A DNA stretch of 64,000 nt from Paraburkholderia ginsengiterrae (GTDB lineage Bacteria > Pseudomonadota > Gammaproteobacteria > Burkholderiales > Burkholderiaceae): the NCBI RefSeq assembly GCF_001645125.1, contig NZ_LXKA01000338.1, positions 186,001 through 250,000 on the forward strand. Direction: 5' to 3'. The translations under genes and the position numbers were made by a program. Positions 1 through 64,000 of the stretch are shown here, in pieces; the stretch's first letter is position 1; each line of letters opens with the position of its first letter. A model generated the notes under the pieces. The model had not been told where the DNA came from and searched no databases. It saw only the letters and a program-made list of their open reading frames with translations.

Positions 1-42
1 GTCCGGCGCCCGCGAGTCAGCGAAAGCCGCCGTGCCGCTCAT
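1..42 (-). CDS. 5' end of an unidentified protein, cut by the left edge
   Basis: Only the first 14 codons are inside the window, reading MSGTAAFADSRAPD and running off the left edge. The start is supported by a strong ribosome binding site, AGGGAGG on the minus strand at 48-54, five bases from the ATG. Fourteen residues are too few to assign a family, so no function is proposed. It would be transcribed leftwards, away from the possible small gene that starts at 185. Confidence 0.5.
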   Translation of the reverse strand, partial: MSGTAAFADSRAPD

Positions 43-184
43 GTTCGCCTCCCTGTTCGTACGCAACCGCGACACGCACCGATGCGCGGCTGCCGACGCC
101 CCATGCCTTGCAATGCTTGACAGTTAAATGGGGCACTCCTGTCTATGATGGATTTCTCAACCCGCCAACCTTGCCGGTCACGCC

Positions 185-268
185 ATGCACTACCCCTATG
201 ACATTCTAAGCGCCGCGTGTCTCTTCATCATTGTGGTTTCCACGACCATCCTGCTGGCGCTCTCCTGA
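185..268 (+). CDS. possible 27-residue single-pass membrane peptide
   Basis: A short frame encodes a short polar start followed by about 20 hydrophobic residues (LSAACLFIIVVSTTILLALS) and then a stop, so the whole product would be one transmembrane helix. A perfect -35 hexamer TTGACA lies at 117-122, but the best -10 (TATGAT, 144-149) is 21 bases away, which is too far for a normal sigma-70 promoter. No clear Shine-Dalgarno precedes the ATG. Composition and position fit the small membrane peptides common in proteobacteria, but chance remains a real alternative. No function can be assigned. Confidence 0.3.
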   Translation: MHYPYDILSAACLFIIVVSTTILLALS

Positions 269-311
269 GCGAACCGGCCACGCGGCGCATTTAGCGCATT
301 TGGCGCGTTTA

Positions 312-944
312 TTAGCGCGTTTGCGTGGCCACACGCAGGCCGAGCGAGATGAACAGCACACCAATCAGCTTGTTCTGCCAGCGGGTCAGCCACGTCAGAC
401 GCTTGACGAATTTGCCCAGCGGACGAATTGTCAGCACGATCAGCGTCGTATAAAGCGCGCTCATGGCAACGAAAATAAGCCCGAGCGTGGCGAACTGCAG
501 AAACGTGGAGCCGTGTTCGGGATGAACGAACTGCGGCAGGAATGCCAGAAAAAATAGTGCCGTCTTGGGATTCAGCACTTCGGCGGGAATCGCCTGAAAG
601 AAGGCTTTCGAGGCCGATACCGGCGGCAGCGCCGGCGCCGGGCCGGTTGCGCTGGCCTGCTTTTCGCGCAACGCGCGTACGCCCAGATAGATCAGGTAGC
701 CCGCGCCGACGAACTTCACCGCGTTAAAGGCCAGCGCGGAGGTCATCAGCAGCGCAGAGAGACCGACCGACGCACCCAGCGTATGAATGAAGTCGCCCAC
801 CGCGATACCGAGCCCGGTAAGAATGCCGGCCTTGCGGCCGCCGTGCACCGTGCGCGTCAACACCAGCAGCACGGCCGGCCCCGGAATCAAAAAGAGCCCG
901 AGTACCACGGCAACGAAAGTCCCTAACGTCGATAGATCAAGCAT
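312..944 (-). CDS. LysE/RhtB-family amino-acid exporter
   Basis: This 210-residue protein is a probable inner-membrane exporter of amino acids or related small metabolites. The family signature appears near the N-terminus as LFLIPGPAVLLVLTR, followed by the hydrophobic segments of the usual six-helix LysE fold. Length matches the family (about 205-215). I chose the ATG at 944 because AAAGGAGA lies just upstream; a longer frame reaching 1109 adds an arginine-rich stretch not expected in this family. Its end lies in a short run of near-repeats (gcgcattt/gcgcgttt, 287-322). The substrate cannot be deduced. A second member of the family lies at 2649-3269 in the opposite orientation. Confidence 0.85.
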   Translation of the reverse strand: MLDLSTLGTFVAVVLGLFLIPGPAVLLVLTRTVHGGRKAGILTGLGIAVGDFIHTLGASVGLSALLMTSALAFNAVKFVGAGYLIYLGVRALREKQASATGPAPALPPVSASKAFFQAIPAEVLNPKTALFFLAFLPQFVHPEHGSTFLQFATLGLIFVAMSALYTTLIVLTIRPLGKFVKRLTWLTRWQNKLIGVLFISLGLRVATQTR

Positions 945-1126
945 GTCGTCTCCTTTGTCACGCGCTGGACTACCTGCCGGATGCGCGCGTTCAGCAGACG
1001 ATTGTAGATGAACTCGCGGCAGCGGACTCGCGCGTGGCGAGCGCGCCATATCGCGGTCCATGCTGACACGGTCGAAAAAGCGCGCGACGCGCCGTCTGTC
1101 CACCCGCACTCCGGCGATCCGTTACC

Positions 1127-1771
1127 ATGGCGGGCACAGCGCGCGCCGCGCACGGTGCCCTTCCTTCATCCGTCGAAGTTTTTGCCTTGCCCACTTACAC
1201 CTTGCCCGCACCGTTGAGCGCGGAACTCGAAATTCGCAAGAGCCGGTTTATTGCGTATGCCATACCGGTCGCCGACCGCGACGCCGCGATGGCCGAGTTA
1301 CGGCGCCTGCGCGACGAGCATCCTGCCGCGACGCATGTCTGCTGGGCGCTGCTGGCCGGAGGCCAGTCCGGCATGTCCGACGACGGCGAGCCGTCCGGCA
1401 CCGCCGGCCGGCCGATTCTCGAAGTATTGCGGCATCACGATCTGGATGGCGTGCTGGCCGCGGTCGTGCGCTATTACGGCGGGGTGAAACTCGGCGCCGG
1501 CGGCCTCGTGCGAGCCTATACCGACGCGATTGCCTCGGTTTTGCTGGATGCGCCGCGCGTCGAGAGGATTGCTCAGGTCACGCTAACCGTCGAGGTCAGT
1601 TACGCCGACGAAGCGAAAGTGCGCCGCTGGATCGAAGCGCAAGGCTATGCGCTCGCGGACAGCGCCTACGCGATGCTGGTGAAAATGACGATCCGTTTGC
1701 CCATCAACGCGGTGGACGACGCGCAGCGAGCGCTGGTGGATATGACTCAAGGGAAAGCCGGGTTTTTCTGA
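1127..1771 (+). CDS. YigZ/IMPACT-family protein (UPF0029)
   Basis: The 214-residue product carries the two blocks that define the YigZ/IMPACT family: DDGEPSGTAGRPIL at residues 85-98 and VVRYYGGVKLGAGGL at 113-127. The C-terminal part fits the family's second alpha/beta domain. Bacterial members are cytosolic and of uncertain role; eukaryotic IMPACT acts on translation control through GCN1. The ATG at 1127 has no good ribosome binding site, and the conserved part begins around residue 23, so translation may start downstream at a TTG near 1188. It appears to stand alone. Confidence 0.8.
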   Translation: MAGTARAAHGALPSSVEVFALPTYTLPAPLSAELEIRKSRFIAYAIPVADRDAAMAELRRLRDEHPAATHVCWALLAGGQSGMSDDGEPSGTAGRPILEVLRHHDLDGVLAAVVRYYGGVKLGAGGLVRAYTDAIASVLLDAPRVERIAQVTLTVEVSYADEAKVRRWIEAQGYALADSAYAMLVKMTIRLPINAVDDAQRALVDMTQGKAGFF

Positions 1772-1981
1772 CACTCCGGGTTAAGTCGTTCGACATACGA
1801 ATATGAGATGCGCTCATCCGGGGCGCTGTTACCATGCTGCTTAACCACCGGGATAACTTCCTTAAAAAGGGTCACGCCTCTGACTTCGACCGCCGCATTT
1901 TCCAGTACAGCGCCTGAGTCCTCGCAACGGAACCCGTCTCTGCCGCCGCTCAGCCCCACGCACTCGCCCTTGAGGTCCACC

Positions 1982-2524
1982 GTGCTCAAGGGCTGCGGCG
2001 TGATCGCGCTGCCGTTGATGCTATCCGCATGCTCGTGGTCGTGGTTTGGTCTCAATCCCAGCGCGCATCGGGCAGCCGTGCATCCCACCGGCTGGCTCAG
2101 CGTCGCACCTGCAAGCGATTTCGCCTACATGCCGGCCCGCAATGGGCAAGTTTCACCGAATCGAATCGAAAACACGGCCATGACCGGCATTGTGCTCAAA
2201 GACGACATCAACGAAATCGTGCACAACGGCATTGTGAGCAGCCTGCAGATCGCCGGCTTTCATCTCAACGAGGGCAAGCGGATTCTGAGCGGCAGCATCG
2301 AGAAATTCACGGTAGACGACACACGCGCGACGACCTACTGGACGCTGAAAATGCGTTATGTGGTGACCGATGCCGCGACCCAGACAGTTGTGTACACAAC
2401 CACCAAGACGGTGACGCGAAAATCGCCGAAATTCACGAGTAACACGATCGCCATTGAAGACACGGTCAAGCTGAGCGTCGACGCGTTGATCAGCGATACC
2501 GGGTTTGTCAAAGCGGTGAATTAA
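1982..2524 (+). CDS. putative lipoprotein, YajG-like
   Basis: I start this gene at a GTG at 1982, giving 180 residues. From there the N-terminus is a classical lipoprotein signal: one lysine, a hydrophobic core and the lipobox LSAC, with the lipidated cysteine near residue 17. A GAGG ribosome binding site lies six bases upstream. An ATG at 1808 in the same frame would add 58 residues before the signal and has no ribosome binding site. The mature part, with a segment around INEIVHNGIVSSLQIAGF and several beta-strand-like stretches, resembles the YajG-type lipoproteins, but that is a weak assignment. Expected location is the outer membrane facing the periplasm. Confidence 0.6.
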   Translation: MLKGCGVIALPLMLSACSWSWFGLNPSAHRAAVHPTGWLSVAPASDFAYMPARNGQVSPNRIENTAMTGIVLKDDINEIVHNGIVSSLQIAGFHLNEGKRILSGSIEKFTVDDTRATTYWTLKMRYVVTDAATQTVVYTTTKTVTRKSPKFTSNTIAIEDTVKLSVDALISDTGFVKAVN

Positions 2525-2648
2525 GCGCGCCGTCAACATCGCTTCGGGCCGCTTCGCTACAATTGCAGGGGGCGCTGCTGTGTCGGCCGTTGTACGCGCC
2601 GTCCTGGTGCGCGATTCGCCACTCACCTCCCTCTGCCTGCGAGCCGTT

Positions 2649-3269
2649 ATGTCTCTCACAGCCTGGCTATTCTTTCTGCCCGCCTGCTTCGCGATCAATC
2701 TCGCACCCGGACCCAATAATCTGCTGTCGATCAATGTGGCGGCGCGTCATGGCTTCATGACCGCGTTTGTCGGCGGCACGGGGCGCCTCGTCGCCTTCGC
2801 GATGATGCTGGTGCTGGCCGCGACGGGTCTCGCCGTGGTATTGCACGCATCGGAGTGGTTCTTTCTCGCCATCAAACTGGCGGGCGCAGGCTATCTGATC
2901 TGGCTCGCCATCCAGCTATGGCGCAGCGACGCGCCCACCATCGACACGACGCAGCAGGACGACGCATCGCTCGCACGCATTGCGCAACGGGAATTCTTCG
3001 TGGCCGCCGGCAATCCGAAAGCGATTCTGGTATTCACCGCGTTCTTGCCCCAGTTCGTCGATATCGCCAAGCCGATGCTGCCGCAGTTCACGGTGCTGGG
3101 CGCGAGCTTCCTGGTGCTCGAGTGGGTCGCCATTGCGCTTTACTCGTACGCGGGGATGTACCTCGGGAAATGGCTGGTCCGCGCGAAGGTTCGGCGGTGG
3201 TTCAATCGTTGCTGCGGTGGATTTCTGGCGGCGATCGGCGTGGGGTTCCTGATGGTCAGGCGCGGCTGA
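2649..3269 (+). CDS. LysE-family exporter
   Basis: This 206-residue membrane protein begins MSLTAWLFFLPACFAINLAP and continues with the family motif LAPGPNNLL, so it is a second LysE-type small-molecule exporter. I chose the ATG at 2649 because family members start exactly at this point. A GTG at 2580 is also open and has AGGGGG upstream, so a 23-residue N-terminal extension cannot be excluded. Its last 14 bases overlap the end of the convergent acetyltransferase gene at 3256. The protein is only distantly similar to the exporter at 312-944, and the substrate is unknown. Confidence 0.85.
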   Translation: MSLTAWLFFLPACFAINLAPGPNNLLSINVAARHGFMTAFVGGTGRLVAFAMMLVLAATGLAVVLHASEWFFLAIKLAGAGYLIWLAIQLWRSDAPTIDTTQQDDASLARIAQREFFVAAGNPKAILVFTAFLPQFVDIAKPMLPQFTVLGASFLVLEWVAIALYSYAGMYLGKWLVRAKVRRWFNRCCGGFLAAIGVGFLMVRRG

Positions 3270-3666
3270 CGATTCGCGCCGGAACGCCCACTACCGTGAC
3301 GCCCGGCGGCACGTCGGACATCACGACGGCGTTGGCGCCGATCTTCGCGTTGCGCCCGATCGTCACCGGCCCCAGGATGCACGCGCCCGCCCCGATCAGC
3401 ACGTTGTCGCCGATCACCGGCGCGCCCGGCTGACCGCGGCCGCCAATCACGACGTTGGGCGCGATGACGATATCGTTGCCGAGTACTGCCTGCCGGTGCA
3501 CGACGATACCGAGCCCCTGATAGCCGAACACCACGTTGCGCCCTACCTTCACCGAGGGTGGCAAGGACACCGAAACGACCACCCGGTTGAAGACCTTCAG
3601 AACCCACGGCAACAAAGGCACGCGCAAACGATACAGCAGGTGTGCGATGCGAAATATGTACAACAT
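3256..3666 (-). CDS. hexapeptide-repeat acetyltransferase of the serine acetyltransferase type
   Basis: The 136-residue protein starts with a short helical stretch (MLYIFRIAHLLYRL) and continues as a left-handed beta helix with hexapeptide repeats, including IGGRGQPGAPVIGDNVLIGA and LGPVTIGRNAKIGANAVV, ending in the VGVPARIV cap typical of CysE-related transferases. Small CysE-like proteins in polysaccharide clusters usually O-acetylate sugars or intermediates, so I infer polymer acetylation rather than cysteine synthesis. It is the last gene of the exopolysaccharide operon. AGGAAA lies nine bases upstream of the chosen ATG; an in-frame TTG at 3684 is the alternative start. Confidence 0.75.
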   Translation of the reverse strand: MLYIFRIAHLLYRLRVPLLPWVLKVFNRVVVSVSLPPSVKVGRNVVFGYQGLGIVVHRQAVLGNDIVIAPNVVIGGRGQPGAPVIGDNVLIGAGACILGPVTIGRNAKIGANAVVMSDVPPGVTVVGVPARIVSRA

Positions 3667-3717
3667 GAAGCATTTCCTGTTCAAGTAACCGGCACAGCCG
3701 GTCAGTGGCCTTTCCGC

Positions 3718-4452
3718 CTAGCGCTGGAGAATCAGCGCCTTGCCCAGCATCCATGCGAATTTGCTGTTCGTGACCAGATAGCGCCGCCACATCCGGCGTG
3801 GCTCCTGCAGAACTCGGAACAACCACTCCAGACCCGCAGCCTGCATCCAGCGAGGCGCGCGGGCGACTTTGCCGGCCACGACATCGAACGTGCCACCTAC
3901 TCCCATCACGAAGTCGACCCCCAGCGACGCCTTCCAGCGATTGATAAAATTCTCCTTGGTGGGCGACGTGATCGCGACGAACAACAGCCGCGCGCCCGAC
4001 TCGCGGATAAGCTCGACAACAGGTTCGTGATCGATGCCGAAGTACCCGTGGTGATATCCCGCAATCCTCAGCCCCGGATAGCGGCTTGCGCAGATCGCGG
4101 CTACGCGCGCGACCACCTCGTCGGTCGCGCCAAGCAGGTACACCGGAAGCGCGAGTCTCGCCGCCTCCGCCAGCAACCTCTCGAACAGATCAACGCCCGC
4201 CACGCGCTCCGGCACGGCATGGCCAAGCAGCCTGCCGGCCCAGACCACGCCCATGCCATCAATGCTGATCATGTCGCAGACGCGGACGGACCTGGCCAGT
4301 TCGGCGTCGGTCTGCATGTGAACGAGCTTGGCGACATTGACCGCGACGTGCTGCGTGAACTGTCTGGCCATGATTCGCGAGGAGATGACGGCGACCGTCT
4401 CGTCCATGGTCGCGGCGTCCATCGGACATCCCAATACTTGAATGCGCTTCAT
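3718..4452 (-). CDS. wecG: WecG/TagA/CpsF-family glycosyltransferase (probable ManNAcA transferase)
   Basis: The 244-residue protein is a GT26-family membrane-associated transferase. Visible landmarks are VNVAKLVH, the block DMISIDGMGVVW carrying the conserved aspartate, and VAGVDLF. In enterobacterial common antigen synthesis WecG moves N-acetylmannosaminuronic acid from its UDP donor onto the lipid-linked first sugar. Genes for making that donor (wecB, wecC) are in the same operon, which supports this substrate. I chose the ATG at 4452, giving MKRIQVLG; an ATG at 4485 adds 11 polar residues. It lies between the lyase gene and the acetyltransferase gene near the operon's 3' end. Confidence 0.85.
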   Translation of the reverse strand: MKRIQVLGCPMDAATMDETVAVISSRIMARQFTQHVAVNVAKLVHMQTDAELARSVRVCDMISIDGMGVVWAGRLLGHAVPERVAGVDLFERLLAEAARLALPVYLLGATDEVVARVAAICASRYPGLRIAGYHHGYFGIDHEPVVELIRESGARLLFVAITSPTKENFINRWKASLGVDFVMGVGGTFDVVAGKVARAPRWMQAAGLEWLFRVLQEPRRMWRRYLVTNSKFAWMLGKALILQR

Positions 4453-4512
4453 AAAATCACTCTGTCTGTTCTGTGGCATCCGCACATCGAGCGTGCGTCG
4501 CGGATGCGGCGT

Positions 4513-5319
4513 TCATTTCTTCGACACCGAAACCGGTCCGAAGAACAACGTCATTTCGCTGACGTCGGACGGCGAACTGTTCCAACCGGCCTTGTAGAGC
4601 CCCATCTTCAGGTACGCGTCCTGCACGCCCGGATAAGCGTTCGGCACACCCTGCGACGCGAACACCGAGCGCCCGTCCTTCCACAATTGCGTCGACGCAT
4701 GCTGACCGGAATCGTCGGCAACGTAGCGCAGCGCCCAGTTGACCCACTTGCCCTTATCGGCATCGGCGCAACACAGCCATTTGCCTGCGGAAACGGTCGC
4801 CGTATTTGCCCCGCCGCGCTCGGAAATCGCGTACTGGTTGCCCAGCAGGCTCAGTGCGATGGTCGGCCCACCCGTCCATTCACCCTGATGCACCTGGGTG
4901 ATGATGACGGCCTGCTTGCTGTCGAAGGTGAACCCGGCGGGAATGAAAGTGCTCCATCTGAGCAGATAATCCGCGCCTTGCGAAAAACTCACCGCTTTCG
5001 GGAAGATCAACTCGGCCCGAGGTACACCGTTCGCAATCTTCGAGAAGTCCTCGGTTCTGGACATCTGAACGCGAACTGCCTTTCTTCCCGCTATGACTGG
5101 ATCGTCGACCACGGCGATATCGCCGGGATTGGCCTGAACGCCGATACCCGCGTCAATGCCACCGCTCCAGGTGGTGGCAAACAGCGAGTCATAGGTGCTC
5201 GCCACTGCGGTCATTTGCGGATCGCTCCACGTACCGCCGAGATCCTGTGCGTTGGCGCAACTGCATAGCAATGCTAAAAGACAACCTGAAATCCCACCGC
5301 TGAATGCCACGACTTTCAT
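4513..5319 (-). CDS. secreted polysaccharide lyase of the heparin-lyase-like family
   Basis: The product has 268 residues with an N-terminal signal peptide (hydrophobic core ending near ALLCSCANA), so it is exported to the periplasm or beyond. The body resembles the PF14099-type polysaccharide lyases with a beta-jelly-roll fold; blocks such as RAELIFP, VIITQVHQGEW and the C-terminal VQDAYLKMGLYKAGW are characteristic. Its place between the GT4 and wecG genes suggests it trims or releases the polymer made by this operon, as lyases in alginate and similar clusters do. AGAGGAT precedes the ATG. The exact bond cleaved cannot be told from sequence. Confidence 0.7.
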   Translation of the reverse strand: MKVVAFSGGISGCLLALLCSCANAQDLGGTWSDPQMTAVASTYDSLFATTWSGGIDAGIGVQANPGDIAVVDDPVIAGRKAVRVQMSRTEDFSKIANGVPRAELIFPKAVSFSQGADYLLRWSTFIPAGFTFDSKQAVIITQVHQGEWTGGPTIALSLLGNQYAISERGGANTATVSAGKWLCCADADKGKWVNWALRYVADDSGQHASTQLWKDGRSVFASQGVPNAYPGVQDAYLKMGLYKAGWNSSPSDVSEMTLFFGPVSVSKK

Positions 5320-5339
5320 CGACGATCCTCTTTGCCGGT

Positions 5340-6479
5340 TTAGCTCACTCTGCGATAGCAGAGCACGTATTGATCGACCACCGCGCCGACCGAATAGCGG
5401 CTCATCGCGCGCGACACCGCTGCCTGCCCCATTGCATGCGCGATATCGGGCCTTTGCACCAGATGCCGGATTCTTTCCGCCAGTGCCTCTATGTCACCAC
5501 AACGGACCAGGTAGCCAGTCACCCCTTCCTCGACCAGATCCAGGAACCCGCCAACCTGCGTGCCAATCACAGGCCTGCCCATCAGCATCGCCTCCAGCGT
5601 CGAGATGCCGAACGCTTCGAAATGACTCGGCATGCAAAACAGGGCCGCGTCGCGATAGAACCTGAGTTTTTCATCGCCCTGCAGCCAGCCGACGAAGCGA
5701 ACCTGATCGCTCACGCCATAGCTGTGCGCCGCGCGTGACCACCGCTCCATATCGCCGGCGCCGGCCAATCGCAGCTGGATCTTCAGCCCCTGGCTGTTCA
5801 GGAGTGCCGTCGCTCCCAGCAACTCGCCGATTCCCTTGCCTTCCGTGAATCTGCCGACAAAGGCAACATACGGAGAGCTATCCCTGCCCGTCGCACATGG
5901 GGACTCATGTAACGCCATACCGGCCATCGCCTCGGCGTGACACGCTGTATTGCCGATTACATAGAGGCCGTGAGCATTGCCTCGATACACCTCGAGTTCC
6001 GCCGCGATGGCCGATGACACCGCCACCGCCGCATCCGCGCCGCGAATGAATCGCGACACGGCATGACGCGTGAGCCAGCCGCCGTTGCGCCAGAAATGCT
6101 GAAAATTACCAGCATGCAAATGAAAAATCGTTCTCTTGCCTAAAAGCCTGGCCAGCAGATACAACCCAAACTTTCTATAAAACGACCCGCGAATCGACAC
6201 ATGGAAATGAACCAGATCGACGCCCTTGACGAGTGCAACCAGAAAGCCGGGAACGTCCAGCAGAAGAAAGCACAGCAGCGATTTCACGCTCTGGAAACCA
6301 TGCGTCTCGAAGATGCTCAGCGTCACCGCCTCGCGTTGAAAGCGGTCGCGCTGCGCGCCCAATTCAGCGAGCACGGACGCAATACCGCCTCTCTGCCCTC
6401 GCCCCGGTCCGACATGCAGCACACGAAGCGGAGACGCCTCAGGCTGTATTGCCGCGCTGTCGCCATGACGCTTATTCAT
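5340..6479 (-). CDS. family GT4 glycosyltransferase
   Basis: The 379-residue protein has the GT-B fold pattern of GT4 enzymes: an N-terminal Rossmann half beginning LRVLHVGPGRGQRGGI and a C-terminal half with AFVGRFTEGKGI, FCMPSHFEAFGISTLEAM and GGFLDLVEEGVTGYLV. The EAFGISTLE segment is the EX7E motif that binds the nucleotide-sugar donor. It should add one sugar of the exopolysaccharide repeat on the cytoplasmic face of the membrane. Its ATG overlaps the stop of the preceding polymerase gene by eight bases (ATGAATAA), so the two are translationally coupled. Confidence 0.9.
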   Translation of the reverse strand: MNKRHGDSAAIQPEASPLRVLHVGPGRGQRGGIASVLAELGAQRDRFQREAVTLSIFETHGFQSVKSLLCFLLLDVPGFLVALVKGVDLVHFHVSIRGSFYRKFGLYLLARLLGKRTIFHLHAGNFQHFWRNGGWLTRHAVSRFIRGADAAVAVSSAIAAELEVYRGNAHGLYVIGNTACHAEAMAGMALHESPCATGRDSSPYVAFVGRFTEGKGIGELLGATALLNSQGLKIQLRLAGAGDMERWSRAAHSYGVSDQVRFVGWLQGDEKLRFYRDAALFCMPSHFEAFGISTLEAMLMGRPVIGTQVGGFLDLVEEGVTGYLVRCGDIEALAERIRHLVQRPDIAHAMGQAAVSRAMSRYSVGAVVDQYVLCYRRVS

Positions 6480-7791
6480 CGCCCGGCCTTTGCTCGGCAG
6501 CCCCGCGCTGCGCCGCGGCGCGCCCGATGAGTACGGCGATCATCGCCAGATACGGACTGACGACCGCCGACACCAGCACGTGCCCCGCCGTGCAGGCCGT
6601 CGCCATCAAAACGATATAAAACCATTTGCCAAATCGCGGTACCCGTCCGCGTCCACGGTAAAGAAAAGCCTTGCTCAAGCTCCACACATAGAGGAAACAG
6701 ACCGGTAATCCCACCGCCAGAACCAGATCCGGCAAGTCGATTTCGATCAGGTAGCGCACTACCGGGTAGCCACCGGTCAGCAGCGGCGCATAGCCATGCT
6801 GTGCCACGTCGTTCCACACGTTCCAGAATTTGACGTCCCGTCCCGACAGGATCATGGAGAGCAATCCGCCGCCGCCCGCACGGTCATGCTGATACTGGAA
6901 ATACTGCAAGCTGAGATCGACGGCGCCTGTCACGCTGGGCAACGACAGATAGGCAATCGCAGCAGCGCCCGCCAGGGCGCCGACAAGCGCCAACGCGCGG
7001 ACAGTCGCCCCAGGCAGCTTGTGCCTGCAATAGAAGTAAGAACATGTCATGGCGACGGCCCCCGCCATCGCAGCCTTGGTGCCGACCAGACACGAGGCCA
7101 GCAGAATGCTGCCGACCAGCACGGCTCGCAAAGCCGACCAGCCCGACCTCAGTACGCCAAGCAGACCATAGCCAAGCCCCACGATCATGAGTGCGGACGC
7201 CTCGTTCTGCGCGTACACAATCCCTTTGTAGCCCGACCGGATCTGCGTATCGGCCCAGTAGCTACGAAACATATCGATTGAGAACGCCGCGCCCGCGACG
7301 ATCGCCCACGCATAGGCCAGCAAGGTGAGGCACAGGAACGGTTCAAGTTCTTCGAGCTGCTGCCCGCGCATCCCGCTTAGCGCCGCGAAACACACGAAGA
7401 AAGAGAACACCTTGAGAATGAACACGGCCTGCTGCGTGAACTCCGCAGTCGGCATATCGCCGAGGGCATACGTCACCGCGGCGGCCACGATGGCTGCCGC
7501 CGCCAATAGCGCCGTGCGCCAGCTCGACAGTTTCACCCTGCCACTCGTCAACAGAACAAGAAGCAGGCCGGCGATCATACTTCCACGCACAAGAAGCGAG
7601 TAGCGCGCATCGCCCCCTTCCGTGCCAGATCCATGTGCGGCTCTGATTGACAGAAAGTCGGCAAACGGTGACAACGCGAGACCATAGGCGAACACTGTCC
7701 ATCTCAGCGAAGTGGGCGCCCGTCGCGCTACCTTGCGCACCGCAACACTGCTTTGAACGCTCCGCCGCTGCGGCCAAACCGCGTTACTCAT
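6472..7791 (-). CDS. Wzy-type polysaccharide polymerase (O-antigen ligase/polymerase-like)
   Basis: This 439-residue protein is almost entirely hydrophobic, with about ten to twelve predicted membrane helices and a larger loop in the second half around SGRDVKFWNVWNDVAQHGY, the usual layout of Wzy polymerases and WaaL-like ligases. In this operon, with a flippase and Wza/Wzc exporters, polymerisation of lipid-linked repeat units in the periplasm is the likely job. I start it at the ATG at 7791 (MSNAVWPQRR), which overlaps the stop of the upstream GT25 gene by eight bases; a longer frame reaches 7896 but would lie inside that gene. Wzy proteins diverge strongly, so the name rests on topology and context. 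Confidence 0.75.
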   Translation of the reverse strand: MSNAVWPQRRSVQSSVAVRKVARRAPTSLRWTVFAYGLALSPFADFLSIRAAHGSGTEGGDARYSLLVRGSMIAGLLLVLLTSGRVKLSSWRTALLAAAAIVAAAVTYALGDMPTAEFTQQAVFILKVFSFFVCFAALSGMRGQQLEELEPFLCLTLLAYAWAIVAGAAFSIDMFRSYWADTQIRSGYKGIVYAQNEASALMIVGLGYGLLGVLRSGWSALRAVLVGSILLASCLVGTKAAMAGAVAMTCSYFYCRHKLPGATVRALALVGALAGAAAIAYLSLPSVTGAVDLSLQYFQYQHDRAGGGGLLSMILSGRDVKFWNVWNDVAQHGYAPLLTGGYPVVRYLIEIDLPDLVLAVGLPVCFLYVWSLSKAFLYRGRGRVPRFGKWFYIVLMATACTAGHVLVSAVVSPYLAMIAVLIGRAAAQRGAAEQRPGDE

Positions 7792-8611
7792 GACGCGCAC
7801 CCGATGCGCCGTTGAACAACAGTGCCCACCGAAAGCCAACCACGCTCCAGCGAGCCGCGGTGCGCACGAGGCGCAGCGGCCCAAGCACAGCACCACGCCA
7901 CACCGGCCTGGGGGCCGTACTTGCTTTACGCTCGCGCTCTATGCTGCTAGGCAACCGTTCGAAGTCTTCCCATACCGCGTAGGGGCGCAGTTCGACCACG
8001 CGCGCTCCGCCGTGATCCCGGTGCCAGGGCCAATCGTCGAGCAATGCGCCGATCCGCCCGTCCGTATAGGCGAGTGCATGGCGAGCCGCTTGCGCGGAGA
8101 TCCAGTAGCCCACCGACCCCGAGGTCCACTGCTTGAACGGCACGCCGACCCGAAGTCCGGCCACGACCGCGGCCCGCCTGAGCGGCTCGTTGAAGTAAGT
8201 CCACGACGATGCGGCGCGCCGCAACTTGGATCGTCCCAGCAGCACGATGTCCGCCTGGGCCGCCAGTTCGGACTCGTTCGCCCGCAACACGTTCGTGAAG
8301 AATGCCGGTTCGAGCATCGCGTCATCTTCAAGAACCACGGCGGCACGCCCCGTATCCGCGATCTTGCGCCACACCGAACGGTGGCTCATGAAACACGCCA
8401 CTTCGGCGCAGGTCAACGAGCGTCCATAGCGGCGGCGCGCTGCCTCAGCGTCATACGCCGCATTCAGTTCGCCTGGCGCGAGGGTTTTCCCGTCGACTGC
8501 GTCCTCGATGTGAAATACCGCACCACGGTCGGCCAACAACCTGGCAATCGCATCGCGACGACCTGAACGCAACAGCGATATGACGTGAACGGGTGCACGG
8601 CTTTCCATCAT
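7784..8611 (-). CDS. family GT25 glycosyltransferase
   Basis: The 275-residue product looks like the LPS-type GT25 transferases: VHVISLLRSGRRDAI at the start, HIEDAVDG, CFMSHRSVW, and VVLEDDAMLEP, whose EDD residues hold the divalent metal and donor. It would add a sugar to the exopolysaccharide repeat unit or modify it. The chosen start at 8611 overlaps the flippase stop by four bases (ATGA); a second ATG follows directly at 8608. A longer frame back to 8713 would run inside the flippase gene and is unlikely. Confidence 0.85.
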   Translation of the reverse strand: MMESRAPVHVISLLRSGRRDAIARLLADRGAVFHIEDAVDGKTLAPGELNAAYDAEAARRRYGRSLTCAEVACFMSHRSVWRKIADTGRAAVVLEDDAMLEPAFFTNVLRANESELAAQADIVLLGRSKLRRAASSWTYFNEPLRRAAVVAGLRVGVPFKQWTSGSVGYWISAQAARHALAYTDGRIGALLDDWPWHRDHGGARVVELRPYAVWEDFERLPSSIERERKASTAPRPVWRGAVLGPLRLVRTAARWSVVGFRWALLFNGASGARHE

Positions 8612-9855
8612 CGGCTCAACAATTGGGTAAAGTGGTTGCGCAATGACGACCTGCTCAGAATCATCGACACATAAATAGCGAGCAACACCGCCTCCGCCAC
8701 GAGAAGAGACCACGCCGCGCCTTCAGCGCCGAACCGTGGCGTCAGAACGATCGCCAGCCCGACGTTCAGCACACCGACGGCCAACATCGACCAGGAGCGG
8801 GAACGCGCGCGCCCGAACGGCACCAGCACCTGGAGTCCAAGGAAATAAGCCAGGTTGCCGAAGACGGTCACGAGGCAAAGCAGCCTGAGCAACGATGCCG
8901 AGCCCGCATAGCCAGCGCCCAGGATCAGCGTGGTGAGTGGCGCCGCGATATAGCCAATGACAGTCGCCCCGGCAATTGTCGTCACCACGGTGGCAACCGC
9001 GCCCAACACAGTGAGACGCGCAGCCGAGCGAGGCTGCGCCGTGAATAACGACGCAATACGCGGATAGCACACCGTATTGATCTGCGCCGGCACCATGTTC
9101 GCGACGGTCTTTAGCTTGTCGGCCGCCGTATAGACGCCCACCTGATACGGCGTGGTCATGGCGGCAAGAATGACCGCGTTCGTTACGCCGAAGAGACTCA
9201 CCGAGGCCGACGACACGAACATGTCGGCGCTTTCCCGAATACGCTGCCGGACCGAGCGCGCCGACACGCATGGACGGTGCAAAACACCAAGACGCCAGGC
9301 GGCGATCAGCGAAAACAATCCTGTCAGAACCGCCGCCGATCCCTGAATTCCTGCAGCGAAAACGACGTCGCCACTGTGACGCACAAAGACGAACGTCAGC
9401 GGCAATGCCGAGAATCTTCCCGCCAGCGCTACCGTTGCGAAGACCGAGAACCTCTCCAGCCCTTGCAACAGCCAGTTCAACGTAAATACGCTGCCGAAGA
9501 CCGTGAGCCATGCCGCAAGGAGCACCGGATAGACGGCAGCGAGCTTCCTATCGATTTGTGTGTTGCACAAACAAGCTTTGGCGGCCATCGTCGACCAGAC
9601 GAGTTCGTTAAGCGCCTCAGGTTGCCCCCTGCGCTCGACGACTGCCTTGGGGCCGCTGAGAAAGAATCCCCATTCGGTCACGATCAGCCCGTAGGTCGCA
9701 ACCGCCGTCGCATAGCCCAGCACGCCGAATTGCGCAGCACCGAGCACGCGTGTCAGATACGGAAAGGTCGCCAACGGCACGAGGTAGTTGCCGACCTGCC
9801 ACACCATCATGGCGAGGAAGTTCGAGCGGAGGCGCGAAACCTTCGGCACCGTCAT
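8608..9855 (-). CDS. Wzx-type polysaccharide flippase (MOP superfamily)
   Basis: The protein has 415 residues and opens with the family pattern SNFLAMMVWQVGNYLVPLATFPYLTRVLG, followed by many membrane helices and the WLLQGLERF block. It should flip lipid-linked repeat units across the inner membrane. One region is odd: after MAAKACLC, where family members have a third membrane helix, the sequence reads NTQIDRKLAAVY and is polar and short before the next helix. This may be a natural deletion. I chose the ATG at 9855; a TTG at 9921 directly after the wecC stop is the alternative. The gene lies between wecC and the GT25 gene. Confidence 0.8.
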   Translation of the reverse strand: MTVPKVSRLRSNFLAMMVWQVGNYLVPLATFPYLTRVLGAAQFGVLGYATAVATYGLIVTEWGFFLSGPKAVVERRGQPEALNELVWSTMAAKACLCNTQIDRKLAAVYPVLLAAWLTVFGSVFTLNWLLQGLERFSVFATVALAGRFSALPLTFVFVRHSGDVVFAAGIQGSAAVLTGLFSLIAAWRLGVLHRPCVSARSVRQRIRESADMFVSSASVSLFGVTNAVILAAMTTPYQVGVYTAADKLKTVANMVPAQINTVCYPRIASLFTAQPRSAARLTVLGAVATVVTTIAGATVIGYIAAPLTTLILGAGYAGSASLLRLLCLVTVFGNLAYFLGLQVLVPFGRARSRSWSMLAVGVLNVGLAIVLTPRFGAEGAAWSLLVAEAVLLAIYVSMILSRSSLRNHFTQLLSR

Positions 9856-9921
9856 GGCGCGTGCCGTTTCCGGTGCGTTCACGCGATGCCCCGGTATTGA
9901 CGCAAGCAGCGCCGCGCCCAA

Positions 9922-11166
9922 TTACGCATGAGCCAACACGCCACGCGTATCGATCACCACTTTCGCCTGGAAGCGAACCGGATCCACACGGCGAAACTGA
10001 GCGTGATCGACCAGAATGACGATGATGTCCGCCTCCAGCAGCGCCTCGCTCAATTCGCAGAGACGAACCTTGCCGTCGAGCGACGGCGGCAGCACTCGCA
10101 CGTTCGGTTCAACCGCAACGACCTGCCCGGCGAACCGCTCCGAGAGTTCCTCGGCAATCTCGAGCGCGGGGCTTTCGCGCAAGTCATCGATATTCGCCTT
10201 GAACGCCAGTCCCAGACAGGCAATCACCGGATCCTTGAAGCGCCGCGCCGCGCGCTCGACGCGGTCGATCACATAGCGAGGCTTGTCGTCATTGACGGTT
10301 CGCGCCGTACGAATCAGGCGCGCCTGTTCCGGCGCGGAGTCCACGATGAACCACGGGTCGACCGCGATGCAGTGACCACCCACACCCGGTCCGGGCTGCA
10401 GGATGCTCACACGCGGATGCCGGTTCGCGAGCCGGATCAGTTCCCACACGTTGATGTCCAGCTTGTCGCAGATCACCGAGAGTTCGTTGGCGAAGGCGAT
10501 GTTGACGTCTCGAAACGAGTTTTCCGTGAGCTTGCACATTTCGGCCGTCCGGGCGTCGGTCAGAATGCAGTCGCCTTGCACGAAATTCTGATAGAGCGTG
10601 CGCGCAAGTTCGCCACAGCGTGGCGTCATGCCACCGATCACGCGATCGTTCTCGACCAGTTCTCGAATCACATGACCGGGCAGCACCCGCTCCGGGCAGT
10701 GGGCCACGCGAATATCGGATTGCTCGCCGGCCTGTTGCGGAAAGGTCAGATCTGGACGAAGCTGCGCCATCCAGGCGGCCATCTGCTCGGTCGCCCCGAC
10801 CGGCGAAGTCGATTCGAGGACCACGAGGTCGCCCTTCTTGAGTACGGGTGCGATCGCCTGGCTCGCCGACTCGATGAAACGCAGGTCCGGCTTGTGGCCG
10901 TCCGAGAACGGCGTCGGCACGGCGATCAGAAACGCATCGGCTGGTTCCGGCGTGACGGTGGCGCGCAAATACCCTTGAGTCACCGCGGCGTGCACCAGCA
11001 TATCGAGCTCCGGCTCGACAATGTGAATGGCGCCGCGATTGATTGTGTCGACCGCGTGCTGGCTGACGTCGACGCCAATCACGCGTTTGCGTCGCGCCGC
11101 GAATACGGCAGCCGTGGGGAGTCCAATGTAACCGAGGCCAACCACCGAGACAGTTTCAAAATTCAT
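9922..11166 (-). CDS. wecC: UDP-N-acetyl-D-mannosamine dehydrogenase
   Basis: This 414-residue cytosolic enzyme oxidises UDP-ManNAc to UDP-ManNAcA using NAD in two steps. It has the N-terminal nucleotide-binding motif GLGYIG at residues 10-15, the middle-domain lysine-containing block MCKLTENSFRDVNIAF, and the active-site cysteine in GPGVGGHCIAVDPW (Cys266). Length and motifs match WecC rather than UDP-glucose dehydrogenases. The start at 11166 follows the conserved N-terminus MNFETVSVVGLGY; no clear ribosome binding site is visible. It lies 31 bases downstream of wecB, which makes its substrate. Confidence 0.92.
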   Translation of the reverse strand: MNFETVSVVGLGYIGLPTAAVFAARRKRVIGVDVSQHAVDTINRGAIHIVEPELDMLVHAAVTQGYLRATVTPEPADAFLIAVPTPFSDGHKPDLRFIESASQAIAPVLKKGDLVVLESTSPVGATEQMAAWMAQLRPDLTFPQQAGEQSDIRVAHCPERVLPGHVIRELVENDRVIGGMTPRCGELARTLYQNFVQGDCILTDARTAEMCKLTENSFRDVNIAFANELSVICDKLDINVWELIRLANRHPRVSILQPGPGVGGHCIAVDPWFIVDSAPEQARLIRTARTVNDDKPRYVIDRVERAARRFKDPVIACLGLAFKANIDDLRESPALEIAEELSERFAGQVVAVEPNVRVLPPSLDGKVRLCELSEALLEADIIVILVDHAQFRRVDPVRFQAKVVIDTRGVLAHA

Positions 11167-11197
11167 GGTATTTATTGAGTAATCAGATTGTGTCCGG

Positions 11198-12346
11198 TCA
11201 GGCCGCGAGCGCCGGAGCGAAACGTGGTTCAAGTAGCGCTTGCGCAATGCGAGCGCAGGCATGTCCGTCGCCGTACGGATTGGCACGCACGCTCATCGAC
11301 CGGTAGCTGTTTTCGTTGCTCAGCAACTCCGATACGCCATCGACGATCTTCTGTTCGTCTGTTCCGACGAGCTTGACAACGCCCGCGTCCACGGCCTCCT
11401 GGCGCTCGGTCGTGTCGCGCATTACCAGCACCGGCTTGCCGAGCGACGGCGCCTCTTCCTGAACGCCGCCGGAATCGGTCACGATCAGATAGGCCCGGTC
11501 CATCAGGCAAACGAAGGGCAGATAATCGAGCGGCTCGATCAGGTGTACGTTGTCGATGCCTTTGAGAATGCGGTTAACCGGTTCGCGTACGCCCGGATTG
11601 AGATGGACCGGGTACACGATGTCCACGTCGGGATGCGACCTGGCGATTCGTGCCAGCGCGGTACAGATGCGCTCAAACCCGCCGCCGAAACTCTCGCGCC
11701 GGTGTCCCGTCACCAGAATCAGACGCCGATCCGGCGGCAGTACCGGAAGGTGACGCTGCGCTTCCTCGCGCAAGCCGGCGTCTTTCGTGAGCCGTTCGCG
11801 CACATGCAGAAGCGCATCGATCACCGTGTTGCCCGTCACCAGGATGCGATCGTCGGGCACGTTTTCCGCGAGCAGGTTTCGTCTGGAGCGCTCGGTCGGT
11901 GCAAAATGCATGTCCGCGAGTACGCCAGTCAGTCTGCGGTTCGCTTCCTCGGGCCAAGGCGACAACAGATCGCCCGTTCGCAGCCCTGCTTCCACATGAC
12001 CAACCGGCACCTGCTGATAGAAAGCGGCAAGACTCGCGGCGAACGTAGTGGACGTGTCGCCATGCACGAGCATCATGTCCGGCCGGCAATCCTTCAGTAC
12101 ATCCCGCATGCCGAGCAAGATCGATCCGGTAATGTCATAGAGATCCTGATTCCGCTTCATGACGTTCAAGTCGAAATGCGGACGGATCTGAAACAACGTC
12201 AGAACCTGATCGAGCATCTCCCGGTGTTGTCCTGTCACACAGACAAAGCAGTCGATTCCCGGCGTGCTCTTGAGCTGCCTCACGAGAGGCGCCATCTTGA
12301 TGGCCTCCGGACGGGTGCCGAAGGTAAGCAGAATTCTCTTGTTCAT
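11198..12346 (-). CDS. wecB: UDP-N-acetylglucosamine 2-epimerase
   Basis: The 382-residue enzyme interconverts UDP-GlcNAc and UDP-ManNAc, feeding the dehydrogenase encoded next. The N-terminus [20 protein letters not shown] is diagnostic, with GTRPE at residues 10-14; further family blocks are [34 protein letters not shown], and [19 protein letters not shown], where SGG and EE bind the uracil nucleotide and allosteric site. A frame extending to 12505 is open but adds arginine-rich sequence not seen in the family. The 94-base gap to wzc holds no other gene. Confidence 0.95.
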
Positions 12347-12440
12347 AAACAGGCTGTTTTTCGATCGCGCACCGGAACGCACGGCGATACGGTGTTCACG
12401 GTCGGCACCAGGTGGTGCGATAGTGGTTTGTCCAAGGCGA

Positions 12441-14651
12441 TTACGAACTCTTCTGCGGGCCGTACTCGGAGAACGCACCGTAAGTACTGGCACGTTGCGG
12501 CACATCGTTCAGCAGCACACCGTCGACCGCGCGGCCCGCGCTGCTGAGCTGTCGCATGCTCTCCTGAAGCTCGGCAGCCGAATGACGCCCGTGCCGGACA
12601 ACGAGCAAGGTCAGTCCCGCGTGCTTGCCAATCAGCACCGGATCCGTCACGGCCAGCACCGGCGGCGAATCGACAATCACCACGTCGTACTGCCGGCTGA
12701 ACTGCGCGAGTAATGCCCCGAACACGTCGCTCATCAGCATTTCCGCGGGACTCGAGGCGATGCTGCCGCTCATCAGCACGTCGAGATTCGGCAGCACCTG
12801 ACGATGAACCGCGCTATTGGGATCTGCGCCGCCAATCACATCGGAGAGCCCCGGCTTTCTCGGTAACGCAAAATACTCATGCACGTCGCCCCGGCGCATA
12901 TCCGAGTCGATCAGCAGCACGCGTTTGCCACCCGCGGAAAGCACCGCGGACAAGTTCACCGACATGAACGACTTGCCGACATCCGGCCGCGGTCCGGTCA
13001 GCATCACGATGTTGTTGTGCGATTTGAGCAGGCCGAACTGCAACGCGGTTCTCAAGCTGCGGATTCCTTCCACAGCTACGTCATCGGGCCGCGCCACAGC
13101 GAGCACGTTCAACCCTGCGGCACCGCTACGGCCGGATCGCTGCAATGTCTGCTGGCGCGCGCTTCGCGAAACGATCGCGTACACCGGCACGCCCACCGCG
13201 CTTTCGATTTCAGAAGGCGTTTCCAGACCGCGATTGAGCGCACTGCGTACAAACGCGATCAAACATCCGAGCATCAAGCCAATCACGCCAGATAGCACGA
13301 TCACCAGCGCTTTCTTCGGCCGGACGGGCTTTTCAGCCACTTCCGCGTAATCGACGGTGTGCACGTTGCCCAGTTGACCCGCCTTCAGAACACGCAGCTG
13401 CTGCGTGCTATCCAGCAGCTTGGTGTACAGATCGGTGTCGACCCGCACGTCGCGCATGAGCCGAAGCGCCTGCTGCTGTACGCTCGGCAGTGACGCGACC
13501 TTCTGATTGAAGCCGTTCTGCTGTTGCTCCAGTTCACCGATTTGCCGGTCGATTGCCTGCACCGAGGGATGCTCCGCCGTGTACCGCTGCGCGAGCGCCG
13601 CGCGTTGCTGCTGCAATTCGATCACCCTGGTTTTACCGTCGACGATCGACTGCAAAAGCAACTTCCCTTCGGTCTCCAGATCGACTGTGCCGTTCTCCGC
13701 GCGAAACGCGTTGTATTTCGCCTCGGCCTGATCAAGGTCGGCCCGCAACTGAGGGAGCTGTTCGCTCAGGAATTGCAGCATCTGTTGCGCCTGAGCGGAC
13801 TTGCTGTCCACATTCCGTTGGACGTAGATGCTTGCGACACTATTCACGATAGCCGCGGTCAGAGCGGCATCGGCGCCGTCCAGCTTCACGGAAACAATGC
13901 CTGACTGCTTCGCCTTCTCGCCGATATCCAGGGCGAGCTGCAAGTCCGCAGTCGTCAGCTGCGTCGATGCCCGGGTCAGGTGGAACGACGTGCCCGCACG
14001 AGCAGTCATCTGCTCAATACGCAACTGCACCGGCCCATACGGTGTCGTGCCCTGCACCATCGCGCCGACGCGGCCGTGCAACACCATCCGACCGTCCGGA
14101 TCGCGAAGATCAAAGGTGTTTTCTGCCCCAACCATTAATTTGAAAGGCTTGTCGTAGAGCCGTGACGGGATGTCGAATTGTGTGACACCCAGACGCTCGC
14201 CACCCCACGCGAAACGGCTCATCCCCAGAACGGGATCTGCGAGGACGCCCGGTGGCGCGTGTCTGGCGATCAGCGCCCCGATCAACGGGAAACGCTGTGG
14301 CGTCGCCTTGACGTCGAGACGCAAGCTCCGGACGGCCTCCTCGACCACTTTGCGCGAACGGATCAGTTCGATTTCGGCGTCGGTCGATGCCTTGTCCTGA
14401 AACAGTGAAGCGAGGTCGCCCAGCTTGTCATTGAGCGTGCTGCTGCCGGCGTCGCTATCGACCTGGATCATCGCATCCGCGCGATACATCGGCGTGCTTA
14501 AGAATGCATAGGCCATACCTGACATCAGCGCTATCGTCACGACCAGCGCAATCAACCGCCGGCTGTCGACAAAGAGCGCGACCAGGTCGGACAGCGCAAT
14601 GTCTTTATCGCCCGGCGCTTGTCCGGAAAGTTCTTGATGGAGCAATTTCAT
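12441..14651 (-). CDS. wzc: Wzc-type polysaccharide co-polymerase and BY-type tyrosine kinase
   Basis: The 736-residue inner-membrane protein has a Wzz domain flanked by membrane helices (about residues 33-52 and 448-468), a long coiled-coil-rich periplasmic part, and a C-terminal kinase domain. The kinase has Walker [11 protein letters not shown] (553-562), Walker A' [10 protein letters not shown] (579-588) and Walker B VVIVDSPP (657-664). It controls polymer length and export together with Wza and the Wzb phosphatase. The usual C-terminal cluster of several tyrosines is reduced here to Tyr724 and Tyr730 in [15 protein letters not shown]. The gene starts three bases after the wzb stop. Confidence 0.93.
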
Positions 14652-14654
14652 GAT

Positions 14655-15092
14655 TCAATGAGCCAGCCGTGCGATGTCGTCACGCCATTGCGCAATGCAA
14701 TGTTCGATTTGTGCGAAGGCGAGCTCAAACACGACACGATGCCGTCGATAGGGATCCACAATGTCAAGCTGCTCGTGCTCGCCGAGGCGGAACACCTTGC
14801 CTCGTGCTGATGGAAAGCGACTGAGAATCTGATCACGCTGGCTAGCCGTCATGGTCAGCACCACGTCCGCTGCGCGCACGTGTTCTTCGCTCAGCGCCCG
14901 AGCGATGTGCTGGCTGATATTCATCCCGCGTTCTTGCGCAAGCTGAATCGCGAGCGGGTCCGCGTGCCTGCCAACAAGCGCCCGCGTACCCGCCGAGCTC
15001 ACCAGTACAGACGGCAGTGCATGCTCGAGAAATGCACGCGCGACCGGGCTCCGGCAAATATTGCCCTCGCACACCATCAGAATCCCGGTCAT
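14655..15092 (-). CDS. wzb: low-molecular-weight protein-tyrosine phosphatase
   Basis: The 145-residue cytosolic phosphatase has the P-loop CEGNICRSP, giving the CX5R signature with Cys8 and Arg14, and the general-acid aspartate in VDPY (Asp113). In polysaccharide operons this enzyme removes phosphate from the C-terminal tyrosines of the Wzc kinase and so sets the kinase cycle. Its ATG overlaps the wza stop by four bases, and wzc follows three bases later, so the three are made as a unit. Confidence 0.93.
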   Translation of the reverse strand: MTGILMVCEGNICRSPVARAFLEHALPSVLVSSAGTRALVGRHADPLAIQLAQERGMNISQHIARALSEEHVRAADVVLTMTASQRDQILSRFPSARGKVFRLGEHEQLDIVDPYRRHRVVFELAFAQIEHCIAQWRDDIARLAH

Positions 15093-16291
15093 TTCGCGAT
15101 CACCCCTGCGGTGAGCCCCGTGTTGATCAACGGCATCAACAGGGTCAGCACACGGTTGAAGCGAACGAGCCCACTGCCGTCGACGTACACGACGTCTCTC
15201 GACTGCAGTTCGAAATCTCTCGCGAGCAGCATCGCGACGGGCGACTGGCCGTTGAGATGAAACACCTGTGGCGTCCCGCTCGGCGACCGGCGGATGATGA
15301 ACATCTGCGCCGCGTCGGCAGTCGCGGAGTTCACGCTGCCCGCCTGCAGGAGCGCGTCCGCGAGCGTGATCCGCCCGGTTCTGCGCGGAATCGCCGAGAC
15401 CGGCTTGTTCACTTCGCCCATCACGTACACGTCGTTGTCGTCGCGCGACATGACGCGCAGCAAATCGCCGGATTTCAGATAGAGACCCGACGGACTCGAT
15501 CCCTGCGCCAGCATCTGCGTCAGATTCAGGGGATGCGACTGGCCGTTGCGCACCAGCACGAGATCGCTCTGATCCGCGCTTTCATTGAAGCCGCCAGCGC
15601 GGCTAACGGCTTCATACAGCGTCATGGGCACGTCATTGAGCGCCTGCGCGCCGGGGCTGCGGACCTCGCCATCGACATAAACCTGATGCGCACGGTAAGA
15701 CGCCATCCGCACCGTCACCTGAGGCTTGACGAAGTATCTGGCGAGCGCATTGCTCAGCCGTTGCTGTATCTCCTCGGTACGCAGACCGGCCACGGGCAAC
15801 GTGCCCGCGTACGGAAAGCTCAGGTTGCCGCTCTGATCGACAATGAAACCGGCCAGCGGATCGCCGGGCCGCGGCGACGACTGCGTCTGCGACGAACCAA
15901 GCGCGGCCGCCAACTCCGGGTGATCCCAGACGACGATTTGCAGCACGTCACCGGCTCCAACCGTGTAGGCCTGCGGCACTCCGGACAGCAACTGCGACAG
16001 CTCGCGCTGTTGCTGTTGACGGTTTTGCGCCATGCGCGAAATCAGCGCGGCGTCGACCTCGGTGATCGCAATGTCCGGCGTACCGGGTGTTGCATTGACC
16101 TGCTCACTCGCTGCGCCTTCGGTGGTTTCACCGGCATGGCTCAAGGTATCGACAAGGCCGGGCGCTGCCTGCACGCGCGACGTGTCCATCCGCATACCGG
16201 GCGCCACTGCACATGCACTGGTTAGCAGCGCTATCGCTGCCATCACAACACCAAGCCGATAGGACGGTCTGGCCGGAGTTACCGCTAACAT
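15089..16291 (-). CDS. wza: Wza-type outer-membrane polysaccharide export lipoprotein
   Basis: The 400-residue precursor has a lipoprotein signal ending in the lipobox LTSAC, then the polysaccharide export domain (YTVGAGDVLQIVVWDHPEL) and repeated SLBB-type segments (VYVDGEVRSPGAQ, VYVMGEVNKPVSA). It forms the octameric outer-membrane channel through which the polymer leaves the cell. I chose the ATG at 16291, which sets the signal peptide correctly; the longer frame to 16333 adds 14 residues. AGGTTG precedes this start weakly. It follows wbaP by 38 bases. Confidence 0.92.
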   Translation of the reverse strand: MLAVTPARPSYRLGVVMAAIALLTSACAVAPGMRMDTSRVQAAPGLVDTLSHAGETTEGAASEQVNATPGTPDIAITEVDAALISRMAQNRQQQQRELSQLLSGVPQAYTVGAGDVLQIVVWDHPELAAALGSSQTQSSPRPGDPLAGFIVDQSGNLSFPYAGTLPVAGLRTEEIQQRLSNALARYFVKPQVTVRMASYRAHQVYVDGEVRSPGAQALNDVPMTLYEAVSRAGGFNESADQSDLVLVRNGQSHPLNLTQMLAQGSSPSGLYLKSGDLLRVMSRDDNDVYVMGEVNKPVSAIPRRTGRITLADALLQAGSVNSATADAAQMFIIRRSPSGTPQVFHLNGQSPVAMLLARDFELQSRDVVYVDGSGLVRFNRVLTLLMPLINTGLTAGVIAK

Positions 16292-16329
16292 CGTGTTCAA
16301 CCTATTCTTCAAAAGGGCGTGCCGTAGGC

Positions 16330-17745
16330 TCAATAAGCATTGCGATGCCGCAATCCTTTCATCACCGTCGCCAGGACGATGCGCATGTCCAATCCAAAAG
16401 ACCAGTTGCGCAAGTAGTAAAGATCGTGCTCCACGCGCGCCTGCATTTTTTCAACCTTGTCGGTCTCCCCGCGAAAGCCATTCACTTGCGCCCACCCGGT
16501 GATGCCGGGTTTGATCCGGTAGCGATGGATATAACCGTCGACAATGCTGCGGTACTGGTCGTCATGCTCTATCGCATGCGGCCGCGGACCGACCACCGAC
16601 ATCTCACCGCGCAGCACGTTCATGAACTGCGGCAACTCGTCGAGGCTCGTGCGCCGCAAGAACGCGCCGACGCGCGTGATCCGCGGGTCTCCGCGCGTGG
16701 CCTGACGAACTACGCCGGGCAGTTCCGCATGCGCGCGCATGGAGCGAAACTTGTAGATGCTGAAGACGCGGCCATCCACCCCCTTGCGCCGTTGCGTGAA
16801 CAGCACAGGTCCCTTCGAGGTCGCCTTCACGGTGAGCGCGATCGCGAGCATCACCGGTGACAAAGCCAGCAGCGCCACAGCGGCAAAGACCCGGTCGAAC
16901 GCCGCTTTCTGCATCAAGGCGTACGGTGTCATGGGCGAAGCCATCAGATTGATGGCCGGCGCGCCGATCAGGTCGATCACGTTCCGGTCGAACATCACCA
17001 GGCTGCGCACGTCGGGAATAAACCGCAAGTTGACGAGATCACCACTGAATTCGTCCATGATCGTCAGCACCGTGTCTTCTTCCGACATCGGCAGCGCGAG
17101 CCACACCTCGTCGATCTCTTCGCGGCGCACCCAACCGGCAAATTCACGCAGACGCCGGAAACCCGGCAATCCGGGGGCATCAGGTTCACGTTCCGGTCGC
17201 GTATTGAACGCGGCCACCGCCCGAAAGCCCGCGCCCGGCGAGGCCACGATGTTGGCGATCACACTGTCGCGATGCGCTCCCGCGCCCACTACGGCGACCG
17301 TGCGCAAATTTCTCCCCGCGCGTCTCATTCTTTGGAGCGCGGCATGCACCATCAGCCTGGATGCGACGAGCCCCGCCGCCGTAATCGCCGTCCAACTCGC
17401 AAACCAGAGTCGCGATACGGATGCCGCGTCGTGCACCAGGTACATCATGGCCAGTCCGCAGACCTGCACGACGACCCAGCCGAGCACGAGGTTGACGCCC
17501 AGACGCAGTTTCGAGCGACCGCGCCACGAGTCGTACACGCCGAACCACGGCAGCAGCAGAACGGCAAACACCATATCGAACGCCACGAAGGCGACTTCGA
17601 GAATCGAATGGCCGGTGTCAGGTGCGAACCTCAGCGACGCCAGAACCGCGCCCAGAGCAATCAGCATCACATCGAGCATGCGTGCGAGGACGCTCTCCAT
17701 GTCCGCGGCGTGACGGCCCGCGGGTTGACGAATCACAGTGTGCAT
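16330..17745 (-). CDS. wbaP: undecaprenyl-phosphate sugar phosphotransferase (WbaP/WcaJ type)
   Basis: The 471-residue membrane enzyme starts repeat-unit assembly by moving a sugar-1-phosphate (usually glucose or galactose) from UDP-sugar to undecaprenyl phosphate. It has four N-terminal membrane helices, a CoA-binding-like middle domain (VAVVGAGAHRDSVIANI) and the catalytic C-terminal domain with KFRSMRAHAE, SLDELPQFMNVLRGEMSVVG, PRPH and KPGITGWAQVNGFRGE. The ATG at 17745 has a modest AGGTCGAG upstream; earlier in-frame ATGs up to 17838 add a tryptophan- and arginine-rich stretch. It is the first gene of the exopolysaccharide operon, so the promoter should lie in 17746-18205. Confidence 0.9.
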   Translation of the reverse strand: MHTVIRQPAGRHAADMESVLARMLDVMLIALGAVLASLRFAPDTGHSILEVAFVAFDMVFAVLLLPWFGVYDSWRGRSKLRLGVNLVLGWVVVQVCGLAMMYLVHDAASVSRLWFASWTAITAAGLVASRLMVHAALQRMRRAGRNLRTVAVVGAGAHRDSVIANIVASPGAGFRAVAAFNTRPEREPDAPGLPGFRRLREFAGWVRREEIDEVWLALPMSEEDTVLTIMDEFSGDLVNLRFIPDVRSLVMFDRNVIDLIGAPAINLMASPMTPYALMQKAAFDRVFAAVALLALSPVMLAIALTVKATSKGPVLFTQRRKGVDGRVFSIYKFRSMRAHAELPGVVRQATRGDPRITRVGAFLRRTSLDELPQFMNVLRGEMSVVGPRPHAIEHDDQYRSIVDGYIHRYRIKPGITGWAQVNGFRGETDKVEKMQARVEHDLYYLRNWSFGLDMRIVLATVMKGLRHRNAY

Positions 17746-18205
17746 GCCGCTCGACCTAAAACCCGAACACGCCGCGAAGGCGCCTTGTCGCCTCGACGAC
17801 ATACGATTCATGCGCCAGCGCCACATACGTAGACACAACGAGATAGTTCAAATCAATCCACAGTTTCTTAGCATTGCTCTCAAACAGCCTTATGCAACGC
17901 AGAGCGAACGCCTCACTTCTTAAGGAAGGCGAATTCTGAGCCCAAGACCACTTCTCAGAATTGAGAAATTTCCCAACGCACTGTGGTTTTTGTAGGTGGG
18001 CAAATACGCCGTCCTGGCGAGTACCACACTCCCTTCGCTGTCTTCAGGCGGCCCGACATCTATAACCAATACGTAATGCATCAACTGAGAAACTTTAACT
18101 ATCTGTGATTGACGTGCCCCCGTATGCTCAAGCAATGACCCGCCGCCGCGCGCAGCGCGAGACGGTATCGGGATAGCGATTTCTTATCGTTACAGGAGGG
18201 GCATC
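17746..18205. other. 460-base intergenic region between the exopolysaccharide operon and panE
   Basis: No gene is supported here. The region is less GC-rich than its surroundings and should hold the promoter of the leftward exopolysaccharide operon and that of the rightward panE-like gene. I could not place a convincing sigma-70 promoter on either side. The clear structure is the inverted repeat listed at 17932-17962. Confidence 0.7.
17932..17962. promoter_or_regulatory. inverted repeat upstream of the exopolysaccharide operon
   Basis: AATTCTGAG at 17932-17940 and CTCAGAATT at 17954-17962 form a perfect 9-bp inverted repeat with a 13-base spacer. The right arm also belongs to a second, overlapping repeat, TTCTCA-GAAT-TGAGAA (17952-17967). 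The site lies about 190 bases before the wbaP start, a plausible place for a regulator of polysaccharide synthesis. The regulator is unknown. Confidence 0.4.
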
Positions 18206-19183
18206 ATGAAGATCTGTGTCTTCGGGGCGGGTGCGATCGGCGGCTTGATGGGTGTGCAGCTCGCGCGCGCCGGCGCGGATGTGAGTTTCGTCGCGCGCGG
18301 CCCCCATCTCGCGGCGATGCGGGAACACGGCGCGCGTCTCATCATGGACGGCGAAACGTTCAGCGCGCCGGTCCGTTGCACGTCCGACCCTCACGAACTC
18401 GGCGTGCAGGACTTCGTGATCATCACGCTCAAGGCGCACTCTCTGCCTGGCGTGGTCGACGCCATGCAACCGCTGCTCGGCAAGCACACAGCGATCGTCA
18501 CGGGCGTGAACGGCATTCCGTACTGGTATTTCTATCAGCACGGCGGCAAATTCGCGGGCACGCGCCTCACCAGCGTCGATCCGGACGGCGGTCAATGGAC
18601 GAAGCTCGGCCCCGAACGCGCGATCGGCTGCGTGCTGTATCCCGCGGCGGAACTCGTCGAGCCGGGTGTCATCAAGCATGTGTACGGCAAGAAATTCCCG
18701 ATCGGCGAGCCGAGCGGCGAGCGCACGCCGCGCATTCAGCAATTGCACGAGATCATGCAGGCGGCCGGTTTCGAGGCGCCGATCCGCGACAATATCCGCG
18801 ACGAGATCTGGCTCAAACTGTGGGGCAACCTGTGCTTCAATCCGATCAGCGCTTTGACGCATGCCACGCTCGACGTGCTCACCAGCGACCCCGGCACGCG
18901 TGCAGTATCACGCACCATGATGCTCGAGGCCAAACGCATTGCCGATCAGTTCGGCGTGCATTTTCGCGTCGACGTGGAAAAACGGATCGACGGTGCCGGC
19001 GCGGTCGGGGCGCATAAGACCTCGACCCTGGTCGATCTGGAAAACCGTCGCCCGATGGAAATCGATCCGCTATTGACGGTGGTGCAGGAGATGGGCCGCC
19101 TCGTCGCGGAGCCCACGCCGACTATCGACGTGGTGCTGGCGCTCATCAAATTGCGTGAGCGGATGGCATTGCAGGGGGATTGA
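18206..19183 (+). CDS. panE: 2-dehydropantoate 2-reductase family enzyme (ApbA/PanE)
   Basis: This 325-residue NADPH-dependent reductase has the nucleotide-binding motif GAGAIGG at residues 7-13, the conserved TGVNGIPYW block and the catalytic-lysine region IWLKLWGNLCFNPISALT. The classic reaction is ketopantoate to pantoate in coenzyme A synthesis, but paralogues reduce other 2-oxo acids. Its location beside acid-catabolism genes makes such a paralogue possible. The ATG follows an excellent ribosome binding site (AGGAGG). A strong terminator lies just downstream. Confidence 0.8.
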   Translation: MKICVFGAGAIGGLMGVQLARAGADVSFVARGPHLAAMREHGARLIMDGETFSAPVRCTSDPHELGVQDFVIITLKAHSLPGVVDAMQPLLGKHTAIVTGVNGIPYWYFYQHGGKFAGTRLTSVDPDGGQWTKLGPERAIGCVLYPAAELVEPGVIKHVYGKKFPIGEPSGERTPRIQQLHEIMQAAGFEAPIRDNIRDEIWLKLWGNLCFNPISALTHATLDVLTSDPGTRAVSRTMMLEAKRIADQFGVHFRVDVEKRIDGAGAVGAHKTSTLVDLENRRPMEIDPLLTVVQEMGRLVAEPTPTIDVVLALIKLRERMALQGD

Positions 19184-19243
19184 AGCTCTGGCAGCTCCGT
19201 CAGAAGGTTTTCGCTCGCAGCTCGATTGTCCGCAAGCAGGCAC

Positions 19244-19280
19244 AAAGGATCGAACACCATGCGTGTCCGATCCTTTTCTT
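19244..19280. terminator. bidirectional rho-independent terminator
   Basis: Arms at 19244-19257 and 19263-19276 pair over 14 bases with one mismatch around the loop CATGC. The plus strand continues into TTTTCTT and the minus strand reads out into Ts opposite the AAA, so it can end both panE and the convergent aldehyde dehydrogenase gene. Confidence 0.85.
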
Positions 19281-19288
19281 CTGTGACG

Positions 19289-20743
19289 CTACTGGTCGAT
19301 CGCGAGCCACACTGCTTTGGGCTCCGTAAAGTTCTCGATCGCGACATCGCCGTGCTCGCGACCGAATCCTGAATCACCGGACCCGCCCCACGGCAAACGC
19401 ACATCGGTATAGCCATAGGTGTTGATCCATACGGTGCCCGCTTTCAGATCCCGTGCAACCCGGTGTACCCGGCCGATGTCCGCGCTCCACACACCCGCTG
19501 CGAGGCTATACAGCGTACCGTTGGCGATCCGTATCGCGTCGGCTTCGTCGTTGAAACGGATCACGCTGGCCACCGGCCCGAAAATCTCCTCCTGCGAAAT
19601 GCGCATTTCGTGCTCGACGCCGGCGAACACGGTCGGCTCCACGAAGAAGCCGCGCTGGCCCACGCGCGCGCCGCCGGTAACGAGCGACGCCCCTTCGGCG
19701 CGCCCTGTCTCGACATAGCCCAGCACCGTCTTCATCTGCGCCGCGGAGATGAGCGGCCCCATCGCTGTCTCGCGCGCCGACGGATCGCCAACCTTGATCG
19801 ACTTCGCGCGCGCGGCGAGCCGCTCGACAACTTCGTCGTAGACGTCGCGATGCGCGAGAATGCGCGAGCCCGCCGAACAGACCTGACCGGTGTTGAAAAA
19901 CACGCCGGCCGCCGCGGCCCGCACCGCGTTGTCGAGATTCGCATCCGCGAAGATCACGTTGGCCGACTTGCCGCCGAGTTCCAGCGTGACGCGCTTGAAA
20001 TTGCCGGCGGCGCCCTGCAGAATGCCGCGCCCCACGGAGGGCGAGCCCGTGAACGTTACCTTGTCGACGCCGGGATGCGCCACCAGTGCATCGCCGACCA
20101 CGCGACCCTTGCCGGTGACGATATTCAGCACTCCCGGCGGAACACCCGCTTCGAGCGCGAGTTCCCCAACGCGCAGCGCGGTAAGCGGAGTGATCTCCGC
20201 AGGTTTGACGATCAGCGTGCAACCGCACGCCAGCGCCGGCGCGATCTTCCACATACCGATCATCAGCGGGAAATTCCACGGCACGATCGCCGCGACCACG
20301 CCGACAGGTTCGCGCAACGTGTAGGTCAACGCATCGGGACGCACGGGCACGATCTGGCCGGTGATCTTGTCGCACCAGCCTGCGTAATATTCGAGCGTGT
20401 CGATCACGGCGGGAATGTCCTGACGCAGCACCGCGGCGATCGGCTTGCCGGCGTCCAGGCTTTCGAGCGCGGCAAGCTCCTCGAGATTGGCGCGTATCAG
20501 GCCGGCAAAGCGCATCAGAATGCGGCCCCGCTCGGCCGCCCGTATGGCGTTCCAACCCTTCAACGCCGCGCGCGCCGCATGCACCGCGGCATCGACATCG
20601 GCGGCGCTGCCTTGGGCCACCAGCGCAATCGGCTCCTCGGTAGCCGGGTTGATGTCGACGGAATATTCGCCGGTGCCGGGCGGCAAACGCTTGCCGTCGA
20701 TCAGCAGATCATGGCGCCTGAGGTCGGTTTCAGTATCCATCAT
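19289..20743 (-). CDS. NAD(P)-dependent aldehyde dehydrogenase
   Basis: The 484-residue enzyme oxidises an aldehyde to its acid. Catalytic residues are visible: Asn157 in PWNFPL, Glu255 in LELGGKS and Cys289 in FNTGQVCSAGSR. Length and motifs place it in the broad family that includes betaine-aldehyde and phenylacetaldehyde dehydrogenases; the substrate cannot be read from sequence. AAGGAG precedes the start. It lies 57 bases downstream of the LysR gene and in the same direction as the MFS transporter gene, so MFS-lysR-ALDH may be one transcript. If the nearby ThDP lyase releases an aldehyde, this enzyme could take it. Confidence 0.9.
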   Translation of the reverse strand: MMDTETDLRRHDLLIDGKRLPPGTGEYSVDINPATEEPIALVAQGSAADVDAAVHAARAALKGWNAIRAAERGRILMRFAGLIRANLEELAALESLDAGKPIAAVLRQDIPAVIDTLEYYAGWCDKITGQIVPVRPDALTYTLREPVGVVAAIVPWNFPLMIGMWKIAPALACGCTLIVKPAEITPLTALRVGELALEAGVPPGVLNIVTGKGRVVGDALVAHPGVDKVTFTGSPSVGRGILQGAAGNFKRVTLELGGKSANVIFADANLDNAVRAAAAGVFFNTGQVCSAGSRILAHRDVYDEVVERLAARAKSIKVGDPSARETAMGPLISAAQMKTVLGYVETGRAEGASLVTGGARVGQRGFFVEPTVFAGVEHEMRISQEEIFGPVASVIRFNDEADAIRIANGTLYSLAAGVWSADIGRVHRVARDLKAGTVWINTYGYTDVRLPWGGSGDSGFGREHGDVAIENFTEPKAVWLAIDQ

Positions 20744-20800
20744 GGGGCTCCTTGCAGGGGTGATTGGCGTAGGCTGGGTGGTACGGGGCCAAAGCTGAAG

Positions 20801-21775
20801 TCAGAGTTCGTGGAGGACGGCGCCGTCGCGCGCGGCAACGGGCGATGCCGGGGTGGTCGTAGCGGTGTTCGTGGCGGAGGGCGCCGCGCTCGCCGGTGCG
20901 GCGAACTGCGCCCAGGCAGCCGCGGCGTTGGGTCGAAGCGAACGGTTGCGGCGCTGCACGAGCAGCGTCGCCAGATTCATCTCGGGCGTCAAAGGTCGGC
21001 TGACCAATGAAGCGCCCACCGTGGGCCAATGGGCATCGACGGGTAAAACGCCGACGCCGAGGCCCAATTCGACCATGCGCAGCACCGCCGCGACATGTCC
21101 GAGCTCCTGCACCTGCCGCCGTTTCAAGCCATTCGCGCTGAACGCCGGTTCAAGCGCCGTGCGTACTCCCGCGTCGGCATTCAACGTGACGAGCGCACAC
21201 TCGCGCAACGCGCTCCATTCAACGCTCGCCTCCCCCGCCAGCGGATGCGTGGGGGGCATCACCGCATGAAACGGAGTCGTGAAGATGGTTTGCGCATGCA
21301 ACACGTCGCCGGCGAGCGGCTCGGCCAGCGAGACCACGCCGAAATCCGCCTCGCCTTGCTCGACACTCGCGAGTACACCGCTTTGCGGCAGATCCTTGAC
21401 GGACACGATCAGCCCGGGAAAAACCGCCGCGCATCGTGCAAGCCCCTGCGCCACCCAGCTCGACGACAACACCGGATTGCTCGCCAGCACCACCACGCCG
21501 GTATGGCCGTCGTGAGCGGCCCGTTCCTCCCGCAGCGTCAGTTCGATGTCGTCAAGGAGACGCCCGATCCTTCGCACGAGGCTCGCGCCGGCATGCGTCA
21601 GCTCGACCTGGCGCGTGGTGCGGTCGAACAGTTTCAGCTCGACCGCTTCTTCGAGCTCGCGCACGCAACGGCTCACGGCCGACTGCGTGAGGTCGAACTC
21701 GCGCGCCGCGCGCGTGAAGCTCCGCTCACGCGCGACGGCGACAAACACCTTGAGCTGCTGCAGCGAAACGTTCAT
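20801..21775 (-). CDS. LysR-family transcription regulator
   Basis: The 324-residue protein has the LysR helix-turn-helix at residues 3-60 (LQQLKVFVAVARERSFTRAA, DLTQSAVSRCVRELE) and a C-terminal effector-binding domain with the usual AVMPPTHPLAG and GLGVGVLPVDA segments. It is encoded between an OFA-type transporter and an aldehyde dehydrogenase on the same strand, with 30 and 57 bases of spacing, so it probably controls that unit. The last 40 residues are rich in Ala and Thr and appear to be a loose tail. Confidence 0.88.
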   Translation of the reverse strand: MNVSLQQLKVFVAVARERSFTRAAREFDLTQSAVSRCVRELEEAVELKLFDRTTRQVELTHAGASLVRRIGRLLDDIELTLREERAAHDGHTGVVVLASNPVLSSSWVAQGLARCAAVFPGLIVSVKDLPQSGVLASVEQGEADFGVVSLAEPLAGDVLHAQTIFTTPFHAVMPPTHPLAGEASVEWSALRECALVTLNADAGVRTALEPAFSANGLKRRQVQELGHVAAVLRMVELGLGVGVLPVDAHWPTVGASLVSRPLTPEMNLATLLVQRRNRSLRPNAAAAWAQFAAPASAAPSATNTATTTPASPVAARDGAVLHEL

Positions 21776-21805
21776 GACGTCATGGTCGAACGCAGTCCGG
21801 CCACC

Positions 21806-23149
21806 CTATTCCCGAGTTTGCTCGGACCAATGACCGAGCTGCGAGGCATTGCCGGCGCCCGCCACCGCCAGCACACCCTGTGGCTCGTTGTGCGATTCGA
21901 TCCAGCGCGCGCGCATCGGTGCGAGTACGAATTTGGCCGAGACACCCGCGGCGATCGTCACGATGGCGGAGACAATGAAGACGAGACTCCAGCCTCCCGC
22001 CGAGGACAATACCGAGGCAAGCGGCACCAGCAGCGAAGCCGTGCCTTTTGCGGTGTACAAAGTGCCCGCGTTGGCGGCCGCGTATTTGCTGCCGAACGTG
22101 TCCGCGCAGATTGCGGGAAAGATCGAAAAGATCTCGCCCCAGAACAGGAAGATCAAAGCTGCGAACGTCATGAACGCATACGGATTGCTGCCGTACTGCA
22201 TCAGGCCGAGCAACGCCAGGCCTTCGCCGATAAAGATCACGAACATGGTGTTTTCACGCCCGAGCTTGTCGGACATGAAGCCGCAAAACGGACGTGTAAA
22301 ACCGTTGCAGATGTTGTCGATGGAAAGTGTCGCCGTCAGCAGCGGCAAGGTCATACCGAAGAACGTCATGGGAATGCGGGCGAGACCCCAGTCCTTCGCG
22401 ATCGGGCCAATCTGCGCGGTCGCCATCAGGCCGCCTGCCGCCACCGCAACAAATGACACGTAGATCAACCAGAACACCGGAGTCCTGATCATCTGACCAG
22501 GTGTGAAGTCGACTTTCGTCACCGCGAACTTCTTCTTCGGTGCGGCGTGCTGGCGCAACACCGGTTTCTTCAACAGCAGCGCGAGTGCCAGAATGCATCC
22601 GCCTTGCAGAATGCCGAAAAAGAAGAAAGTGTGCTCATAACCCGAGCGGTTAATCATGCTCGCAATCGGAATGACCGTCACCGCCGCGCCGGCGCCAAAA
22701 CCCGCTGCCGTGAGACCTGCGGCGAGACCGCGCCGGTCGGGAAACCATTTCAGCGCGTTGCCGACACAGGTGCCATACACGCCGCCTGCTCCGATCCCGG
22801 CGATCACCGCGGACGCGTACAGCATCGGCAGCGTCGATGCGTAGGAATTCATCACCCACGCAAGGCCCGCGCAAACCGCGCCGCCCGCCACCACCGGGCG
22901 CGGACCGAACTTGTCGACGAGCCAGCCCTCCAGCGGTACGAGCCACGTTTCAGTCAGAATGAAAATCGCAAAGGCAAGTTGAATGGAGGCCTCGCCCCAG
23001 TGATGCTTTGTGTTCATCGGCGTGACGAACAACGTCCACGCGTATTGCAGGTTGGCCACGAACGCCATGCACACCATGCCGATGACGAGCTGCCACCAGC
23101 GATTCGCCCAAAACACGCGGGCCGTGCCCTGCCGATTGATATCGTCCAT
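21806..23149 (-). CDS. MFS transporter of the oxalate/formate antiporter family
   Basis: This 447-residue protein has about twelve membrane helices and follows the OFA pattern: NLQYAWTLFVTPM in helix 1, GIGAGGVYGTCVGNALKWFPDRRGLAAGLTAAGFGAGAA around helices 4-5, and SDKLGRENTMF in the central loop. Family members exchange oxalate for formate or carry monocarboxylates such as pyruvate and lactate. Neighbouring frc and ThDP-lyase genes make oxalate or another short acid the best guess. GGAGACAAGG precedes the ATG. A second OFA transporter lies at 32642. Confidence 0.85.
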   Translation of the reverse strand: MDDINRQGTARVFWANRWWQLVIGMVCMAFVANLQYAWTLFVTPMNTKHHWGEASIQLAFAIFILTETWLVPLEGWLVDKFGPRPVVAGGAVCAGLAWVMNSYASTLPMLYASAVIAGIGAGGVYGTCVGNALKWFPDRRGLAAGLTAAGFGAGAAVTVIPIASMINRSGYEHTFFFFGILQGGCILALALLLKKPVLRQHAAPKKKFAVTKVDFTPGQMIRTPVFWLIYVSFVAVAAGGLMATAQIGPIAKDWGLARIPMTFFGMTLPLLTATLSIDNICNGFTRPFCGFMSDKLGRENTMFVIFIGEGLALLGLMQYGSNPYAFMTFAALIFLFWGEIFSIFPAICADTFGSKYAAANAGTLYTAKGTASLLVPLASVLSSAGGWSLVFIVSAIVTIAAGVSAKFVLAPMRARWIESHNEPQGVLAVAGAGNASQLGHWSEQTRE

Positions 23150-23567
23150 GCGCCTTGTCTCCGCTATTTATGTCGTGCGGCCGGCCGGCGCCCCGAGGGA
23201 CGATCCCTTGGGGAACAAGCCGCGCTGCGTGCGTCCCAACTCGTGGTGATGCCTCGGATCGCCTCGCTCGCCGCCTATCGGCAATATCGCGCCTTCAATC
23301 GATTCCTTTTAAAAACCGGCCAGCTTGAATTACCGATTTTTAATTTCCTTTATTCCGATCAATTAATGCCTTGCAGTGCGACGAAACACCGGCCGTTTCA
23401 GCCGGCACGCCCGCAAGCCACGCGTTAACCCGAGTCCCGCGCCCAGTGGCTCTGCGGCCATTTCGCTTGCGCGGCTTTCTTTTAGAGACCCATGCTAGGG
23501 TCATTGCTGAATTACTAATAATTAAAGTTTGTTATTATGTTGATTCACGTTTGCTTATACATCGGCC
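23150..23567. other. 418-base divergent intergenic region
   Basis: No gene is supported. The region lies between the leftward MFS operon and the rightward lysR gene and should carry both promoters. The part from about 23290 to 23360 and from 23500 to 23545 is clearly AT-rich against the surrounding GC-rich genes. A likely regulator site is listed at 23516-23538. Confidence 0.65.
23516..23538 (+). promoter_or_regulatory. candidate LysR-type operator and -10 element
   Basis: TAATAA at 23516-23521 and TTATTA at 23532-23537 form an inverted repeat with a 10-base spacer, which is close to the T-n11-A layout of LysR sites. The right arm overlaps TATTAT (23533-23538), a one-mismatch -10 hexamer, 30 bases before the lysR ATG. 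No good -35 is visible, as expected for a regulated promoter. Autoregulation by the adjacent LysR protein is the simplest reading. Confidence 0.45.
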
Positions 23568-24515
23568 ATGACGATGCGCAATGCCACACTGCGACAACTC
23601 AAGGTGTTCGAAACGGTGGCGCGCCACCTGAGCTTCTCGCGCGCCGCTGAGGAATTGCATCTCACGCAGCCGGCCGTCTCCACCCAGGTCCGGCAACTCG
23701 AAGAACACGCGGGGCTGCCGCTGTTCGAACAGCTCGGCAAAAAAATCTATCTGACGCCGGCCGGCAACGAGATGCTTCACTACAGCCGCGCGATCATCCA
23801 GCAGTTCCACGAAGTCGACGAGGCGATGAGCCAGCTCAAGGGCGTCTCCGGCGGCAAGCTGAATGTCGCGGTGATCAGTGCCGGCGACTACTTCTTTCCG
23901 CGCCTGCTGGCCGAATTCACGCGTCGTTACTCGGGTGTCGTGCTCAATCTCTCGGTGCACAACCGCGAGGAGCTGTTGCATCAACTCGCCACCAACCAGA
24001 CCGATCTCGCCGTGATGGTGCGCCCGCCGCACGAAACCGACGCGACCAACGAAGCGTTCGCGCCTCACCCGTATGTGATCGTGGCGGCGCCTACGCATCC
24101 GCTCGCGCACAAGCGCAACATCAAGATGAGCCAGCTTGCGAACGAGGCCTTTATCGTGCGCGAGCGTGGCTCGGACACGTGGAATTCGATGGAAGAAGGT
24201 TTCGCCGGGCGCCTCAGCAATCTCAAGATCGCCATGGAGATCAAGAGCACCGAGACCATCAAGCAGGCCGTGATCGCGGGCATGGGCATCGCCTTCCTGT
24301 CCGCGCATACCATCAGCCTCGAGTTGCAGCTCGGCCACCTGGTCGTGCTCGATGTCGAAACCTTTCCGGTCATGCTCAACTGGTACGTCGTGCACCGCAA
24401 GAACAAGCGCCTGCCGCCGGTGGCGGTCGCTTTCAAGCGCTTCCTGATGGAAGAAGGCGCGACGCTGATCGAGAGCATCACGCGCGTCAGGGAATTGAGC
24501 GTTTATAAGCAGTAG
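23568..24515 (+). CDS. LysR-family transcription regulator (CbbR-like)
   Basis: The 315-residue protein has the LysR DNA-binding domain at its N-terminus (LRQLKVFETVARHLSFSRAA, HLTQPAVSTQVRQLEEHAG) and an effector domain with KGVSGGKLNVAVISAGDYFFP, a block typical of CbbR-related members. It is transcribed away from the MFS-lysR-ALDH unit and converges with the PntB-like gene, five bases away. It probably controls the divergent transporter operon, the downstream acid-catabolism genes, or both. No clear ribosome binding site precedes the ATG. Confidence 0.88.
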   Translation: MTMRNATLRQLKVFETVARHLSFSRAAEELHLTQPAVSTQVRQLEEHAGLPLFEQLGKKIYLTPAGNEMLHYSRAIIQQFHEVDEAMSQLKGVSGGKLNVAVISAGDYFFPRLLAEFTRRYSGVVLNLSVHNREELLHQLATNQTDLAVMVRPPHETDATNEAFAPHPYVIVAAPTHPLAHKRNIKMSQLANEAFIVRERGSDTWNSMEEGFAGRLSNLKIAMEIKSTETIKQAVIAGMGIAFLSAHTISLELQLGHLVVLDVETFPVMLNWYVVHRKNKRLPPVAVAFKRFLMEEGATLIESITRVRELSVYKQ

Positions 24516-24520
24516 TCGCC

Positions 24521-25411
24521 TCATATCCGCACCCGCGCCGCCCGGTAGCGGGCGCGCACCCGCTTCGGTTCATCCACGCGCCGGCTGTCATGCCGGCCTC
24601 GGCGGTGCGCGTAAGCCGTGTTGCGCATGCTCCCCTGCCCGGGTTCACGCAGCGCCCATTCTTGTTGTTCCCCGCCGTGCCATTCGATACGCGCCAGCAG
24701 CCCACGCCGCCCCAGGGTCAAACTGTGGCAACGCGCGGCGAAAGCCAGCGCGGGCGAGTCGTGATCCTGTCCCTGGGTGTACTCGCGGCTGATCATCAGA
24801 TGCACGCCCATCGCGCAAGCCAGCGCGCACATCGCCAGCAGCGCCGCGAATCCGAATGGCCGCGCCTGTTCTGTCACGAAGCCATAGCCGAGCCATCCAC
24901 ACAGCAGCAGTGCGAACAGATTGGCGATGTCGTGACCCGGACGCGTCATCGCGTCGCGCTGTAACGCGCCGAGCAGTTTGCAGAAGACGATCGCCGAGGT
25001 GGCGAAAATCAGCGCGCCAATGAACATCGCGGCACAGAGTTCAAGACGTTCGACATCCGCCTGCGCCGAAGACAGATAACGCGCGAAGCCGCCCAGCACG
25101 ACTGCGAGTCCCAGGACGCTGCCCGACAAGGAGACGAGCTTCGACCACCGGGTCAGATTTCGCCCATGTGCAAGCCAGACCCCGAACAGCGCACTTGCCA
25201 CCGCAGTACCGGCCAGACCGACGCTCGCGCCGACGCCGGCGGCGAACAGTCCCGCAAGAGCGGCCACCGGTATGCCCGTGTGCCAGAAGGGCCGGCGCAC
25301 CGGGCGCCGTTCGGGCAGCAGTTGCTCCAGCGCGGCGAGTGCAACGGCCGACACGGCAGCGAGCACAGCGGTCAGCGCAAACCACGCGGGACTGTCATAC
25401 GCATGCGGCAT
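24521..25411 (-). CDS. PntB-like membrane protein lacking the transhydrogenase domain
   Basis: The 296-residue protein has about eight membrane helices whose central part can be matched to the membrane domain of NAD(P) transhydrogenase beta subunit: SVLGLAVVLGGFARYLS, RLELCAAMFIGALIFATSA and the helix before GVHLMI. It then departs: the GGADMP block, the remaining helices and the whole NADP-binding domain are absent, replaced by about 90 basic residues. The channel histidine found in PntB (LHSF) is serine here. No pntA is present. It is therefore unlikely to be a working transhydrogenase; an orphan or decaying membrane protein is more likely. GGAGGAG before the ATG and operon position after the FAH gene argue that it is still translated. 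Confidence 0.6.
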   Translation of the reverse strand: MPHAYDSPAWFALTAVLAAVSAVALAALEQLLPERRPVRRPFWHTGIPVAALAGLFAAGVGASVGLAGTAVASALFGVWLAHGRNLTRWSKLVSLSGSVLGLAVVLGGFARYLSSAQADVERLELCAAMFIGALIFATSAIVFCKLLGALQRDAMTRPGHDIANLFALLLCGWLGYGFVTEQARPFGFAALLAMCALACAMGVHLMISREYTQGQDHDSPALAFAARCHSLTLGRRGLLARIEWHGGEQQEWALREPGQGSMRNTAYAHRRGRHDSRRVDEPKRVRARYRAARVRI

Positions 25412-25486
25412 GCTTGCTCCTCCGAATGGCGGCGCATGGCCGCCAGGCTGATGCATCGCGCGAGCGGTCTAGCCCTCATCGCCCCT

Positions 25487-26305
25487 TCACACAGCGCTGG
25501 CCTCGGCGGCCGCGGCCGCCCCTGCCGTGACTGCACCCGCAGCGCTCAAGGTATTGCTGAGCCTACCGATCCCTTCTATCGCGACCGTCACGGTCGCGCC
25601 ATCCTTGATCGAGCCCACGCCGACCGACGTGCCGCATGCGATCACGTCGCCCGGTTCGAGCGTGAGATCCTGAGAGATGAGACTCACCTGCTCGGCGGGA
25701 GAAAACACCATATCGGCGAGCGGATAGTTCTGCCGCTCCACGCCGTCGAGCGTCGTCGTGAGATGCGCTTTCTGCCACGCGAACCCGGAGACGATCGCCG
25801 GTCCGATACAGCAGAACGTATCGAAGCCCTTTGCGCGGCACCACTGCGGGAAGTGCGGATTTTCGTTCAGCAGATCGGCGGCGGTGACATCGTTGACGAG
25901 CGTGTAGCCAAAGATCGCCTGCGCGGCCTCTTCGATACTCGCATTGCGGCAACGCCGCCCGATCACGATACCTAGTTCACCCTCATAAACGATCTTGCCC
26001 GCGTAACCGGCCGGCCGCCGTATCGGCTCGCCCGCGCCGATCACCGAACTCGCAGGCTTGAGCAGAAACAGCGGATGGGACGGCACGGGTTTGTCCAGCT
26101 TTGCCGCCAGCGCATGAAAGTTGTTCCATAGCGCAACGACCTTGCCGGGCGCACACGGCGCGAGCGGCGTGAGGGCGCGCGTCGACAGCACCGCGCCGGT
26201 CGGCACTGGCTGTTCAAGGCTTTCGTACTCGTGCAGATAACCACCTTCCACGCGGCCAAATACAACACCACCGTCGTTCGACATGAAACGCATCCACGTA
26301 TCCAT
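25487..26305 (-). CDS. fumarylacetoacetate hydrolase family protein
   Basis: The 272-residue protein has the FAH catalytic fold, with the metal-binding acidic residues in KIVYEGELGIVIG and in GYTLVNDVTAADL, and the C-terminal block EPGDVIACGTSVGVGS. Relatives act as oxaloacetate decarboxylases, acylpyruvate hydrolases or 2-hydroxyhepta-2,4-dienedioate isomerases, all on 2-oxo or enol acids. The specific substrate is unknown. AAGGAAGG precedes the ATG. It lies 94 bases downstream of frc and 75 bases upstream of the PntB-like gene in the same direction. Confidence 0.82.
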   Translation of the reverse strand: MDTWMRFMSNDGGVVFGRVEGGYLHEYESLEQPVPTGAVLSTRALTPLAPCAPGKVVALWNNFHALAAKLDKPVPSHPLFLLKPASSVIGAGEPIRRPAGYAGKIVYEGELGIVIGRRCRNASIEEAAQAIFGYTLVNDVTAADLLNENPHFPQWCRAKGFDTFCCIGPAIVSGFAWQKAHLTTTLDGVERQNYPLADMVFSPAEQVSLISQDLTLEPGDVIACGTSVGVGSIKDGATVTVAIEGIGRLSNTLSAAGAVTAGAAAAAEASAV

Positions 26306-26399
26306 ACATCCTTCCTTGAGCGGCCTGACGCACCCACCGAAGGGTCACGCCAGGCACTGCATGCGCGGCAAACGGCGCGCAGGACCGTTTTCCATGTGG

Positions 26400-27647
26400 C
26401 TAGATCGCGCCGGCGGTGCGCAACGCGCTGATCTGCTCGGGCGAGTAGCCGAGTTCCGCCATGACTTCGTCGGTGTGTTCGCCAAGCAGCGGTGAACGTC
26501 TGACCTCTGTCGGGCTGTCGGACAATTTGATAGGATTGCCAACGGTCAAATACTTGCCGCGGGTCGGATGGTCCACTTCGACAATCGTGCCGGTTTTGCG
26601 CAGCGAAGGCTCCTCGGCGATTTCCTTCATCGAGAGAATCGGCCCGCAAGGAATGTCGTACTTGTTGAGAATCTGCATGGCTTCGAACTTGGTCTTCGTC
26701 ATAGTCCAGCGTTCGATCTCGGCGAAAATATCCTTCAACCGCGGCAGACGCGCGGCGGGCGTCGCGTAATCGGGATCCGTGGCCCACTCTTCCTTGCCGA
26801 TCACGTTGCAGATTTTGGCCCATACGGGCGCCTGCGTGATGAAGTAGATATACGCGTTGGGGTCCGTCTCCCAGCCCTTGCACTTCAGAATCCAGCCCGG
26901 CTGGCCGCCACCCGACGCATTGCCCGCTCGCGGCACCGCCTCGCCGAACTCTCCGTTCGGATATTGAGGGTATTCCTTCATCATGCCGGTGCGTTCGAGC
27001 CGCTGCTGATCGCGCAGCTTGACGCGGCACAGGTTGAGCACGCCGTCCTGCATCGCGGCGAGCACGCGCTGGCCGCGTCCGGTTTGGGTACGCTGAAAAA
27101 GCGCCGTGACAATGCCCAGCGCCAGGTGCAAACCGGTGCCGCTATCGCCGATCTGCGCGCCCGTCACAACCGGCGGGCCGTCGTCGAAACCGGTGGTCGA
27201 CGCCGCGCCGCCCGCGCATTGCGCGACATTTTCGTAGACCTTGCAGTCTTCATAAGGCCCGGGGCCAAAACCCTTCACCGAGGCGACAATCATGCGCGGG
27301 TTCAGCTCCTGAATCCGCTCCCACGTGAAGCCCATGCGGTCCAGCGCACCCGGTGCGAAGTTCTCGACCAGCACGTCGCATGTCTGGATCAATGCTTCGA
27401 GAACCTGTTTGCCTTCGGGGTTCTTCGTATCGATCGTGACAGAGCGCTTGTTGTGATTGAGCATCGTGAAGTACAGGCTGTCCACGTCGGGAATATCGCG
27501 CAACTGCTCGCGCGTGATGTCGCCCGCACCGGCCCGCTCCACCTTGATCACGTCGGCGCCGAACCACGCGAGCAATTGGGTGCAGGTCGGCCCCGATTGC
27601 ACATGCGTGAAGTCGAGAATGCGCACGCCGTCGAGTGCTTTGCCCAT
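26400..27647 (-). CDS. frc: formyl-CoA:oxalate CoA-transferase family enzyme (class III)
   Basis: The 415-residue enzyme belongs to the class III CoA-transferases and reads closely like formyl-CoA transferase: [20 protein letters not shown] at the N-terminus, [19 protein letters not shown], and [10 protein letters not shown] holding the catalytic aspartate (Asp168; Asp169 in the Oxalobacter enzyme). It would pass CoA from formyl-CoA to oxalate or another acid and release formate. The insert after EYPQ is shorter than in Oxalobacter Frc. It lies 24 bases after the ThDP-lyase gene, whose formyl-CoA product it would reuse. AGGAGAT precedes the ATG. Confidence 0.85.
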
Positions 27648-27671
27648 GTCGTATCTCCTGAAGTAGCCGTG

Positions 27672-29435
27672 TTATTTGTACATGGTCTGGTTCTTCGTCC
27701 CCGGTGCGTACTCGCGTGGGTCGACCCAGATGTTGACGACCGCCGAGCGGCCGGTCCGATGAATTGCCTCACGGGCGCGTTGCAAGGCCGCCGCGATCTG
27801 CGCCGGGTCCCGCACTTCTTCGCCATAACCGCCCAGCATCTCGGCGAACTTGCTGAACGGCACATCGCTCAGCAGATTGCCGACGTTGCCGCGCTCGTCG
27901 CCGTATTTGGCGAGCTGGCCGTAGCGGATCTGATTCATCGCGGAGTTATTGCCGATCACCGCCAGATAGGGCGCGCCGAAGCGATTGGCGGTTTCCATGT
28001 CGAACGCGGTCATGCCGAACGAGCCGTCGCCGTAGTAGCACAGCACTTCCTTGTGCGGATGAGCGAGCTTTGCCGCGAGCGCGAAGCCGGTTCCCACGCC
28101 AAGCGAGCCCAGCGCGCCCGGGTCCATCCATTGCCCCGGACGGCGCGGGCGAACCGCCTGCGCGGAGATCGTCACGACGTCGCCGCCATCGCCGATGTAA
28201 ATCGTGTCGTCGGCGAGGAATTCGTTGAGTTCGTAGGCGACGCGATAAGGATGGATCGGTGTGCTATCCGATTTGAAGAGCGGCATCAGCTTGTCGGTTG
28301 CGGCAGCTTCCGCGTCCTGCAACTGCTTCATCCACGCGCGGCGCGCCTGCCGGCGGTCGGCCTTCAGGCGACCGCCGGCGGCCTGCAGCACGGCGGCGAG
28401 AATCGCCCCCGGATCGCCCACCAGTCCGAGGTCGATATCGCGATTCTTGCCGACCGTGCGGTAGTCCATATCGATCTGCACCAGCGTCAATTCCTTGCTG
28501 ATGCGCCGGCCGTAGCCCATGCGGAAATCGAACGGCGTGCCCACGACGATCAGCAGATCCGCATTGGCAAACGCCTGCGAGCGGGTACGGTCGAAGTGAT
28601 GCGGATCGCCCGGCGGCAGCAACCCGCGGCTCGCGCCGTTGAAATAGCCGGGCACGTCGATACCGCGCAGCAGCGCCACGGCTTCTTCATGGCCGCGCGC
28701 GGTCCACACCTGCTGGCCGTACAGAATGGCCGGACGCTGCGAGTCCACCAGCAGGTCCGCGAGCTTCTCGATGTCGCGTGGATCGCCGACCGATTTCGTC
28801 GAAGCCCGATAGTGCCCCGGCTGCGGCACGACGGCGCGAGCGAGGTCGATTTCACGGTCCAGCACGTCGCGCGGAATTTCCAGGTAGGCCGGACCGGGCG
28901 CGCCGTTGAAGCACTCGCGCGCCGCCATCGAGATCATGTCCGCAACCCGTTCGGTGCTGGGGACACTGGCGGCGAATTTGGTGATCGGCGCCATGATGTC
29001 GACGTGCGGCAGGTCCTGCAGCGAGCCCATCTTGTGTTGCGTAAGCGCGCCCTGCCCGCCGATATGCAGGATCGGGCTTTCGGAACGGAACGCCGTGGCG
29101 ATGCCCGTGATTGCGTTCGTGCAACCCGGCCCCGCGGTCGTGACCACGCAGCCGAGCTTGCCGGTCTGGCGCGCGTAACCGTCTGCTGCATGCGCCGCGA
29201 CCTGCTCGTGGCGCACGTCGATGATGCGAATTCCTTCGTCGACGCAGCCGTCGTAAATGTCGATGATGTGCCCGCCGCATAGCGTGAAGATCGTATCGAC
29301 GCCTTCGTTCTTCAGTGCCTTGGCCACCAGGTGGCCGCCCGAGACGACGCCCGCATTGCGCGCCTTCTGCTTGAGCGTGTCCTCGGCCGTCGTGCTGCCC
29401 GGCGCCGGATTCAGGGATGAAGCCACTGCAGCCAT
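27672..29435 (-). CDS. ThDP-dependent lyase: oxalyl-CoA decarboxylase or 2-hydroxyacyl-CoA lyase type
   Basis: The 587-residue protein has the three domains of ThDP enzymes. The cofactor-activating glutamate is Glu77 in VRHEQ, and the ThDP/Mg motif runs from GDGSFG (469-474) to NN (496-497). Next to frc the obvious role is decarboxylating oxalyl-CoA to formyl-CoA. Yet its N-terminal pattern FTLCGGHIIDIYDGC and the TTAGPGCTNA block look more like HACL2/ILVBL-type 2-hydroxyacyl-CoA lyases or acetolactate synthases than the VSAPGFLNG pattern of known Oxc. A lyase making formyl-CoA plus an aldehyde is an equal alternative. I start at 29435, where AGGAG precedes the ATG; the open frame to 29633 is not needed. 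Confidence 0.8.
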   Translation of the reverse strand: MAAVASSLNPAPGSTTAEDTLKQKARNAGVVSGGHLVAKALKNEGVDTIFTLCGGHIIDIYDGCVDEGIRIIDVRHEQVAAHAADGYARQTGKLGCVVTTAGPGCTNAITGIATAFRSESPILHIGGQGALTQHKMGSLQDLPHVDIMAPITKFAASVPSTERVADMISMAARECFNGAPGPAYLEIPRDVLDREIDLARAVVPQPGHYRASTKSVGDPRDIEKLADLLVDSQRPAILYGQQVWTARGHEEAVALLRGIDVPGYFNGASRGLLPPGDPHHFDRTRSQAFANADLLIVVGTPFDFRMGYGRRISKELTLVQIDMDYRTVGKNRDIDLGLVGDPGAILAAVLQAAGGRLKADRRQARRAWMKQLQDAEAAATDKLMPLFKSDSTPIHPYRVAYELNEFLADDTIYIGDGGDVVTISAQAVRPRRPGQWMDPGALGSLGVGTGFALAAKLAHPHKEVLCYYGDGSFGMTAFDMETANRFGAPYLAVIGNNSAMNQIRYGQLAKYGDERGNVGNLLSDVPFSKFAEMLGGYGEEVRDPAQIAAALQRAREAIHRTGRSAVVNIWVDPREYAPGTKNQTMYK

Positions 29436-29523
29436 GATCGTCTCCTGATCAATCGTTTGCTCAGCGGTTGCGAAGGACGCGCCCGTTTCAACACACCGGG
29501 TCATGCGCTCGATTTCGCAGAGT

Positions 29524-29558
29524 TGATATATCACATACCATATTTTCGATATCGTCAA
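29524..29558 (-). promoter_or_regulatory. promoter of the ThDP-lyase/frc operon with overlapping GntR-type operator
   Basis: Read on the minus strand, TTGACG (29553-29558) is a good -35 and TGTGAT (29530-29535) follows after 17 bases as -10. The -10 lies inside the 15-bp motif GTATGTGATATATCA (29524-29538), whose right part is a perfect 10-bp palindrome, TGATATATCA. The same motif with two central changes occurs at 30669-30683 upstream of the gntR unit. A repressor bound here would block the polymerase. Confidence 0.6.
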
Positions 29559-29616
29559 GCGCGGTTTATCCCGCACCGCACCGTTTCGCTTCGCTTCGCT
29601 CGCAGCAAACAAGAAA

Positions 29617-29640
29617 GCCCGCGGTGTCTCCACCGCGGGC
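29617..29640 (-). terminator. rho-independent terminator of the gntR gene
   Basis: Perfect 10-bp arms GCCCGCGGTG (29617-29626) and CACCGCGGGC (29631-29640) flank a four-base loop. On the minus strand the hairpin is followed by TTTCTTGTTT, so it ends transcription coming from the gntR gene before the ThDP-lyase promoter. Confidence 0.85.
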
Positions 29641-29683
29641 CCTCTTGCTTGATTACGTCAGACCAGATCCGGCCGGCCGGTCG

Positions 29684-30403
29684 TCAATCCAGAAAATCGC
29701 AATTCACTTCGACAAAGGTGGCGAGATCCAGCGAATGCTGGCGCGTCAGGCGCTCAGCCAGTTCGGTATCGCGCTTCTCGAGCGCCTCGATAATCCGCAG
29801 ATGGTCGACGATCGAGCGCGACGCGCGGTCGCTCTGCGAAATGGTCATGCGGCGAATCGCACGCACGTGGATGAAGATGTTCTTGATGGTGTCCAGAATG
29901 ATCTGCGACTTGGACAGTTCGACGATTGCCTGGTGAAACGCGATGTTGGCGTCCGAATATTCGGCAATATGCTCAGCCGGCGTGGCGTCGCGGAAATTGT
30001 CGAACATATGGCGCAGACGGGCGATTTCCTCGTCCGTGGCATGCAGCGTGGCAAGACGTGCCGCCATGCTTTCGAGCGCGGCCCACATCTGGATCATCTC
30101 GACGATTTCGCGCTTGCTCTTGCGCACGATATAGATGCCGCGCCGCGGCACCATGCGCAGAAAACCTTCCTGTTCGAGCAGCGTCATGGCCTCGCGCACC
30201 GGCGTGCGGCTGACGCCGAGCGACTCGCTCAGCACGCGCTCGTCGAGGCGGATTTCTTCGCGGTTCTGATAGATGTCCGCGTCGGCAATGGCCTGGCGGA
30301 GCATGGCATACGCCTGATCGCGCAAGCTCACGCTTGCGCCGATGGGCTGCAGTGACAACGTCAGCGGTGTGGCCACTGCTTCAGTTTGAAGTTCTGACGA
30401 CAT
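29684..30403 (-). CDS. GntR-family regulator, FadR/FCD subfamily
   Basis: The 239-residue protein has a winged helix-turn-helix at about residues 28-95 (RLDERVLSESLGVSRTPVRE, LEQEGFLRMVPRRGIYI) and a C-terminal all-helical FCD effector domain with the metal-site pattern around YSDANIAFHQAIVE and DHLRIIEAL. FCD regulators usually sense organic acids and repress their catabolic genes. It lies directly behind the ThDP-lyase operon and shares a candidate operator with it. Its ATG overlaps the end of a small upstream gene by 23 bases; AGAGG precedes the start. Confidence 0.9.
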   Translation of the reverse strand: MSSELQTEAVATPLTLSLQPIGASVSLRDQAYAMLRQAIADADIYQNREEIRLDERVLSESLGVSRTPVREAMTLLEQEGFLRMVPRRGIYIVRKSKREIVEMIQMWAALESMAARLATLHATDEEIARLRHMFDNFRDATPAEHIAEYSDANIAFHQAIVELSKSQIILDTIKNIFIHVRAIRRMTISQSDRASRSIVDHLRIIEALEKRDTELAERLTRQHSLDLATFVEVNCDFLD

Positions 30404-30596
30404 TCATCGCCTCTGATTGAACATGTGCACGATACGGTGCTGCCGCCGCACGTTGCTCGCCCAGACCGACGAACCGGCCATGCTGCGCTGCAAGCTGCGC
30501 AACCGGGCGCGGAATCAGACGGGTCAGGAGAACCGTGGCGGTAGAGCCCAAACCCACAGCGGCGGTGGCAAGCAGCGCGAGAGGAACATACTGCAT
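30381..30596 (-). CDS. 71-residue small membrane protein upstream of gntR
   Basis: The frame encodes one N-terminal membrane helix (VPLALLATAAVGLGSTATVLL) followed by a polar, arginine-containing tail of about 45 residues. The ATG at 30596 follows GGAG with seven bases of spacing. The gene overlaps the start of gntR by 23 bases, so the two are probably co-translated. No family is recognised. It could take part in sensing or transport in the acid pathway, but that is only suggested by position. A longer frame to 30662 would overlap the upstream control region. Confidence 0.5.
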   Translation of the reverse strand: MQYVPLALLATAAVGLGSTATVLLTRLIPRPVAQLAAQHGRFVGLGEQRAAAAPYRAHVQSEAMNVVRTSN

Positions 30597-30964
30597 GTGT
30601 AACTCCGGAATGATTGAGTGAAGGAATAACCCAATCATATGCTGCGACGCCGCAAAAATCAATATTCTGTATGTAGTATATCAGTAATCGTTGTTTTTAC
30701 GATTGCATCTTCACAGTAGCACGGGCTGACCGCCTCCGCTTCACTGCCTTGCGGGAACACGCAACGCTCGGTGTTAACACGCAAAACGCGCGCTACTCGC
30801 GCAGTCGCGTTCGATGATCGCGCAAAAAGAGTCCAATACGGATTGTGATACCGGGCTCGCGTGATTAACCTTCGGACATCCTGCAATTGAACGCCGGCAG
30901 CCGCCTTCACCACTTCTGCCGCGCGACACAAACAGCAGCCCGAGCGTTTCAAGGAGACACTGCG
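30597..30964. other. 368-base divergent intergenic region between the gntR unit and the MHS transporter
   Basis: No gene is supported. It must hold the promoter of the leftward small-protein/gntR unit and that of the rightward transporter gene. The candidate operator at 30669-30683 is the only clear element. I see no convincing -35/-10 pair for the transporter; on the minus strand TATACT within the operator could be a -10. Confidence 0.6.
30669..30683 (+). promoter_or_regulatory. second copy of the GntR-type operator motif
   Basis: GTATGTAGTATATCA matches the motif on the ThDP-lyase promoter at 13 of 15 positions, differing only in the two central bases. On the minus strand the site contains TATACT, a possible -10 for the small-protein/gntR unit. 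The match at both ends of the regulator's own neighbourhood suggests autoregulation and control of the lyase operon by the same protein. Confidence 0.6.
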
Positions 30965-32284
30965 ATGAGCACCACCATCCCGACGGCCGCCCCGGCCGAC
31001 AACCGCATGGCGCGCAGCCAGGCCCGCAAGGCGGCGCTCGGCAGTTTCGTCGGCGCCGTAGTCGACTGGTACGACTTCCTGTTGTATGGCATCGTCGCCG
31101 CCCTCGTGTTCAACGCCGAGTTTTTCCCGAAAGTCAGCCCGGCCATGGGCACGCTCGCGGCGTTCGCCACCTTCGGCGTCGGCTTTCTGTTCCGTCCGCT
31201 CGGCGGTTTCGTGTTCGGCCACTATGGCGACAGGCTCGGACGCAAACGCATGCTGGTGCTGACCGTGATGATGATGGGTCTATCGACCGCCGCGATCGGC
31301 CTGCTGCCGTCGTTCGCCAGCATCGGCTGGTGGGCGCCGGTGCTGCTCGTGACGCTGCGCGCGATCCAGGGCTTCGCCGTCGGCGGCGAATGGGGCGGCG
31401 CGGCGCTGATGGCGGTCGAAAGCGCGCCGGAGAAAAAGAAGGCGTTCTATAGCAGCGGCGTGCAGGTCGGCTATGGCGTGGGTCTGGTGCTCTCGACCGG
31501 ACTGATCGCGATCATCAGCCGCTCGATGAGCAACGCGTCGTTCCTGAGCTGGGGCTGGCGCCTGCCCTTCCTGTTCAGCGTGGTGCTGGTGCTGATCGCG
31601 TTGTGGATCCGCTCGAGCATGGAAGAGTCGAAGGAGTTCGTCGAGAAAGTCGGCGCGCACGGCGAGCGCAGCGTGCGCCTGCCGATCGTCGAGGCCTTGC
31701 TGAAGCATCCGAAGGCGTTCCTGCTGATCATCGCGCTGCGCCTTGCCGAACTGTTCACGATGTATATCGTCACGGCCTTCGCGCTGAATTACTCGACGGC
31801 CAATCTGCACATGCCGCGCGAGTTCTTCCTCACCATCGGACTGCTGGTGGGCGCACTGAGCTGCGTGACGATTCCGTTGTTCGCGTTGATGGCGGACCGC
31901 TTCGGCCGCCGCCGCGTGTACATCATCGGCGCGCTGATCGGCATGCTGAGCGCGGTGCCCTTCTTCATTGCACTCGAAGCGCGCTCGACGGTATGGATCG
32001 TGATCTTCGCCGTCATGCTCGCCAACGTCGCGCACGACATGGTGGTGAGCGTGCAGCAGCCGATGTTCACCGAACTGTTCGGCACCGAGTACCGCTATAG
32101 CGGCGCGGGCGTGGGTTATCAGGTGGCGAGCGTGGTGGGCGGCGGCTTCACGCCGTTTATCGCGGTTGCGCTGGTCAGCTTTGCCGGCGGCTCATGGCAT
32201 CCGGTGGCCGCTTATCTGGCGATCGGCTGCCTGATTTCGGTGCTGGTGGCGGCGAAGATGAAGACTGGGCGCACAGTCGACTGA
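30965..32284 (+). CDS. MHS-family MFS transporter (metabolite:H+ symporter)
   Basis: The 439-residue protein has twelve predicted helices and the MHS signature: GSFVGAVVDWYDFLLYG at helix 1, GHYGDRLGRKRML in the 2-3 loop and RAIQGFAVGGEWGGAALMAVE at helix 4. Members (shikimate, citrate, alpha-ketoglutarate and similar permeases) import organic acids with protons. Context suggests uptake of the acid degraded by the neighbouring operon. AAGGAGA lies just before the ATG at 30965. A strong terminator follows. Confidence 0.88.
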   Translation: MSTTIPTAAPADNRMARSQARKAALGSFVGAVVDWYDFLLYGIVAALVFNAEFFPKVSPAMGTLAAFATFGVGFLFRPLGGFVFGHYGDRLGRKRMLVLTVMMMGLSTAAIGLLPSFASIGWWAPVLLVTLRAIQGFAVGGEWGGAALMAVESAPEKKKAFYSSGVQVGYGVGLVLSTGLIAIISRSMSNASFLSWGWRLPFLFSVVLVLIALWIRSSMEESKEFVEKVGAHGERSVRLPIVEALLKHPKAFLLIIALRLAELFTMYIVTAFALNYSTANLHMPREFFLTIGLLVGALSCVTIPLFALMADRFGRRRVYIIGALIGMLSAVPFFIALEARSTVWIVIFAVMLANVAHDMVVSVQQPMFTELFGTEYRYSGAGVGYQVASVVGGGFTPFIAVALVSFAGGSWHPVAAYLAIGCLISVLVAAKMKTGRTVD

Positions 32285-32641
32285 GTCTTACCGATTCATG
32301 GTCGCCCAAGCGGGCCGGCGTGGCGATATTTGCCACTGCCGGCCCGCTTTCTTTTGAGCGCCCGGCAAGTTGTTCCGGCTCGCCATGCCGCGTACGCGAG
32401 AGCGCTCAAATTGTGACAAGAGTTCACCAGGCGAACCCCTTATGCATTTTGATCTCATATTGCCAAGGCCAGGCTCCAGTTCTATGGTTATTCGATGCGG
32501 ATTGCGTCGCTGGGTCAAACGCTGCATATGAAATACAAATACATATATTGACCACAGCCCAGTTTGTCGCGTTGACATTGGGAGATCTCGAGCATTCCGC
32601 AGGACGCGCCGATAACAACGAATTCGTCACGGAGACCGACC
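32285..32641. other. 357-base intergenic region before the second OFA transporter
   Basis: No gene is supported. The first 70 bases carry the terminator of the MHS transporter gene. The remainder is relatively AT-rich around 32515-32565. A perfect -35 hexamer TTGACA lies at 32572-32577, but I find no matching -10 at the right distance. Confidence 0.6.
32308..32355 (+). terminator. rho-independent terminator after the MHS transporter gene
   Basis: Perfect 12-bp arms (32308-32319 and 32338-32349) enclose a further GTGGC/GCCAC stem around GATATTT, giving a long GC-rich hairpin. It is followed by TCTTTT on the plus strand. Confidence 0.9.
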
Positions 32642-34045
32642 ATGAGCAGCATCACCGACCCGAGCGGAAGTGCAGGTTCCGCCCCATTCTTTTCCAAAAA
32701 AGCCACCGTTGCGAAGCCGGGGTTTTCGCGCTGGATGGTTCCACCGGCCGCACTCGCGGTCCACCTCTGTATTGGCCAGGCGTACGCGTTCTCAGTGTTC
32801 AACGGCCCGCTGACCAAGGTGATCGGCATTACGCAATCCACCGCCGACGACTGGTCGCTGACCTCGCTCGGCTGGATCTTTTCGCTGGCGATTGTGTTCC
32901 TCGGTTTGTCGGCCGCCTTCGCCGGCAAATGGCTTGAACATGTCGGCCCGCGCCGCACGATGTTGACCGCCGCAGGCTGTTTCGGCGGCGGCTTCATGAT
33001 CTCCGCGCTCGGTGTCTATCTGCATCAGATCGTGCTGCTCTATCTCGGCTGCGGCGTGATCGGCGGAATCGGACTCGGCCTTGGTTATGTGTCGCCGGTG
33101 TCCACCTTGATCCGCTGGTTCCCGGACCGCCGCGGCATGGCGACCGGCATGGCGATCATGGGCTTCGGCGGTGGCGCGATGATCGCCGCGCCGCTGTCGG
33201 TCGCGTTGATGAACCACTTTCGCAGCGCCACCAGCATCGGCGTGGCCGAGACCTTTGTCGTGCTCGGCATTGCGTACTTCATCTCGATGACGATCGGCGC
33301 CCTCGCGATCCGCGTGCCGCCGCCTGACTGGAAGCCGGCCGGCTGGACGGCGGGCGAGACCACGCAAAACAAGATGATCTCGCGCAACCACGTGCACATC
33401 GACCAAGCCTTGAAGACGCCGCAGTTCTATCTGATCTGGCTGGTGCTGTTCCTGAACGTGACCGCCGGCATCGGCATTCTCGGCCAGGCCTCGGTGATGA
33501 TTCAGGAGAGCTTCAAGAACACAGTGACGGCAGCGGCAGCGGCCGGCTTCGTGGGCCTTCTTTCGCTCTTCAATATGGGGGGCCGTTTTGTGTGGGCCTC
33601 GGCTTCGGACTGGATTGGCCGCAAAAACACCTACTTCATCTTTTTCGCGCTCGGCGCGGTGCTGTACTACCTGGTGCCGGATTTCGCGGCATCCGGCCAG
33701 ATCGCGCTCTTCGTGCTCGCTTACTGCGTGATCCTGACCATGTACGGCGGCGGCTTTGCCACCGTACCGGCGTATCTCGCGGACATGTTCGGCACGACGT
33801 TTGTCGGCGGCATCCACGGCCGTCTGCTGACCGCGTGGGCCGCGGCCGGCGTTGCCGGTCCGGTGCTGGTGAATTACATCCGCGCCTATGAAGTCGCGCA
33901 CGGCGTCGCCAAGGCGGACGCCTACACGATGACGGTTCACATCATGGCCGTATTGCTGGTGATCGGCTTCGTTTGCAACCTGCTGATCAAGCGTGTGGAT
34001 GACAAGCACCACATGACCGACGCACAAATCGCCGAAGGCGCCTAA
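32642..34045 (+). CDS. OFA-family MFS transporter (oxalate/formate or monocarboxylate)
   Basis: The 467-residue protein has twelve predicted helices with OFA landmarks: HLCIGQAYAFSVFNGPLTKV at helix 1, GIGLGLGYVSPVSTLIRWFPDRRGMATGMAIMGFGGGA around helices 4-5 in pattern, and YLADMFGTTFVGGIHGRLLTAW near helix 11. Relatives include oxalate/formate exchangers and the pyruvate or lactate carriers of the YhjX type. It differs from the transporter at 21806 enough to be a separate lineage. A 41-residue membrane protein gene follows after ten bases. CGGAGAC precedes the ATG. Confidence 0.87.
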   Translation: MSSITDPSGSAGSAPFFSKKATVAKPGFSRWMVPPAALAVHLCIGQAYAFSVFNGPLTKVIGITQSTADDWSLTSLGWIFSLAIVFLGLSAAFAGKWLEHVGPRRTMLTAAGCFGGGFMISALGVYLHQIVLLYLGCGVIGGIGLGLGYVSPVSTLIRWFPDRRGMATGMAIMGFGGGAMIAAPLSVALMNHFRSATSIGVAETFVVLGIAYFISMTIGALAIRVPPPDWKPAGWTAGETTQNKMISRNHVHIDQALKTPQFYLIWLVLFLNVTAGIGILGQASVMIQESFKNTVTAAAAAGFVGLLSLFNMGGRFVWASASDWIGRKNTYFIFFALGAVLYYLVPDFAASGQIALFVLAYCVILTMYGGGFATVPAYLADMFGTTFVGGIHGRLLTAWAAAGVAGPVLVNYIRAYEVAHGVAKADAYTMTVHIMAVLLVIGFVCNLLIKRVDDKHHMTDAQIAEGA

Positions 34046-34055
34046 GGAGCCCTAC

Positions 34056-34181
34056 ATGTCGACCACTCAGGCACACCCGACCAACAAGGTCAAACTCACC
34101 GTCTTCTGGCTATATGTGATGCTGCCGCTGGCATGGGGCGTGTTCAATACGCTCTCCCAGGCGATGAAGCTCTTCAGATAA
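34056..34181 (+). CDS. 41-residue MFS transporter small subunit
   Basis: A short gene directly behind the OFA transporter encodes a polar N-terminus with lysines (STTQAHPTNKVK) and one membrane helix (LTVFWLYVMLPLAWGVFNTL). It has a good ribosome binding site, AAGGAGC, eight bases before the ATG, and starts ten bases after the transporter stop. Small one-helix proteins of this kind are known next to OFA-type MFS genes and are annotated as MFS transporter small subunits; they probably bind or stabilise the carrier. The gene is easy to miss because of its length. Confidence 0.75.
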   Translation: MSTTQAHPTNKVKLTVFWLYVMLPLAWGVFNTLSQAMKLFR

Positions 34182-34188
34182 GTATCGC

Positions 34189-34222
34189 CCGGCACCCCGC
34201 AGTTCACACAGCGGGGTGCCGG
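34189..34222. terminator. GC-rich hairpin between convergent genes
   Basis: Perfect 12-bp arms CCGGCACCCCGC (34189-34200) and GCGGGGTGCCGG (34211-34222) flank a 10-base loop. It lies between the ends of the small-subunit gene and the autotransporter gene. No run of Ts follows on either strand, so it is a probable but not classical terminator. Confidence 0.45.
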
Positions 34223-34285
34223 CAGCGACCTGTCGCGCTGCCCCTTGGCTTCGCCAGCGAGGCGCCTCGCGCTCACCGCTTCCTG

Positions 34286-37200
34286 CTACCACTGATACGC
34301 CGCACCGGCCGTGACCGCGGTCGCGGCGGAACTGATGCCCGCGCCGAGTTTCACTTTCAAACTCTGCGTGACGCGCGCCGACAACCCCACCGCGACTGCC
34401 TGATAGCCCTTGTAGCCGGCCGTGCCGACGCCGATCGCGAGGTTCTTGTTCGCATCGACTTCGGGGATCGCGGACAGCGCCAGCGCAGATGCCGTTCCAG
34501 AGTACGCATTGCGCGCCAGGTCGCTCATGCCGCCCTGGAACTGCCGCATGTTCACGGCATCGGTCGGCGCCTGCCCGGCCGCGACGTTGGTGATACGCCG
34601 CTCGCTTCCGGACGCACCCACGGAGACCGTGTTCGTCTGATCGGCCACCGAACCCTCGCCGATTGCCACCGAGTTTGGCGCGGACGCCTTCGCGCCACCA
34701 CCAATCGCCACGGAGCTGTTGCCGATCGCCTGCGCCGCATTGCCGGAACTGTTGACGGAGACAAAGGGCGTGCCGGTGGTCTGATTGTTCTGCACGACCT
34801 GAATCATCTGGCTAAGACTGCTCACACTCTGGTTGGTGTTCCAGAGTTGCGCCCCGGTCACGGCGTCGGTACTGGTGGCCGATAGTTCGCCATCCTTGAG
34901 ATTGGTGAGTTGCACCTTCGGCGCATTGGCTGCCGTGCCGCCCAGTGTAATCCGGTTATGCGCCGAACTGTCGTATTGGACCGCGTTCGCCACCGACCCA
35001 CTGAGGTTGCCGAGAGTGGTCTGCAAACCGGCAATATCGCTGCTGTTCTGCATCACGCGGCCGTCCAGATTGGTAATCGCGCTGCCGACGTTGTTCACCA
35101 CCGTGCCGCCCACGTTGTACGACGGCGCCGTCACCGTCCCGTCCGGATTGACGGCCGCTCCGCCGCCGAGCGCCACCGCCGTGCTCGCCGCCTGGGCATG
35201 CAGTTGCGCGCCGTTGACCGCGTCGCTGCTGGTGGCACTGACCGCGCCTTGCGCCACGCCGGTGACCGCCCGGTTGCCCGCCGTGCCGGCCATATTGATC
35301 AGCTTGCCGTCGGTCGTCGCGCCGACGTTGATGACGCGCGACACCGGATCTTGCGTGACCATGCCGATGCCGCCGGTGTTCATGTTCTGCTGCAAGGTGT
35401 TGAGGCCGTTGTCGAGCGAGCCGAGCGCGTCTCCGACCGTGGTTTGAGTGCCGCCCTGCATGTGGTAGGTGGGGCCCGTCAACGAACCGTCGGCATTGAT
35501 CTGCGCGCCGCCGCCCAAGGCGACAGCCACCGGCCGGAGCTGGCCGAGGTTGACCGCCGACGAATCTGTCGTGCCCGCCGCGATGCCGGTCAGCTCACGT
35601 GCGCCGCCGGTGCCGGTGAAATCGACACGCGCGCCGTCCGTATCTTTCGCCACCGTGAGATTGCGCGACACGGCGTCCTGCTGCACGAGCCCGATCTCGC
35701 CGTTCGTGATCTGGTTCGTGATGTTGCTCACGTCGCCTTCGATTGTCGTGGTGCGCTGGTCGAGATGGCTGATGGTCGTGGTGTTGTCCGTGACACGCTG
35801 GTCGAGATTGCTGATGTTCGTGGTGTTGTTCGTGACGCGCTGGTCGAGGTTCGCGATGCTGCCGGTGTTCTGCGCGACCGCCTGATTGGTGGCGAACAAT
35901 TGCGCGCCGTTCACGGCGTCCGAACTGTCAGCGGCAAGGTTCGCGGCGCGCACGTTGGTCAGTTGAACCGGCGCGCCGCTTTTGCCCAGCGTCACCGAGT
36001 CGTGTGAAGTCGAGTCGTACTGAACCGCATCGGCCCCCGCCTGAACACTGGTCGTGACGGCGGCCGCGAGCGCGGAACCCACATCGCTGTAAGTGCTGCC
36101 ACCGACGCTGTAGACCGGCCGTTTGAGCGTGCCGTCCGCGTTGACTGTCGAACCGCCGCCCAACGCCGCCGCCGTATTGGCGGTACTCGCATAGAGTTGC
36201 GCGCCGTTGACCGCCTCGGCGCTCGTGGCCTTGATCGCGCCAGGCGCCACGCCGGCCAGCACCCGGTTGCCGCCGAGGCTCGCCATATTGATGCGCTCGC
36301 CGCTCGTTGTCGCGCCGACAAGGATGTCATGCGAGACCACATCTTGCGTGACAAGACCGACCGTGCCGAGCGTGATTTGCGACTGCAACGTCGTCAAACC
36401 CGCGTCGAGCGAACTGAGCGCGCTGCCGACCGTGGTTTGCGTGCCCCACTGCACATGATAGGTGGGACCGGAGACCGTGCCTTGGGCATTGATCATCGCG
36501 CCGCCGCCGAGCGACGCGACCACCGGGCTCAACTGGCCCAGATTGACCGCCGATCCCCTGGTCGTGCCCGCCGCGACGCCAAGCAGCTCCCGCGCCCCCG
36601 AGGTGCCGGTGAAGTCGACATGCTTGCCATTCGTGGCGCTCGCCACCATCAGATCGCGCGAGTTCGGGTCTTGCTGAAGCAGCCCCGCTTTCCCGTTAGT
36701 GATGTTGTTGACATTGTTCGTGATCGTGGTGATATCGCCGGTATTCTGCGCGACCGCCTGATTGGTGCTGTAGAGCTGCGCGCCGGTCACGGCGTCCGAA
36801 CTGCCGACAGTCAGCGCGCCCTCCGCGACATTGGTGACCTTGACCGGGAGGGCGCCGTTGCCGAGCGTGACCACGTCATGCTGCGGCGTGTCGTAGTGCA
36901 CCGAGTCGGCGCCCACGCCCGCGCTGCCCGACACCACCGCAGCCAATGCCGACCCGACATCGTTGTAGGTCGCGCCACCGACCGTATAAGCCGGCGCGAC
37001 GACCGCGCCGTTCGAGTTGATCAGCGCGCCGCCGCCGAGCGCCGTGGCCACGCCGGCAAGCTGGCCGACGTTGACCGCGTCGGTGGGCCGTGTCCCGGCC
37101 GAGACATTGGCGATCTGACGGCCTTGTGCGAGCGTGCCGACCGACACGACGTTGACGCGATCGGCTATCGAGCCAGTGCCCAACGCCACGGAGCCTGTGG

Positions 37201-38026
37201 CGCTGGCCGATGAGTTCGAGCCGATCGCCATCGAATTCGTGGCCATCGCATTGACGTAGGTGTTGTAGCCGATTGCCACGGATCCCACCGCCGAGGCGCT
37301 CGCTTCTGAGCCGATCGATACCGTATTGTTGGCAGCCGAGCGGGAGTTGTAGCCGATCGCCACCGCGTCGTTCGACAAGGCGCCAACTGTCGACATCGTG
37401 CCGATGGCGGTCGAATTCGGCGATGCCGCGGCCGCTGCCGAACCGACTGCCGTTGACCAGTTGGAGCCGGCAATCGAGCCACCGCCGACGGCCAGCGCAT
37501 CGTAGCCGGTGGCGGCGGCCGTCGGGCCGATCGCCATCGCGTTGATGTCGTTCGATGCGCTGGTGCGGGTTCCTTGCACGACGTTCGAACTGACGGCGAT
37601 ATAGTCGGTCACCGGCGTCGTGGCCGCCACGCCCAGCAAGCTGCTCCGGTTCAAACCAGCCAGCGTCGGCAGCGTGGCTGGCGCCACTGGCGAATTGCCG
37701 TTGAACACGCTGGCATTACTGATGGCCGCCGCCAGTTCGACGGGGGTGGCCGCGTCCCCTGCCACCTGCGCGCTCGCGCCGGCAGTTTGCGGCGCCGATG
37801 CCTCGGCAACCGCAGCGGCAACAGCAAGGCAGCCTTGCTCCGGCGACGTGCATTCTTCGGCCGAGGCCGGTTGCGCGAGCGCCAATGCACTCAGCAACCC
37901 TGCGCTGGCGGACACCAGCGCGCCGCGAACCGAGGCGACTTTGGCACCCCGGCTTTTCACCACCTCGGACGTCGCGACGTAAGTGCATGTCGTTCTGTTC
38001 CATACCGTCTTATAAGTTCTGTTCAA
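34286..38026 (-). CDS. trimeric autotransporter adhesin with ESPR signal
   Basis: The 1246-residue protein is a Hia/YadA-type trimeric adhesin. The N-terminus LNRTYKTVWNRTTCTYVATS is an extended signal (ESPR), followed by the hydrophobic signal core ending near AQPASAEE. Then come YadA-like head repeats (AIGxxSxASxxxSVAIG pattern), neck and Hia-type Trp-ring modules, coiled-coil stalk, and a C-terminal YadA anchor ending in VTAGAAYQW. I start at a TTG (38026) because GGGAGGG lies just upstream and ESPR signals begin exactly here; an ATG at 38065 has no ribosome binding site. The stalk/head region is internally duplicated. Role: attachment to surfaces, hosts or other cells. Confidence 0.9.
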   Translation of the reverse strand: MNRTYKTVWNRTTCTYVATSEVVKSRGAKVASVRGALVSASAGLLSALALAQPASAEECTSPEQGCLAVAAAVAEASAPQTAGASAQVAGDAATPVELAAAISNASVFNGNSPVAPATLPTLAGLNRSSLLGVAATTPVTDYIAVSSNVVQGTRTSASNDINAMAIGPTAAATGYDALAVGGGSIAGSNWSTAVGSAAAAASPNSTAIGTMSTVGALSNDAVAIGYNSRSAANNTVSIGSEASASAVGSVAIGYNTYVNAMATNSMAIGSNSSASATGSVALGTGSIADRVNVVSVGTLAQGRQIANVSAGTRPTDAVNVGQLAGVATALGGGALINSNGAVVAPAYTVGGATYNDVGSALAAVVSGSAGVGADSVHYDTPQHDVVTLGNGALPVKVTNVAEGALTVGSSDAVTGAQLYSTNQAVAQNTGDITTITNNVNNITNGKAGLLQQDPNSRDLMVASATNGKHVDFTGTSGARELLGVAAGTTRGSAVNLGQLSPVVASLGGGAMINAQGTVSGPTYHVQWGTQTTVGSALSSLDAGLTTLQSQITLGTVGLVTQDVVSHDILVGATTSGERINMASLGGNRVLAGVAPGAIKATSAEAVNGAQLYASTANTAAALGGGSTVNADGTLKRPVYSVGGSTYSDVGSALAAAVTTSVQAGADAVQYDSTSHDSVTLGKSGAPVQLTNVRAANLAADSSDAVNGAQLFATNQAVAQNTGSIANLDQRVTNNTTNISNLDQRVTDNTTTISHLDQRTTTIEGDVSNITNQITNGEIGLVQQDAVSRNLTVAKDTDGARVDFTGTGGARELTGIAAGTTDSSAVNLGQLRPVAVALGGGAQINADGSLTGPTYHMQGGTQTTVGDALGSLDNGLNTLQQNMNTGGIGMVTQDPVSRVINVGATTDGKLINMAGTAGNRAVTGVAQGAVSATSSDAVNGAQLHAQAASTAVALGGGAAVNPDGTVTAPSYNVGGTVVNNVGSAITNLDGRVMQNSSDIAGLQTTLGNLSGSVANAVQYDSSAHNRITLGGTAANAPKVQLTNLKDGELSATSTDAVTGAQLWNTNQSVSSLSQMIQVVQNNQTTGTPFVSVNSSGNAAQAIGNSSVAIGGGAKASAPNSVAIGEGSVADQTNTVSVGASGSERRITNVAAGQAPTDAVNMRQFQGGMSDLARNAYSGTASALALSAIPEVDANKNLAIGVGTAGYKGYQAVAVGLSARVTQSLKVKLGAGISSAATAVTAGAAYQW
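34710..36695 (-). repeat. two copies of a 331-residue module inside the adhesin
   Basis: The segment beginning GLLQQDPNSRDLMVA (codons near 36690) recurs as GLVQQDAVSRNLTVA (codons near 35697). Aligned Gln codons at 36671 and 35678 give a period of 993 bp, or 331 residues. Within each copy the order is the same: VDFTGT-GARE, GTT-SAVNLGQL, GPTYH-Q-GTQTTVG and later AVNGAQL. The boundaries given are approximate. Confidence 0.7.
35754..35879 (-). repeat. 42-bp tandem repeat in the adhesin stalk
   Basis: Units starting at 35754, 35796 and 35838 encode a 14-residue coiled-coil repeat, LDQRVTnNTTnISn. The first two are nearly identical at DNA level; the third is degenerate. Such repeats can change in number by slippage and so alter stalk length. 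Confidence 0.8.
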
Positions 38027-38584
38027 AATCCCTCCCAATCTCTTCTTAGAAAAAACATTTGCCAAGATTTATCTTATGGCATCCTAAATATATGGATTAA
38101 ACCAATAGAAACTTAAGAAAACCTCGTGCATTCAATCGACCAGCAACGGCGAAGCACTCAGTGTGCCGTTACGTCACAAATTCAAGGAATTGGGCAAAGT
38201 CTTAAAAGCTAATTTTTAGCTTGAATTCGCACAAACGGCATATTCCGTTTAGGACGAAAAATGCCAAACCTCTTAAGTTGCTCAAAAGAGCTTTAGGCAA
38301 ATTTAGGAAGAGAGTGTGATTTTTCTTAATCAGCGTGCATTGATATTGAGAATCGCGAAGCGAAGTCGCTGATGGACGGCGCCATTGCGGATCCGGATGC
38401 TGCTTGCACGTGGGGGCATGTCGAGCCGGAAGGGTGTTGCCGGCATCGTGGGGCGAGTCGCGAAAGACGCACCCGCGCTCGGGGGGACCGCGAGCGCTTC
38501 GTCAGCCACCCCGGCGCCTGCCGCGTGCGCACCGCACGAAGCAGGAGTCAACCGGAGCGACGGCGTATGGGCGGCCGCGCCGCC
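38027..38584. other. 558-base AT-rich region upstream of the adhesin gene
   Basis: No gene is supported. From about 38030 to 38345 the sequence is far richer in A and T than the rest of the window. It holds a 7-bp hairpin, AAGCTAA-TTT-TTAGCTT (38205-38221), and a 6-bp inverted repeat, AAACGG-CATATT-CCGTTT (38232-38249). It should contain the adhesin promoter. AT-rich DNA before an adhesin is often bound by H-NS-type silencers, which is an inference here. Confidence 0.65.
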
Positions 38585-39010
38585 TCAGATCTTCTCGAAC
38601 AGCACTTCTTGCGCGCCTTCCCACAGCACCTTGGTGCCGAGCTCGCGCAGCTTCTCCTTGCCTTCGACGATGGTCAGGAAATGGTTGCCCGCAAGCTGTC
38701 CCAGCTTGCTCGCAAAGCAGCACGAACCGTACGCGAGGATGATCTCGGTCTCGCTGTAGCCGCCCGGGTAGAACAGGATGTCGCCCACCGAAGGATGGCT
38801 CGTGTGATTCTCGAAGCCGACCGCCACGCCGTCGTTCTCGAGCTTCCAGTCGCCCAGCGGCACCCAGCAGCCCTCGCCGCTCCAGCGCACGTGGATGATC
38901 TTCTGGCGGTACGGCAGGAGCTTCAGGAAGGCGGCCACGGTTTGCGGCGCGTCCGGATGGGTTTCAGCGGTAAAGACATGGCCGCAGGAGGTGATTCGGA
39001 GTCGGGTCAT
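38585..39010 (-). CDS. DUF3830-family protein
   Basis: The 141-residue protein matches the DUF3830 pattern: TVAAFLKLLPY, IIHVRWSGEGCWVPLGD, ENHTSHPSVGDILFYPGG, SETEIILAYG and KLGQLAGNHFLTIVEG. These proteins have a cyclophilin-like barrel and no firmly known role; they often accompany metabolic genes. I start at 39010 (MTRLRITSCG); a frame to 39103 adds 31 residues of doubtful value. Ribosome binding is weak. It stands alone between the adhesin and the AraC regulator. Confidence 0.75.
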   Translation of the reverse strand: MTRLRITSCGHVFTAETHPDAPQTVAAFLKLLPYRQKIIHVRWSGEGCWVPLGDWKLENDGVAVGFENHTSHPSVGDILFYPGGYSETEIILAYGSCCFASKLGQLAGNHFLTIVEGKEKLRELGTKVLWEGAQEVLFEKI

Positions 39011-39332
39011 CGCCAGGTTTCCAGTGTGAGGGGTTGAATGAAATGGTCGGTCGAACACGGATTGAGGCAAGCCGCGGGCACCCAATTCTCTCGTCCCGTG
39101 CAAGGCTTCGACAGATACAGTTGCCGCGCCACTGGTCAGGCCAGTTGGACCAGTTGCACCTTATGCCCAGATAGTGGCCCGCAAACCATGGCGGCACGCG
39201 CATGCCAGGTCTTACTCAAACGTCGCCACGAAAGTTCGTAGTTTGCAAGCCGCGCAATGCACAGCACACTGCGCAAAGTGGGTGGTTCCCGTAGGTCGGC
39301 TGTCCGCCATGTCCAGCCATGCAGTCCGTAGT
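39011..39332. other. 322-base gap with no supported gene
   Basis: The stretch between the DUF3830 gene and the end of the araC-type gene shows no convincing coding frame. It presumably carries the DUF3830 promoter, but I see no clear promoter, hairpin or repeat. Confidence 0.6.
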
Positions 39333-40244
39333 TCAGCCGCGCAGCCGGTAAGCAAGCGGCGTCATGCCGTAGCCCTGCTTGAACTGCACGGAGAAATGAC
39401 TGGCGTTCTCGAAACCAACCGCAATCGCAATCTGCAGCACAGTCCGATCGGTCGCGCGCAACAGCCGCGCCGCTTCCTCGAGCCGCATACGCGATACGAA
39501 CTGATGCGGCGTCTCGCCGGTCTCACGGCGAAACACACGCGCAAAATGAAAACTGCTTAACCCCGCCTGTGCGGCCAGCTCGCTGATCGCCAGATCCGCG
39601 GCGAGATTAGCGCGAATGTAATCGGTTACGCGCCGGATCCGCCGCGGCACGAGGCGTTCCGGCTGGGCGGGCAAGCCGGTGCGCGCGCGGGCGCCGCGCG
39701 AATAATGCTGCAGCAGGTGGGCGGCGAGCGCATGAACCAGCGCGTCGACATACAGGCGCGAGTCGGCCGGATCAGCGGCGGCGCGATGCAATGCGGCAAG
39801 CATCTCGGCCACCAGCGGATCGCGAAACTGCATGGCATCGCCGAGCGACAGCTCGCGGGAACCGGCAAGCTCCATCTGATCGGCGACGCTGTCGATCAGG
39901 CTGCGCTCAATGTGCAGATGGACGGTCGACAGCGGCTCATCGCTGATCGAGCGCCAGCGCCACGAGATCGGCACGGGCGGCACAAACCAGACGTCGCCCA
40001 TCCGCAGGTCGGCGCTCTCCCAGCGGCCGTCCAGGTTGCGCTCGAGATGCTCGGCGCCGCTCGCGAGCGTCATTAGCGTGAGGTCCCGCAAGCCGGGTGC
40101 TTCCAGCAGTTCCTGCTCGTCGGGTTCGAGATACGAGCGCAGCACCAGGTGCCGCCACGGGCGATCCACGCTCGAAATCAGTTTCTGGCCCGCCATGTAA
40201 CGGTCGTAGGCGAGCGTCGTAGTCAGCTTTGGAATTCGTGCCAT
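39333..40244 (-). CDS. AraC-family transcription regulator
   Basis: The 303-residue protein has a C-terminal AraC DNA-binding domain with two helix-turn-helix units: DLAISELAAQAGLSSFHFAR and TVLQIAIAVGFENASHFSVQ, then FKQGYGMTPLAYR. The N-terminal part (MGDVWFVPPVPISWRWRS) looks like a cupin-type sensor. I prefer the ATG at 40244 (MARIPKLTTTLAY), because GGAA lies nine bases upstream; for the ATG at 40253 that GGAA would be directly adjacent. It is divergent from the LuxR gene with 184 bases between them and stands at the left end of the probable steroid locus. Confidence 0.85.
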   Translation of the reverse strand: MARIPKLTTTLAYDRYMAGQKLISSVDRPWRHLVLRSYLEPDEQELLEAPGLRDLTLMTLASGAEHLERNLDGRWESADLRMGDVWFVPPVPISWRWRSISDEPLSTVHLHIERSLIDSVADQMELAGSRELSLGDAMQFRDPLVAEMLAALHRAAADPADSRLYVDALVHALAAHLLQHYSRGARARTGLPAQPERLVPRRIRRVTDYIRANLAADLAISELAAQAGLSSFHFARVFRRETGETPHQFVSRMRLEEAARLLRATDRTVLQIAIAVGFENASHFSVQFKQGYGMTPLAYRLRG

Positions 40245-40428
40245 CACGTCCATTTCCAGGGAGGTGCCATATGCAAAGAGTGAACCCTGCCATACCCGCG
40301 TTGCCGGTCCGCAATCAGAGCAAGAACTCGAAAATGATAGCAAGGAACCGGCTACCGTAATTTTTGGAAATATCTGATCATTCAGGTTGTCGTCTTTCAC
40401 GCGTTTCGAACGCCGGAGCTACCGTTTC

Positions 40429-41430
40429 ATGGAACACGAATGCGATACGCTGCCGCATTGGCTGACCGGCTCGCCGCAAGGTGAAGCCGGGCACGCGTCG
40501 GCAGCATACAACTCGGCGGTTACCGCACCACCGGCTTACCCGGCCGGCACGCGGCAACTCGAGAAATCAGCCCACGCGGCTGAAGCATCCAGGGCATCCA
40601 ACCGCACCGCAACAAACGCGGCGCCCACAGGCTTTCTCACGCTTTTCACCGAGGAGGAGATCGGTACGCCCTCGCCCGCCGCACGGCGCGCCGCGCCGGT
40701 TATCAGTCCGCTGGTGCGTTTTGGCAGCGCGCAGGACCGCATGGAGTTCGTGCGGCAGCGCATCAGGCAACTGGGTTTCGATTCGTTCAGCTATACCGCC
40801 ACGCGCACGTCGGCGCATCACAAGACGATGTTCGTGCTGACCAGCTACGAGTCGCAGTCCTGGCTCACGCGCTATTTCCGCGAGCGTTATTTCGAGCTCG
40901 ACCCGCGCGTGGCGCTGGCCTCGCCGACCGGCCTGCCGTTCCTCTGGAACACGGCCGACATGCGAGCCGACCTGCCGCGCGCGCAAATGCGTAGCGAGCG
41001 GCTCTGCGGCCTGATCGACATGCTCGAGGCGACCGGCCGCAAAAGCGGCATTCTCACGCAGATGCCGCTGCCCGAGCCGGAGCTGAGCGCATGCCTGTGC
41101 TTCAACTCGGAGATCGGCAATCCGCGCTGGATGACCGAATCGATCGTGGCCGAGACGCTGATGTTCGCGCACACGATCCATGAGTTCATCTGGACGCACG
41201 CGAAGAGCGTGATCGGCATCGCGCCCGCTCAGCAGCAGCGCGTCGCGCTGAGCGAGTTGCAGCATGCGGTGCTGAGGGCGGTCGTGCAGGGTCAGCGGGA
41301 CAAGGAGATCGCCTACTTCCTCGGGCTGTCGCCGCATAACGTCGACTACCACCTGCGCCGTCTGCGGCAGCTGTTCAACGTGCGCAACCGCGTGCAGTTG
41401 ATCAATGTCGCCCAGGCGTACGTGTCGTAG
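40429..41430 (+). CDS. LuxR-type regulator with autoinducer-binding-like domain
   Basis: The 333-residue protein has an N-terminal variable region, an autoinducer-binding-like domain (LGFDSFSYTATRT, WLTRYFRERYFELDPRV, LPFLWN) and a C-terminal LuxR helix-turn-helix (LSELQHAVLRAVVQGQRDKE, LGLSPHNVDYHLRRLRQLF). The W, Y and D-P positions used for ligand binding in LuxR are present. No luxI lies in the window, so it is an orphan. In Comamonas testosteroni the steroid genes are controlled by LuxR-type proteins (TeiR, TesR), so it may sense a steroid or lipid. Start chosen at the ATG at 40429; a TTG at 40387 is possible. Confidence 0.85.
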   Translation: MEHECDTLPHWLTGSPQGEAGHASAAYNSAVTAPPAYPAGTRQLEKSAHAAEASRASNRTATNAAPTGFLTLFTEEEIGTPSPAARRAAPVISPLVRFGSAQDRMEFVRQRIRQLGFDSFSYTATRTSAHHKTMFVLTSYESQSWLTRYFRERYFELDPRVALASPTGLPFLWNTADMRADLPRAQMRSERLCGLIDMLEATGRKSGILTQMPLPEPELSACLCFNSEIGNPRWMTESIVAETLMFAHTIHEFIWTHAKSVIGIAPAQQQRVALSELQHAVLRAVVQGQRDKEIAYFLGLSPHNVDYHLRRLRQLFNVRNRVQLINVAQAYVS

Positions 41431-41455
41431 GGATTGAAGGAGTAGAAAGAAGGAA

Positions 41456-41492
41456 GCCGCGGCCGGCATGCATCGCCGATGCCGGCCGCGGC
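41456..41492 (-). terminator. rho-independent terminator between convergent genes
   Basis: Perfect 14-bp arms (41456-41469 and 41479-41492) flank a nine-base loop. On the minus strand the hairpin is followed by TTCCTTCTTTCT, so it mainly ends the leftward operon whose last gene stops at 41512; it may also stop the luxR-type transcript. Confidence 0.85.
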
Positions 41493-41511
41493 GAATAAAG
41501 TCACACGCCGT

Positions 41512-42033
41512 TCACACGCTGCGCATCGTGCGCAAGCAGTCTTCGGCCAGTTGCTGATAAAGCCGCGTCCCCGACGATTTCGCTCGAATCTCCTCGTCGC
41601 CCAGCCGGCGCACCACCCGCCCCGGCACGCCCGCCACCAGCACGCGCGGCGGCACCCGCCAATCCTTCTTGACGAACGCGCAGGCCGCCACGATGCAGGC
41701 CTCGCCGAGCACGACGCCGTCCATCACCACGGCGTGCATGCCGACCATGGTGTTGGGTTCGAGCGTCGCGCCGTGAATGATCGCGCTGTGGCCGACATGG
41801 CTGTCGACCCCGAGCCGGCAAGTATTGCCGACGCCGGTATGCAGCACGCAGGCGTCCTGGACATTACTACCGCGTTCGACCACGACCGCGCCGAAGTCGC
41901 CCCGCAGGCTCGCGTGCGGCCCGATATAGCAGCACGCACCCACCGTGACGTCGCCGATCAGCACCGCACTCGGATGCACATACGCCGAGGGGTCGACGCG
42001 CGGCCGTTTGCCGTTGAACTCGTAGAGCGCCAT
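41512..42033 (-). CDS. gamma-carbonic-anhydrase-like/PaaY hexapeptide protein
   Basis: The 173-residue protein is a left-handed beta helix of the gamma-carbonic anhydrase type. The RGDFG block and the histidines in HTGVG, HVGHSAIIHGA are the zinc ligands and trimer contacts. PaaY-like relatives act as thioesterases on blocked CoA intermediates in phenylacetate breakdown; a housekeeping role of that kind would fit a catabolic operon. It is the last gene of the leftward unit hydrolase-SDR-isomerase-PaaY-like, 18 bases after the isomerase gene. Confidence 0.85.
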   Translation of the reverse strand: MALYEFNGKRPRVDPSAYVHPSAVLIGDVTVGACCYIGPHASLRGDFGAVVVERGSNVQDACVLHTGVGNTCRLGVDSHVGHSAIIHGATLEPNTMVGMHAVVMDGVVLGEACIVAACAFVKKDWRVPPRVLVAGVPGRVVRRLGDEEIRAKSSGTRLYQQLAEDCLRTMRSV

Positions 42034-42051
42034 CGCGCGGTGGCCGCCGTG

Positions 42052-42444
42052 TCAGCCCGCGGCAGCGGACAGGTGATAGTCGTCGGCGCCCCAGTAAGCG
42101 CGCATGCGCACGATCTTGCCGGCCGCGTCGAAATCCATCACGTCGGTCACGTCGATATAGGCGGGCTGCCCGTCCTGCGCCGCGATATGCACGCGGAAAC
42201 TGATCGACGCGCTATTGCCGTGCGAGCCGCGCGGCGGCGCCATCAGTTCGAGCCGCGCGCCCACCGAGGTCGCGTACGCATAAAACGCGTCGATCTCGCT
42301 GCGGCCCTCTTTCAGCGGCGTGCCGACCGGATCTTCGACGCTCGCGTTGCCGGCGAACAGCGCGGTGACGCGCGCCGTGTCGGCGGCGTTGAACGCCTCG
42401 ATATAGTCGAGCAGGCGCGCCTTCATGTTTTCGCTGGAGTTCAT
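42052..42444 (-). CDS. ketosteroid isomerase-like protein (SnoaL/NTF2 fold)
   Basis: The 130-residue protein aligns by eye with delta5-3-ketosteroid isomerase. The catalytic residues are in place: Tyr14 in LLDYIEAFN, Asp38 in VEDPVG, and an aspartate at about 101 in VTDVMDF matching Asp99. VEDPVG followed by a GR/S-EI-FY block is close to the Comamonas and Pseudomonas enzymes. The reaction would be moving the delta5 double bond to delta4 in 3-oxosteroids. NTF2-fold proteins are diverse, so the substrate could differ, but the neighbours support a steroid role. It lies nine bases after the SDR gene. Confidence 0.75.
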   Translation of the reverse strand: MNSSENMKARLLDYIEAFNAADTARVTALFAGNASVEDPVGTPLKEGRSEIDAFYAYATSVGARLELMAPPRGSHGNSASISFRVHIAAQDGQPAYIDVTDVMDFDAAGKIVRMRAYWGADDYHLSAAAG

Positions 42445-42453
42445 CTGGGTTCC

Positions 42454-43239
42454 TCAGCGCGCGGTATAGCCGCCGTCGATCACCAGTTCCGTGCCCGTCA
42501 CGTAGCGTCCCGCGGGTGAAACCAGATAGAGGATGCCGGAGGCGATATCCTGCGGATCGCCGATCTTCGCGAGCGGCACGAGCGTTTTCATGTGCGCGAA
42601 AATCTGCTCCGGATCGCCGAGCTTGGCGAACGCTTCCTCGAGCAGCGGCGTGCGGATAAAGCCCGGATGCACGGAATTCGCGCGGATATTCTGCGTGGCG
42701 TACAGCATCGCCTCGGTTTTCGCCATCAATCGCACCGCGCCCTTCGACGCATGATACGCCGGCACATCCGGCCCGCCGACCAGCCCGTACATCGACGACA
42801 GATTCACGATCGAGCCGCCGCCCGCCGCCAGCATGTGCGGAATCGCGTACTTGGTGCAGAGGAACACGCCCGTCACGTTCACGTCGATGACTTTCTGCCA
42901 TTGCTGCAGCGTCATTTCGTGCGTCGGCAGATTTGCGCCTTCAATGCCCGCGTTGTTCACCAGCGCGTCGAGCCGGCCGAAGCGCGCGGCGATTTCCCCG
43001 AACACGCGCTGCACGTTGTCTTCCTGCGTGACGTCCATTTTCCAGAACGCCGCCTTGCCGCCCGACGCGTTGATCTCGGCGACCAGTTGCTCGCCGGCTT
43101 CCGAGAGCACGTCGAGCACGGCGATCGCCGAGCCCGCTGCCGCCAGCGTGCGCGCGGTCTGCGCGTCGATGCCGCGCGCGCCGCCGGTGATCGCGGTCAC
43201 TTTGCCGCTCATGTCGAATAGCTGGTGGGGAAATGTCAT
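42454..43239 (-). CDS. short-chain dehydrogenase/reductase
   Basis: The 261-residue enzyme has an SDR fold with NNAG (95-98), catalytic Ser148/149, Tyr162 and Lys166 in YHASK, and the C-terminal GGYTAR. It resembles 3-alpha/20-beta and 17-beta-hydroxysteroid dehydrogenases. One residue is odd: the cofactor motif reads TGGARGID, with aspartate 25 where the third glycine of TGxxxGxG is expected; the codon is GAC, one base from GGC. This may weaken or change cofactor binding. It lies between the hydrolase and isomerase genes. Confidence 0.85.
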   Translation of the reverse strand: MTFPHQLFDMSGKVTAITGGARGIDAQTARTLAAAGSAIAVLDVLSEAGEQLVAEINASGGKAAFWKMDVTQEDNVQRVFGEIAARFGRLDALVNNAGIEGANLPTHEMTLQQWQKVIDVNVTGVFLCTKYAIPHMLAAGGGSIVNLSSMYGLVGGPDVPAYHASKGAVRLMAKTEAMLYATQNIRANSVHPGFIRTPLLEEAFAKLGDPEQIFAHMKTLVPLAKIGDPQDIASGILYLVSPAGRYVTGTELVIDGGYTAR

Positions 43240-43338
43240 ACCGTCTCCGTCATGGTGTAGTTGGATGATGCGAGGCGCGCGGTTTCAAGCCCTTCTTAAC
43301 CCGTTGAGAACGTTACGCGCCGCTGCCTGAAGGATGCC

Positions 43339-44217
43339 TCAAACCGCGCGCAGGTCAGCGAGAAATGCCAGACATTCGCGATTGAAATACCGCCGGTGCT
43401 CCACCATCACCCAGTGGCCGCAGCGATTCATCAGCACAAAGCGAGCGTCGGCGCAGTGCTCGAGGAAACGCATGGCGCCGCTCGCCGGATTGAAGCGGTC
43501 GTCGGTGCCCCAGAAACCGAGCACCGGGCATTTCAGCTCGGAGAGCCGCGCGGTAAGGTTCGGCACCTGCATGGTCGACAGCACTTCGGGCGGCTGCTGC
43601 TCGCATACGCGCAGGCGCTCGTCGACCAGCGCATCGGTGACGAGGCTGCGGTCGTACACGAGCATTTCGAGCAGTTGGCGCATCGTCAGCCGGTTCATTT
43701 GCCGGTTCGTGAAGAGCGCAACCATCTTCTGGATGCCGTCCATTTTGAAGTACGTCTCGCGTTCTTCGACACCGCCGGGCGCCATCATGATCAGGCTATC
43801 GACGTCCTCCGGATAATCGAGCGCATATTTCAGCGCGATCGCGCCGCCGAGCGAATTGCCGAGCAGAGTCGCCCGCCCGATGCCGTTCGCGGTGAGTTGC
43901 GCACGCAATGCGCTGACGAAGAAGTCGAGCGTGTACTTCGCGTCCGCGGGCTTCGAAGACGCGCCGTAGCCCGGCAGATCGACCACGATCGCGCGATGAC
44001 CCGCCGCGGCAAACTGCGGATAGTTGTGCTTGAAATTGCTGAAGCCGCTCGCGCCTGGCCCGCTGCCGTGAATGAACACGACGGGCGCGCCGCTGCCGGC
44101 TTCGAAGTGATGCAGCATGAGGCCGCCGGGCACTTCGGTGAAAATCCCGGTGGGCGGCTGCGCGGATGGCTGTGTTTGGGGCGCGGCTTCCTGAATCTCG
44201 GTGGGCGTTGCGGTCAT
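43339..44217 (-). CDS. alpha/beta hydrolase of the meta-cleavage product type (TesD/HsaD/MhpC-like)
   Basis: The 292-residue hydrolase has the catalytic triad Ser122 in GNSLGG, Asp240 in GTDDRFNP and His268 in CGHWVMVEH, and the oxyanion loop HGSGPGASG typical of carbon-carbon bond hydrolases acting on ring-cleavage products. In steroid breakdown TesD/HsaD splits 4,9-DSHA into 2-hydroxyhexa-2,4-dienoate and a ring fragment; MhpC does the same with smaller substrates. The hydratase, dehydrogenase and aldolase that process the dienoate lie at 48611-51363. I start at 44217, where GGAGAC lies upstream; a frame to 44337 is open. Confidence 0.82.
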   Translation of the reverse strand: MTATPTEIQEAAPQTQPSAQPPTGIFTEVPGGLMLHHFEAGSGAPVVFIHGSGPGASGFSNFKHNYPQFAAAGHRAIVVDLPGYGASSKPADAKYTLDFFVSALRAQLTANGIGRATLLGNSLGGAIALKYALDYPEDVDSLIMMAPGGVEERETYFKMDGIQKMVALFTNRQMNRLTMRQLLEMLVYDRSLVTDALVDERLRVCEQQPPEVLSTMQVPNLTARLSELKCPVLGFWGTDDRFNPASGAMRFLEHCADARFVLMNRCGHWVMVEHRRYFNRECLAFLADLRAV

Positions 44218-44412
44218 GCTCGCTTGTCTCCAGTCCCATACAAAATGGTTGCGGTCTCGCGCCGCGCTCTTCGGCGCGGCAAATGGTGTGCGAGTCGCCA
44301 GCACGGCCATCATCAGCGCGAACGCCAACCCTGGCATCGTCTTTTCAGACTACGAGGCGCCGCCGCATTTCTCCTACCATCGGGCCCACACGAACCGAGG
44401 GAGACAGCGGCA

Positions 44413-45324
44413 ATGATGGAAATCGATTTCACCGGCAAGGTGGTGCTCGTGACCGGCGGCACCAAAGGGATCGGCGCGGGCATCGCACAGGCGTTCGCCG
44501 ACGCGGGCGCAACGGTGTATGTGTGCGGACGCACACCGCCTGGGGCCGCCACCGCCAAGGAGCACGCGGACGTGACCCGCAATGCGCGGGGCGCCGAGTC
44601 AGCCAGCGCCCACGAGGGCACGAGCCCCAATTTGCACGCCAGCACGCGCCGGCCGGCACCACGCTTCATCGCCGCCGACGTGCGCGACATCGACGCGATC
44701 GACGCCATGCTTGCGCAGATCGAGACCGAAGCCGGGCGCCTCGACGTCGTCATCAACAACGCGGGCGGCGCGCCGTTCGCGCTCGCCGCCGAGGCCTCGC
44801 CGCGCTTCACCGAAGCGGTGATCCGCCTGAACCTGCTCGCTCCGCTTCAGCTCGCGCAACGCGCCAATGCGCGGATGCAGCGCCAGCCTGAAGGCGGCGT
44901 GCTGCTGTTCATTGGCAGTGTGAGCGGCTTGCGGCCCTCGCCCGGCACGGCCGCATACGGCGCGGCCAAAGCGGGCCTGCTCAATGCGGTGCGTTCGCTC
45001 GCGGTCGAATGGGCGCCCAAGGTGCGTGTGTGTGCCGTGAGCCCGAGTCTTGTGGAAACCGAGGCCGCCACGAGCGGTCACACTGGCGCGTCCGCAACCG
45101 GAACGGACGCCGGCCCGCAAAACCCGCTCGCCGCCATCGCGGCGACCGTTCCCGCAGGTCGTCTCGCCCAGCCTGCCGACATCGCGGCCGCGTGCCTCTA
45201 TCTAGCCTCACCGTACGCGGCGTACGCGTCGGGCAGCAACCTGATTCTCGAAGGCGGCGGCGAAGTGCCGGCATTTCTCGCCGCCACCGGCATGCATCAG
45301 GCCTTTGCTTCACAGCCTGGTTAG
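44413..45324 (+). CDS. short-chain dehydrogenase/reductase with an insertion
   Basis: The 303-residue protein has the full cofactor motif TGGTKGIG (14-21), NNAG, and YGAAK as the catalytic Tyr-Lys pair. Between the first and second beta strands region it carries about 35 extra residues (from AKEHADVTRNARG to ASTRRPAP) rich in Ala, Ser and Thr that are not typical of the family and make it longer than the usual 250. It is divergent from the hydrolase gene with 195 bases between them and starts the rightward half of the locus. GGGAGAC precedes the ATG. Confidence 0.85.
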   Translation: MMEIDFTGKVVLVTGGTKGIGAGIAQAFADAGATVYVCGRTPPGAATAKEHADVTRNARGAESASAHEGTSPNLHASTRRPAPRFIAADVRDIDAIDAMLAQIETEAGRLDVVINNAGGAPFALAAEASPRFTEAVIRLNLLAPLQLAQRANARMQRQPEGGVLLFIGSVSGLRPSPGTAAYGAAKAGLLNAVRSLAVEWAPKVRVCAVSPSLVETEAATSGHTGASATGTDAGPQNPLAAIAATVPAGRLAQPADIAAACLYLASPYAAYASGSNLILEGGGEVPAFLAATGMHQAFASQPG

Positions 45325-45463
45325 CAGTCCGATGCCCCTGCCCGAAAGTGACCCGCACGCCCCCAGGACAATCGACTAGTCCGTTTTGACGATTCTCGCG
45401 CCGCACGCGCCCCCTAACCTCTGAGCACAACAAATTTTCAAATGTGACCACAGAGGAGACACG

Positions 45464-47038
45464 ATGCAGATCAACGGAACACTGGAGCGCGCACCGGCAA
45501 TGCGCGCGGTGTGCACGGCATGCAAGCTCGCGATGCTGGCGGCGGCGACGCTTACCGTGGCCCCCGCCTATGCGGGCGACACGGTCAACCTCGGCGCGGA
45601 CACCACGCTCGATTACACCTTCACGCTCGGCTACGGCCTGGGCATGCGCACGCGTGCGCCGAGCGGCAATCTGCTGCAGCCCGCGAACATCAACGGTGAC
45701 GACGGCGACCGCAACTTCGCCAAAAACAAGCTGATCGAGAATCAGGTGAGCCTGCTTGGCGAAGTGAACCTGAAGCACGACGACTGGGGCGTGTTCGTGC
45801 GCGCCAACGTGTTCTATGATCAGGCCTACCATCGCCCGAACAACAACGACTCGCCCTTCACCGTCAACCATAGTGGCTCGTACAACCAGTTCACCAGCGA
45901 CGCGAGCTACTTTGCCGGCGGCTACCCGCAGTTGCTCGCAGCCTACGCGTACGACACGATCCACCTGGGCGGCACGAACCTGAACGTCAAGGTCGGCGAG
46001 CAGGTGGTCGCGTGGGGCGAAAGCGTGTTCTTCCCGAACATCGCCGGCGCTCAGGGGCCGGCCAATGCAACCGCCAGTTATGTGGCCGGCGCGGAGGTCA
46101 AGGACATCCTGCTGCCCGTGCCGCAGATTTCGACGCAGTGGCAGCTCTCGCCTAACTTCAGCCTGCTCGGCTATTACCAGTTTGCATTCCAGCCGAACCG
46201 GCTCGTGCCGCCGGGCGCTTACTGGAGCTATTCGGACGTCGTTGGCCCCGGCGCGCAATACATCATCGGGCCGGGCGGCATCCAGATTCCGCGCGGCAAC
46301 GACATCAGACCGAAAGGCGACGACCAGTGGGGCGTGGGCGCACGCTGGCGCGTGTTCGGCGACACCGAAATCGGTGCGTACTACCTGCACTACAACGACA
46401 TGAACCCGAGCGTCGTGACGACGTTCTTCCCGACGCTGCAGTATCAGGAAAAGTACTTCGATCACATCAAGCTCACCGGCCTCTCCTTCTCGACCGATCT
46501 GAACGGTGTGAACGTCGCGGGTGAAACGTCATACCGGCAAGGCGCCGCGGTGCTCGTGAATACACCCGCGGGCGCTCAGTCGACGCGCGGCGACGTATGG
46601 CAATCGAATCTCTCGGCGATCTACTCGATCGGACCGACTTTCCTTGCCGCATCGCAAACGCTGGTGGGTGAAGTCTCGTATGTGCACGCCGGCAACCTCA
46701 CGCCGATCATGGGTTCGACGACGCTCGCCAACACACGCAACTCCGCCGCGTTCGAGGTGGCATGGACGCTCAGCTACAAGAACGTGTTCAACGGCTGGGA
46801 CCTCGACGTACCGCTCACCTATGCCGACGACTTCACCGGCAAGTCCGCACTGTCCGGTGGACTGGGTTCATTGACCGGCGTGGGCGACCACCGTGTGACG
46901 GTCGGCGTGAACTTCACGCGCCTCTCCAACCTGAAACTCGGGCTCGTGTACGCGAAATTCCTCGGCCGTCCGGACCCGAACAACCGGCCGCTCGCCGATC
47001 GCGACTACGTGCTCGCTACCGCGACGTATTCGTTCTGA
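45464..47038 (+). CDS. DUF1302-family outer-membrane protein
   Basis: The 524-residue precursor has a signal peptide ending near APAYA and then a long series of alternating beta strands ending in a C-terminal aromatic strand, VLATATYSF, which marks an outer-membrane barrel. It matches the DUF1302 family by blocks such as LKVGEQVVAWGES-type sequence and DLDVPLTYADDFTG. DUF1302 genes are regularly paired with DUF1329 genes in steroid and terpene catabolic clusters and are thought to help hydrophobic substrates cross the outer membrane. GAGGAGA precedes the ATG; the DUF1329 gene follows 100 bases later. Confidence 0.85.
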   Translation: MQINGTLERAPAMRAVCTACKLAMLAAATLTVAPAYAGDTVNLGADTTLDYTFTLGYGLGMRTRAPSGNLLQPANINGDDGDRNFAKNKLIENQVSLLGEVNLKHDDWGVFVRANVFYDQAYHRPNNNDSPFTVNHSGSYNQFTSDASYFAGGYPQLLAAYAYDTIHLGGTNLNVKVGEQVVAWGESVFFPNIAGAQGPANATASYVAGAEVKDILLPVPQISTQWQLSPNFSLLGYYQFAFQPNRLVPPGAYWSYSDVVGPGAQYIIGPGGIQIPRGNDIRPKGDDQWGVGARWRVFGDTEIGAYYLHYNDMNPSVVTTFFPTLQYQEKYFDHIKLTGLSFSTDLNGVNVAGETSYRQGAAVLVNTPAGAQSTRGDVWQSNLSAIYSIGPTFLAASQTLVGEVSYVHAGNLTPIMGSTTLANTRNSAAFEVAWTLSYKNVFNGWDLDVPLTYADDFTGKSALSGGLGSLTGVGDHRVTVGVNFTRLSNLKLGLVYAKFLGRPDPNNRPLADRDYVLATATYSF

Positions 47039-47138
47039 TGTGGCGCGCCGGGATGAAATCGTGCGATGAGTCACCGGCGCCGCGCCACGCGCATCACCCT
47101 TTGAATCAGCCGTCTTTTTACTGCAGGAGGATTTGGTC

Positions 47139-48530
47139 ATGAGTCGAATTTTCAATCCCGCATTGCGCCTGTGCGTGTTCGCCGCGGGCGCGGCGTTCGC
47201 TGCTGCCGCAGTCGCCCCATCGTTCGCCAAAACCAGCCCGGAAGATATCGCCAAGCTCGAAGGTCCGCTCACGCCGATGGGCGCCGAGCGCGCAGGCAAC
47301 GCCGACGGCACGATCCCCGCGTGGAGCGGCAAGTGGTTCGGCACGCCCCCTGGCGTCGACTACAAGCCGGGGCAGCGCTTCCCCGATCCGTACGCGAGCG
47401 AAAAGCCGCTCTTCGTGATCACCGCGCAAAACATGCAGCAGTACGAAGCACGCCTGACCGACGGCGAAAAGGCGTTGCTGAAGAAATATCCGGACACCTT
47501 CAAGATTCCGGTCTATCCGAGCCATCGCGACTTCAGCTACGGTGACGCGGTGTACAAGAACATCCGCCTGTACGCGCCGTCCACCACCATGACGAAAGAC
47601 CAGAACGGCCTGACGGAATTCCCGCCCGTCTCGCCGTTCCCGGTGCCGAAGAACGGCGTGGAGGCCATGTGGAATTTGCGCTTCGCTTCGGCCGTCGAGG
47701 GCGAAACCGCAACCTACGACCAGGCCGTGGTCTATCCGGACGGCAATATCGCGTGGGGCAAGGTGCAATACGCGATTTACGGCCCGCGCAGCGCGGATCA
47801 TTTCGATCCGAAGAACGCGCTGAACTCGAAGAGCTTCTTCCGCATGACCACCATGCTGCCGCTCTCTGATCGCGGAACGATTATCACCGGCTTCGAGATG
47901 TGGAACCAGGAAGGCTCCGACACGCGCCGCACCTGGTCGTATAACCCCGGCACCCGGCGCGTGCGTCAGGCGCCGGAATTCGGTTTCGACCAGCCCCAGG
48001 GCCCGGGCGGCTTTCGTACCGTCGATGACGACCGCCTCTTCAACGGCTCGGGCGAGCGTTACGACTGGAAGATCCTCGGCAAGCGCGAGGTGTACGTGCC
48101 GTACGACAACTACAAGCTGATGGACCCGTCGATCAAGTACACCGATGTGCTCACCAAGGGTCACGAGAACACGCAGTACATGCGCTTCGAACTGCATCGC
48201 GTGTGGGTGTTGCAGGCGACGCTGAAATCCGGCTACCGCCATCAATACGCGAAACGTGTGCTGTATCTCGACGAGGACACGTGGAATGCCGTGACCGCCG
48301 ACAACTACGACGCACGCGGCACGCTGTGGCGCACCAACCTTGCGCCGACGCTGTATGCGTATGACGCCAAGGCGTTCTATTCGACCTCCGTGTTCTATCA
48401 CGACCTGATTTCGGGCGCCTACTACGCCGACCGTCTGTCGAATCAGGAACCGATGCCGGCACTCACCGCCAGCTCGCAACTGACCGAAGCGTACTTCTCG
48501 CCTGACGCGATTCGCGGCGCGGGCAACTGA
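47139..48530 (+). CDS. DUF1329-family periplasmic or outer-membrane-associated protein
   Basis: The 463-residue precursor has a signal peptide (CVFAAGAAFAAAAVAPSFA) and the DUF1329 body, with blocks such as LEGPLTPMGAERAGNADGTI, PAWSG, MWNQEGSDTRRTWSYNPGTR and YDNYKLMDPSIKYTDVL. It probably has a lipoprotein-carrier-like fold and works with the DUF1302 protein in handling hydrophobic substrates. I start at the ATG at 47139, eight bases after AGGAGG; a TTG at 47133 is also in frame. A strong hairpin follows the gene. Confidence 0.88.
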   Translation: MSRIFNPALRLCVFAAGAAFAAAAVAPSFAKTSPEDIAKLEGPLTPMGAERAGNADGTIPAWSGKWFGTPPGVDYKPGQRFPDPYASEKPLFVITAQNMQQYEARLTDGEKALLKKYPDTFKIPVYPSHRDFSYGDAVYKNIRLYAPSTTMTKDQNGLTEFPPVSPFPVPKNGVEAMWNLRFASAVEGETATYDQAVVYPDGNIAWGKVQYAIYGPRSADHFDPKNALNSKSFFRMTTMLPLSDRGTIITGFEMWNQEGSDTRRTWSYNPGTRRVRQAPEFGFDQPQGPGGFRTVDDDRLFNGSGERYDWKILGKREVYVPYDNYKLMDPSIKYTDVLTKGHENTQYMRFELHRVWVLQATLKSGYRHQYAKRVLYLDEDTWNAVTADNYDARGTLWRTNLAPTLYAYDAKAFYSTSVFYHDLISGAYYADRLSNQEPMPALTASSQLTEAYFSPDAIRGAGN

Positions 48531-48557
48531 GCCTGAAAGCGCATCTCTGCGCGCAAG

Positions 48558-48597
48558 AGCCGGGCCGCGATCACGCGGCCCGGCTGCCACCCTTTTT
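48558..48597 (+). terminator. rho-independent terminator-like hairpin before the hydratase gene
   Basis: Perfect 12-bp arms AGCCGGGCCGCG (48558-48569) and CGCGGCCCGGCT (48574-48585) enclose ATCA, followed after seven bases by TTTTT (48593-48597). It lies between the DUF1329 stop and the hydratase start only 14 bases later, so it could end or reduce transcription into the next three genes. Confidence 0.65.
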
Positions 48598-48610
48598 ATT
48601 CGTGCATGCC

Positions 48611-49393
48611 ATGACCTCGACACTTCACGCCGAACTCGGCGACACGCTTTATCGCGCATGGCGTGAGCGCACGCCCATCGCGCCCTTCTCCGCGCGCGCG
48701 GACGGCTTGCCGATTGCCGACGCCTACCAAGTGCAACAGCACTTCGTCGCGCGCCGCATTGAAGCAGGCGAAACCATTGTCGGCAAGAAGATCGGCGTGA
48801 CGAGCAAGGTCGTGCAGGACATGCTCGACGTGCGTCAGCCGGACTTCGGCGTGCTGCTCTCCGGCATGCACTACGTGGCCGGCGAGGAAATCGCAATCGA
48901 CACGCTGATCCAGCCGCGCGCCGAAGGCGAAATCGCGTTCTATCTGAAACAGGATCTGCGCGGTCCTGGCGTGACGCGCGAAGCCGTGCTCGCCGCCACC
49001 GAATCCGTCGGTGCGTGCTTCGAGATCGTCGACTCGCGCATTCGCGACTGGGCGATCCGCATTGGCGACACCGTCGCCGACAACGCTTCCTGCGGCGTCT
49101 ACGTGCTCGGCGATGAGCGCGTGGCGCCCGCCGCGCTCGATCTCGCCGCCTGCCGCATGACGCTCGACAAGAACGGCCGGCGGGTCGCCGAGGGTGTCGG
49201 CGCCGCCGCCTTGGGCCACCCTGCCGACGCCGTCGCGTGGCTCGCGAACACGTTAGGTGAACTAGGCGTGCCCCTGCTCGCCGGCGAAGTCGTGCTGTCC
49301 GGATCGCTGGCGGCATTGATTCCCGTTGCGCGCGGCGACGCGCTGGAGATGCATATCGAAGGCATCGGCGGTTGCTCGGTGCGCTTTGTCTGA
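48611..49393 (+). CDS. mhpD: 2-hydroxydienoate hydratase (MhpD/TesE type)
   Basis: The 260-residue enzyme adds water to 2-hydroxypenta- or hexa-2,4-dienoate to give 4-hydroxy-2-oxo acid. It has the FAH-like fold of this family, with GKKIGVTSK, DFGVLLSGM, RAEGEIAFYL (metal-binding glutamates) and FEIVDSRI. It is followed by acetaldehyde dehydrogenase and aldolase genes, the standard trio at the end of meta-cleavage pathways. The start could be the GTG at 48602 or the ATG at 48611; neither has a ribosome binding site, and a terminator-like hairpin lies immediately upstream. Confidence 0.9.
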   Translation: MTSTLHAELGDTLYRAWRERTPIAPFSARADGLPIADAYQVQQHFVARRIEAGETIVGKKIGVTSKVVQDMLDVRQPDFGVLLSGMHYVAGEEIAIDTLIQPRAEGEIAFYLKQDLRGPGVTREAVLAATESVGACFEIVDSRIRDWAIRIGDTVADNASCGVYVLGDERVAPAALDLAACRMTLDKNGRRVAEGVGAAALGHPADAVAWLANTLGELGVPLLAGEVVLSGSLAALIPVARGDALEMHIEGIGGCSVRFV

Positions 49394-49427
49394 TTGCTTG
49401 ACCGTCTCTTACTTAAGGATGCATTGA

Positions 49428-50327
49428 ATGAGCAAGATCAAATGCGCGTTGATCGGGCCTGGCAACATCGGCACCGATCTGCTGTACAAACTGCGTCGCA
49501 GCGCGGTGCTCGAACCGGTCTGGATGGTCGGCGTCGATGCCGCTTCCGAAGGTCTCGCGCGCGCCCGCGAGTTTGGCCTGAAGACCACCGCCGAAGGGGT
49601 CGACGGCCTGCTGCCGCATCTGGCCGCTGACGATATCCGCATTGCCTTCGACGCCACCTCGGCGTACGTGCACCGCGAGCATTCCGACAAGCTGACCGCG
49701 CGCGGCGTGCGCGTGATCGACCTGACGCCTGCCGCGATCGGCCCGTTCTGCGTGCCGCCCGTCAATCTCGCCGCTCAGAACGACCAGCAGGTGATGAACG
49801 TGAACATGGTCACATGCGGCGGCCAGGCGACTATTCCGATGGTCCATGCCGTGTCGCGCGTGCAAAAGGTGGTGTACGGCGAGATTGTCGCGACCGTGTC
49901 GTCGCGTTCGGTCGGCCCCGGCACGCGCAAGAACATCGACGAGTTCACACGCACAACGTCGCGCGCGATCGAGCAGATTGGCGGCGCGGCCGTGGGCAAG
50001 GCGATCATTGTGATCAACCCTGCCGAGCCGCCGCTCATCATGCGCGACACCATTCATTGCCTGACCGAGAGCGAGCCGGACATCGACGCGATCACGGCCT
50101 CCGTGCATGCGATGGTCGAAGAAGTACGGCAATACGTGCCCGGCTATACGCTCAAGAACGGCCCTGTGTTCGACGGCAAGCGCGTTTCCGTTTTCATGGA
50201 AGTCGAAGGTCTGGGCGACTATTTGCCGAAGTACGCAGGCAATCTCGACATCATGACCGCGGCCGCCGCGCGCACCGCCGAAGTCTTTGCCCAACAGATG
50301 CTTGCCGCATCGCCCGCCACTGCATAA
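49428..50327 (+). CDS. mhpF: acylating acetaldehyde dehydrogenase (MhpF/TesF type)
   Basis: The 299-residue enzyme converts acetaldehyde (or propionaldehyde in steroid pathways), NAD and CoA to the acyl-CoA. Nucleotide binding is at GPGNIGTDL (10-18), and the catalytic cysteine is Cys130 in NMVTCGGQA. It forms a channelled complex with the aldolase encoded next, ten bases later. The gene starts 34 bases after the hydratase stop. Confidence 0.93.
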
Positions 50328-50337
50328 GGAGCCGACC

Positions 50338-51363
50338 ATGTCACTAGCAGGAACCCGCATTACCGTACACGACATGACGTTGCGCGACGGCATGCACCCC
50401 AAGCGCCATCAGATATCGCTGGACCAGATGCGCACGATTGCGCGCGGCCTCGACGCGGCCGGCGTGCCGCTGATTGAAGTCACGCATGGCGATGGTTTGG
50501 GTGGTGCTTCGGTTAACTATGGTTTTCCGGCGCATACCGATGAGGCGTATCTGAGTGCCGTGATTGGCGAGCTGAAGCAGGCGAAGGTCTCTGCTCTGCT
50601 GCTGCCTGGCATTGGCACGGTCGAGCATTTGCGCATGGCGCACGGTCTCGGCGTGCATACGATTCGCGTGGCGACGCACTGCACTGAGGCGGACGTGTCC
50701 GAGCAGCATATTGGTCTTGCCCGCAAGCTCGAAATGGATACCGTTGGGTTTCTGATGATGGCGCATATGGCGCCGCCTGAGCAGCTCGTCGAGCAGGCGA
50801 AGCTGATGGAATCGTATGGGGCCAATTGCATCTATATCACTGACTCGGCTGGGTATATGTTGCCTGATGATGTGACTGCACGGATTGGTCAGGTACGCGC
50901 CGCGTTGAAGCCGGAGACCGAGCTTGGGTTTCATGGGCATCACAATCTGGCGATGGGGGTGGCGAATTCGATTGCCGCGGTGGCCGCGGGAGCTAATCGG
51001 ATTGATGCTGCGGCCGCCGGGCTTGGGGCTGGGGCTGGGAATACGCCGATGGAAGTGTTTGTCGCCGTCTGCGAGCGGATGGGGATTCAGACTGGGGTTG
51101 ATGTGTTCAAGATCTCCGATGTCGCTGAGGATCTCGTGCTGCCTATTATGGATGCGCCGATTCGGATTGATCGGGATGCTTTGACTCTTGGTTATGCGGG
51201 GGTTTATTCGTCGTTCTTGCTGTTTGCCAAGCGGGCTGAGGCTAAATACAAAGTACCTGCGCGGGATATTCTTGTTGAGCTTGGGAGGCAGCGGCTCGTG
51301 GGGGGGCAGGAGGATATGATTGAGGATACGGCTTTGACTATTGTTAAAAGGCGGGCGGCTTAA
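50338..51363 (+). CDS. mhpE: 4-hydroxy-2-oxovalerate aldolase (MhpE/TesG type)
   Basis: The 341-residue HMGL-like aldolase splits 4-hydroxy-2-oxo acids into pyruvate and an aldehyde passed to the MhpF partner. The metal site includes DMTLRDGMH at the N-terminus and the histidines in [17 protein letters not shown] precedes the ATG at 50338. The coding style changes inside the gene: from about codon 45 onward synonymous sites carry many more T and G (for example GGT, GTT, GAT, TTG) than in the two upstream genes, although the protein stays well conserved. Confidence 0.92.
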
Positions 51364-51445
51364 CTGGATTTTTTTGCCTGCTCGGCGATTTTGTCTGTGA
51401 TCCTAAGGTGTTTGCATTTCCTCGCTTTCTTAGTGATCGATTAGC

Positions 51446-51466
51446 GTTGCCCCTGTGCGGGGCAAC
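51446..51466. terminator. hairpin between convergent mhpE and dhaK
   Basis: Perfect 8-bp arms GTTGCCCC (51446-51453) and GGGGCAAC (51459-51466) flank TGTGC. On the plus strand only CTTTAG follows, so termination would be weak. The compact GC palindrome may instead be a dispersed intergenic repeat; only one copy was noticed here. Confidence 0.45.
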
Positions 51467-51498
51467 CTTTAGAGAATCCCTTGCTCTACCAGCGCGCC

Positions 51499-52488
51499 CT
51501 ACATCCCCCAACGCAACGACGGCGTATGGACCGGGCTGTCCCAGTGGCGCGCCATTTCGTCGTCCAGCACGCATAATGTAATCGACGCGCCCGCCATCTC
51601 GAGCGAAGTCGTCAGTGCACCCACCTGTGCCCGGCCGACCTTCAGGTCCCGTTGCTGGAGCCACGCGCGCGTTGAGTTGAAGAGCAGGTAAAGCTCGCCA
51701 AGCGGTGTTCCACCAAGGCCGTTGATGAGCACCAGCAATTCAGCTCCGGTTTGGGGCTTGAGGTCATCGACGATCGCTTTGAGCAGCTCTCCCGCAATCG
51801 CATCGGCCCCCGCAAACTTCGCCCGGCGCCGGCCCGGCTCGCCATGAATGCCGACGCCGACTTCGATCTCGTCGTCGCCAATCTTGAACGTCAGGGTGCC
51901 GGCCGCCGGCACAGTGCAACTGGTGAAGGCCACGCCCATCGACGCAGTGCGCTTGTTGATCCGGTCGCCAAATGCCTTGCATTGTTCAAGGTCTGCTCCG
52001 CTTTCCGCCATGCTGCCGACCAGCTTCTCCACGATCACCGCACCCGCGACCCCGCGACGTCCGGTGGTATAACTCGAGTTTTCTACGGCCACATCGTCGT
52101 TGATCAGCACCATCGCGTTCGGGATCTCCGTCATTTCCGCCGCCATTTCGAAGTTCATCAGATCACCAGAGTAATTTTTCACGATGAACAGCACGCCGGC
52201 CCCGGTATCGACGGCGGCGGCAGCGGCCATCATCTGGTCCGGTGTGGGCGACGTGAAGATCTGACCTGGGCAGGCCGCGTCGAGCATCCCGTAGCCGACA
52301 AAACCCGAATGCAGTGGCTCATGTCCCGAGCCGCCTCCCGATATCAGAGCCACCTTGCCAGGGTTGAGCGTCTTGCGCCTCACGAACACGGGTTCGTTGT
52401 TGACCACGACCAGGTCGCTATGCGCGGCGGCAAATCCCGCCAGGCTTTCGGCGAGGAAATCGTCGACACGGTTGATGAATTTTTTCAT
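51499..52488 (-). CDS. dhaK: dihydroxyacetone kinase subunit DhaK
   Basis: The 329-residue protein binds dihydroxyacetone covalently through a histidine, here His215 in GVGIHGEPG (His218 in E. coli), and has the family block ISGGGSGHEPLHSGFVG at about 50-66. With DhaL it phosphorylates dihydroxyacetone or a similar short ketose (for example erythrulose). The start at 52488 follows GGAGG. It is the last gene of the ABC transporter operon, 14 bases after dhaL. Confidence 0.93.
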   Translation of the reverse strand: MKKFINRVDDFLAESLAGFAAAHSDLVVVNNEPVFVRRKTLNPGKVALISGGGSGHEPLHSGFVGYGMLDAACPGQIFTSPTPDQMMAAAAAVDTGAGVLFIVKNYSGDLMNFEMAAEMTEIPNAMVLINDDVAVENSSYTTGRRGVAGAVIVEKLVGSMAESGADLEQCKAFGDRINKRTASMGVAFTSCTVPAAGTLTFKIGDDEIEVGVGIHGEPGRRRAKFAGADAIAGELLKAIVDDLKPQTGAELLVLINGLGGTPLGELYLLFNSTRAWLQQRDLKVGRAQVGALTTSLEMAGASITLCVLDDEMARHWDSPVHTPSLRWGM

Positions 52489-52502
52489 GGTCTGGCCTCC
52501 AT

Positions 52503-53141
52503 TCACTGTTGGTTTCGCGCGAGATGCGCGCACACCGCCGCAATCATGATCTGACTGGAACGCGCACCGGGATCGATATGACCACGCGAGCGTTCGCCCA
52601 GAAACGATGCCCGCCCTTTGGTCGCGAGCATGTCGCGGGTGGCGAGCATGTTCTCTTCGGCCACCCGTGGCAGCGTATCGAGCACCGTCTGCCGGATCGT
52701 GGGCGATCCGGTTGCAGCCAGTTCGGTAAAGCGCGCGGCTACCGGAATCAGCACGTCCATCATCGTCTTACTGCCGACTCCAGTTTTGCCCCGCTGTCGG
52801 ACCGCCTCGACGCCGGCCGAATAGATACGCGCAAAACCCGCGATGTCCATGGGATTGTTCACGGAGGCTTTCGACATCCCGCTCAGCAACGAAAAGAACA
52901 GCGGCCCGGATGATCCGCCGACCGTCGACAGCACTTTGCTCGCCGCCAGTTGCAACGCGGCCGCCAAGGTTTCCGCTTCGATGTCCGCGCGCACTGCGAG
53001 CAAGGCCTCCATGCCGCGCAGCAGATTGAAGATGTGATCGCCGTCGCCGATCTGCTGGTCGAGTAAGGCGATTTCATCCGTGTGCTCCTTCAGCGCTGCG
53101 TATGCGGCGTTGATACACTCCATGACCGCTTTGCCGCTCAT
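52503..53141 (-). CDS. dhaL: dihydroxyacetone kinase nucleotide-binding subunit DhaL
   Basis: The 212-residue protein carries the nucleotide and two Mg ions through Asp28, Asp33 and Asp35 in DQQIGDGDH, and has the GGSSGPLF and RASFLGERSRGHIDPGA blocks. PTS-type kinases use a DhaM phosphodonor; none is encoded in the window, so the donor is either elsewhere in the genome or ATP. Its ATG overlaps the stop of the ATPase gene by four bases, tying kinase synthesis to the transporter. Confidence 0.92.
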   Translation of the reverse strand: MSGKAVMECINAAYAALKEHTDEIALLDQQIGDGDHIFNLLRGMEALLAVRADIEAETLAAALQLAASKVLSTVGGSSGPLFFSLLSGMSKASVNNPMDIAGFARIYSAGVEAVRQRGKTGVGSKTMMDVLIPVAARFTELAATGSPTIRQTVLDTLPRVAEENMLATRDMLATKGRASFLGERSRGHIDPGARSSQIMIAAVCAHLARNQQ

Positions 53142-54184
53142 GTCGGAATCCTCCTGCCGTCTGCACGGAAATATAGAAGACAGCGAGCGGGCAGCGACAC
53201 GCCCACCGACTGCCCCGGGCTGAAATTGCGCTCGGCCATTGTGGTCGCCACAACCGCGGTTCCAGCGCGTTCCAGAATCAGAAGATGACGCAATGGCGAG
53301 TACTCGAGCACCTTCAGGTCGAGTGCGTCGCGTGCATGATGGGTGCCGGGTGCATCACGCGCGTCGCCGTCGTGCAGCACCACGTCTTCAGGACGAATCG
53401 CCACGGTCGCGGTGCCGGTCGGCACCGCGACTGAATCGAACAGCGTTGGAGGCAGCAGGTTGATCGGCGGCGAGCCGAGCCGCTGCGCCGCGCTCAATGA
53501 AACCGGATTGCTGTAGACCTCGCGCGGTGTGCCGAGCTGCACCAGACGGCCGTGTTCAAGAATGCCGATGCGGTCGGCCAGTGTGGTGGCTTCCACCTGA
53601 TCATGCGTGACGTAGAGAATGGTCGCGCCAATCGTACGATGCAGCCGCTTCAGCTCGATACGCAATTCCTCGCGTAGTTTTGCATCGAGCGATGACAGCG
53701 GTTCGTCCATCAGAAACACTTTCGGCTCGCGCACGAGCGCACGCCCTATCGCGACGCGCTGCATCTCGCCGCCCGACAAATGCGTTGCCATGTTGTCGAG
53801 CTTCGCTTCCATATGCAGCATCTGCGCGACCGCGTGCACGCGCGCGCGGACCTGTTCCTCGCTGCTGCGACGACGTGGCGAACGCAGCGGAAACGCAAGA
53901 TTGCCAAACACAGTCAGATGCGGATACAACGAGTATTGCTGAAAGATAAACGCGACATCGCGATCGGAAGGATGCACGCCGGTGGCGACCACGCCGTCGA
54001 TTAGCACGTCGCCGGCATCGGGGCGTTCGAGTCCCGCGATCAAACGCAGCGTAGTGGTTTTTCCCGCGCCGCTCGGTCCGAGCAGCACGACGAACTCGCC
54101 GTCTTTCACGTCGATCGACAGGTCGTCCACCGCAACGATGTTGCCGAAGCGCTTCGATACATTGCGTAGCTGGATTTCAGCCAT
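53138..54184 (-). CDS. ABC transporter ATPase (second of two; UgpC/GlpT-like)
   Basis: The 348-residue ATPase has Walker A GPSGAGKT (36-43), signature LSGGEMQ (136-142), Walker B FLMDEP (157-162) and a C-terminal TOBE-type regulatory domain (TATVAIRPEDVVL), as in carbohydrate importers. Two different ATPases in one operon, instead of a homodimer, is the layout of the rhizobial glycerol transporter (GlpS/GlpT). Its ATG overlaps the other ATPase gene by eight bases. Confidence 0.92.
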   Translation of the reverse strand: MAEIQLRNVSKRFGNIVAVDDLSIDVKDGEFVVLLGPSGAGKTTTLRLIAGLERPDAGDVLIDGVVATGVHPSDRDVAFIFQQYSLYPHLTVFGNLAFPLRSPRRRSSEEQVRARVHAVAQMLHMEAKLDNMATHLSGGEMQRVAIGRALVREPKVFLMDEPLSSLDAKLREELRIELKRLHRTIGATILYVTHDQVEATTLADRIGILEHGRLVQLGTPREVYSNPVSLSAAQRLGSPPINLLPPTLFDSVAVPTGTATVAIRPEDVVLHDGDARDAPGTHHARDALDLKVLEYSPLRHLLILERAGTAVVATTMAERNFSPGQSVGVSLPARCLLYFRADGRRIPT

Positions 54185-55280
54185 AACCGCCTCCGTTGGC
54201 ACAATGCGTGGCAGCAGCGCCCGGCAGCAGCCGTTCAGTAGCGGCGTCATAAAGCAGCGTTCGTTCTTTCCGAAACGACAGCCCGACGGTCGTGCCCGCG
54301 GCAACACTGTCGTCTTTGCTTGCCCGCACGCGCACGACGCCGAGCGCGGTTTCAACCGCCAATACCTGGTGCGAGCCGAGATATGCGTCGGCGATCACTT
54401 GACCGCGCAGCGGGCCGTGCTCGTCGATCACGATGTGCTCCGGTCTGATTCCCAGTAACACGCGCGCGGCGGCGGCATCGCAACGTGGCACGGACACCGC
54501 CGCGCCATGCAGACTCACCTGCTCCTGGCCTGCCATAACAGCTCCGTCAACGGGCAGGAAATTCATGGGCGGACTGCCGATGAAGTTGCCGACGAAGACA
54601 GTCGCGGGGAAGTGATAGATCTCATGGGGCGAGCCCGCCTGCAACACTTCGCCCTGGTTCATCACCACGATATCGTCTGCCATGGCCATGGCCTCGCTCT
54701 GATCGTGTGTGACGTACACCGTGGTGGCGGCGAGCGCATTGTGCAGTTTGCGCAATTCGAGGCACATCAGTTCACGAAAGTCCGCATCGAGCGTGCCGAG
54801 CGGTTCGTCCATCAAAAATGCTTTCGGTTGCCGCACGATCGCGCGGCCGAGCGCCACGCGCTGCCGGTCGCCGCCGGACAAACCTCCCGTCTTGCGATCG
54901 AGAATGTTCTCGATGCGCAGCATATGCGCCGCCGCGTCAACACGGGCGGCGATCTCGCGGCGCGATACATGCTCGTTTTTCAACGGGAACGCGATGTTAT
55001 TGCGCACCGTCATGTGCGGATACAGCGCGAACATCTGAAACACGAAGGCAATGTCGCGTTGCCTCGCGCGCAGTGCCGTAACGTCCCCGCCGTCGATCAG
55101 GATCTGACCCGAGGTCGGCAACTCCAGTCCGGCGATCATTCGCAGCGTCGTGGTCTTGCCGCAACCCGACGGGCCCAGCAGCACAACGAAGCGGCCCGCG
55201 CCGATCGTCAGGCTGGTGTCACGCACCGCGACGAAATCGCCGAAGCGCTTATGAAGGTGGGAGAGAGCGATCGCGGACAT
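54177..55280 (-). CDS. ABC transporter ATPase (first of two; UgpC/GlpS-like)
   Basis: The 367-residue ATPase has Walker A GPSGCGKT (36-43), signature LSGGDRQ (134-140), Walker B FLMDEP (155-160) and a TOBE-type C-terminal domain (VLLGIRPEHIVI). It should energise the importer together with the second ATPase. It starts three bases after the end of the 64-residue membrane-protein gene, inside a chain of overlapping genes. Confidence 0.92.
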   Translation of the reverse strand: MSAIALSHLHKRFGDFVAVRDTSLTIGAGRFVVLLGPSGCGKTTTLRMIAGLELPTSGQILIDGGDVTALRARQRDIAFVFQMFALYPHMTVRNNIAFPLKNEHVSRREIAARVDAAAHMLRIENILDRKTGGLSGGDRQRVALGRAIVRQPKAFLMDEPLGTLDADFRELMCLELRKLHNALAATTVYVTHDQSEAMAMADDIVVMNQGEVLQAGSPHEIYHFPATVFVGNFIGSPPMNFLPVDGAVMAGQEQVSLHGAAVSVPRCDAAAARVLLGIRPEHIVIDEHGPLRGQVIADAYLGSHQVLAVETALGVVRVRASKDDSVAAGTTVGLSFRKERTLLYDAATERLLPGAAATHCANGGGYG

Positions 55281-55283
55281 GAT

Positions 55284-55478
55284 TCACTCAGGGAAGTGGC
55301 TGGTGACGACGAATGCAAGCGCGCCCACCAGTATGACCGGAAACGACCAGGTGAAGAGCGCAAGCGAAAACGGCTGCACCAGCATCGCTACCCCCAGACC
55401 GATCAAGACCGTCGAAGCGCCCTCGCTGTAGCTACGGCGCAGCAGCCGGCCGCGCGGCAAAACGGCTTCACGTTTCAT
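55284..55478 (-). CDS. 64-residue membrane protein inside the ABC importer operon
   Basis: The frame encodes a basic N-terminus (MKREAVLPRGRLLRRS) and two membrane helices (STVLIGLGVAMLVQPFSLAL and SFPVILVGALAFVVTS). Its ATG overlaps the stop of the permease gene by four bases and the first ATPase gene begins three bases after its own stop, so it is made in step with the transporter. The rhizobial glycerol operon also has a small membrane protein (GlpU), but that one is longer and I do not see clear similarity. A transporter accessory role is inferred from position only. Confidence 0.65.
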   Translation of the reverse strand: MKREAVLPRGRLLRRSYSEGASTVLIGLGVAMLVQPFSLALFTWSFPVILVGALAFVVTSHFPE

Positions 55479-56428
55479 TTGCGCACCGCTCCAAAGGTGA
55501 TGCCACGCAACAGATGCTTGCGAAGCAGGACGGTGAAGAAGAGGATCGGCAGCACAAACAGGGTCGTCGCTGCTGCCACAGCGGGCCAGTCCTGGCCACC
55601 TTCGCCGATGATGAACGGGATGAATGGCGGCATCGTCTGCGCCTCGCCGCTCGTCAGCAGCGAGGCGAACGCGTACTCGTTCCACGCGAAGATCAGGCAG
55701 AAGATCGCCGTGGCGGCGATGCCGGTCATTGCCTGCGGCAACACCACCTTCACAAAGGCCTGTAAGCGCGTGTAGCCGTCCACCAACGCAGCCTCCTCGT
55801 ACTCGCGCGGGATCTCATCCATGAAGCCCTTGAGAAGCCATACCGCCAATGACACATTGACCGCCGTGTACAGCACGATCATGCCGACATAGCTGTCGCT
55901 CAACCCTAGCGCGCGGTACATCAGGTAGATCGGAATGGCGACCGCGATAGGTGGCATCATTCGTGTCGACAGAATGAAGAACAGCAGATCGTCGGACAGA
56001 GGCACCTTGAAGCGCGAGAACGCGTAGGCCGCGAGCGTGCCGAGAAAAACCGCCAGAAACGTCGAGCCGAAACCAATGACGAGCGAATTCACGAAGCGCG
56101 GCAAGACCTTGGACGGCCCGGCGATCACCATATTGCGCTTGCGTACCTCGCGCTCATACCAGGTCTGGGCAGGGGGTAAGCTCGCGATGAATTCCGGCGT
56201 TTGCCGCGAGCGGATCGTGAACAGATTCACATAGCCCTCCAGCGAAGGCTGAAACAACACAACGGGAGGATAGGCAATCGCATCTTCCTGCGTCTTGAAG
56301 CTCGTCAGGAAGATCCAGACCATCGGCAGCGTGGCGATGAGCGCATAAGTGATAACGACCGCGGCCGCAAACCGCTTGCCGCGCGGCGACGACGCTACCA
56401 CCGAATATTGGGTCGTAGTCGGTCTCAT
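55475..56428 (-). CDS. ABC sugar/polyol permease (MalG/UgpE type)
   Basis: The 317-residue permease has six predicted helices and the EAA loop EYEEAALVDGYTRLQAFVKVVLPQA that contacts the ATPase. The first periplasmic loop is long, with YEREVRKRNMV, as in other members of this class. Its ATG overlaps the stop of the partner permease gene by four bases. A frame reaching 56833 lies inside that partner and is not used. Confidence 0.9.
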   Translation of the reverse strand: MRPTTTQYSVVASSPRGKRFAAAVVITYALIATLPMVWIFLTSFKTQEDAIAYPPVVLFQPSLEGYVNLFTIRSRQTPEFIASLPPAQTWYEREVRKRNMVIAGPSKVLPRFVNSLVIGFGSTFLAVFLGTLAAYAFSRFKVPLSDDLLFFILSTRMMPPIAVAIPIYLMYRALGLSDSYVGMIVLYTAVNVSLAVWLLKGFMDEIPREYEEAALVDGYTRLQAFVKVVLPQAMTGIAATAIFCLIFAWNEYAFASLLTSGEAQTMPPFIPFIIGEGGQDWPAVAAATTLFVLPILFFTVLLRKHLLRGITFGAVRK

Positions 56429-57381
56429 CGCTGTTTCATCCGGTTGAGCGCCTTCACGTAGATACTCGCCGCGCCAAAGACCGTCACGAACAGGATGATC
56501 GCGAGCGCCGACGAATAGCCGGTTTGCCATTTCTCGAATGCGGCACGCTTGAGCGTGATCGACACGGTCTCTGTCACCGACCCAGGGCCGCCCGATGTGA
56601 GCAGGTTCACCATGTCGAACATCTTGAAGTTTTCGATGCCGCGAAACAGGACTGCCAGCATCAGGAACGGCATGGTCATAGGCAACGTGATCGACCAGAA
56701 CTGACGCCACGGCGTCGCGCGGTCCACTTCCGCTGCTTCGTAGATATAGTCGGGGATTGAACGCAGGCCCGCCAGGCAGATGAGCATGACGTACGGTGTC
56801 CACATCCACGTATCGACCATCACAATGGTCCACGGCGCGAGCGGTACGTCGCCGATCATCTGGAACGACGCCGGCGCGATACCGGTGAAGAAGCTGACGA
56901 TATCGTTGAAAAGCCCCGTCTGCGGTTGCAGCAGGAAGGTCCAGAAGTTGCCGACCACAGCAGGCGACAGCATCATCGGCAGCAGGATTAGCGTGGTCCA
57001 GAAGCTATGTCCGCGGAACTGCCGGTTGATCAGCAATGCAAGACTGAAACCCAGCAACACCTCCAGCCCGACCGACCAGAACACGAAACGCGCGGTCACC
57101 TGCATCGCGTACCAGATATCTTCGTCGGTCAGGATGTCGACATAATTGTCGATGCCGACAAAACGCGCCGGTACGCTCGGCATGTTCGACTTGAAGTTGG
57201 TGAACGACAGTCGAAGCGCCCAGATCAACGGGAATATGTTGATCGCGAGCAGCAGCAGAATGGTCGGAAGAATGAAGAGCCACGCGATGGCCCGATCCGA
57301 CAGTCCGCTTAGCCGCTTCGCGATGCGCGTCGACGCACCCGCTTCGAGACTCGTGGGAGAAAAAGGTTTATCTGCCAACAT
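56425..57381 (-). CDS. ABC sugar/polyol permease (MalF/UgpA type)
   Basis: The 318-residue permease has six predicted helices after a polar N-terminus and the EAA loop IYEAAEVDRATPWRQFWSIT. Together with the MalG-type partner it forms the membrane channel. AAAGGAG lies before the ATG at 57381. The frame to 57438 adds 19 residues without a better start. The binding-protein gene lies 68 bases upstream. Confidence 0.9.
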   Translation of the reverse strand: MLADKPFSPTSLEAGASTRIAKRLSGLSDRAIAWLFILPTILLLLAINIFPLIWALRLSFTNFKSNMPSVPARFVGIDNYVDILTDEDIWYAMQVTARFVFWSVGLEVLLGFSLALLINRQFRGHSFWTTLILLPMMLSPAVVGNFWTFLLQPQTGLFNDIVSFFTGIAPASFQMIGDVPLAPWTIVMVDTWMWTPYVMLICLAGLRSIPDYIYEAAEVDRATPWRQFWSITLPMTMPFLMLAVLFRGIENFKMFDMVNLLTSGGPGSVTETVSITLKRAAFEKWQTGYSSALAIILFVTVFGAASIYVKALNRMKQR

Positions 57382-57449
57382 GCCTGGCTCCTTTAAGCGG
57401 ACCAGAGACAGGCCTTCAGCCGTCGCCGGTCCATTCAAGTCCAGCTGAG

Positions 57450-58781
57450 CTAATACTTCCCTTCTTGCTTAAAGACCTTGGTCCAGTCTTTCACCAGCAG
57501 ATCCAACGCATCTTTGGCCGTACCCTTGTCGGCTACGACGTAGTCGTGCACGCGCTTCTGCATGTCGAGCAACAGTTCGGCATAAGCTGGCTCTGCCCAG
57601 AAATCTTTGACGATTGCCATCGACTTCAGGAAGGCCGGTGCAAATGGCGCGCTCTTCGGAAAATCCGGTGCGTCGACCACTGATTTTGCCGCCGAATAGC
57701 CACCCAGTTGCCACCATTTCTTCTGCACGTCAGGTTGCGCAAACCACTTGATATACTCGAGCGCGTCTTCTTTATGATCCGAGTACGACACGACCGAAAT
57801 GCCCTGCCCGCCCAGTTGCGTGTATTGCTTCAGCTCACGCGGATTGACGAAGAAGCCGATCTTGTCGCCGCCAACGTTCGGGTCTTTATAAAGCCCTGGA
57901 AAGAACGCAAACCAGTTCATCTGCATCGCCACCTGACCTGACTTGAACGCGTCGAGTCCTTCCTGCATGTAGGCGTTGGTCATGCCCGGCGCCGTGCAGC
58001 ACTTGTAGAGCGCCTTGTAGTATTCGAGCCCCTTCACCGCGCCTGGCGAGTTCACGAATCCATCGAGGTGATAGGGCTTCTTGGGATCCTGATACTCAAA
58101 GCCGAAGTTGTACATGGCGTTGGTCACTCCCATAGTGATCCCCTCGGATCCACGCTCCGTGAAGATATACACGCCATAGACCGTCTTGCCGTCAATCTTG
58201 CGACCCTGGAAGAATTCTGCAGTCTGCTTGAGTTCATCGAGCGTATTGGGCGGCGCGAGTTCACGGTTGTATTTCTGCTTGAATTCCGCGCGTAGCTCCG
58301 GGCGTGCAAACCAGTCCTTACGGTAGGTCCATCCGACCGCGTCAGCCATCGCAGGTAAGGCCCAATAGTTCGGCGTATCCTTTGGCCACTCCGAATATCC
58401 CACCACCGTTGCCGGCACGAAGTCGTCCATGGAGATCTTGTTCTTGGTGAAGAAGTCGTTGAGCTTTACGTAATGCCCATTGACCGCCGCGCCGCCGATC
58501 CACTGACTGTCGCCAATGATCAGATCACACAGTTTGCCGTGCGAATTGAGTTCGTTGATGAAGCGGTCCGCATAACTGGTCCATGGCACGAACTCGAACT
58601 TCATCTTGATGCCGGTCTTGGCCGTGAAATCCTTCGACAGTTCGACCAGTGCATTGGCGGGATCCCATGCCGCCCAGCAGAGTGTCAACTGCTTGTCCTG
58701 TGCGTGCGCGCCCGTTGCAATGCCGAGCCCCAGCGATATGAGGGTTGCCGCCACTAACCTCGCTGACGTTAGACGTAACAT
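57450..58781 (-). CDS. ABC extracellular solute-binding protein (family 1)
   Basis: The 443-residue precursor has a signal peptide (LVAATLISLGLGIATGAHAQ) and the two-lobed fold of family 1 sugar/polyol-binding proteins, with WAAWDPANALVELSKDFTAK, VPWTSY and ALPAMADAVGWTYRKDWF. Similarity in layout to glycerol, sorbitol or erythritol systems suggests a polyol or short ketose; the kinase DhaKL downstream favours dihydroxyacetone or a compound converted to it. AAGGAGAAG precedes the ATG at 58781. It is the first transporter gene, 113 bases after lacI. Confidence 0.9.
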   Translation of the reverse strand: MLRLTSARLVAATLISLGLGIATGAHAQDKQLTLCWAAWDPANALVELSKDFTAKTGIKMKFEFVPWTSYADRFINELNSHGKLCDLIIGDSQWIGGAAVNGHYVKLNDFFTKNKISMDDFVPATVVGYSEWPKDTPNYWALPAMADAVGWTYRKDWFARPELRAEFKQKYNRELAPPNTLDELKQTAEFFQGRKIDGKTVYGVYIFTERGSEGITMGVTNAMYNFGFEYQDPKKPYHLDGFVNSPGAVKGLEYYKALYKCCTAPGMTNAYMQEGLDAFKSGQVAMQMNWFAFFPGLYKDPNVGGDKIGFFVNPRELKQYTQLGGQGISVVSYSDHKEDALEYIKWFAQPDVQKKWWQLGGYSAAKSVVDAPDFPKSAPFAPAFLKSMAIVKDFWAEPAYAELLLDMQKRVHDYVVADKGTAKDALDLLVKDWTKVFKQEGKY

Positions 58782-58894
58782 GTCTCTTCTCCTTGTCTTT
58801 CTCGAATCTCCAACCTGATGACATTCAGCGCCCATGCGCCGGGCACCGTATTTCGGCTCTGGCAGATCAGAAGTCGGTCCGCGTGTCGCGAGCG

Positions 58895-59914
58895 TCAGGC
58901 ATGCGCATTCTCACGAAGATAAATCCGGGTTTCCGGCGTGGGGATGGCAAGCGCCCCCCGGACGTCGTTAAGAAAGTTAATGGCGGCGAGCCCCGCCCAA
59001 TGAACGATGCCGCGGACGTCCTGATCGAGGATCACGTCGATCGCGCGTTCGGATAGTTGGGTGCGGGTTTCCGCGGTGCATTCGTGGCCGATCAGGACCA
59101 GGTGGTCCTTGTCGCCTGACTCCTGCAATGCCGCCGCGATGCCGGAGATGCCACCGCCTGTCACATAGACCCCGACGAGATCTGCATGGCGCGCGCGCAA
59201 GCCCTGCACGGCAAGACCGGCGCCGTCGTCGTCTTCCGCGAAGTCCGACTCGGCGACCCAGCGCAGGTTGCGGAAATCCTCTTCCAGCACCTGCGAAAAT
59301 CCGGTGCGCCGCTCCACCTGATCATGCAGACGGGACGATCCCGATAGTACGGCGACCGTGCCGAGCCGCATGCCCAGAAAGCGGCCCATCAGCAATCCCG
59401 CGGTGCGTCCGGCAATCCGGTTGTCGACGCCGACATATGCGTTGCGGCGGCTTGCAGGCAAATCGGAGAACACCGTAACGACCGGCACGTCAGCGTCGCT
59501 CATCTCTTCGATGAAACGCTCCACCCAGGGATAGTCGAGCGGTGCGAGAACCAGTGCGTCGTAGTCGACCACCTGAGCGGCGAATGCAGCGGTGTCGCGC
59601 TGGGTGGAGAAGTCACACCGGTAAAACGAGGGGGTGATGCGGTGCTCGCGAAAAAAACTGGCAGACAGCGCAATGTCGCGTTCGACGTGATCCAGAAAGC
59701 GCGAGTTGACTTGTGGAAGTACGAACGCGACGCGGAATGAACTGACTTTTGCTGGACGGCCGCGGCTTGCCCGCTCGTCGCGCAGACTGGCGAGCGCCAG
59801 GTGAACACGCTCGGCGGTCTCCGGACGCACAGCATGATCGTCGCGCAAGACACGATCGACCGTGGCGACGCTTACGCCGGCTCGACGCGCAATCATCGTA
59901 CGAGTAGCCGGCAT
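58895..59914 (-). CDS. LacI-family repressor
   Basis: The 339-residue protein has the LacI helix-turn-helix at residues 6-30 (MIARRAGVSVATVDRVLRDD), the hinge region, and a sugar-binding-like effector domain (VAFVLPQVNSRFLDHVERDI, YVGVDNRIAGRTAGLLMGR, VYVTGGGISGIAAAL). The use of VDRVL, not VSRVL, is found in the subgroup that binds ribose-like or polyol ligands. GGAGGAGA precedes the ATG. It is the first gene of the operon, and a palindrome at 59954 may be its own operator. Confidence 0.92.
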   Translation of the reverse strand: MPATRTMIARRAGVSVATVDRVLRDDHAVRPETAERVHLALASLRDERASRGRPAKVSSFRVAFVLPQVNSRFLDHVERDIALSASFFREHRITPSFYRCDFSTQRDTAAFAAQVVDYDALVLAPLDYPWVERFIEEMSDADVPVVTVFSDLPASRRNAYVGVDNRIAGRTAGLLMGRFLGMRLGTVAVLSGSSRLHDQVERRTGFSQVLEEDFRNLRWVAESDFAEDDDGAGLAVQGLRARHADLVGVYVTGGGISGIAAALQESGDKDHLVLIGHECTAETRTQLSERAIDVILDQDVRGIVHWAGLAAINFLNDVRGALAIPTPETRIYLRENAHA

Positions 59915-59953
59915 GGGTCTCCTCCGGTGCCGAGCGTTGGATGGTTTTGTTTA

Positions 59954-59972
59954 CAGAAAGTAGTTTTTTCTG
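59954..59972. promoter_or_regulatory. candidate LacI-type operator
   Basis: CAGAAA (59954-59959) and TTTCTG (59967-59972) form a perfect inverted repeat with a seven-base spacer, 40 bases upstream of the lacI start. Its size and place fit an autoregulatory operator, although LacI-family sites usually centre on CG, which is missing here. Confidence 0.5.
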
Positions 59973-60030
59973 AAAAAAATGCAAGCTTTTTCTTCAATAA
60001 AAAAGCGTCATTTTTTGGATAAACAGAGCA

Positions 60031-60074
60031 GCCCCTATTAGAAGACCACTTTGGTGCGGTCTCCTAATAGGGGC
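60031..60074. repeat. 44-base hairpin with two stacked stems
   Basis: Outer arms GCCCCTATTAG and CTAATAGGGGC pair over 11 bases; inside them AGACC and GGTCT pair over five after one mismatch. No T-run follows on either strand. It could be a dispersed palindromic element or a boundary between the lacI and kshA transcripts. Confidence 0.5.
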
Positions 60075-60291
60075 CATAAGGGGAATGGAGCGCGCATGGG
60101 GTGGGGTTGTCCATCGACGAAGCGCAGGCACGCTCGCCTACCGTCAGGGCATGGCGGATTTGACGCGACGGTTGACCCGTATCCCGAAGGCCCCACGTAC
60201 CGCTATCACACGGCGGTATCTACAAGCCAGCCGGACTCCCGACCGCGCGATGGACGGTCGGGCGTTTGACCTGAAGAAAAACCCAACACCC

Positions 60292-61371
60292 TCAGGAGCC
60301 TTCAAACACATGCCGCAAAGCCGGCGGCACCCCTCCATCGCGAACCTTAATCTCAACGACCTTCCTGGCAGTACTAGAAGGCCGCACATCAGCAACATCA
60401 AGATAAAACTGCGAATACCAATCCCGCATCTGATACAACGGCCCATCACCTTCGCACAACAAAGGATTATCAATCCGCGTCTTGGAATCCCAAATCGCCA
60501 CATCCTCATAGAACGCGGCCTGCGCCTGCTTCGAATACGCGCGCGCAATTTCCATGTTTTCTGCATCCGACAAGCCGGGTACCTTCTTCACCATCACCCC
60601 GTAACGCAGCTCGAAGCTGTTCATATCAATCGGCACGTGACAGTTCAGCAAGATCGAATGAATCGGATGCCCGCCGCTGCGCCCCGTCATCTCGGTGATG
60701 TGATAAGCCGGACCAAAATACGTGGACAAAGCAACCAGCTCATCATCGCCAAGACGCTCACTGCGCCCAACCAGCAACTGCGTCGCCTTATGTCCTTCGA
60801 ACAGGTTAGCGAAGTAGTCGACCGGCGCGCCATGCACGGTCGCAAAGTGCGCCATGTCCGAAATATTGTCCACCAGCTCCCGGCAGTTAGTGCCGATCAC
60901 CATTAGGTCCACCACCCAATCCGACCACTCGTCGGAGAAGCACGCGTCGATTCGCGGAATCGCCACCTCGTCACCCGGCGGGTTGCCTTCAGGGTCGTGC
61001 CAGATGAACAGCAAATTGTTCTGCTCGCAAGTCTGCCAGGTGCCGATCTTCGCCTTGGGCGGAATCCGCTTGCAGTACGGAATGGACTGGCAATTGCCGT
61101 CGCCGCCCCACTGCCAGCCGTGAAAAGGACACACCAGCGTGTCGCCGTCCACGCGGCCCGTGCTCAGATCGGCGCCCATGTGCGGGCAGTATCCGTCGAC
61201 CACGTTCACACGGCCGTGCGAATCCATAAACGCTGCAAGACGCTGGCCGAAAATGTTCAGCGTATGCGGCTTGCCATCCTTGTAGTCGCTCGCGAGACCG
61301 AGGCAATGCCAGCCGCGCGCATAGCGCTGCACGAGCGGCTGCGCTTCGATTTTGTAGGGACGTGCGGACAT
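60292..61371 (-). CDS. kshA: Rieske oxygenase, 3-ketosteroid 9-alpha-hydroxylase type
   Basis: The 359-residue oxygenase has the Rieske cluster ligands Cys62, His64, Cys81 and His84 (YCPHMGADLS, VCPFHGWQWGGDG) and the iron site with Asp172, His175 and His180 in DMAHFATVH. RYARGWHCLGLA with DGKPH at the start and the WGGDGNC-IPYCKRIP block are close to KshA, which hydroxylates androstadienedione at C9 and opens ring B. KshA needs a reductase (KshB), not seen in the window. GGAGGAG precedes the ATG. It is transcribed leftward after the RND gene. Confidence 0.8.
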   Translation of the reverse strand: MSARPYKIEAQPLVQRYARGWHCLGLASDYKDGKPHTLNIFGQRLAAFMDSHGRVNVVDGYCPHMGADLSTGRVDGDTLVCPFHGWQWGGDGNCQSIPYCKRIPPKAKIGTWQTCEQNNLLFIWHDPEGNPPGDEVAIPRIDACFSDEWSDWVVDLMVIGTNCRELVDNISDMAHFATVHGAPVDYFANLFEGHKATQLLVGRSERLGDDELVALSTYFGPAYHITEMTGRSGGHPIHSILLNCHVPIDMNSFELRYGVMVKKVPGLSDAENMEIARAYSKQAQAAFYEDVAIWDSKTRIDNPLLCEGDGPLYQMRDWYSQFYLDVADVRPSSTARKVVEIKVRDGGVPPALRHVFEGS

Positions 61372-61394
61372 CTGTTATCTCCTCCAATGGATAG

Positions 61395-61454
61395 GGCGGC
61401 GCGTCCTGCGCGCCGCCGTCATAGGTATGCTCGGCAAACGCGCGAATTCGCGCG
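61395..61454. promoter_or_regulatory. hairpin and 16-bp palindrome before kshA
   Basis: Two structures lie in the 163-base gap between the RND and kshA genes: a hairpin with 9-bp arms GGCGGCGCG (61395-61403) and CGCGCCGCC (61409-61417), and the perfect palindrome CGCGCGAATTCGCGCG (61439-61454). Either could be a control site for kshA; GC-rich palindromes also arise easily by chance in this genome. Confidence 0.35.
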
Positions 61455-61534
61455 CTCACGCCTGACGATAGACGCCGCTTACGGTTCGCTCATCGTCCTG
61501 TCGGACTAGATTCCGCAACGCCACGCAACACGTC

Positions 61535-64000
61535 CTATCGCGCCGAATTTCCATGTTCGAGCGCCGCCGGCTGCACCGTCTTGACCGTCACCGCGGCGGG
61601 CGCGCCCCCCGCCGCAGTGGCCACGCCGGCGCGCCGTTCCGCGCGCTCCACGCCGAGCCAGGCCGCAAGCGCGGGCAGCAGAAACACTGCGCCGAACAGG
61701 TTCACGAGGAACATGAAGGCAAGCAGCACGCCCATGTCCACCTGGAACTTCAGCGCGGAAAACGCCCAGGTGCCCACGCCGATGAACATCGTCACCGCGG
61801 TAAACAAAGCCGCCGTGCCGCGTTGGCGCATCGCGGCCGCGAACGCGGCGGGCAGGCTCGCGCCGCCGCGCACCTCGTGCTGCAGGCGTTCATACAGATA
61901 GATGCCGTAGTCGACGCCCACGCCGACGCCCAACGTGATCACCGGCAAGGTGGCCACCTTCAGGCCGATCCCGAGCCACGCCATCACCGCATTGCACAGA
62001 ATCGACACCACCGTCAGCGGAACGACGATGCACAGCACCGCGCGCCACGAGCGGAACGTCACGATGCACAGCAGCGCAATCGCGCCGAAAATCGACAGCA
62101 GCATCGCCACTTCGGCCTCGGCCACCGCTTCGTTGGTCGCCGCCATCACGCCCACATTGCCGCCCGCCAGCCTGAACGCCACGTTCGGTGTGTGATCCTG
62201 CGCGGCGAGGCGCTTGATCTCGTCGACAATGTGCGCAATGGTCTTGCCCTCGTGATTCGTGGTGTAGATCAGCACCTGAATCACCTGGCAGTTCTCGGTG
62301 TTCATGCCGTTGTCTGGATCGAAGGCATTGGCGCCTTGCGTGAGACCCTCGGTCGAACGCGGCAGCGCGCCCCAACGCGGATTGCCCTCATTGAAGGCGG
62401 CAATCGAAATCTTCGCCAGCGACGGCACGCTCACCACCGACTGCACCCCCGCCACGCCGCGCATCTGCATTTCAAAGCGCTCGATCGCGCTCATCACCGG
62501 ATAGTGCAGACAGGCATCGTCGAAACCGCTCGTCTCGACGAACACCGACAGCGCATCGACGCCAATGTCGTACTGGCTCGTGATGCGCGCGTTGTCGACG
62601 TTGTAGCGCGAGTTGGCGCGCAACTCGGGCGCGCCGGAGCCGATATCGCCAATCTGCAGATTGCGCGACGCCTGAGCGCCGACCGCGAGCAACACCAGCG
62701 CGGCGGCGAACACGCCGAGCGCCGGCGCGGGCCGGGCAAACACGGCGAAGCGCGCCCACAGCCGGCTGCCGCCCGCCGCCGCGCGGCGCTGCGCGCGCGC
62801 GAGCGTGCCGCGCTCGAGCCGCGTGTAGGACAGCAGGATCGGCAAAAACACTTTGTTGGTAATGATCATCAGCAGCACGCCGAGGCACGCCGTCACGCCC
62901 AGCTCACGCACGATCTCGATCTGGATGCGCATGATCACCATGAAGCCCAGCGCATTCGTCAGCAACGCCACGGTGCCCGGCACGAACAGCTTGCGAAACG
63001 CGTCGCGCGCGGCATCGACGGACGACTGACCGGTCACCAGCGCCTGTTTCCATGCATTCGTCATCTGCACGGCGTGCGAGACACCGATCGAGAAGATCAG
63101 GAACGGCACGAGAATCGACATCGGATCGATGCCAAGCCCGAGGATCGGCAGCGCGCCGAGCAGCCACACCACCGGCAGCAACGCAACGAACAACGCAAGC
63201 GCGGTGGTCTTCGCCGAACGCGTGTAGAGCAGCAGCAGCGCGGCGGTAATCAGAAACGCCAGCGCGAAGAAGCTGATCACGCCACTAATGCCCGACTCCA
63301 CGTCGCCGACCAGTTTCGCAAAGCCGATGATGTCAACCTCGACATCCTGATTCGAATAACGCGCGCGAATCTGTTCGAGCTGCCGAGCCACCGCGCCGTA
63401 GTCCAGGTGCTTGCCGGTCGTGGGGTCGGTCTCGCGCAACTCCGCACGGATCAGCGCGGAATGCAGGTCGTTGCCGACCAGCCGGCCAATCTGCCCGGAG
63501 CGCGCGACGTTGCGGCGCACGGTGGCGAGATCGTTGGGATTCGCGCTGCTGAACTGGCCAGGCACGACCACGTCGCCGCGAAAACCGGCCTCGGTCACTT
63601 CCGTGTAGCGCACGTTCGGCGTGAACAGCGAGAACACGCGCGAGCGATTCACGCCGGGGATGAAGAACACGTCGTCGGTGGCGTGGCGCAGGTCGTCCAT
63701 GAACGCCTGGTTGTAGATGTCGCCGTGGCCCTTCCAGCGCAGGCTCACGAGTATCGTATTCGCACCGGGAAAGGCGCTCGCGTAGCGATTGAACACCTGC
63801 ATGTACGGGTGCTGCATCGGGATCATCTTGTTGAACCCGGGATCGAGGCGCAGCCGCGTCGCGGACCAGCCGAGCGCCACCGTCAGCGCGAGACAGAGCG
63901 TAAGCAGAATGCGCCGGTGCCGCATGATGGCGTCGGCGCAGCATTCGACGAAACGCGCGAGGCGCGACGAAGAGCGGGAAGAAGAATGTGACGAAGCGTT
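61535..64000 (-). CDS. RND/MMPL-family transporter, 5' end cut by the right edge
   Basis: At least 796 residues in two homologous halves, each with a large periplasmic loop between the first and second helices and a block of five further helices: residues near GISGVISFFALAFLITAALL and EVAMLLSIFGAIALLCIVTF begin the two blocks. This is the hopanoid/sterol-type RND (MMPL) layout. Such proteins accompany DUF1302/DUF1329 genes in steroid clusters and may move hydrophobic compounds. An ATG exists at 63925, but the frame stays open to the window edge and the sequence before it (RLARFVECCADAIMRHRRIL) looks like the true N-terminus of the family, so the start probably lies outside. Confidence 0.85.
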   Translation of the reverse strand, partial: NASSHSSSRSSSRLARFVECCADAIMRHRRILLTLCLALTVALGWSATRLRLDPGFNKMIPMQHPYMQVFNRYASAFPGANTILVSLRWKGHGDIYNQAFMDDLRHATDDVFFIPGVNRSRVFSLFTPNVRYTEVTEAGFRGDVVVPGQFSSANPNDLATVRRNVARSGQIGRLVGNDLHSALIRAELRETDPTTGKHLDYGAVARQLEQIRARYSNQDVEVDIIGFAKLVGDVESGISGVISFFALAFLITAALLLLYTRSAKTTALALFVALLPVVWLLGALPILGLGIDPMSILVPFLIFSIGVSHAVQMTNAWKQALVTGQSSVDAARDAFRKLFVPGTVALLTNALGFMVIMRIQIEIVRELGVTACLGVLLMIITNKVFLPILLSYTRLERGTLARAQRRAAAGGSRLWARFAVFARPAPALGVFAAALVLLAVGAQASRNLQIGDIGSGAPELRANSRYNVDNARITSQYDIGVDALSVFVETSGFDDACLHYPVMSAIERFEMQMRGVAGVQSVVSVPSLAKISIAAFNEGNPRWGALPRSTEGLTQGANAFDPDNGMNTENCQVIQVLIYTTNHEGKTIAHIVDEIKRLAAQDHTPNVAFRLAGGNVGVMAATNEAVAEAEVAMLLSIFGAIALLCIVTFRSWRAVLCIVVPLTVVSILCNAVMAWLGIGLKVATLPVITLGVGVGVDYGIYLYERLQHEVRGGASLPAAFAAAMRQRGTAALFTAVTMFIGVGTWAFSALKFQVDMGVLLAFMFLVNLFGAVFLLPALAAWLGVERAERRAGVATAAGGAPAAVTVKTVQPAALEHGNSAR

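Follow-up and report, generated by a model that had tools for sequence, protein, structure and literature searches.

A lyase-like ThDP enzyme paired with formyl-CoA transferase is a probable second, non-orthologous oxalyl-CoA decarboxylase in Paraburkholderia ginsengiterrae

The stretch of Paraburkholderia ginsengiterrae DNA analysed here (64,000 nucleotides; the window) bears a gene cluster that is, with a probability of roughly four in five, an oxalate-use island in which a ThDP enzyme (the lyase) acts as a second oxalyl-CoA decarboxylase, non-orthologous to canonical Oxc; the reaction is one that we infer from genomic context. In the proposed pathway, the antiporter OxlT would import oxalate in exchange for formate, and formyl-CoA:oxalate CoA-transferase (Frc) would release formate from formyl-CoA by passing its CoA on to oxalate, which becomes oxalyl-CoA. 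This product would be split by the ThDP enzyme, functionally thus an oxalyl-CoA decarboxylase, into CO2 and formyl-CoA, and the formyl-CoA would recharge Frc. A PanE-like protein probably diverts oxalyl-CoA to glyoxylate for assimilation. The lyase lineage, distinct from that of canonical Oxc and nearest to AcHACL among the sequences tried, and canonical Oxc would each have displaced the other.

Table 1. Features of the cluster and its surroundings (window positions; loci with full flanks are those of the lyase family).
Feature	Position	Strand	Remarks
PanE/ApbA-like protein	18206..19183	+	Probable oxalyl-CoA reductase; just beyond the range of the preliminary description
Aldehyde dehydrogenase (ALDH), accessory	19289..20743	-	PF00171
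LysR regulator 2	20801..21775	-	Adjoins OxlT; 32/45 full-flank loci
OxlT oxalate/formate antiporter	21806..23149	-	TIGR04259, 630 bits (cut-off 335)
LysR regulator 1	23568..24515	+	Between FAH and OxlT; LysR by eye from translation; 35/45 full-flank loci
Membrane protein with PntB-like stretch, accessory	24521..25456	-	PF02233, 55 bits; 15/45 full-flank loci
FAH-family protein	25487..26305	-	PF01557; 35/45 full-flank loci
Frc, formyl-CoA:oxalate CoA-transferase	26400..27647	-	TIGR03253, 744 bits (cut-off 504)
ThDP enzyme (lyase)	27672..29435	-	587 aa; proposed non-orthologous oxalyl-CoA decarboxylase
Operator-like site GTATGTGATATATCA	29524..29538	-	Upstream of lyase; no match in 100 window shuffles
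GntR/FCD regulator	29684..30403	-	Probable regulator of the cluster; 40/45 full-flank loci
Second operator-like site	30669..30683	+	2 mismatches; between divergent GntR and MHS genes
MHS-family shikimate-transporter-like protein, neighbour	30959..32284	+	831 bits (cut-off 538)
OFA-family MFS transporter, neighbour	32642..34045	+	Best match L-lactate MFS transporter, 338 bits (cut-off 320)

All of the genes named in the preliminary description are present (Table 1), namely the ThDP enzyme and Frc 24 bases apart (spacer 27648-27671, lyase upstream), the FAH-family protein, ALDH, the PanE-like protein and three transporters, but the single operon that it proposed does not hold, as the genes are split between the strands. 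The core minus-strand unit is lyase-frc-FAH, and LysR1 and two transporters lie on the plus strand. The mechanical open reading frame of the lyase spans 27672-29633 (minus strand), with the Pfam TPP_enzyme N, M and C domains starting at residue 98; the start was placed at ATG 29435, preceded by AGGAG as read by eye. The best solved relative of Frc is E. coli YfdW (633 bits). Key residues of the reference Frc are Gln17, Trp48, Asp169 and Gly259-Gly260 (available part of PMC10192776); with the reference protein itself outside the alignment, the window's Frc has Gln17 and a Gln at position 48, while the likely equivalents of Asp169 and Gly259-Gly260 are Asp168, within the stretch IGDSG, and three glycines (GGG) from 246 onwards. 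The GntR/FCD protein is probably the regulator of the cluster, and the PanE-like protein is a probable oxalyl-CoA reductase (CoA-acylating glyoxylate dehydrogenase), judging from its position and by analogy to C. necator ApbA2 as described in excerpts of PMC7486775.

Canonical Oxc as the identity of the window's ThDP enzyme is ruled out by profile scores and phylogeny. The lyase shares 24% identity with the genome's own canonical Oxc and scores below the cut-offs of the canonical models (TIGR03254, 214.5 of 739 bits; PRK09259, 231 of 557) and of the AcHACL-type model NF058623 (358 of 600). Its best NCBIfam model is PRK05858, named acetolactate synthase, the cut-off of which (587 bits) it likewise misses at 446 bits; this model, a putative mycobacterial HACL family, covers the mycobacterial protein P66947. 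The closest solved relatives are 2-hydroxyacyl-CoA lyases, the best being AcHACL with 35% identity over the compared part. In a tree of 31 sequences the lyase falls outside the Oxc clade (100/100), and its own clade is sister to the actinobacterial AcHACL (99/95), a placement that carries a program warning of long branches and rests on one HACL reference, P66947 and human HACL2 having been left out. The preliminary description had already set the enzyme apart from known Oxc, and profile scores, solved relatives and tree all bear this out, placing it nearer the AcHACL side.

The active site, as deduced from sequence alignment alone, departs from both of these relatives. Among the key residues of Oxc (Glu56, Tyr120, Glu121, Tyr483 and Ser553; PMC10192776, in the part available), the ThDP-activating Glu56 is kept as E77, whereas Tyr120-Glu121 is replaced by Leu139-Gln140, Tyr483 by Ile503 (beside an alignment gap) and Ser553 by Asn582, and the C-terminal motif is another one. 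The Leu-Gln pair is found at 127/128 of AcHACL, with Gln128 corresponding to Gln140, but the catalytic Glu493 of AcHACL is occupied by Ile503, which is invariant in 30 sequences. The pattern of Gln and Ile is that of human HACL2 and glyoxylate carboligase, AHAS having Val and Gln (Table 1 of PMC13327070, available in part). At Leu139-Gln140 and Ile503 the enzyme is thus more like carboligases and human HACL2 than like Oxc, which leaves some small probability for a carboligase or lyase function.

The adjacency of lyase and Frc is more than chance. Frc lies directly downstream of the lyase in 74 of 80 related loci, across classes and phyla, and the pair is a conserved one, in agreement with the earlier view of the two as functional neighbours. 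Three of the remaining six loci stop at a contig end; in the others, the Frc match shares a few bases with the end of the lyase gene (L136), Frc lies elsewhere on the same contig (L117), or the roughly 420 bases left after the lyase hold no Frc (L149). Members of the lyase family occur in genomes of Acidobacteriota and Alphaproteobacteria, mostly MAGs, and also in Streptomyces. A Streptomyces plasmid carries lyase, frc, an acyl-CoA ligase and an OFA transporter consecutively, and a Phyllobacterium plasmid carries lyase-frc with sucCD, the opposite strand encoding OxlT and an acyl-CoA ligase.

The distribution of the lyase relative to canonical Oxc argues for a common role. Frc was found in 179 of 300 genomes of the host family, 139 of them with Oxc only, 33 with the lyase only, 5 with both and 2 with neither, an exclusion with a Fisher p of 2.6e-28 before any correction for phylogeny. 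One of the two genomes with neither (G048) holds short lyase pieces on separate contigs, and in G215, the sole lyase genome that lacks an Frc of full length, the matches to lyase, Frc, ligase and FAH are all fragmentary. Genome G061, in which the cluster is kept with both lyase and Oxc absent, counts against the oxalate reading. Canonical Oxc (TIGR03254; OfOXC, E. coli YfdU), the reaction of which is the one proposed here, also has Frc, OxlT, GntR, FAH and PanE as partners in many loci. The likeness is closest in seven Cupriavidus-type (g3) canonical loci, which have GntR and FAH in 7/7, PanE and OxlT in 6/7, and an Oxc-Frc pair where the lyase would be; in all six checked, one Frc has 84-94% identity to the Frc that is paired with the lyase in Cupriavidus, against 55-58% to the one paired with Oxc in the window genome. 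Over 20 canonical loci, none of which contains the lyase, GntR occurs in 15, FAH in 13, OxlT in 13 and PanE in 9, those outside the Cupriavidus type having fewer partners in common with lyase clusters. The type II oxalotrophy cluster oxlT-oxc-frc of P. phytofirmans PsJN likewise brings transporter, decarboxylase and transferase together (PMC3886118, in part), although the decarboxylase of the lyase cluster belongs to a different lineage. An OxlT-Oxc-Frc cluster is also present elsewhere in the window genome (C378, L188). In clusters that are otherwise alike, lyase and canonical Oxc seem to take each other's place; the direction of replacement is one that we infer.

Lyase and Oxc loci also have a putative 15-bp operator in common. 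It precedes the lyase in 29/29 Paraburkholderia/Cupriavidus-type loci (the window, 20/20 of L087-L106 and 8/8 of L107-L113 and L172) and in 35/86 loci overall, and the same site precedes canonical Oxc in 7/7 Cupriavidus-type loci (L177-L183). Outside that type it is rarer, being found in 1 of 13 canonical loci (L195), and in 0 of 5 from the window's own genus (L184-L188); these counts, the 35/86 overall and the fewer common partners outside the Cupriavidus type tell against the oxalate reading.

Species that use oxalate provide a further line of evidence. Growth phenotypes and the mutants of C. necator and P. phytofirmans are taken here from excerpts of published papers. Kost et al., whose substrate was calcium oxalate, list P. 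tuberum, P. phenoliruptrix, P. kururiensis and P. graminis as oxalate-positive, the strain being identical to the sequenced one for three of the four species (PMC3886118, in the part available). The lyase is present in P. tuberum LMG 21444, P. phenoliruptrix LMG 22037, P. kururiensis LMG 19447 and P. graminis C4D1M, and no canonical Oxc over the cut-off was found in these four genomes, which are drafts in which oxc could sit in gaps and which also hold other ThDP enzymes. A bicupin oxalate decarboxylase was rejected as an alternative route, with no match in these four genomes or in that of the window (5/5). Deletion of frc-oxc abolishes growth of C. necator on oxalate (PMC7486775, in part), which suggests that a decarboxylase yielding formyl-CoA is required. 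The open-access literature, in the parts available, yielded no earlier report of the lyase as an oxalyl-CoA decarboxylase and no mutant of a lyase cluster, and the frc-adjoining Collimonas gene called 'oxalyl-CoA oxalate decarboxylase' in an excerpt of PMC12542777 may be a member of the lyase family.

Of the two cycles put forward in the preliminary description, oxalotrophy is favoured by OxlT over its cut-off, by the exchange of Oxc and lyase beside Frc and by the oxalate-positive species, and the same observations speak against the other, a 2-hydroxy-acid cycle with an aldehyde outlet. In the latter, a 2-hydroxyacyl-CoA lyase would give an aldehyde or ketone and formyl-CoA, with which Frc would charge the next 2-hydroxy acid. 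Improbable as we judge it, this activity would suit the closest solved relatives, the sister position of AcHACL and the Gln140 and Ile503 in common with human HACL2 (PMC13327070 Table 1, in part), but it fits poorly with OxlT, with an Frc nearest YfdW, with the operator-like site in common with Oxc loci and with the loss of the AcHACL catalytic Glu. The neighbours of AcHACL are a 2-HIBA-CoA ligase and MpdBC (available part of PMC7176365), unlike the Frc and OxlT of the lyase. Nor does any aldehyde-using enzyme among the genes queried track the lyase across groups. Of the 45 full-flank lyase loci, 12 carry an ALDH of the window type (at least 40% identity), each of these loci being Paraburkholderia-type, a count in which the flanks may cut ALDH off elsewhere; found in few lyase loci and also in the canonical locus L195, it offers little support for an aldehyde product, and as an aldehyde outlet it is no conserved partner among the loci seen. 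The different ALDH (24% identity) that adjoins sucCD in the Streptomyces cluster L173 counts against the oxalate reading.

We give equally little weight to a carboligase, in which a ThDP-bound carbanion from oxalyl-CoA (or formyl-CoA) would attack glyoxylate or another aldehyde to form tartronyl-CoA or a similar acyl-CoA. The particular version in which the one-carbon unit comes from oxalyl-CoA and the glyoxylate from the PanE-like reductase is similarly doubtful. Ile503 and Gln140 are seen in enzymes without on-pathway carbanion protonation, for example glyoxylate carboligase and pyruvate oxidase (Table 1 of PMC13327070, as available), and the CoA ligases of many lyase clusters (ACD-type in 26/45 full-flank loci, SucC in 17/45) could be another route for feeding CoA, substituting for formyl-CoA as its source. 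Against this, a search for the ACD-type ligase at E 1e-60 gave no relative in P. tuberum (G301), G020 or G065 and only a 33% partial match in the window genome, so that Frc in these genomes, as far as the ACD type that was searched is concerned, seems to need formyl-CoA. The window genome moreover encodes a glyoxylate carboligase of the ordinary kind (1189 bits). Were the enzyme a carboligase after all, it would be a natural formyl-CoA-type carbon-assimilation step within oxalotrophy. An acetolactate synthase or other unrelated ThDP enzyme beside frc by accident, to which only the name of the sub-threshold best model points, is scarcely credible given the synteny of the pair, which rules out an accidental neighbour, and given that other proteins of the genome pass the acetolactate synthase cut-offs.

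If the lyase is indeed a second oxalyl-CoA decarboxylase, its cluster would be a case of gene replacement within a conserved gene set, and the enzyme itself would offer formyl-CoA chemistry, for which Oxc and HACL are being engineered, a new scaffold. Oxalotrophs are surveyed by way of oxc, according to one such survey a tight-knit family with active-site residues in common (PMC7190790, in part). Such surveys would then miss many organisms, among them the 33 lyase-bearing genomes of the 172 Frc-positive genomes of the family sample with exactly one of the two enzymes, as well as the members in Acidobacteriota, Alphaproteobacteria and Streptomyces. The second enzyme would also explain how Paraburkholderia can use oxalate without oxc.

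Every gene named in the preliminary description was found in the window, which is 64 kb of contig NZ_LXKA01000338.1 in a genome totalling 8.53 Mb. The pairing of the ThDP enzyme (the lyase) with formyl-CoA transferase (Frc) is real, the two genes lying 24 bases apart on the minus strand, followed by the FAH gene in the order lyase, frc, FAH. What had been called an operon is instead an island with several transcripts, because regulators and transporters occupy both strands. The best start for the lyase is 29435 rather than the mechanical ORF start at 29633, since the longer frame shows homology from about residue 96 on and AGGAG precedes the ATG. The PntB-like membrane protein of the island evolves rapidly (43-60% in those of the 20 related loci L087-L106 where it was found).

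Features of the window and of related lyase clusters
Feature	Position	Strand	Remark
Polysaccharide export and sugar-transferase genes	15089-17838		SLBB, Poly_export, Bac_transf; adjoin the island
PanE	18206-19183	+
OxlT	21806-23149	-
PntB-like membrane protein	24521-25456		Homology restricted to N-terminal part of PntB
FAH	25487-26305	-
Frc	26400-27647	-
Lyase	27672-29435	-	587 aa
Region upstream of lyase	29436-29683		Single operator-like site
GC-rich hairpin, then T-rich stretch	~29640-29605		Just after GntR; by eye
GntR	29684-30403	-
Shikimate- and lactate-transporter-like genes	30959-34045		Adjoin GntR gene; most of L087-L106 have them too
ACD ligase	L064:12038-14233		Between frc and FAH, as in many relatives
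ACD ligase	L068:12117-14318		Between frc and FAH
ACD ligase	L079:11942-14149		Between frc and FAH
SucCD-like pair	L068:6464-8639	-	Adjoins lyase; also in L172, L174
Aldehyde dehydrogenase, Streptomyces lyase cluster	L173:4156-5697	-	Beside sucCD; 24% identity to window ALDH

The earlier doubt that the lyase is a canonical oxalyl-CoA decarboxylase (Oxc) by sequence was well placed, given a sub-cut-off Oxc score and a tree position outside the Oxc clade. The lyase falls below the cut-off of all of the best 25 of 51 matching NCBIfam models, including PRK05858 (446 against 587), actinobacterial HACL (358 against 600) and PRK09259 Oxc (231 against 557). Its best solved relative is the actinobacterial 2-hydroxyacyl-CoA lyase AcHACL, with known Oxc structures ranking lower in the list. 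The tree comprised 31 sequences: 10 of the lyase family, AcHACL, nine canonical Oxc and 11 other ThDP enzymes of the window genome (this genome has 14 ThDP sequences, of which L003 is the window lyase, L009 is the canonical Oxc and L014 was excluded). The lyase family is monophyletic with 100/100 support and pairs with AcHACL as its sister (99/95) in a tree where the program flags long branches, AcHACL's included, and canonical Oxc forms a separate 100/100 clade; AcHACL is the sole HACL reference among the 31 sequences, with HACL1, HACL2 and RuHACL outside them. The family is coherent, with a mean column identity of 85% over 30 sequences chosen from related loci and 66% identity between the window and Streptomyces lyases. 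Eight records of a plasmid collection match the lyase, and the three annotated under the match all read 'thiamine pyrophosphate-binding protein'.

In the active site, the ThDP-activating Glu is conserved (E77). By alignment, the Tyr-Glu pair of Oxc is replaced by Leu139-Gln140, as in AcHACL; Glu493 of AcHACL corresponds to Ile503, with Tyr483 of Oxc falling into that column too, next to a gap; and the C-terminal Ser of Oxc becomes Asn582, near an end bearing invariant PGT and QTMY. Table 1 of PMC13327070 gives the Ile and Gln combination for human HACL2, glyoxylate carboligase and pyruvate oxidase; for AHAS it lists Val and Gln. Read from the alignment, the residues give no detailed support for Oxc-type catalysis and are compatible with carboligation.

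The physiological case begins with Kost et al., who tested 58 strains on calcium oxalate and reported Burkholderia tuberum LMG 21444, B. phenoliruptrix LMG 22037, B. kururiensis LMG 19447 and B. graminis LMG 18924 as positive (PMC3886118). The genomes searched here were those of the same strains for the first three species and of P. graminis C4D1M for the fourth. Strain C4D1M is presumably the same type strain as LMG 18924. By profile score, none of the four genomes contained a canonical Oxc above cut-off, and the best Oxc match in each was the lyase, at 215-223 bits; of 20 named genomes searched, three had canonical Oxc as well. In P. phytofirmans oxc is single-copy and its loss abolishes growth on oxalate (PMC3886118), as does frc-oxc deletion in C. 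necator, where loss of apbA2, encoding a proposed CoA-acylating glyoxylate dehydrogenase, merely slows it (PMC7486775). Because these mutants cannot grow on oxalate, a strain that does so while lacking canonical Oxc probably has a substitute, and the lyase sits where such a gene would be expected.

A sample of 300 genomes from the bacterial family yielded the lyase in 39 (E <= 1e-120), canonical Oxc in 144 (E <= 1e-150; 139 above the curated cut-off) and Frc in 179. The Frc-bearing genomes divide into 139 with Oxc only, 33 with the lyase only, five with both and two with neither, an exclusion significant at p=2.6e-28 (Fisher, descent ignored); for the 40 genomes of the window's genus, whether or not they carry Frc, lyase against Oxc gives p=0.0015, again ignoring descent. 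Frc accompanies Oxc in 144/144 genomes and the lyase in 38/39, and, read from the table of counts, is present once in 31/33 lyase-only genomes and at least twice in 136/139 Oxc-only genomes. In the lyase genome lacking a full-length Frc (G215, L198), the matches to lyase, Frc, ACD, FAH and Suc genes are all fragmented. One 'neither' genome, G048, holds short lyase pieces on separate contigs; the other, G061 (L197), is the one clear exception: it keeps LysR1-OxlT-LysR2-PanE-GntR-SucDC-Frc-FAH, but the lyase is missing from its place between SucC and Frc, and no canonical Oxc was found in the genome. The window genome is among the 5/39 lyase genomes with both enzymes: contig C378 carries a textbook Oxc (999 bits, cut-off 739) with another Frc, scoring 725 bits, as well as an OxlT-like gene, and the window lyase-Frc pair is therefore a second set. 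The 4.5-Mb genome G072 has two lyase-Frc loci (L075 and L076), their Frc 64% and 69% identical to that of the window.

The two enzymes also exchange places within similar clusters. Among 20 canonical Oxc loci hand-picked out of 144 to span genera, one of them (L188) shortened by a contig end, GntR occurs in 15, FAH and OxlT in 13 each, PanE and LysR1 in nine each, SucC in two, ACD and ALDH in one each, and the lyase in none. The seven Cupriavidus-type loci (L177-L183) retain GntR and FAH (7/7), PanE and OxlT (6/7) and LysR1 (5/7), with the lyase in 0/7. In each of the six checked (L178-L183), one or two Frc genes share 84-94% identity with the Frc that accompanies the lyase in C. pauculus (L107) and 55-58% with the Frc paired with Oxc in the window genome; a further, Oxc-paired Frc is 85-89% identical to that Frc of the window genome. 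These loci are typically arranged PanE, GntR, lyase-type Frc, FAH, Oxc, Oxc-type Frc; the arrangement of lyase-type Cupriavidus loci is PanE, GntR, SucD, SucC, lyase, Frc, ACD, FAH, LysR1, OxlT, LysR2, some without a member. In L184, L191, L192 and L194, spanning three genus codes, Oxc with its Frc is flanked by GntR on one side and, on the other, by another Frc that shares 86-92% identity with the window's and is followed by FAH; the remaining nine canonical loci hold fewer partners. The simplest account would be arrival of an Oxc-Frc pair in the cluster followed by loss of the lyase, the direction being the inferred part.

A shared operator-like site links the two cluster types. All 21 loci examined (the window and L087-L106) have the perfect palindrome TGATATATCA ahead of the lyase. 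Its longer form, GTATGTGATATATCA, gave zero matches in 100 shuffles of the window and, counted with <=2 mismatches over the 420 bases ahead of the lyase, precedes it in the window, 20/20 of L087-L106 and 8/8 of L107-L113 and L172. The site also precedes canonical Oxc in 7/7 of L177-L183, and was not found in L184-L188, the canonical loci from the genus of the window. Over all loci it occurs before the lyase in 35/86, Oxc in 8/20, PanE in 13/37 and SucC in 12/30; 30 loci contained 106 sites, and none remained once their letters were shuffled. Two sites 156-161 bases apart precede the lyase in 18/20 of L087-L106. An operator-like site also lies between GntR and the shikimate-transporter-like gene.

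Accessory enzymes vary. An ADP-forming acyl-CoA ligase (ACD), usually after frc, occurs in 26/45 full-flank lyase loci and a SucCD-like pair, whose beta subunit scores 558 against a malate-CoA ligase cut-off of 604, in 17/45. A ligase might be useful where oxalyl-CoA drains to glyoxylate and the CoA charge has to be replenished with ATP. The ACD ligase is possibly an oxalate- or formate-CoA ligase. There is none in the window, its genome giving a 33% partial match, and no relative at E 1e-60 in P. tuberum, G020 or G065. A Phyllobacterium lyase cluster also contains a regulator annotated BhcR. Because FAH lies near the lyase in the window and near canonical Oxc in 13/20 loci (L177-L184, L190-L192, L194 and L195), this protein may act at a step in oxalate metabolism that has gone unrecognised.

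On balance, the context favours oxalate, and the best working name for now is non-orthologous oxalyl-CoA decarboxylase candidate. If the lyase is a decarboxylase, it would use an active site different from that of Oxc, a difference to be expected of an independent origin.
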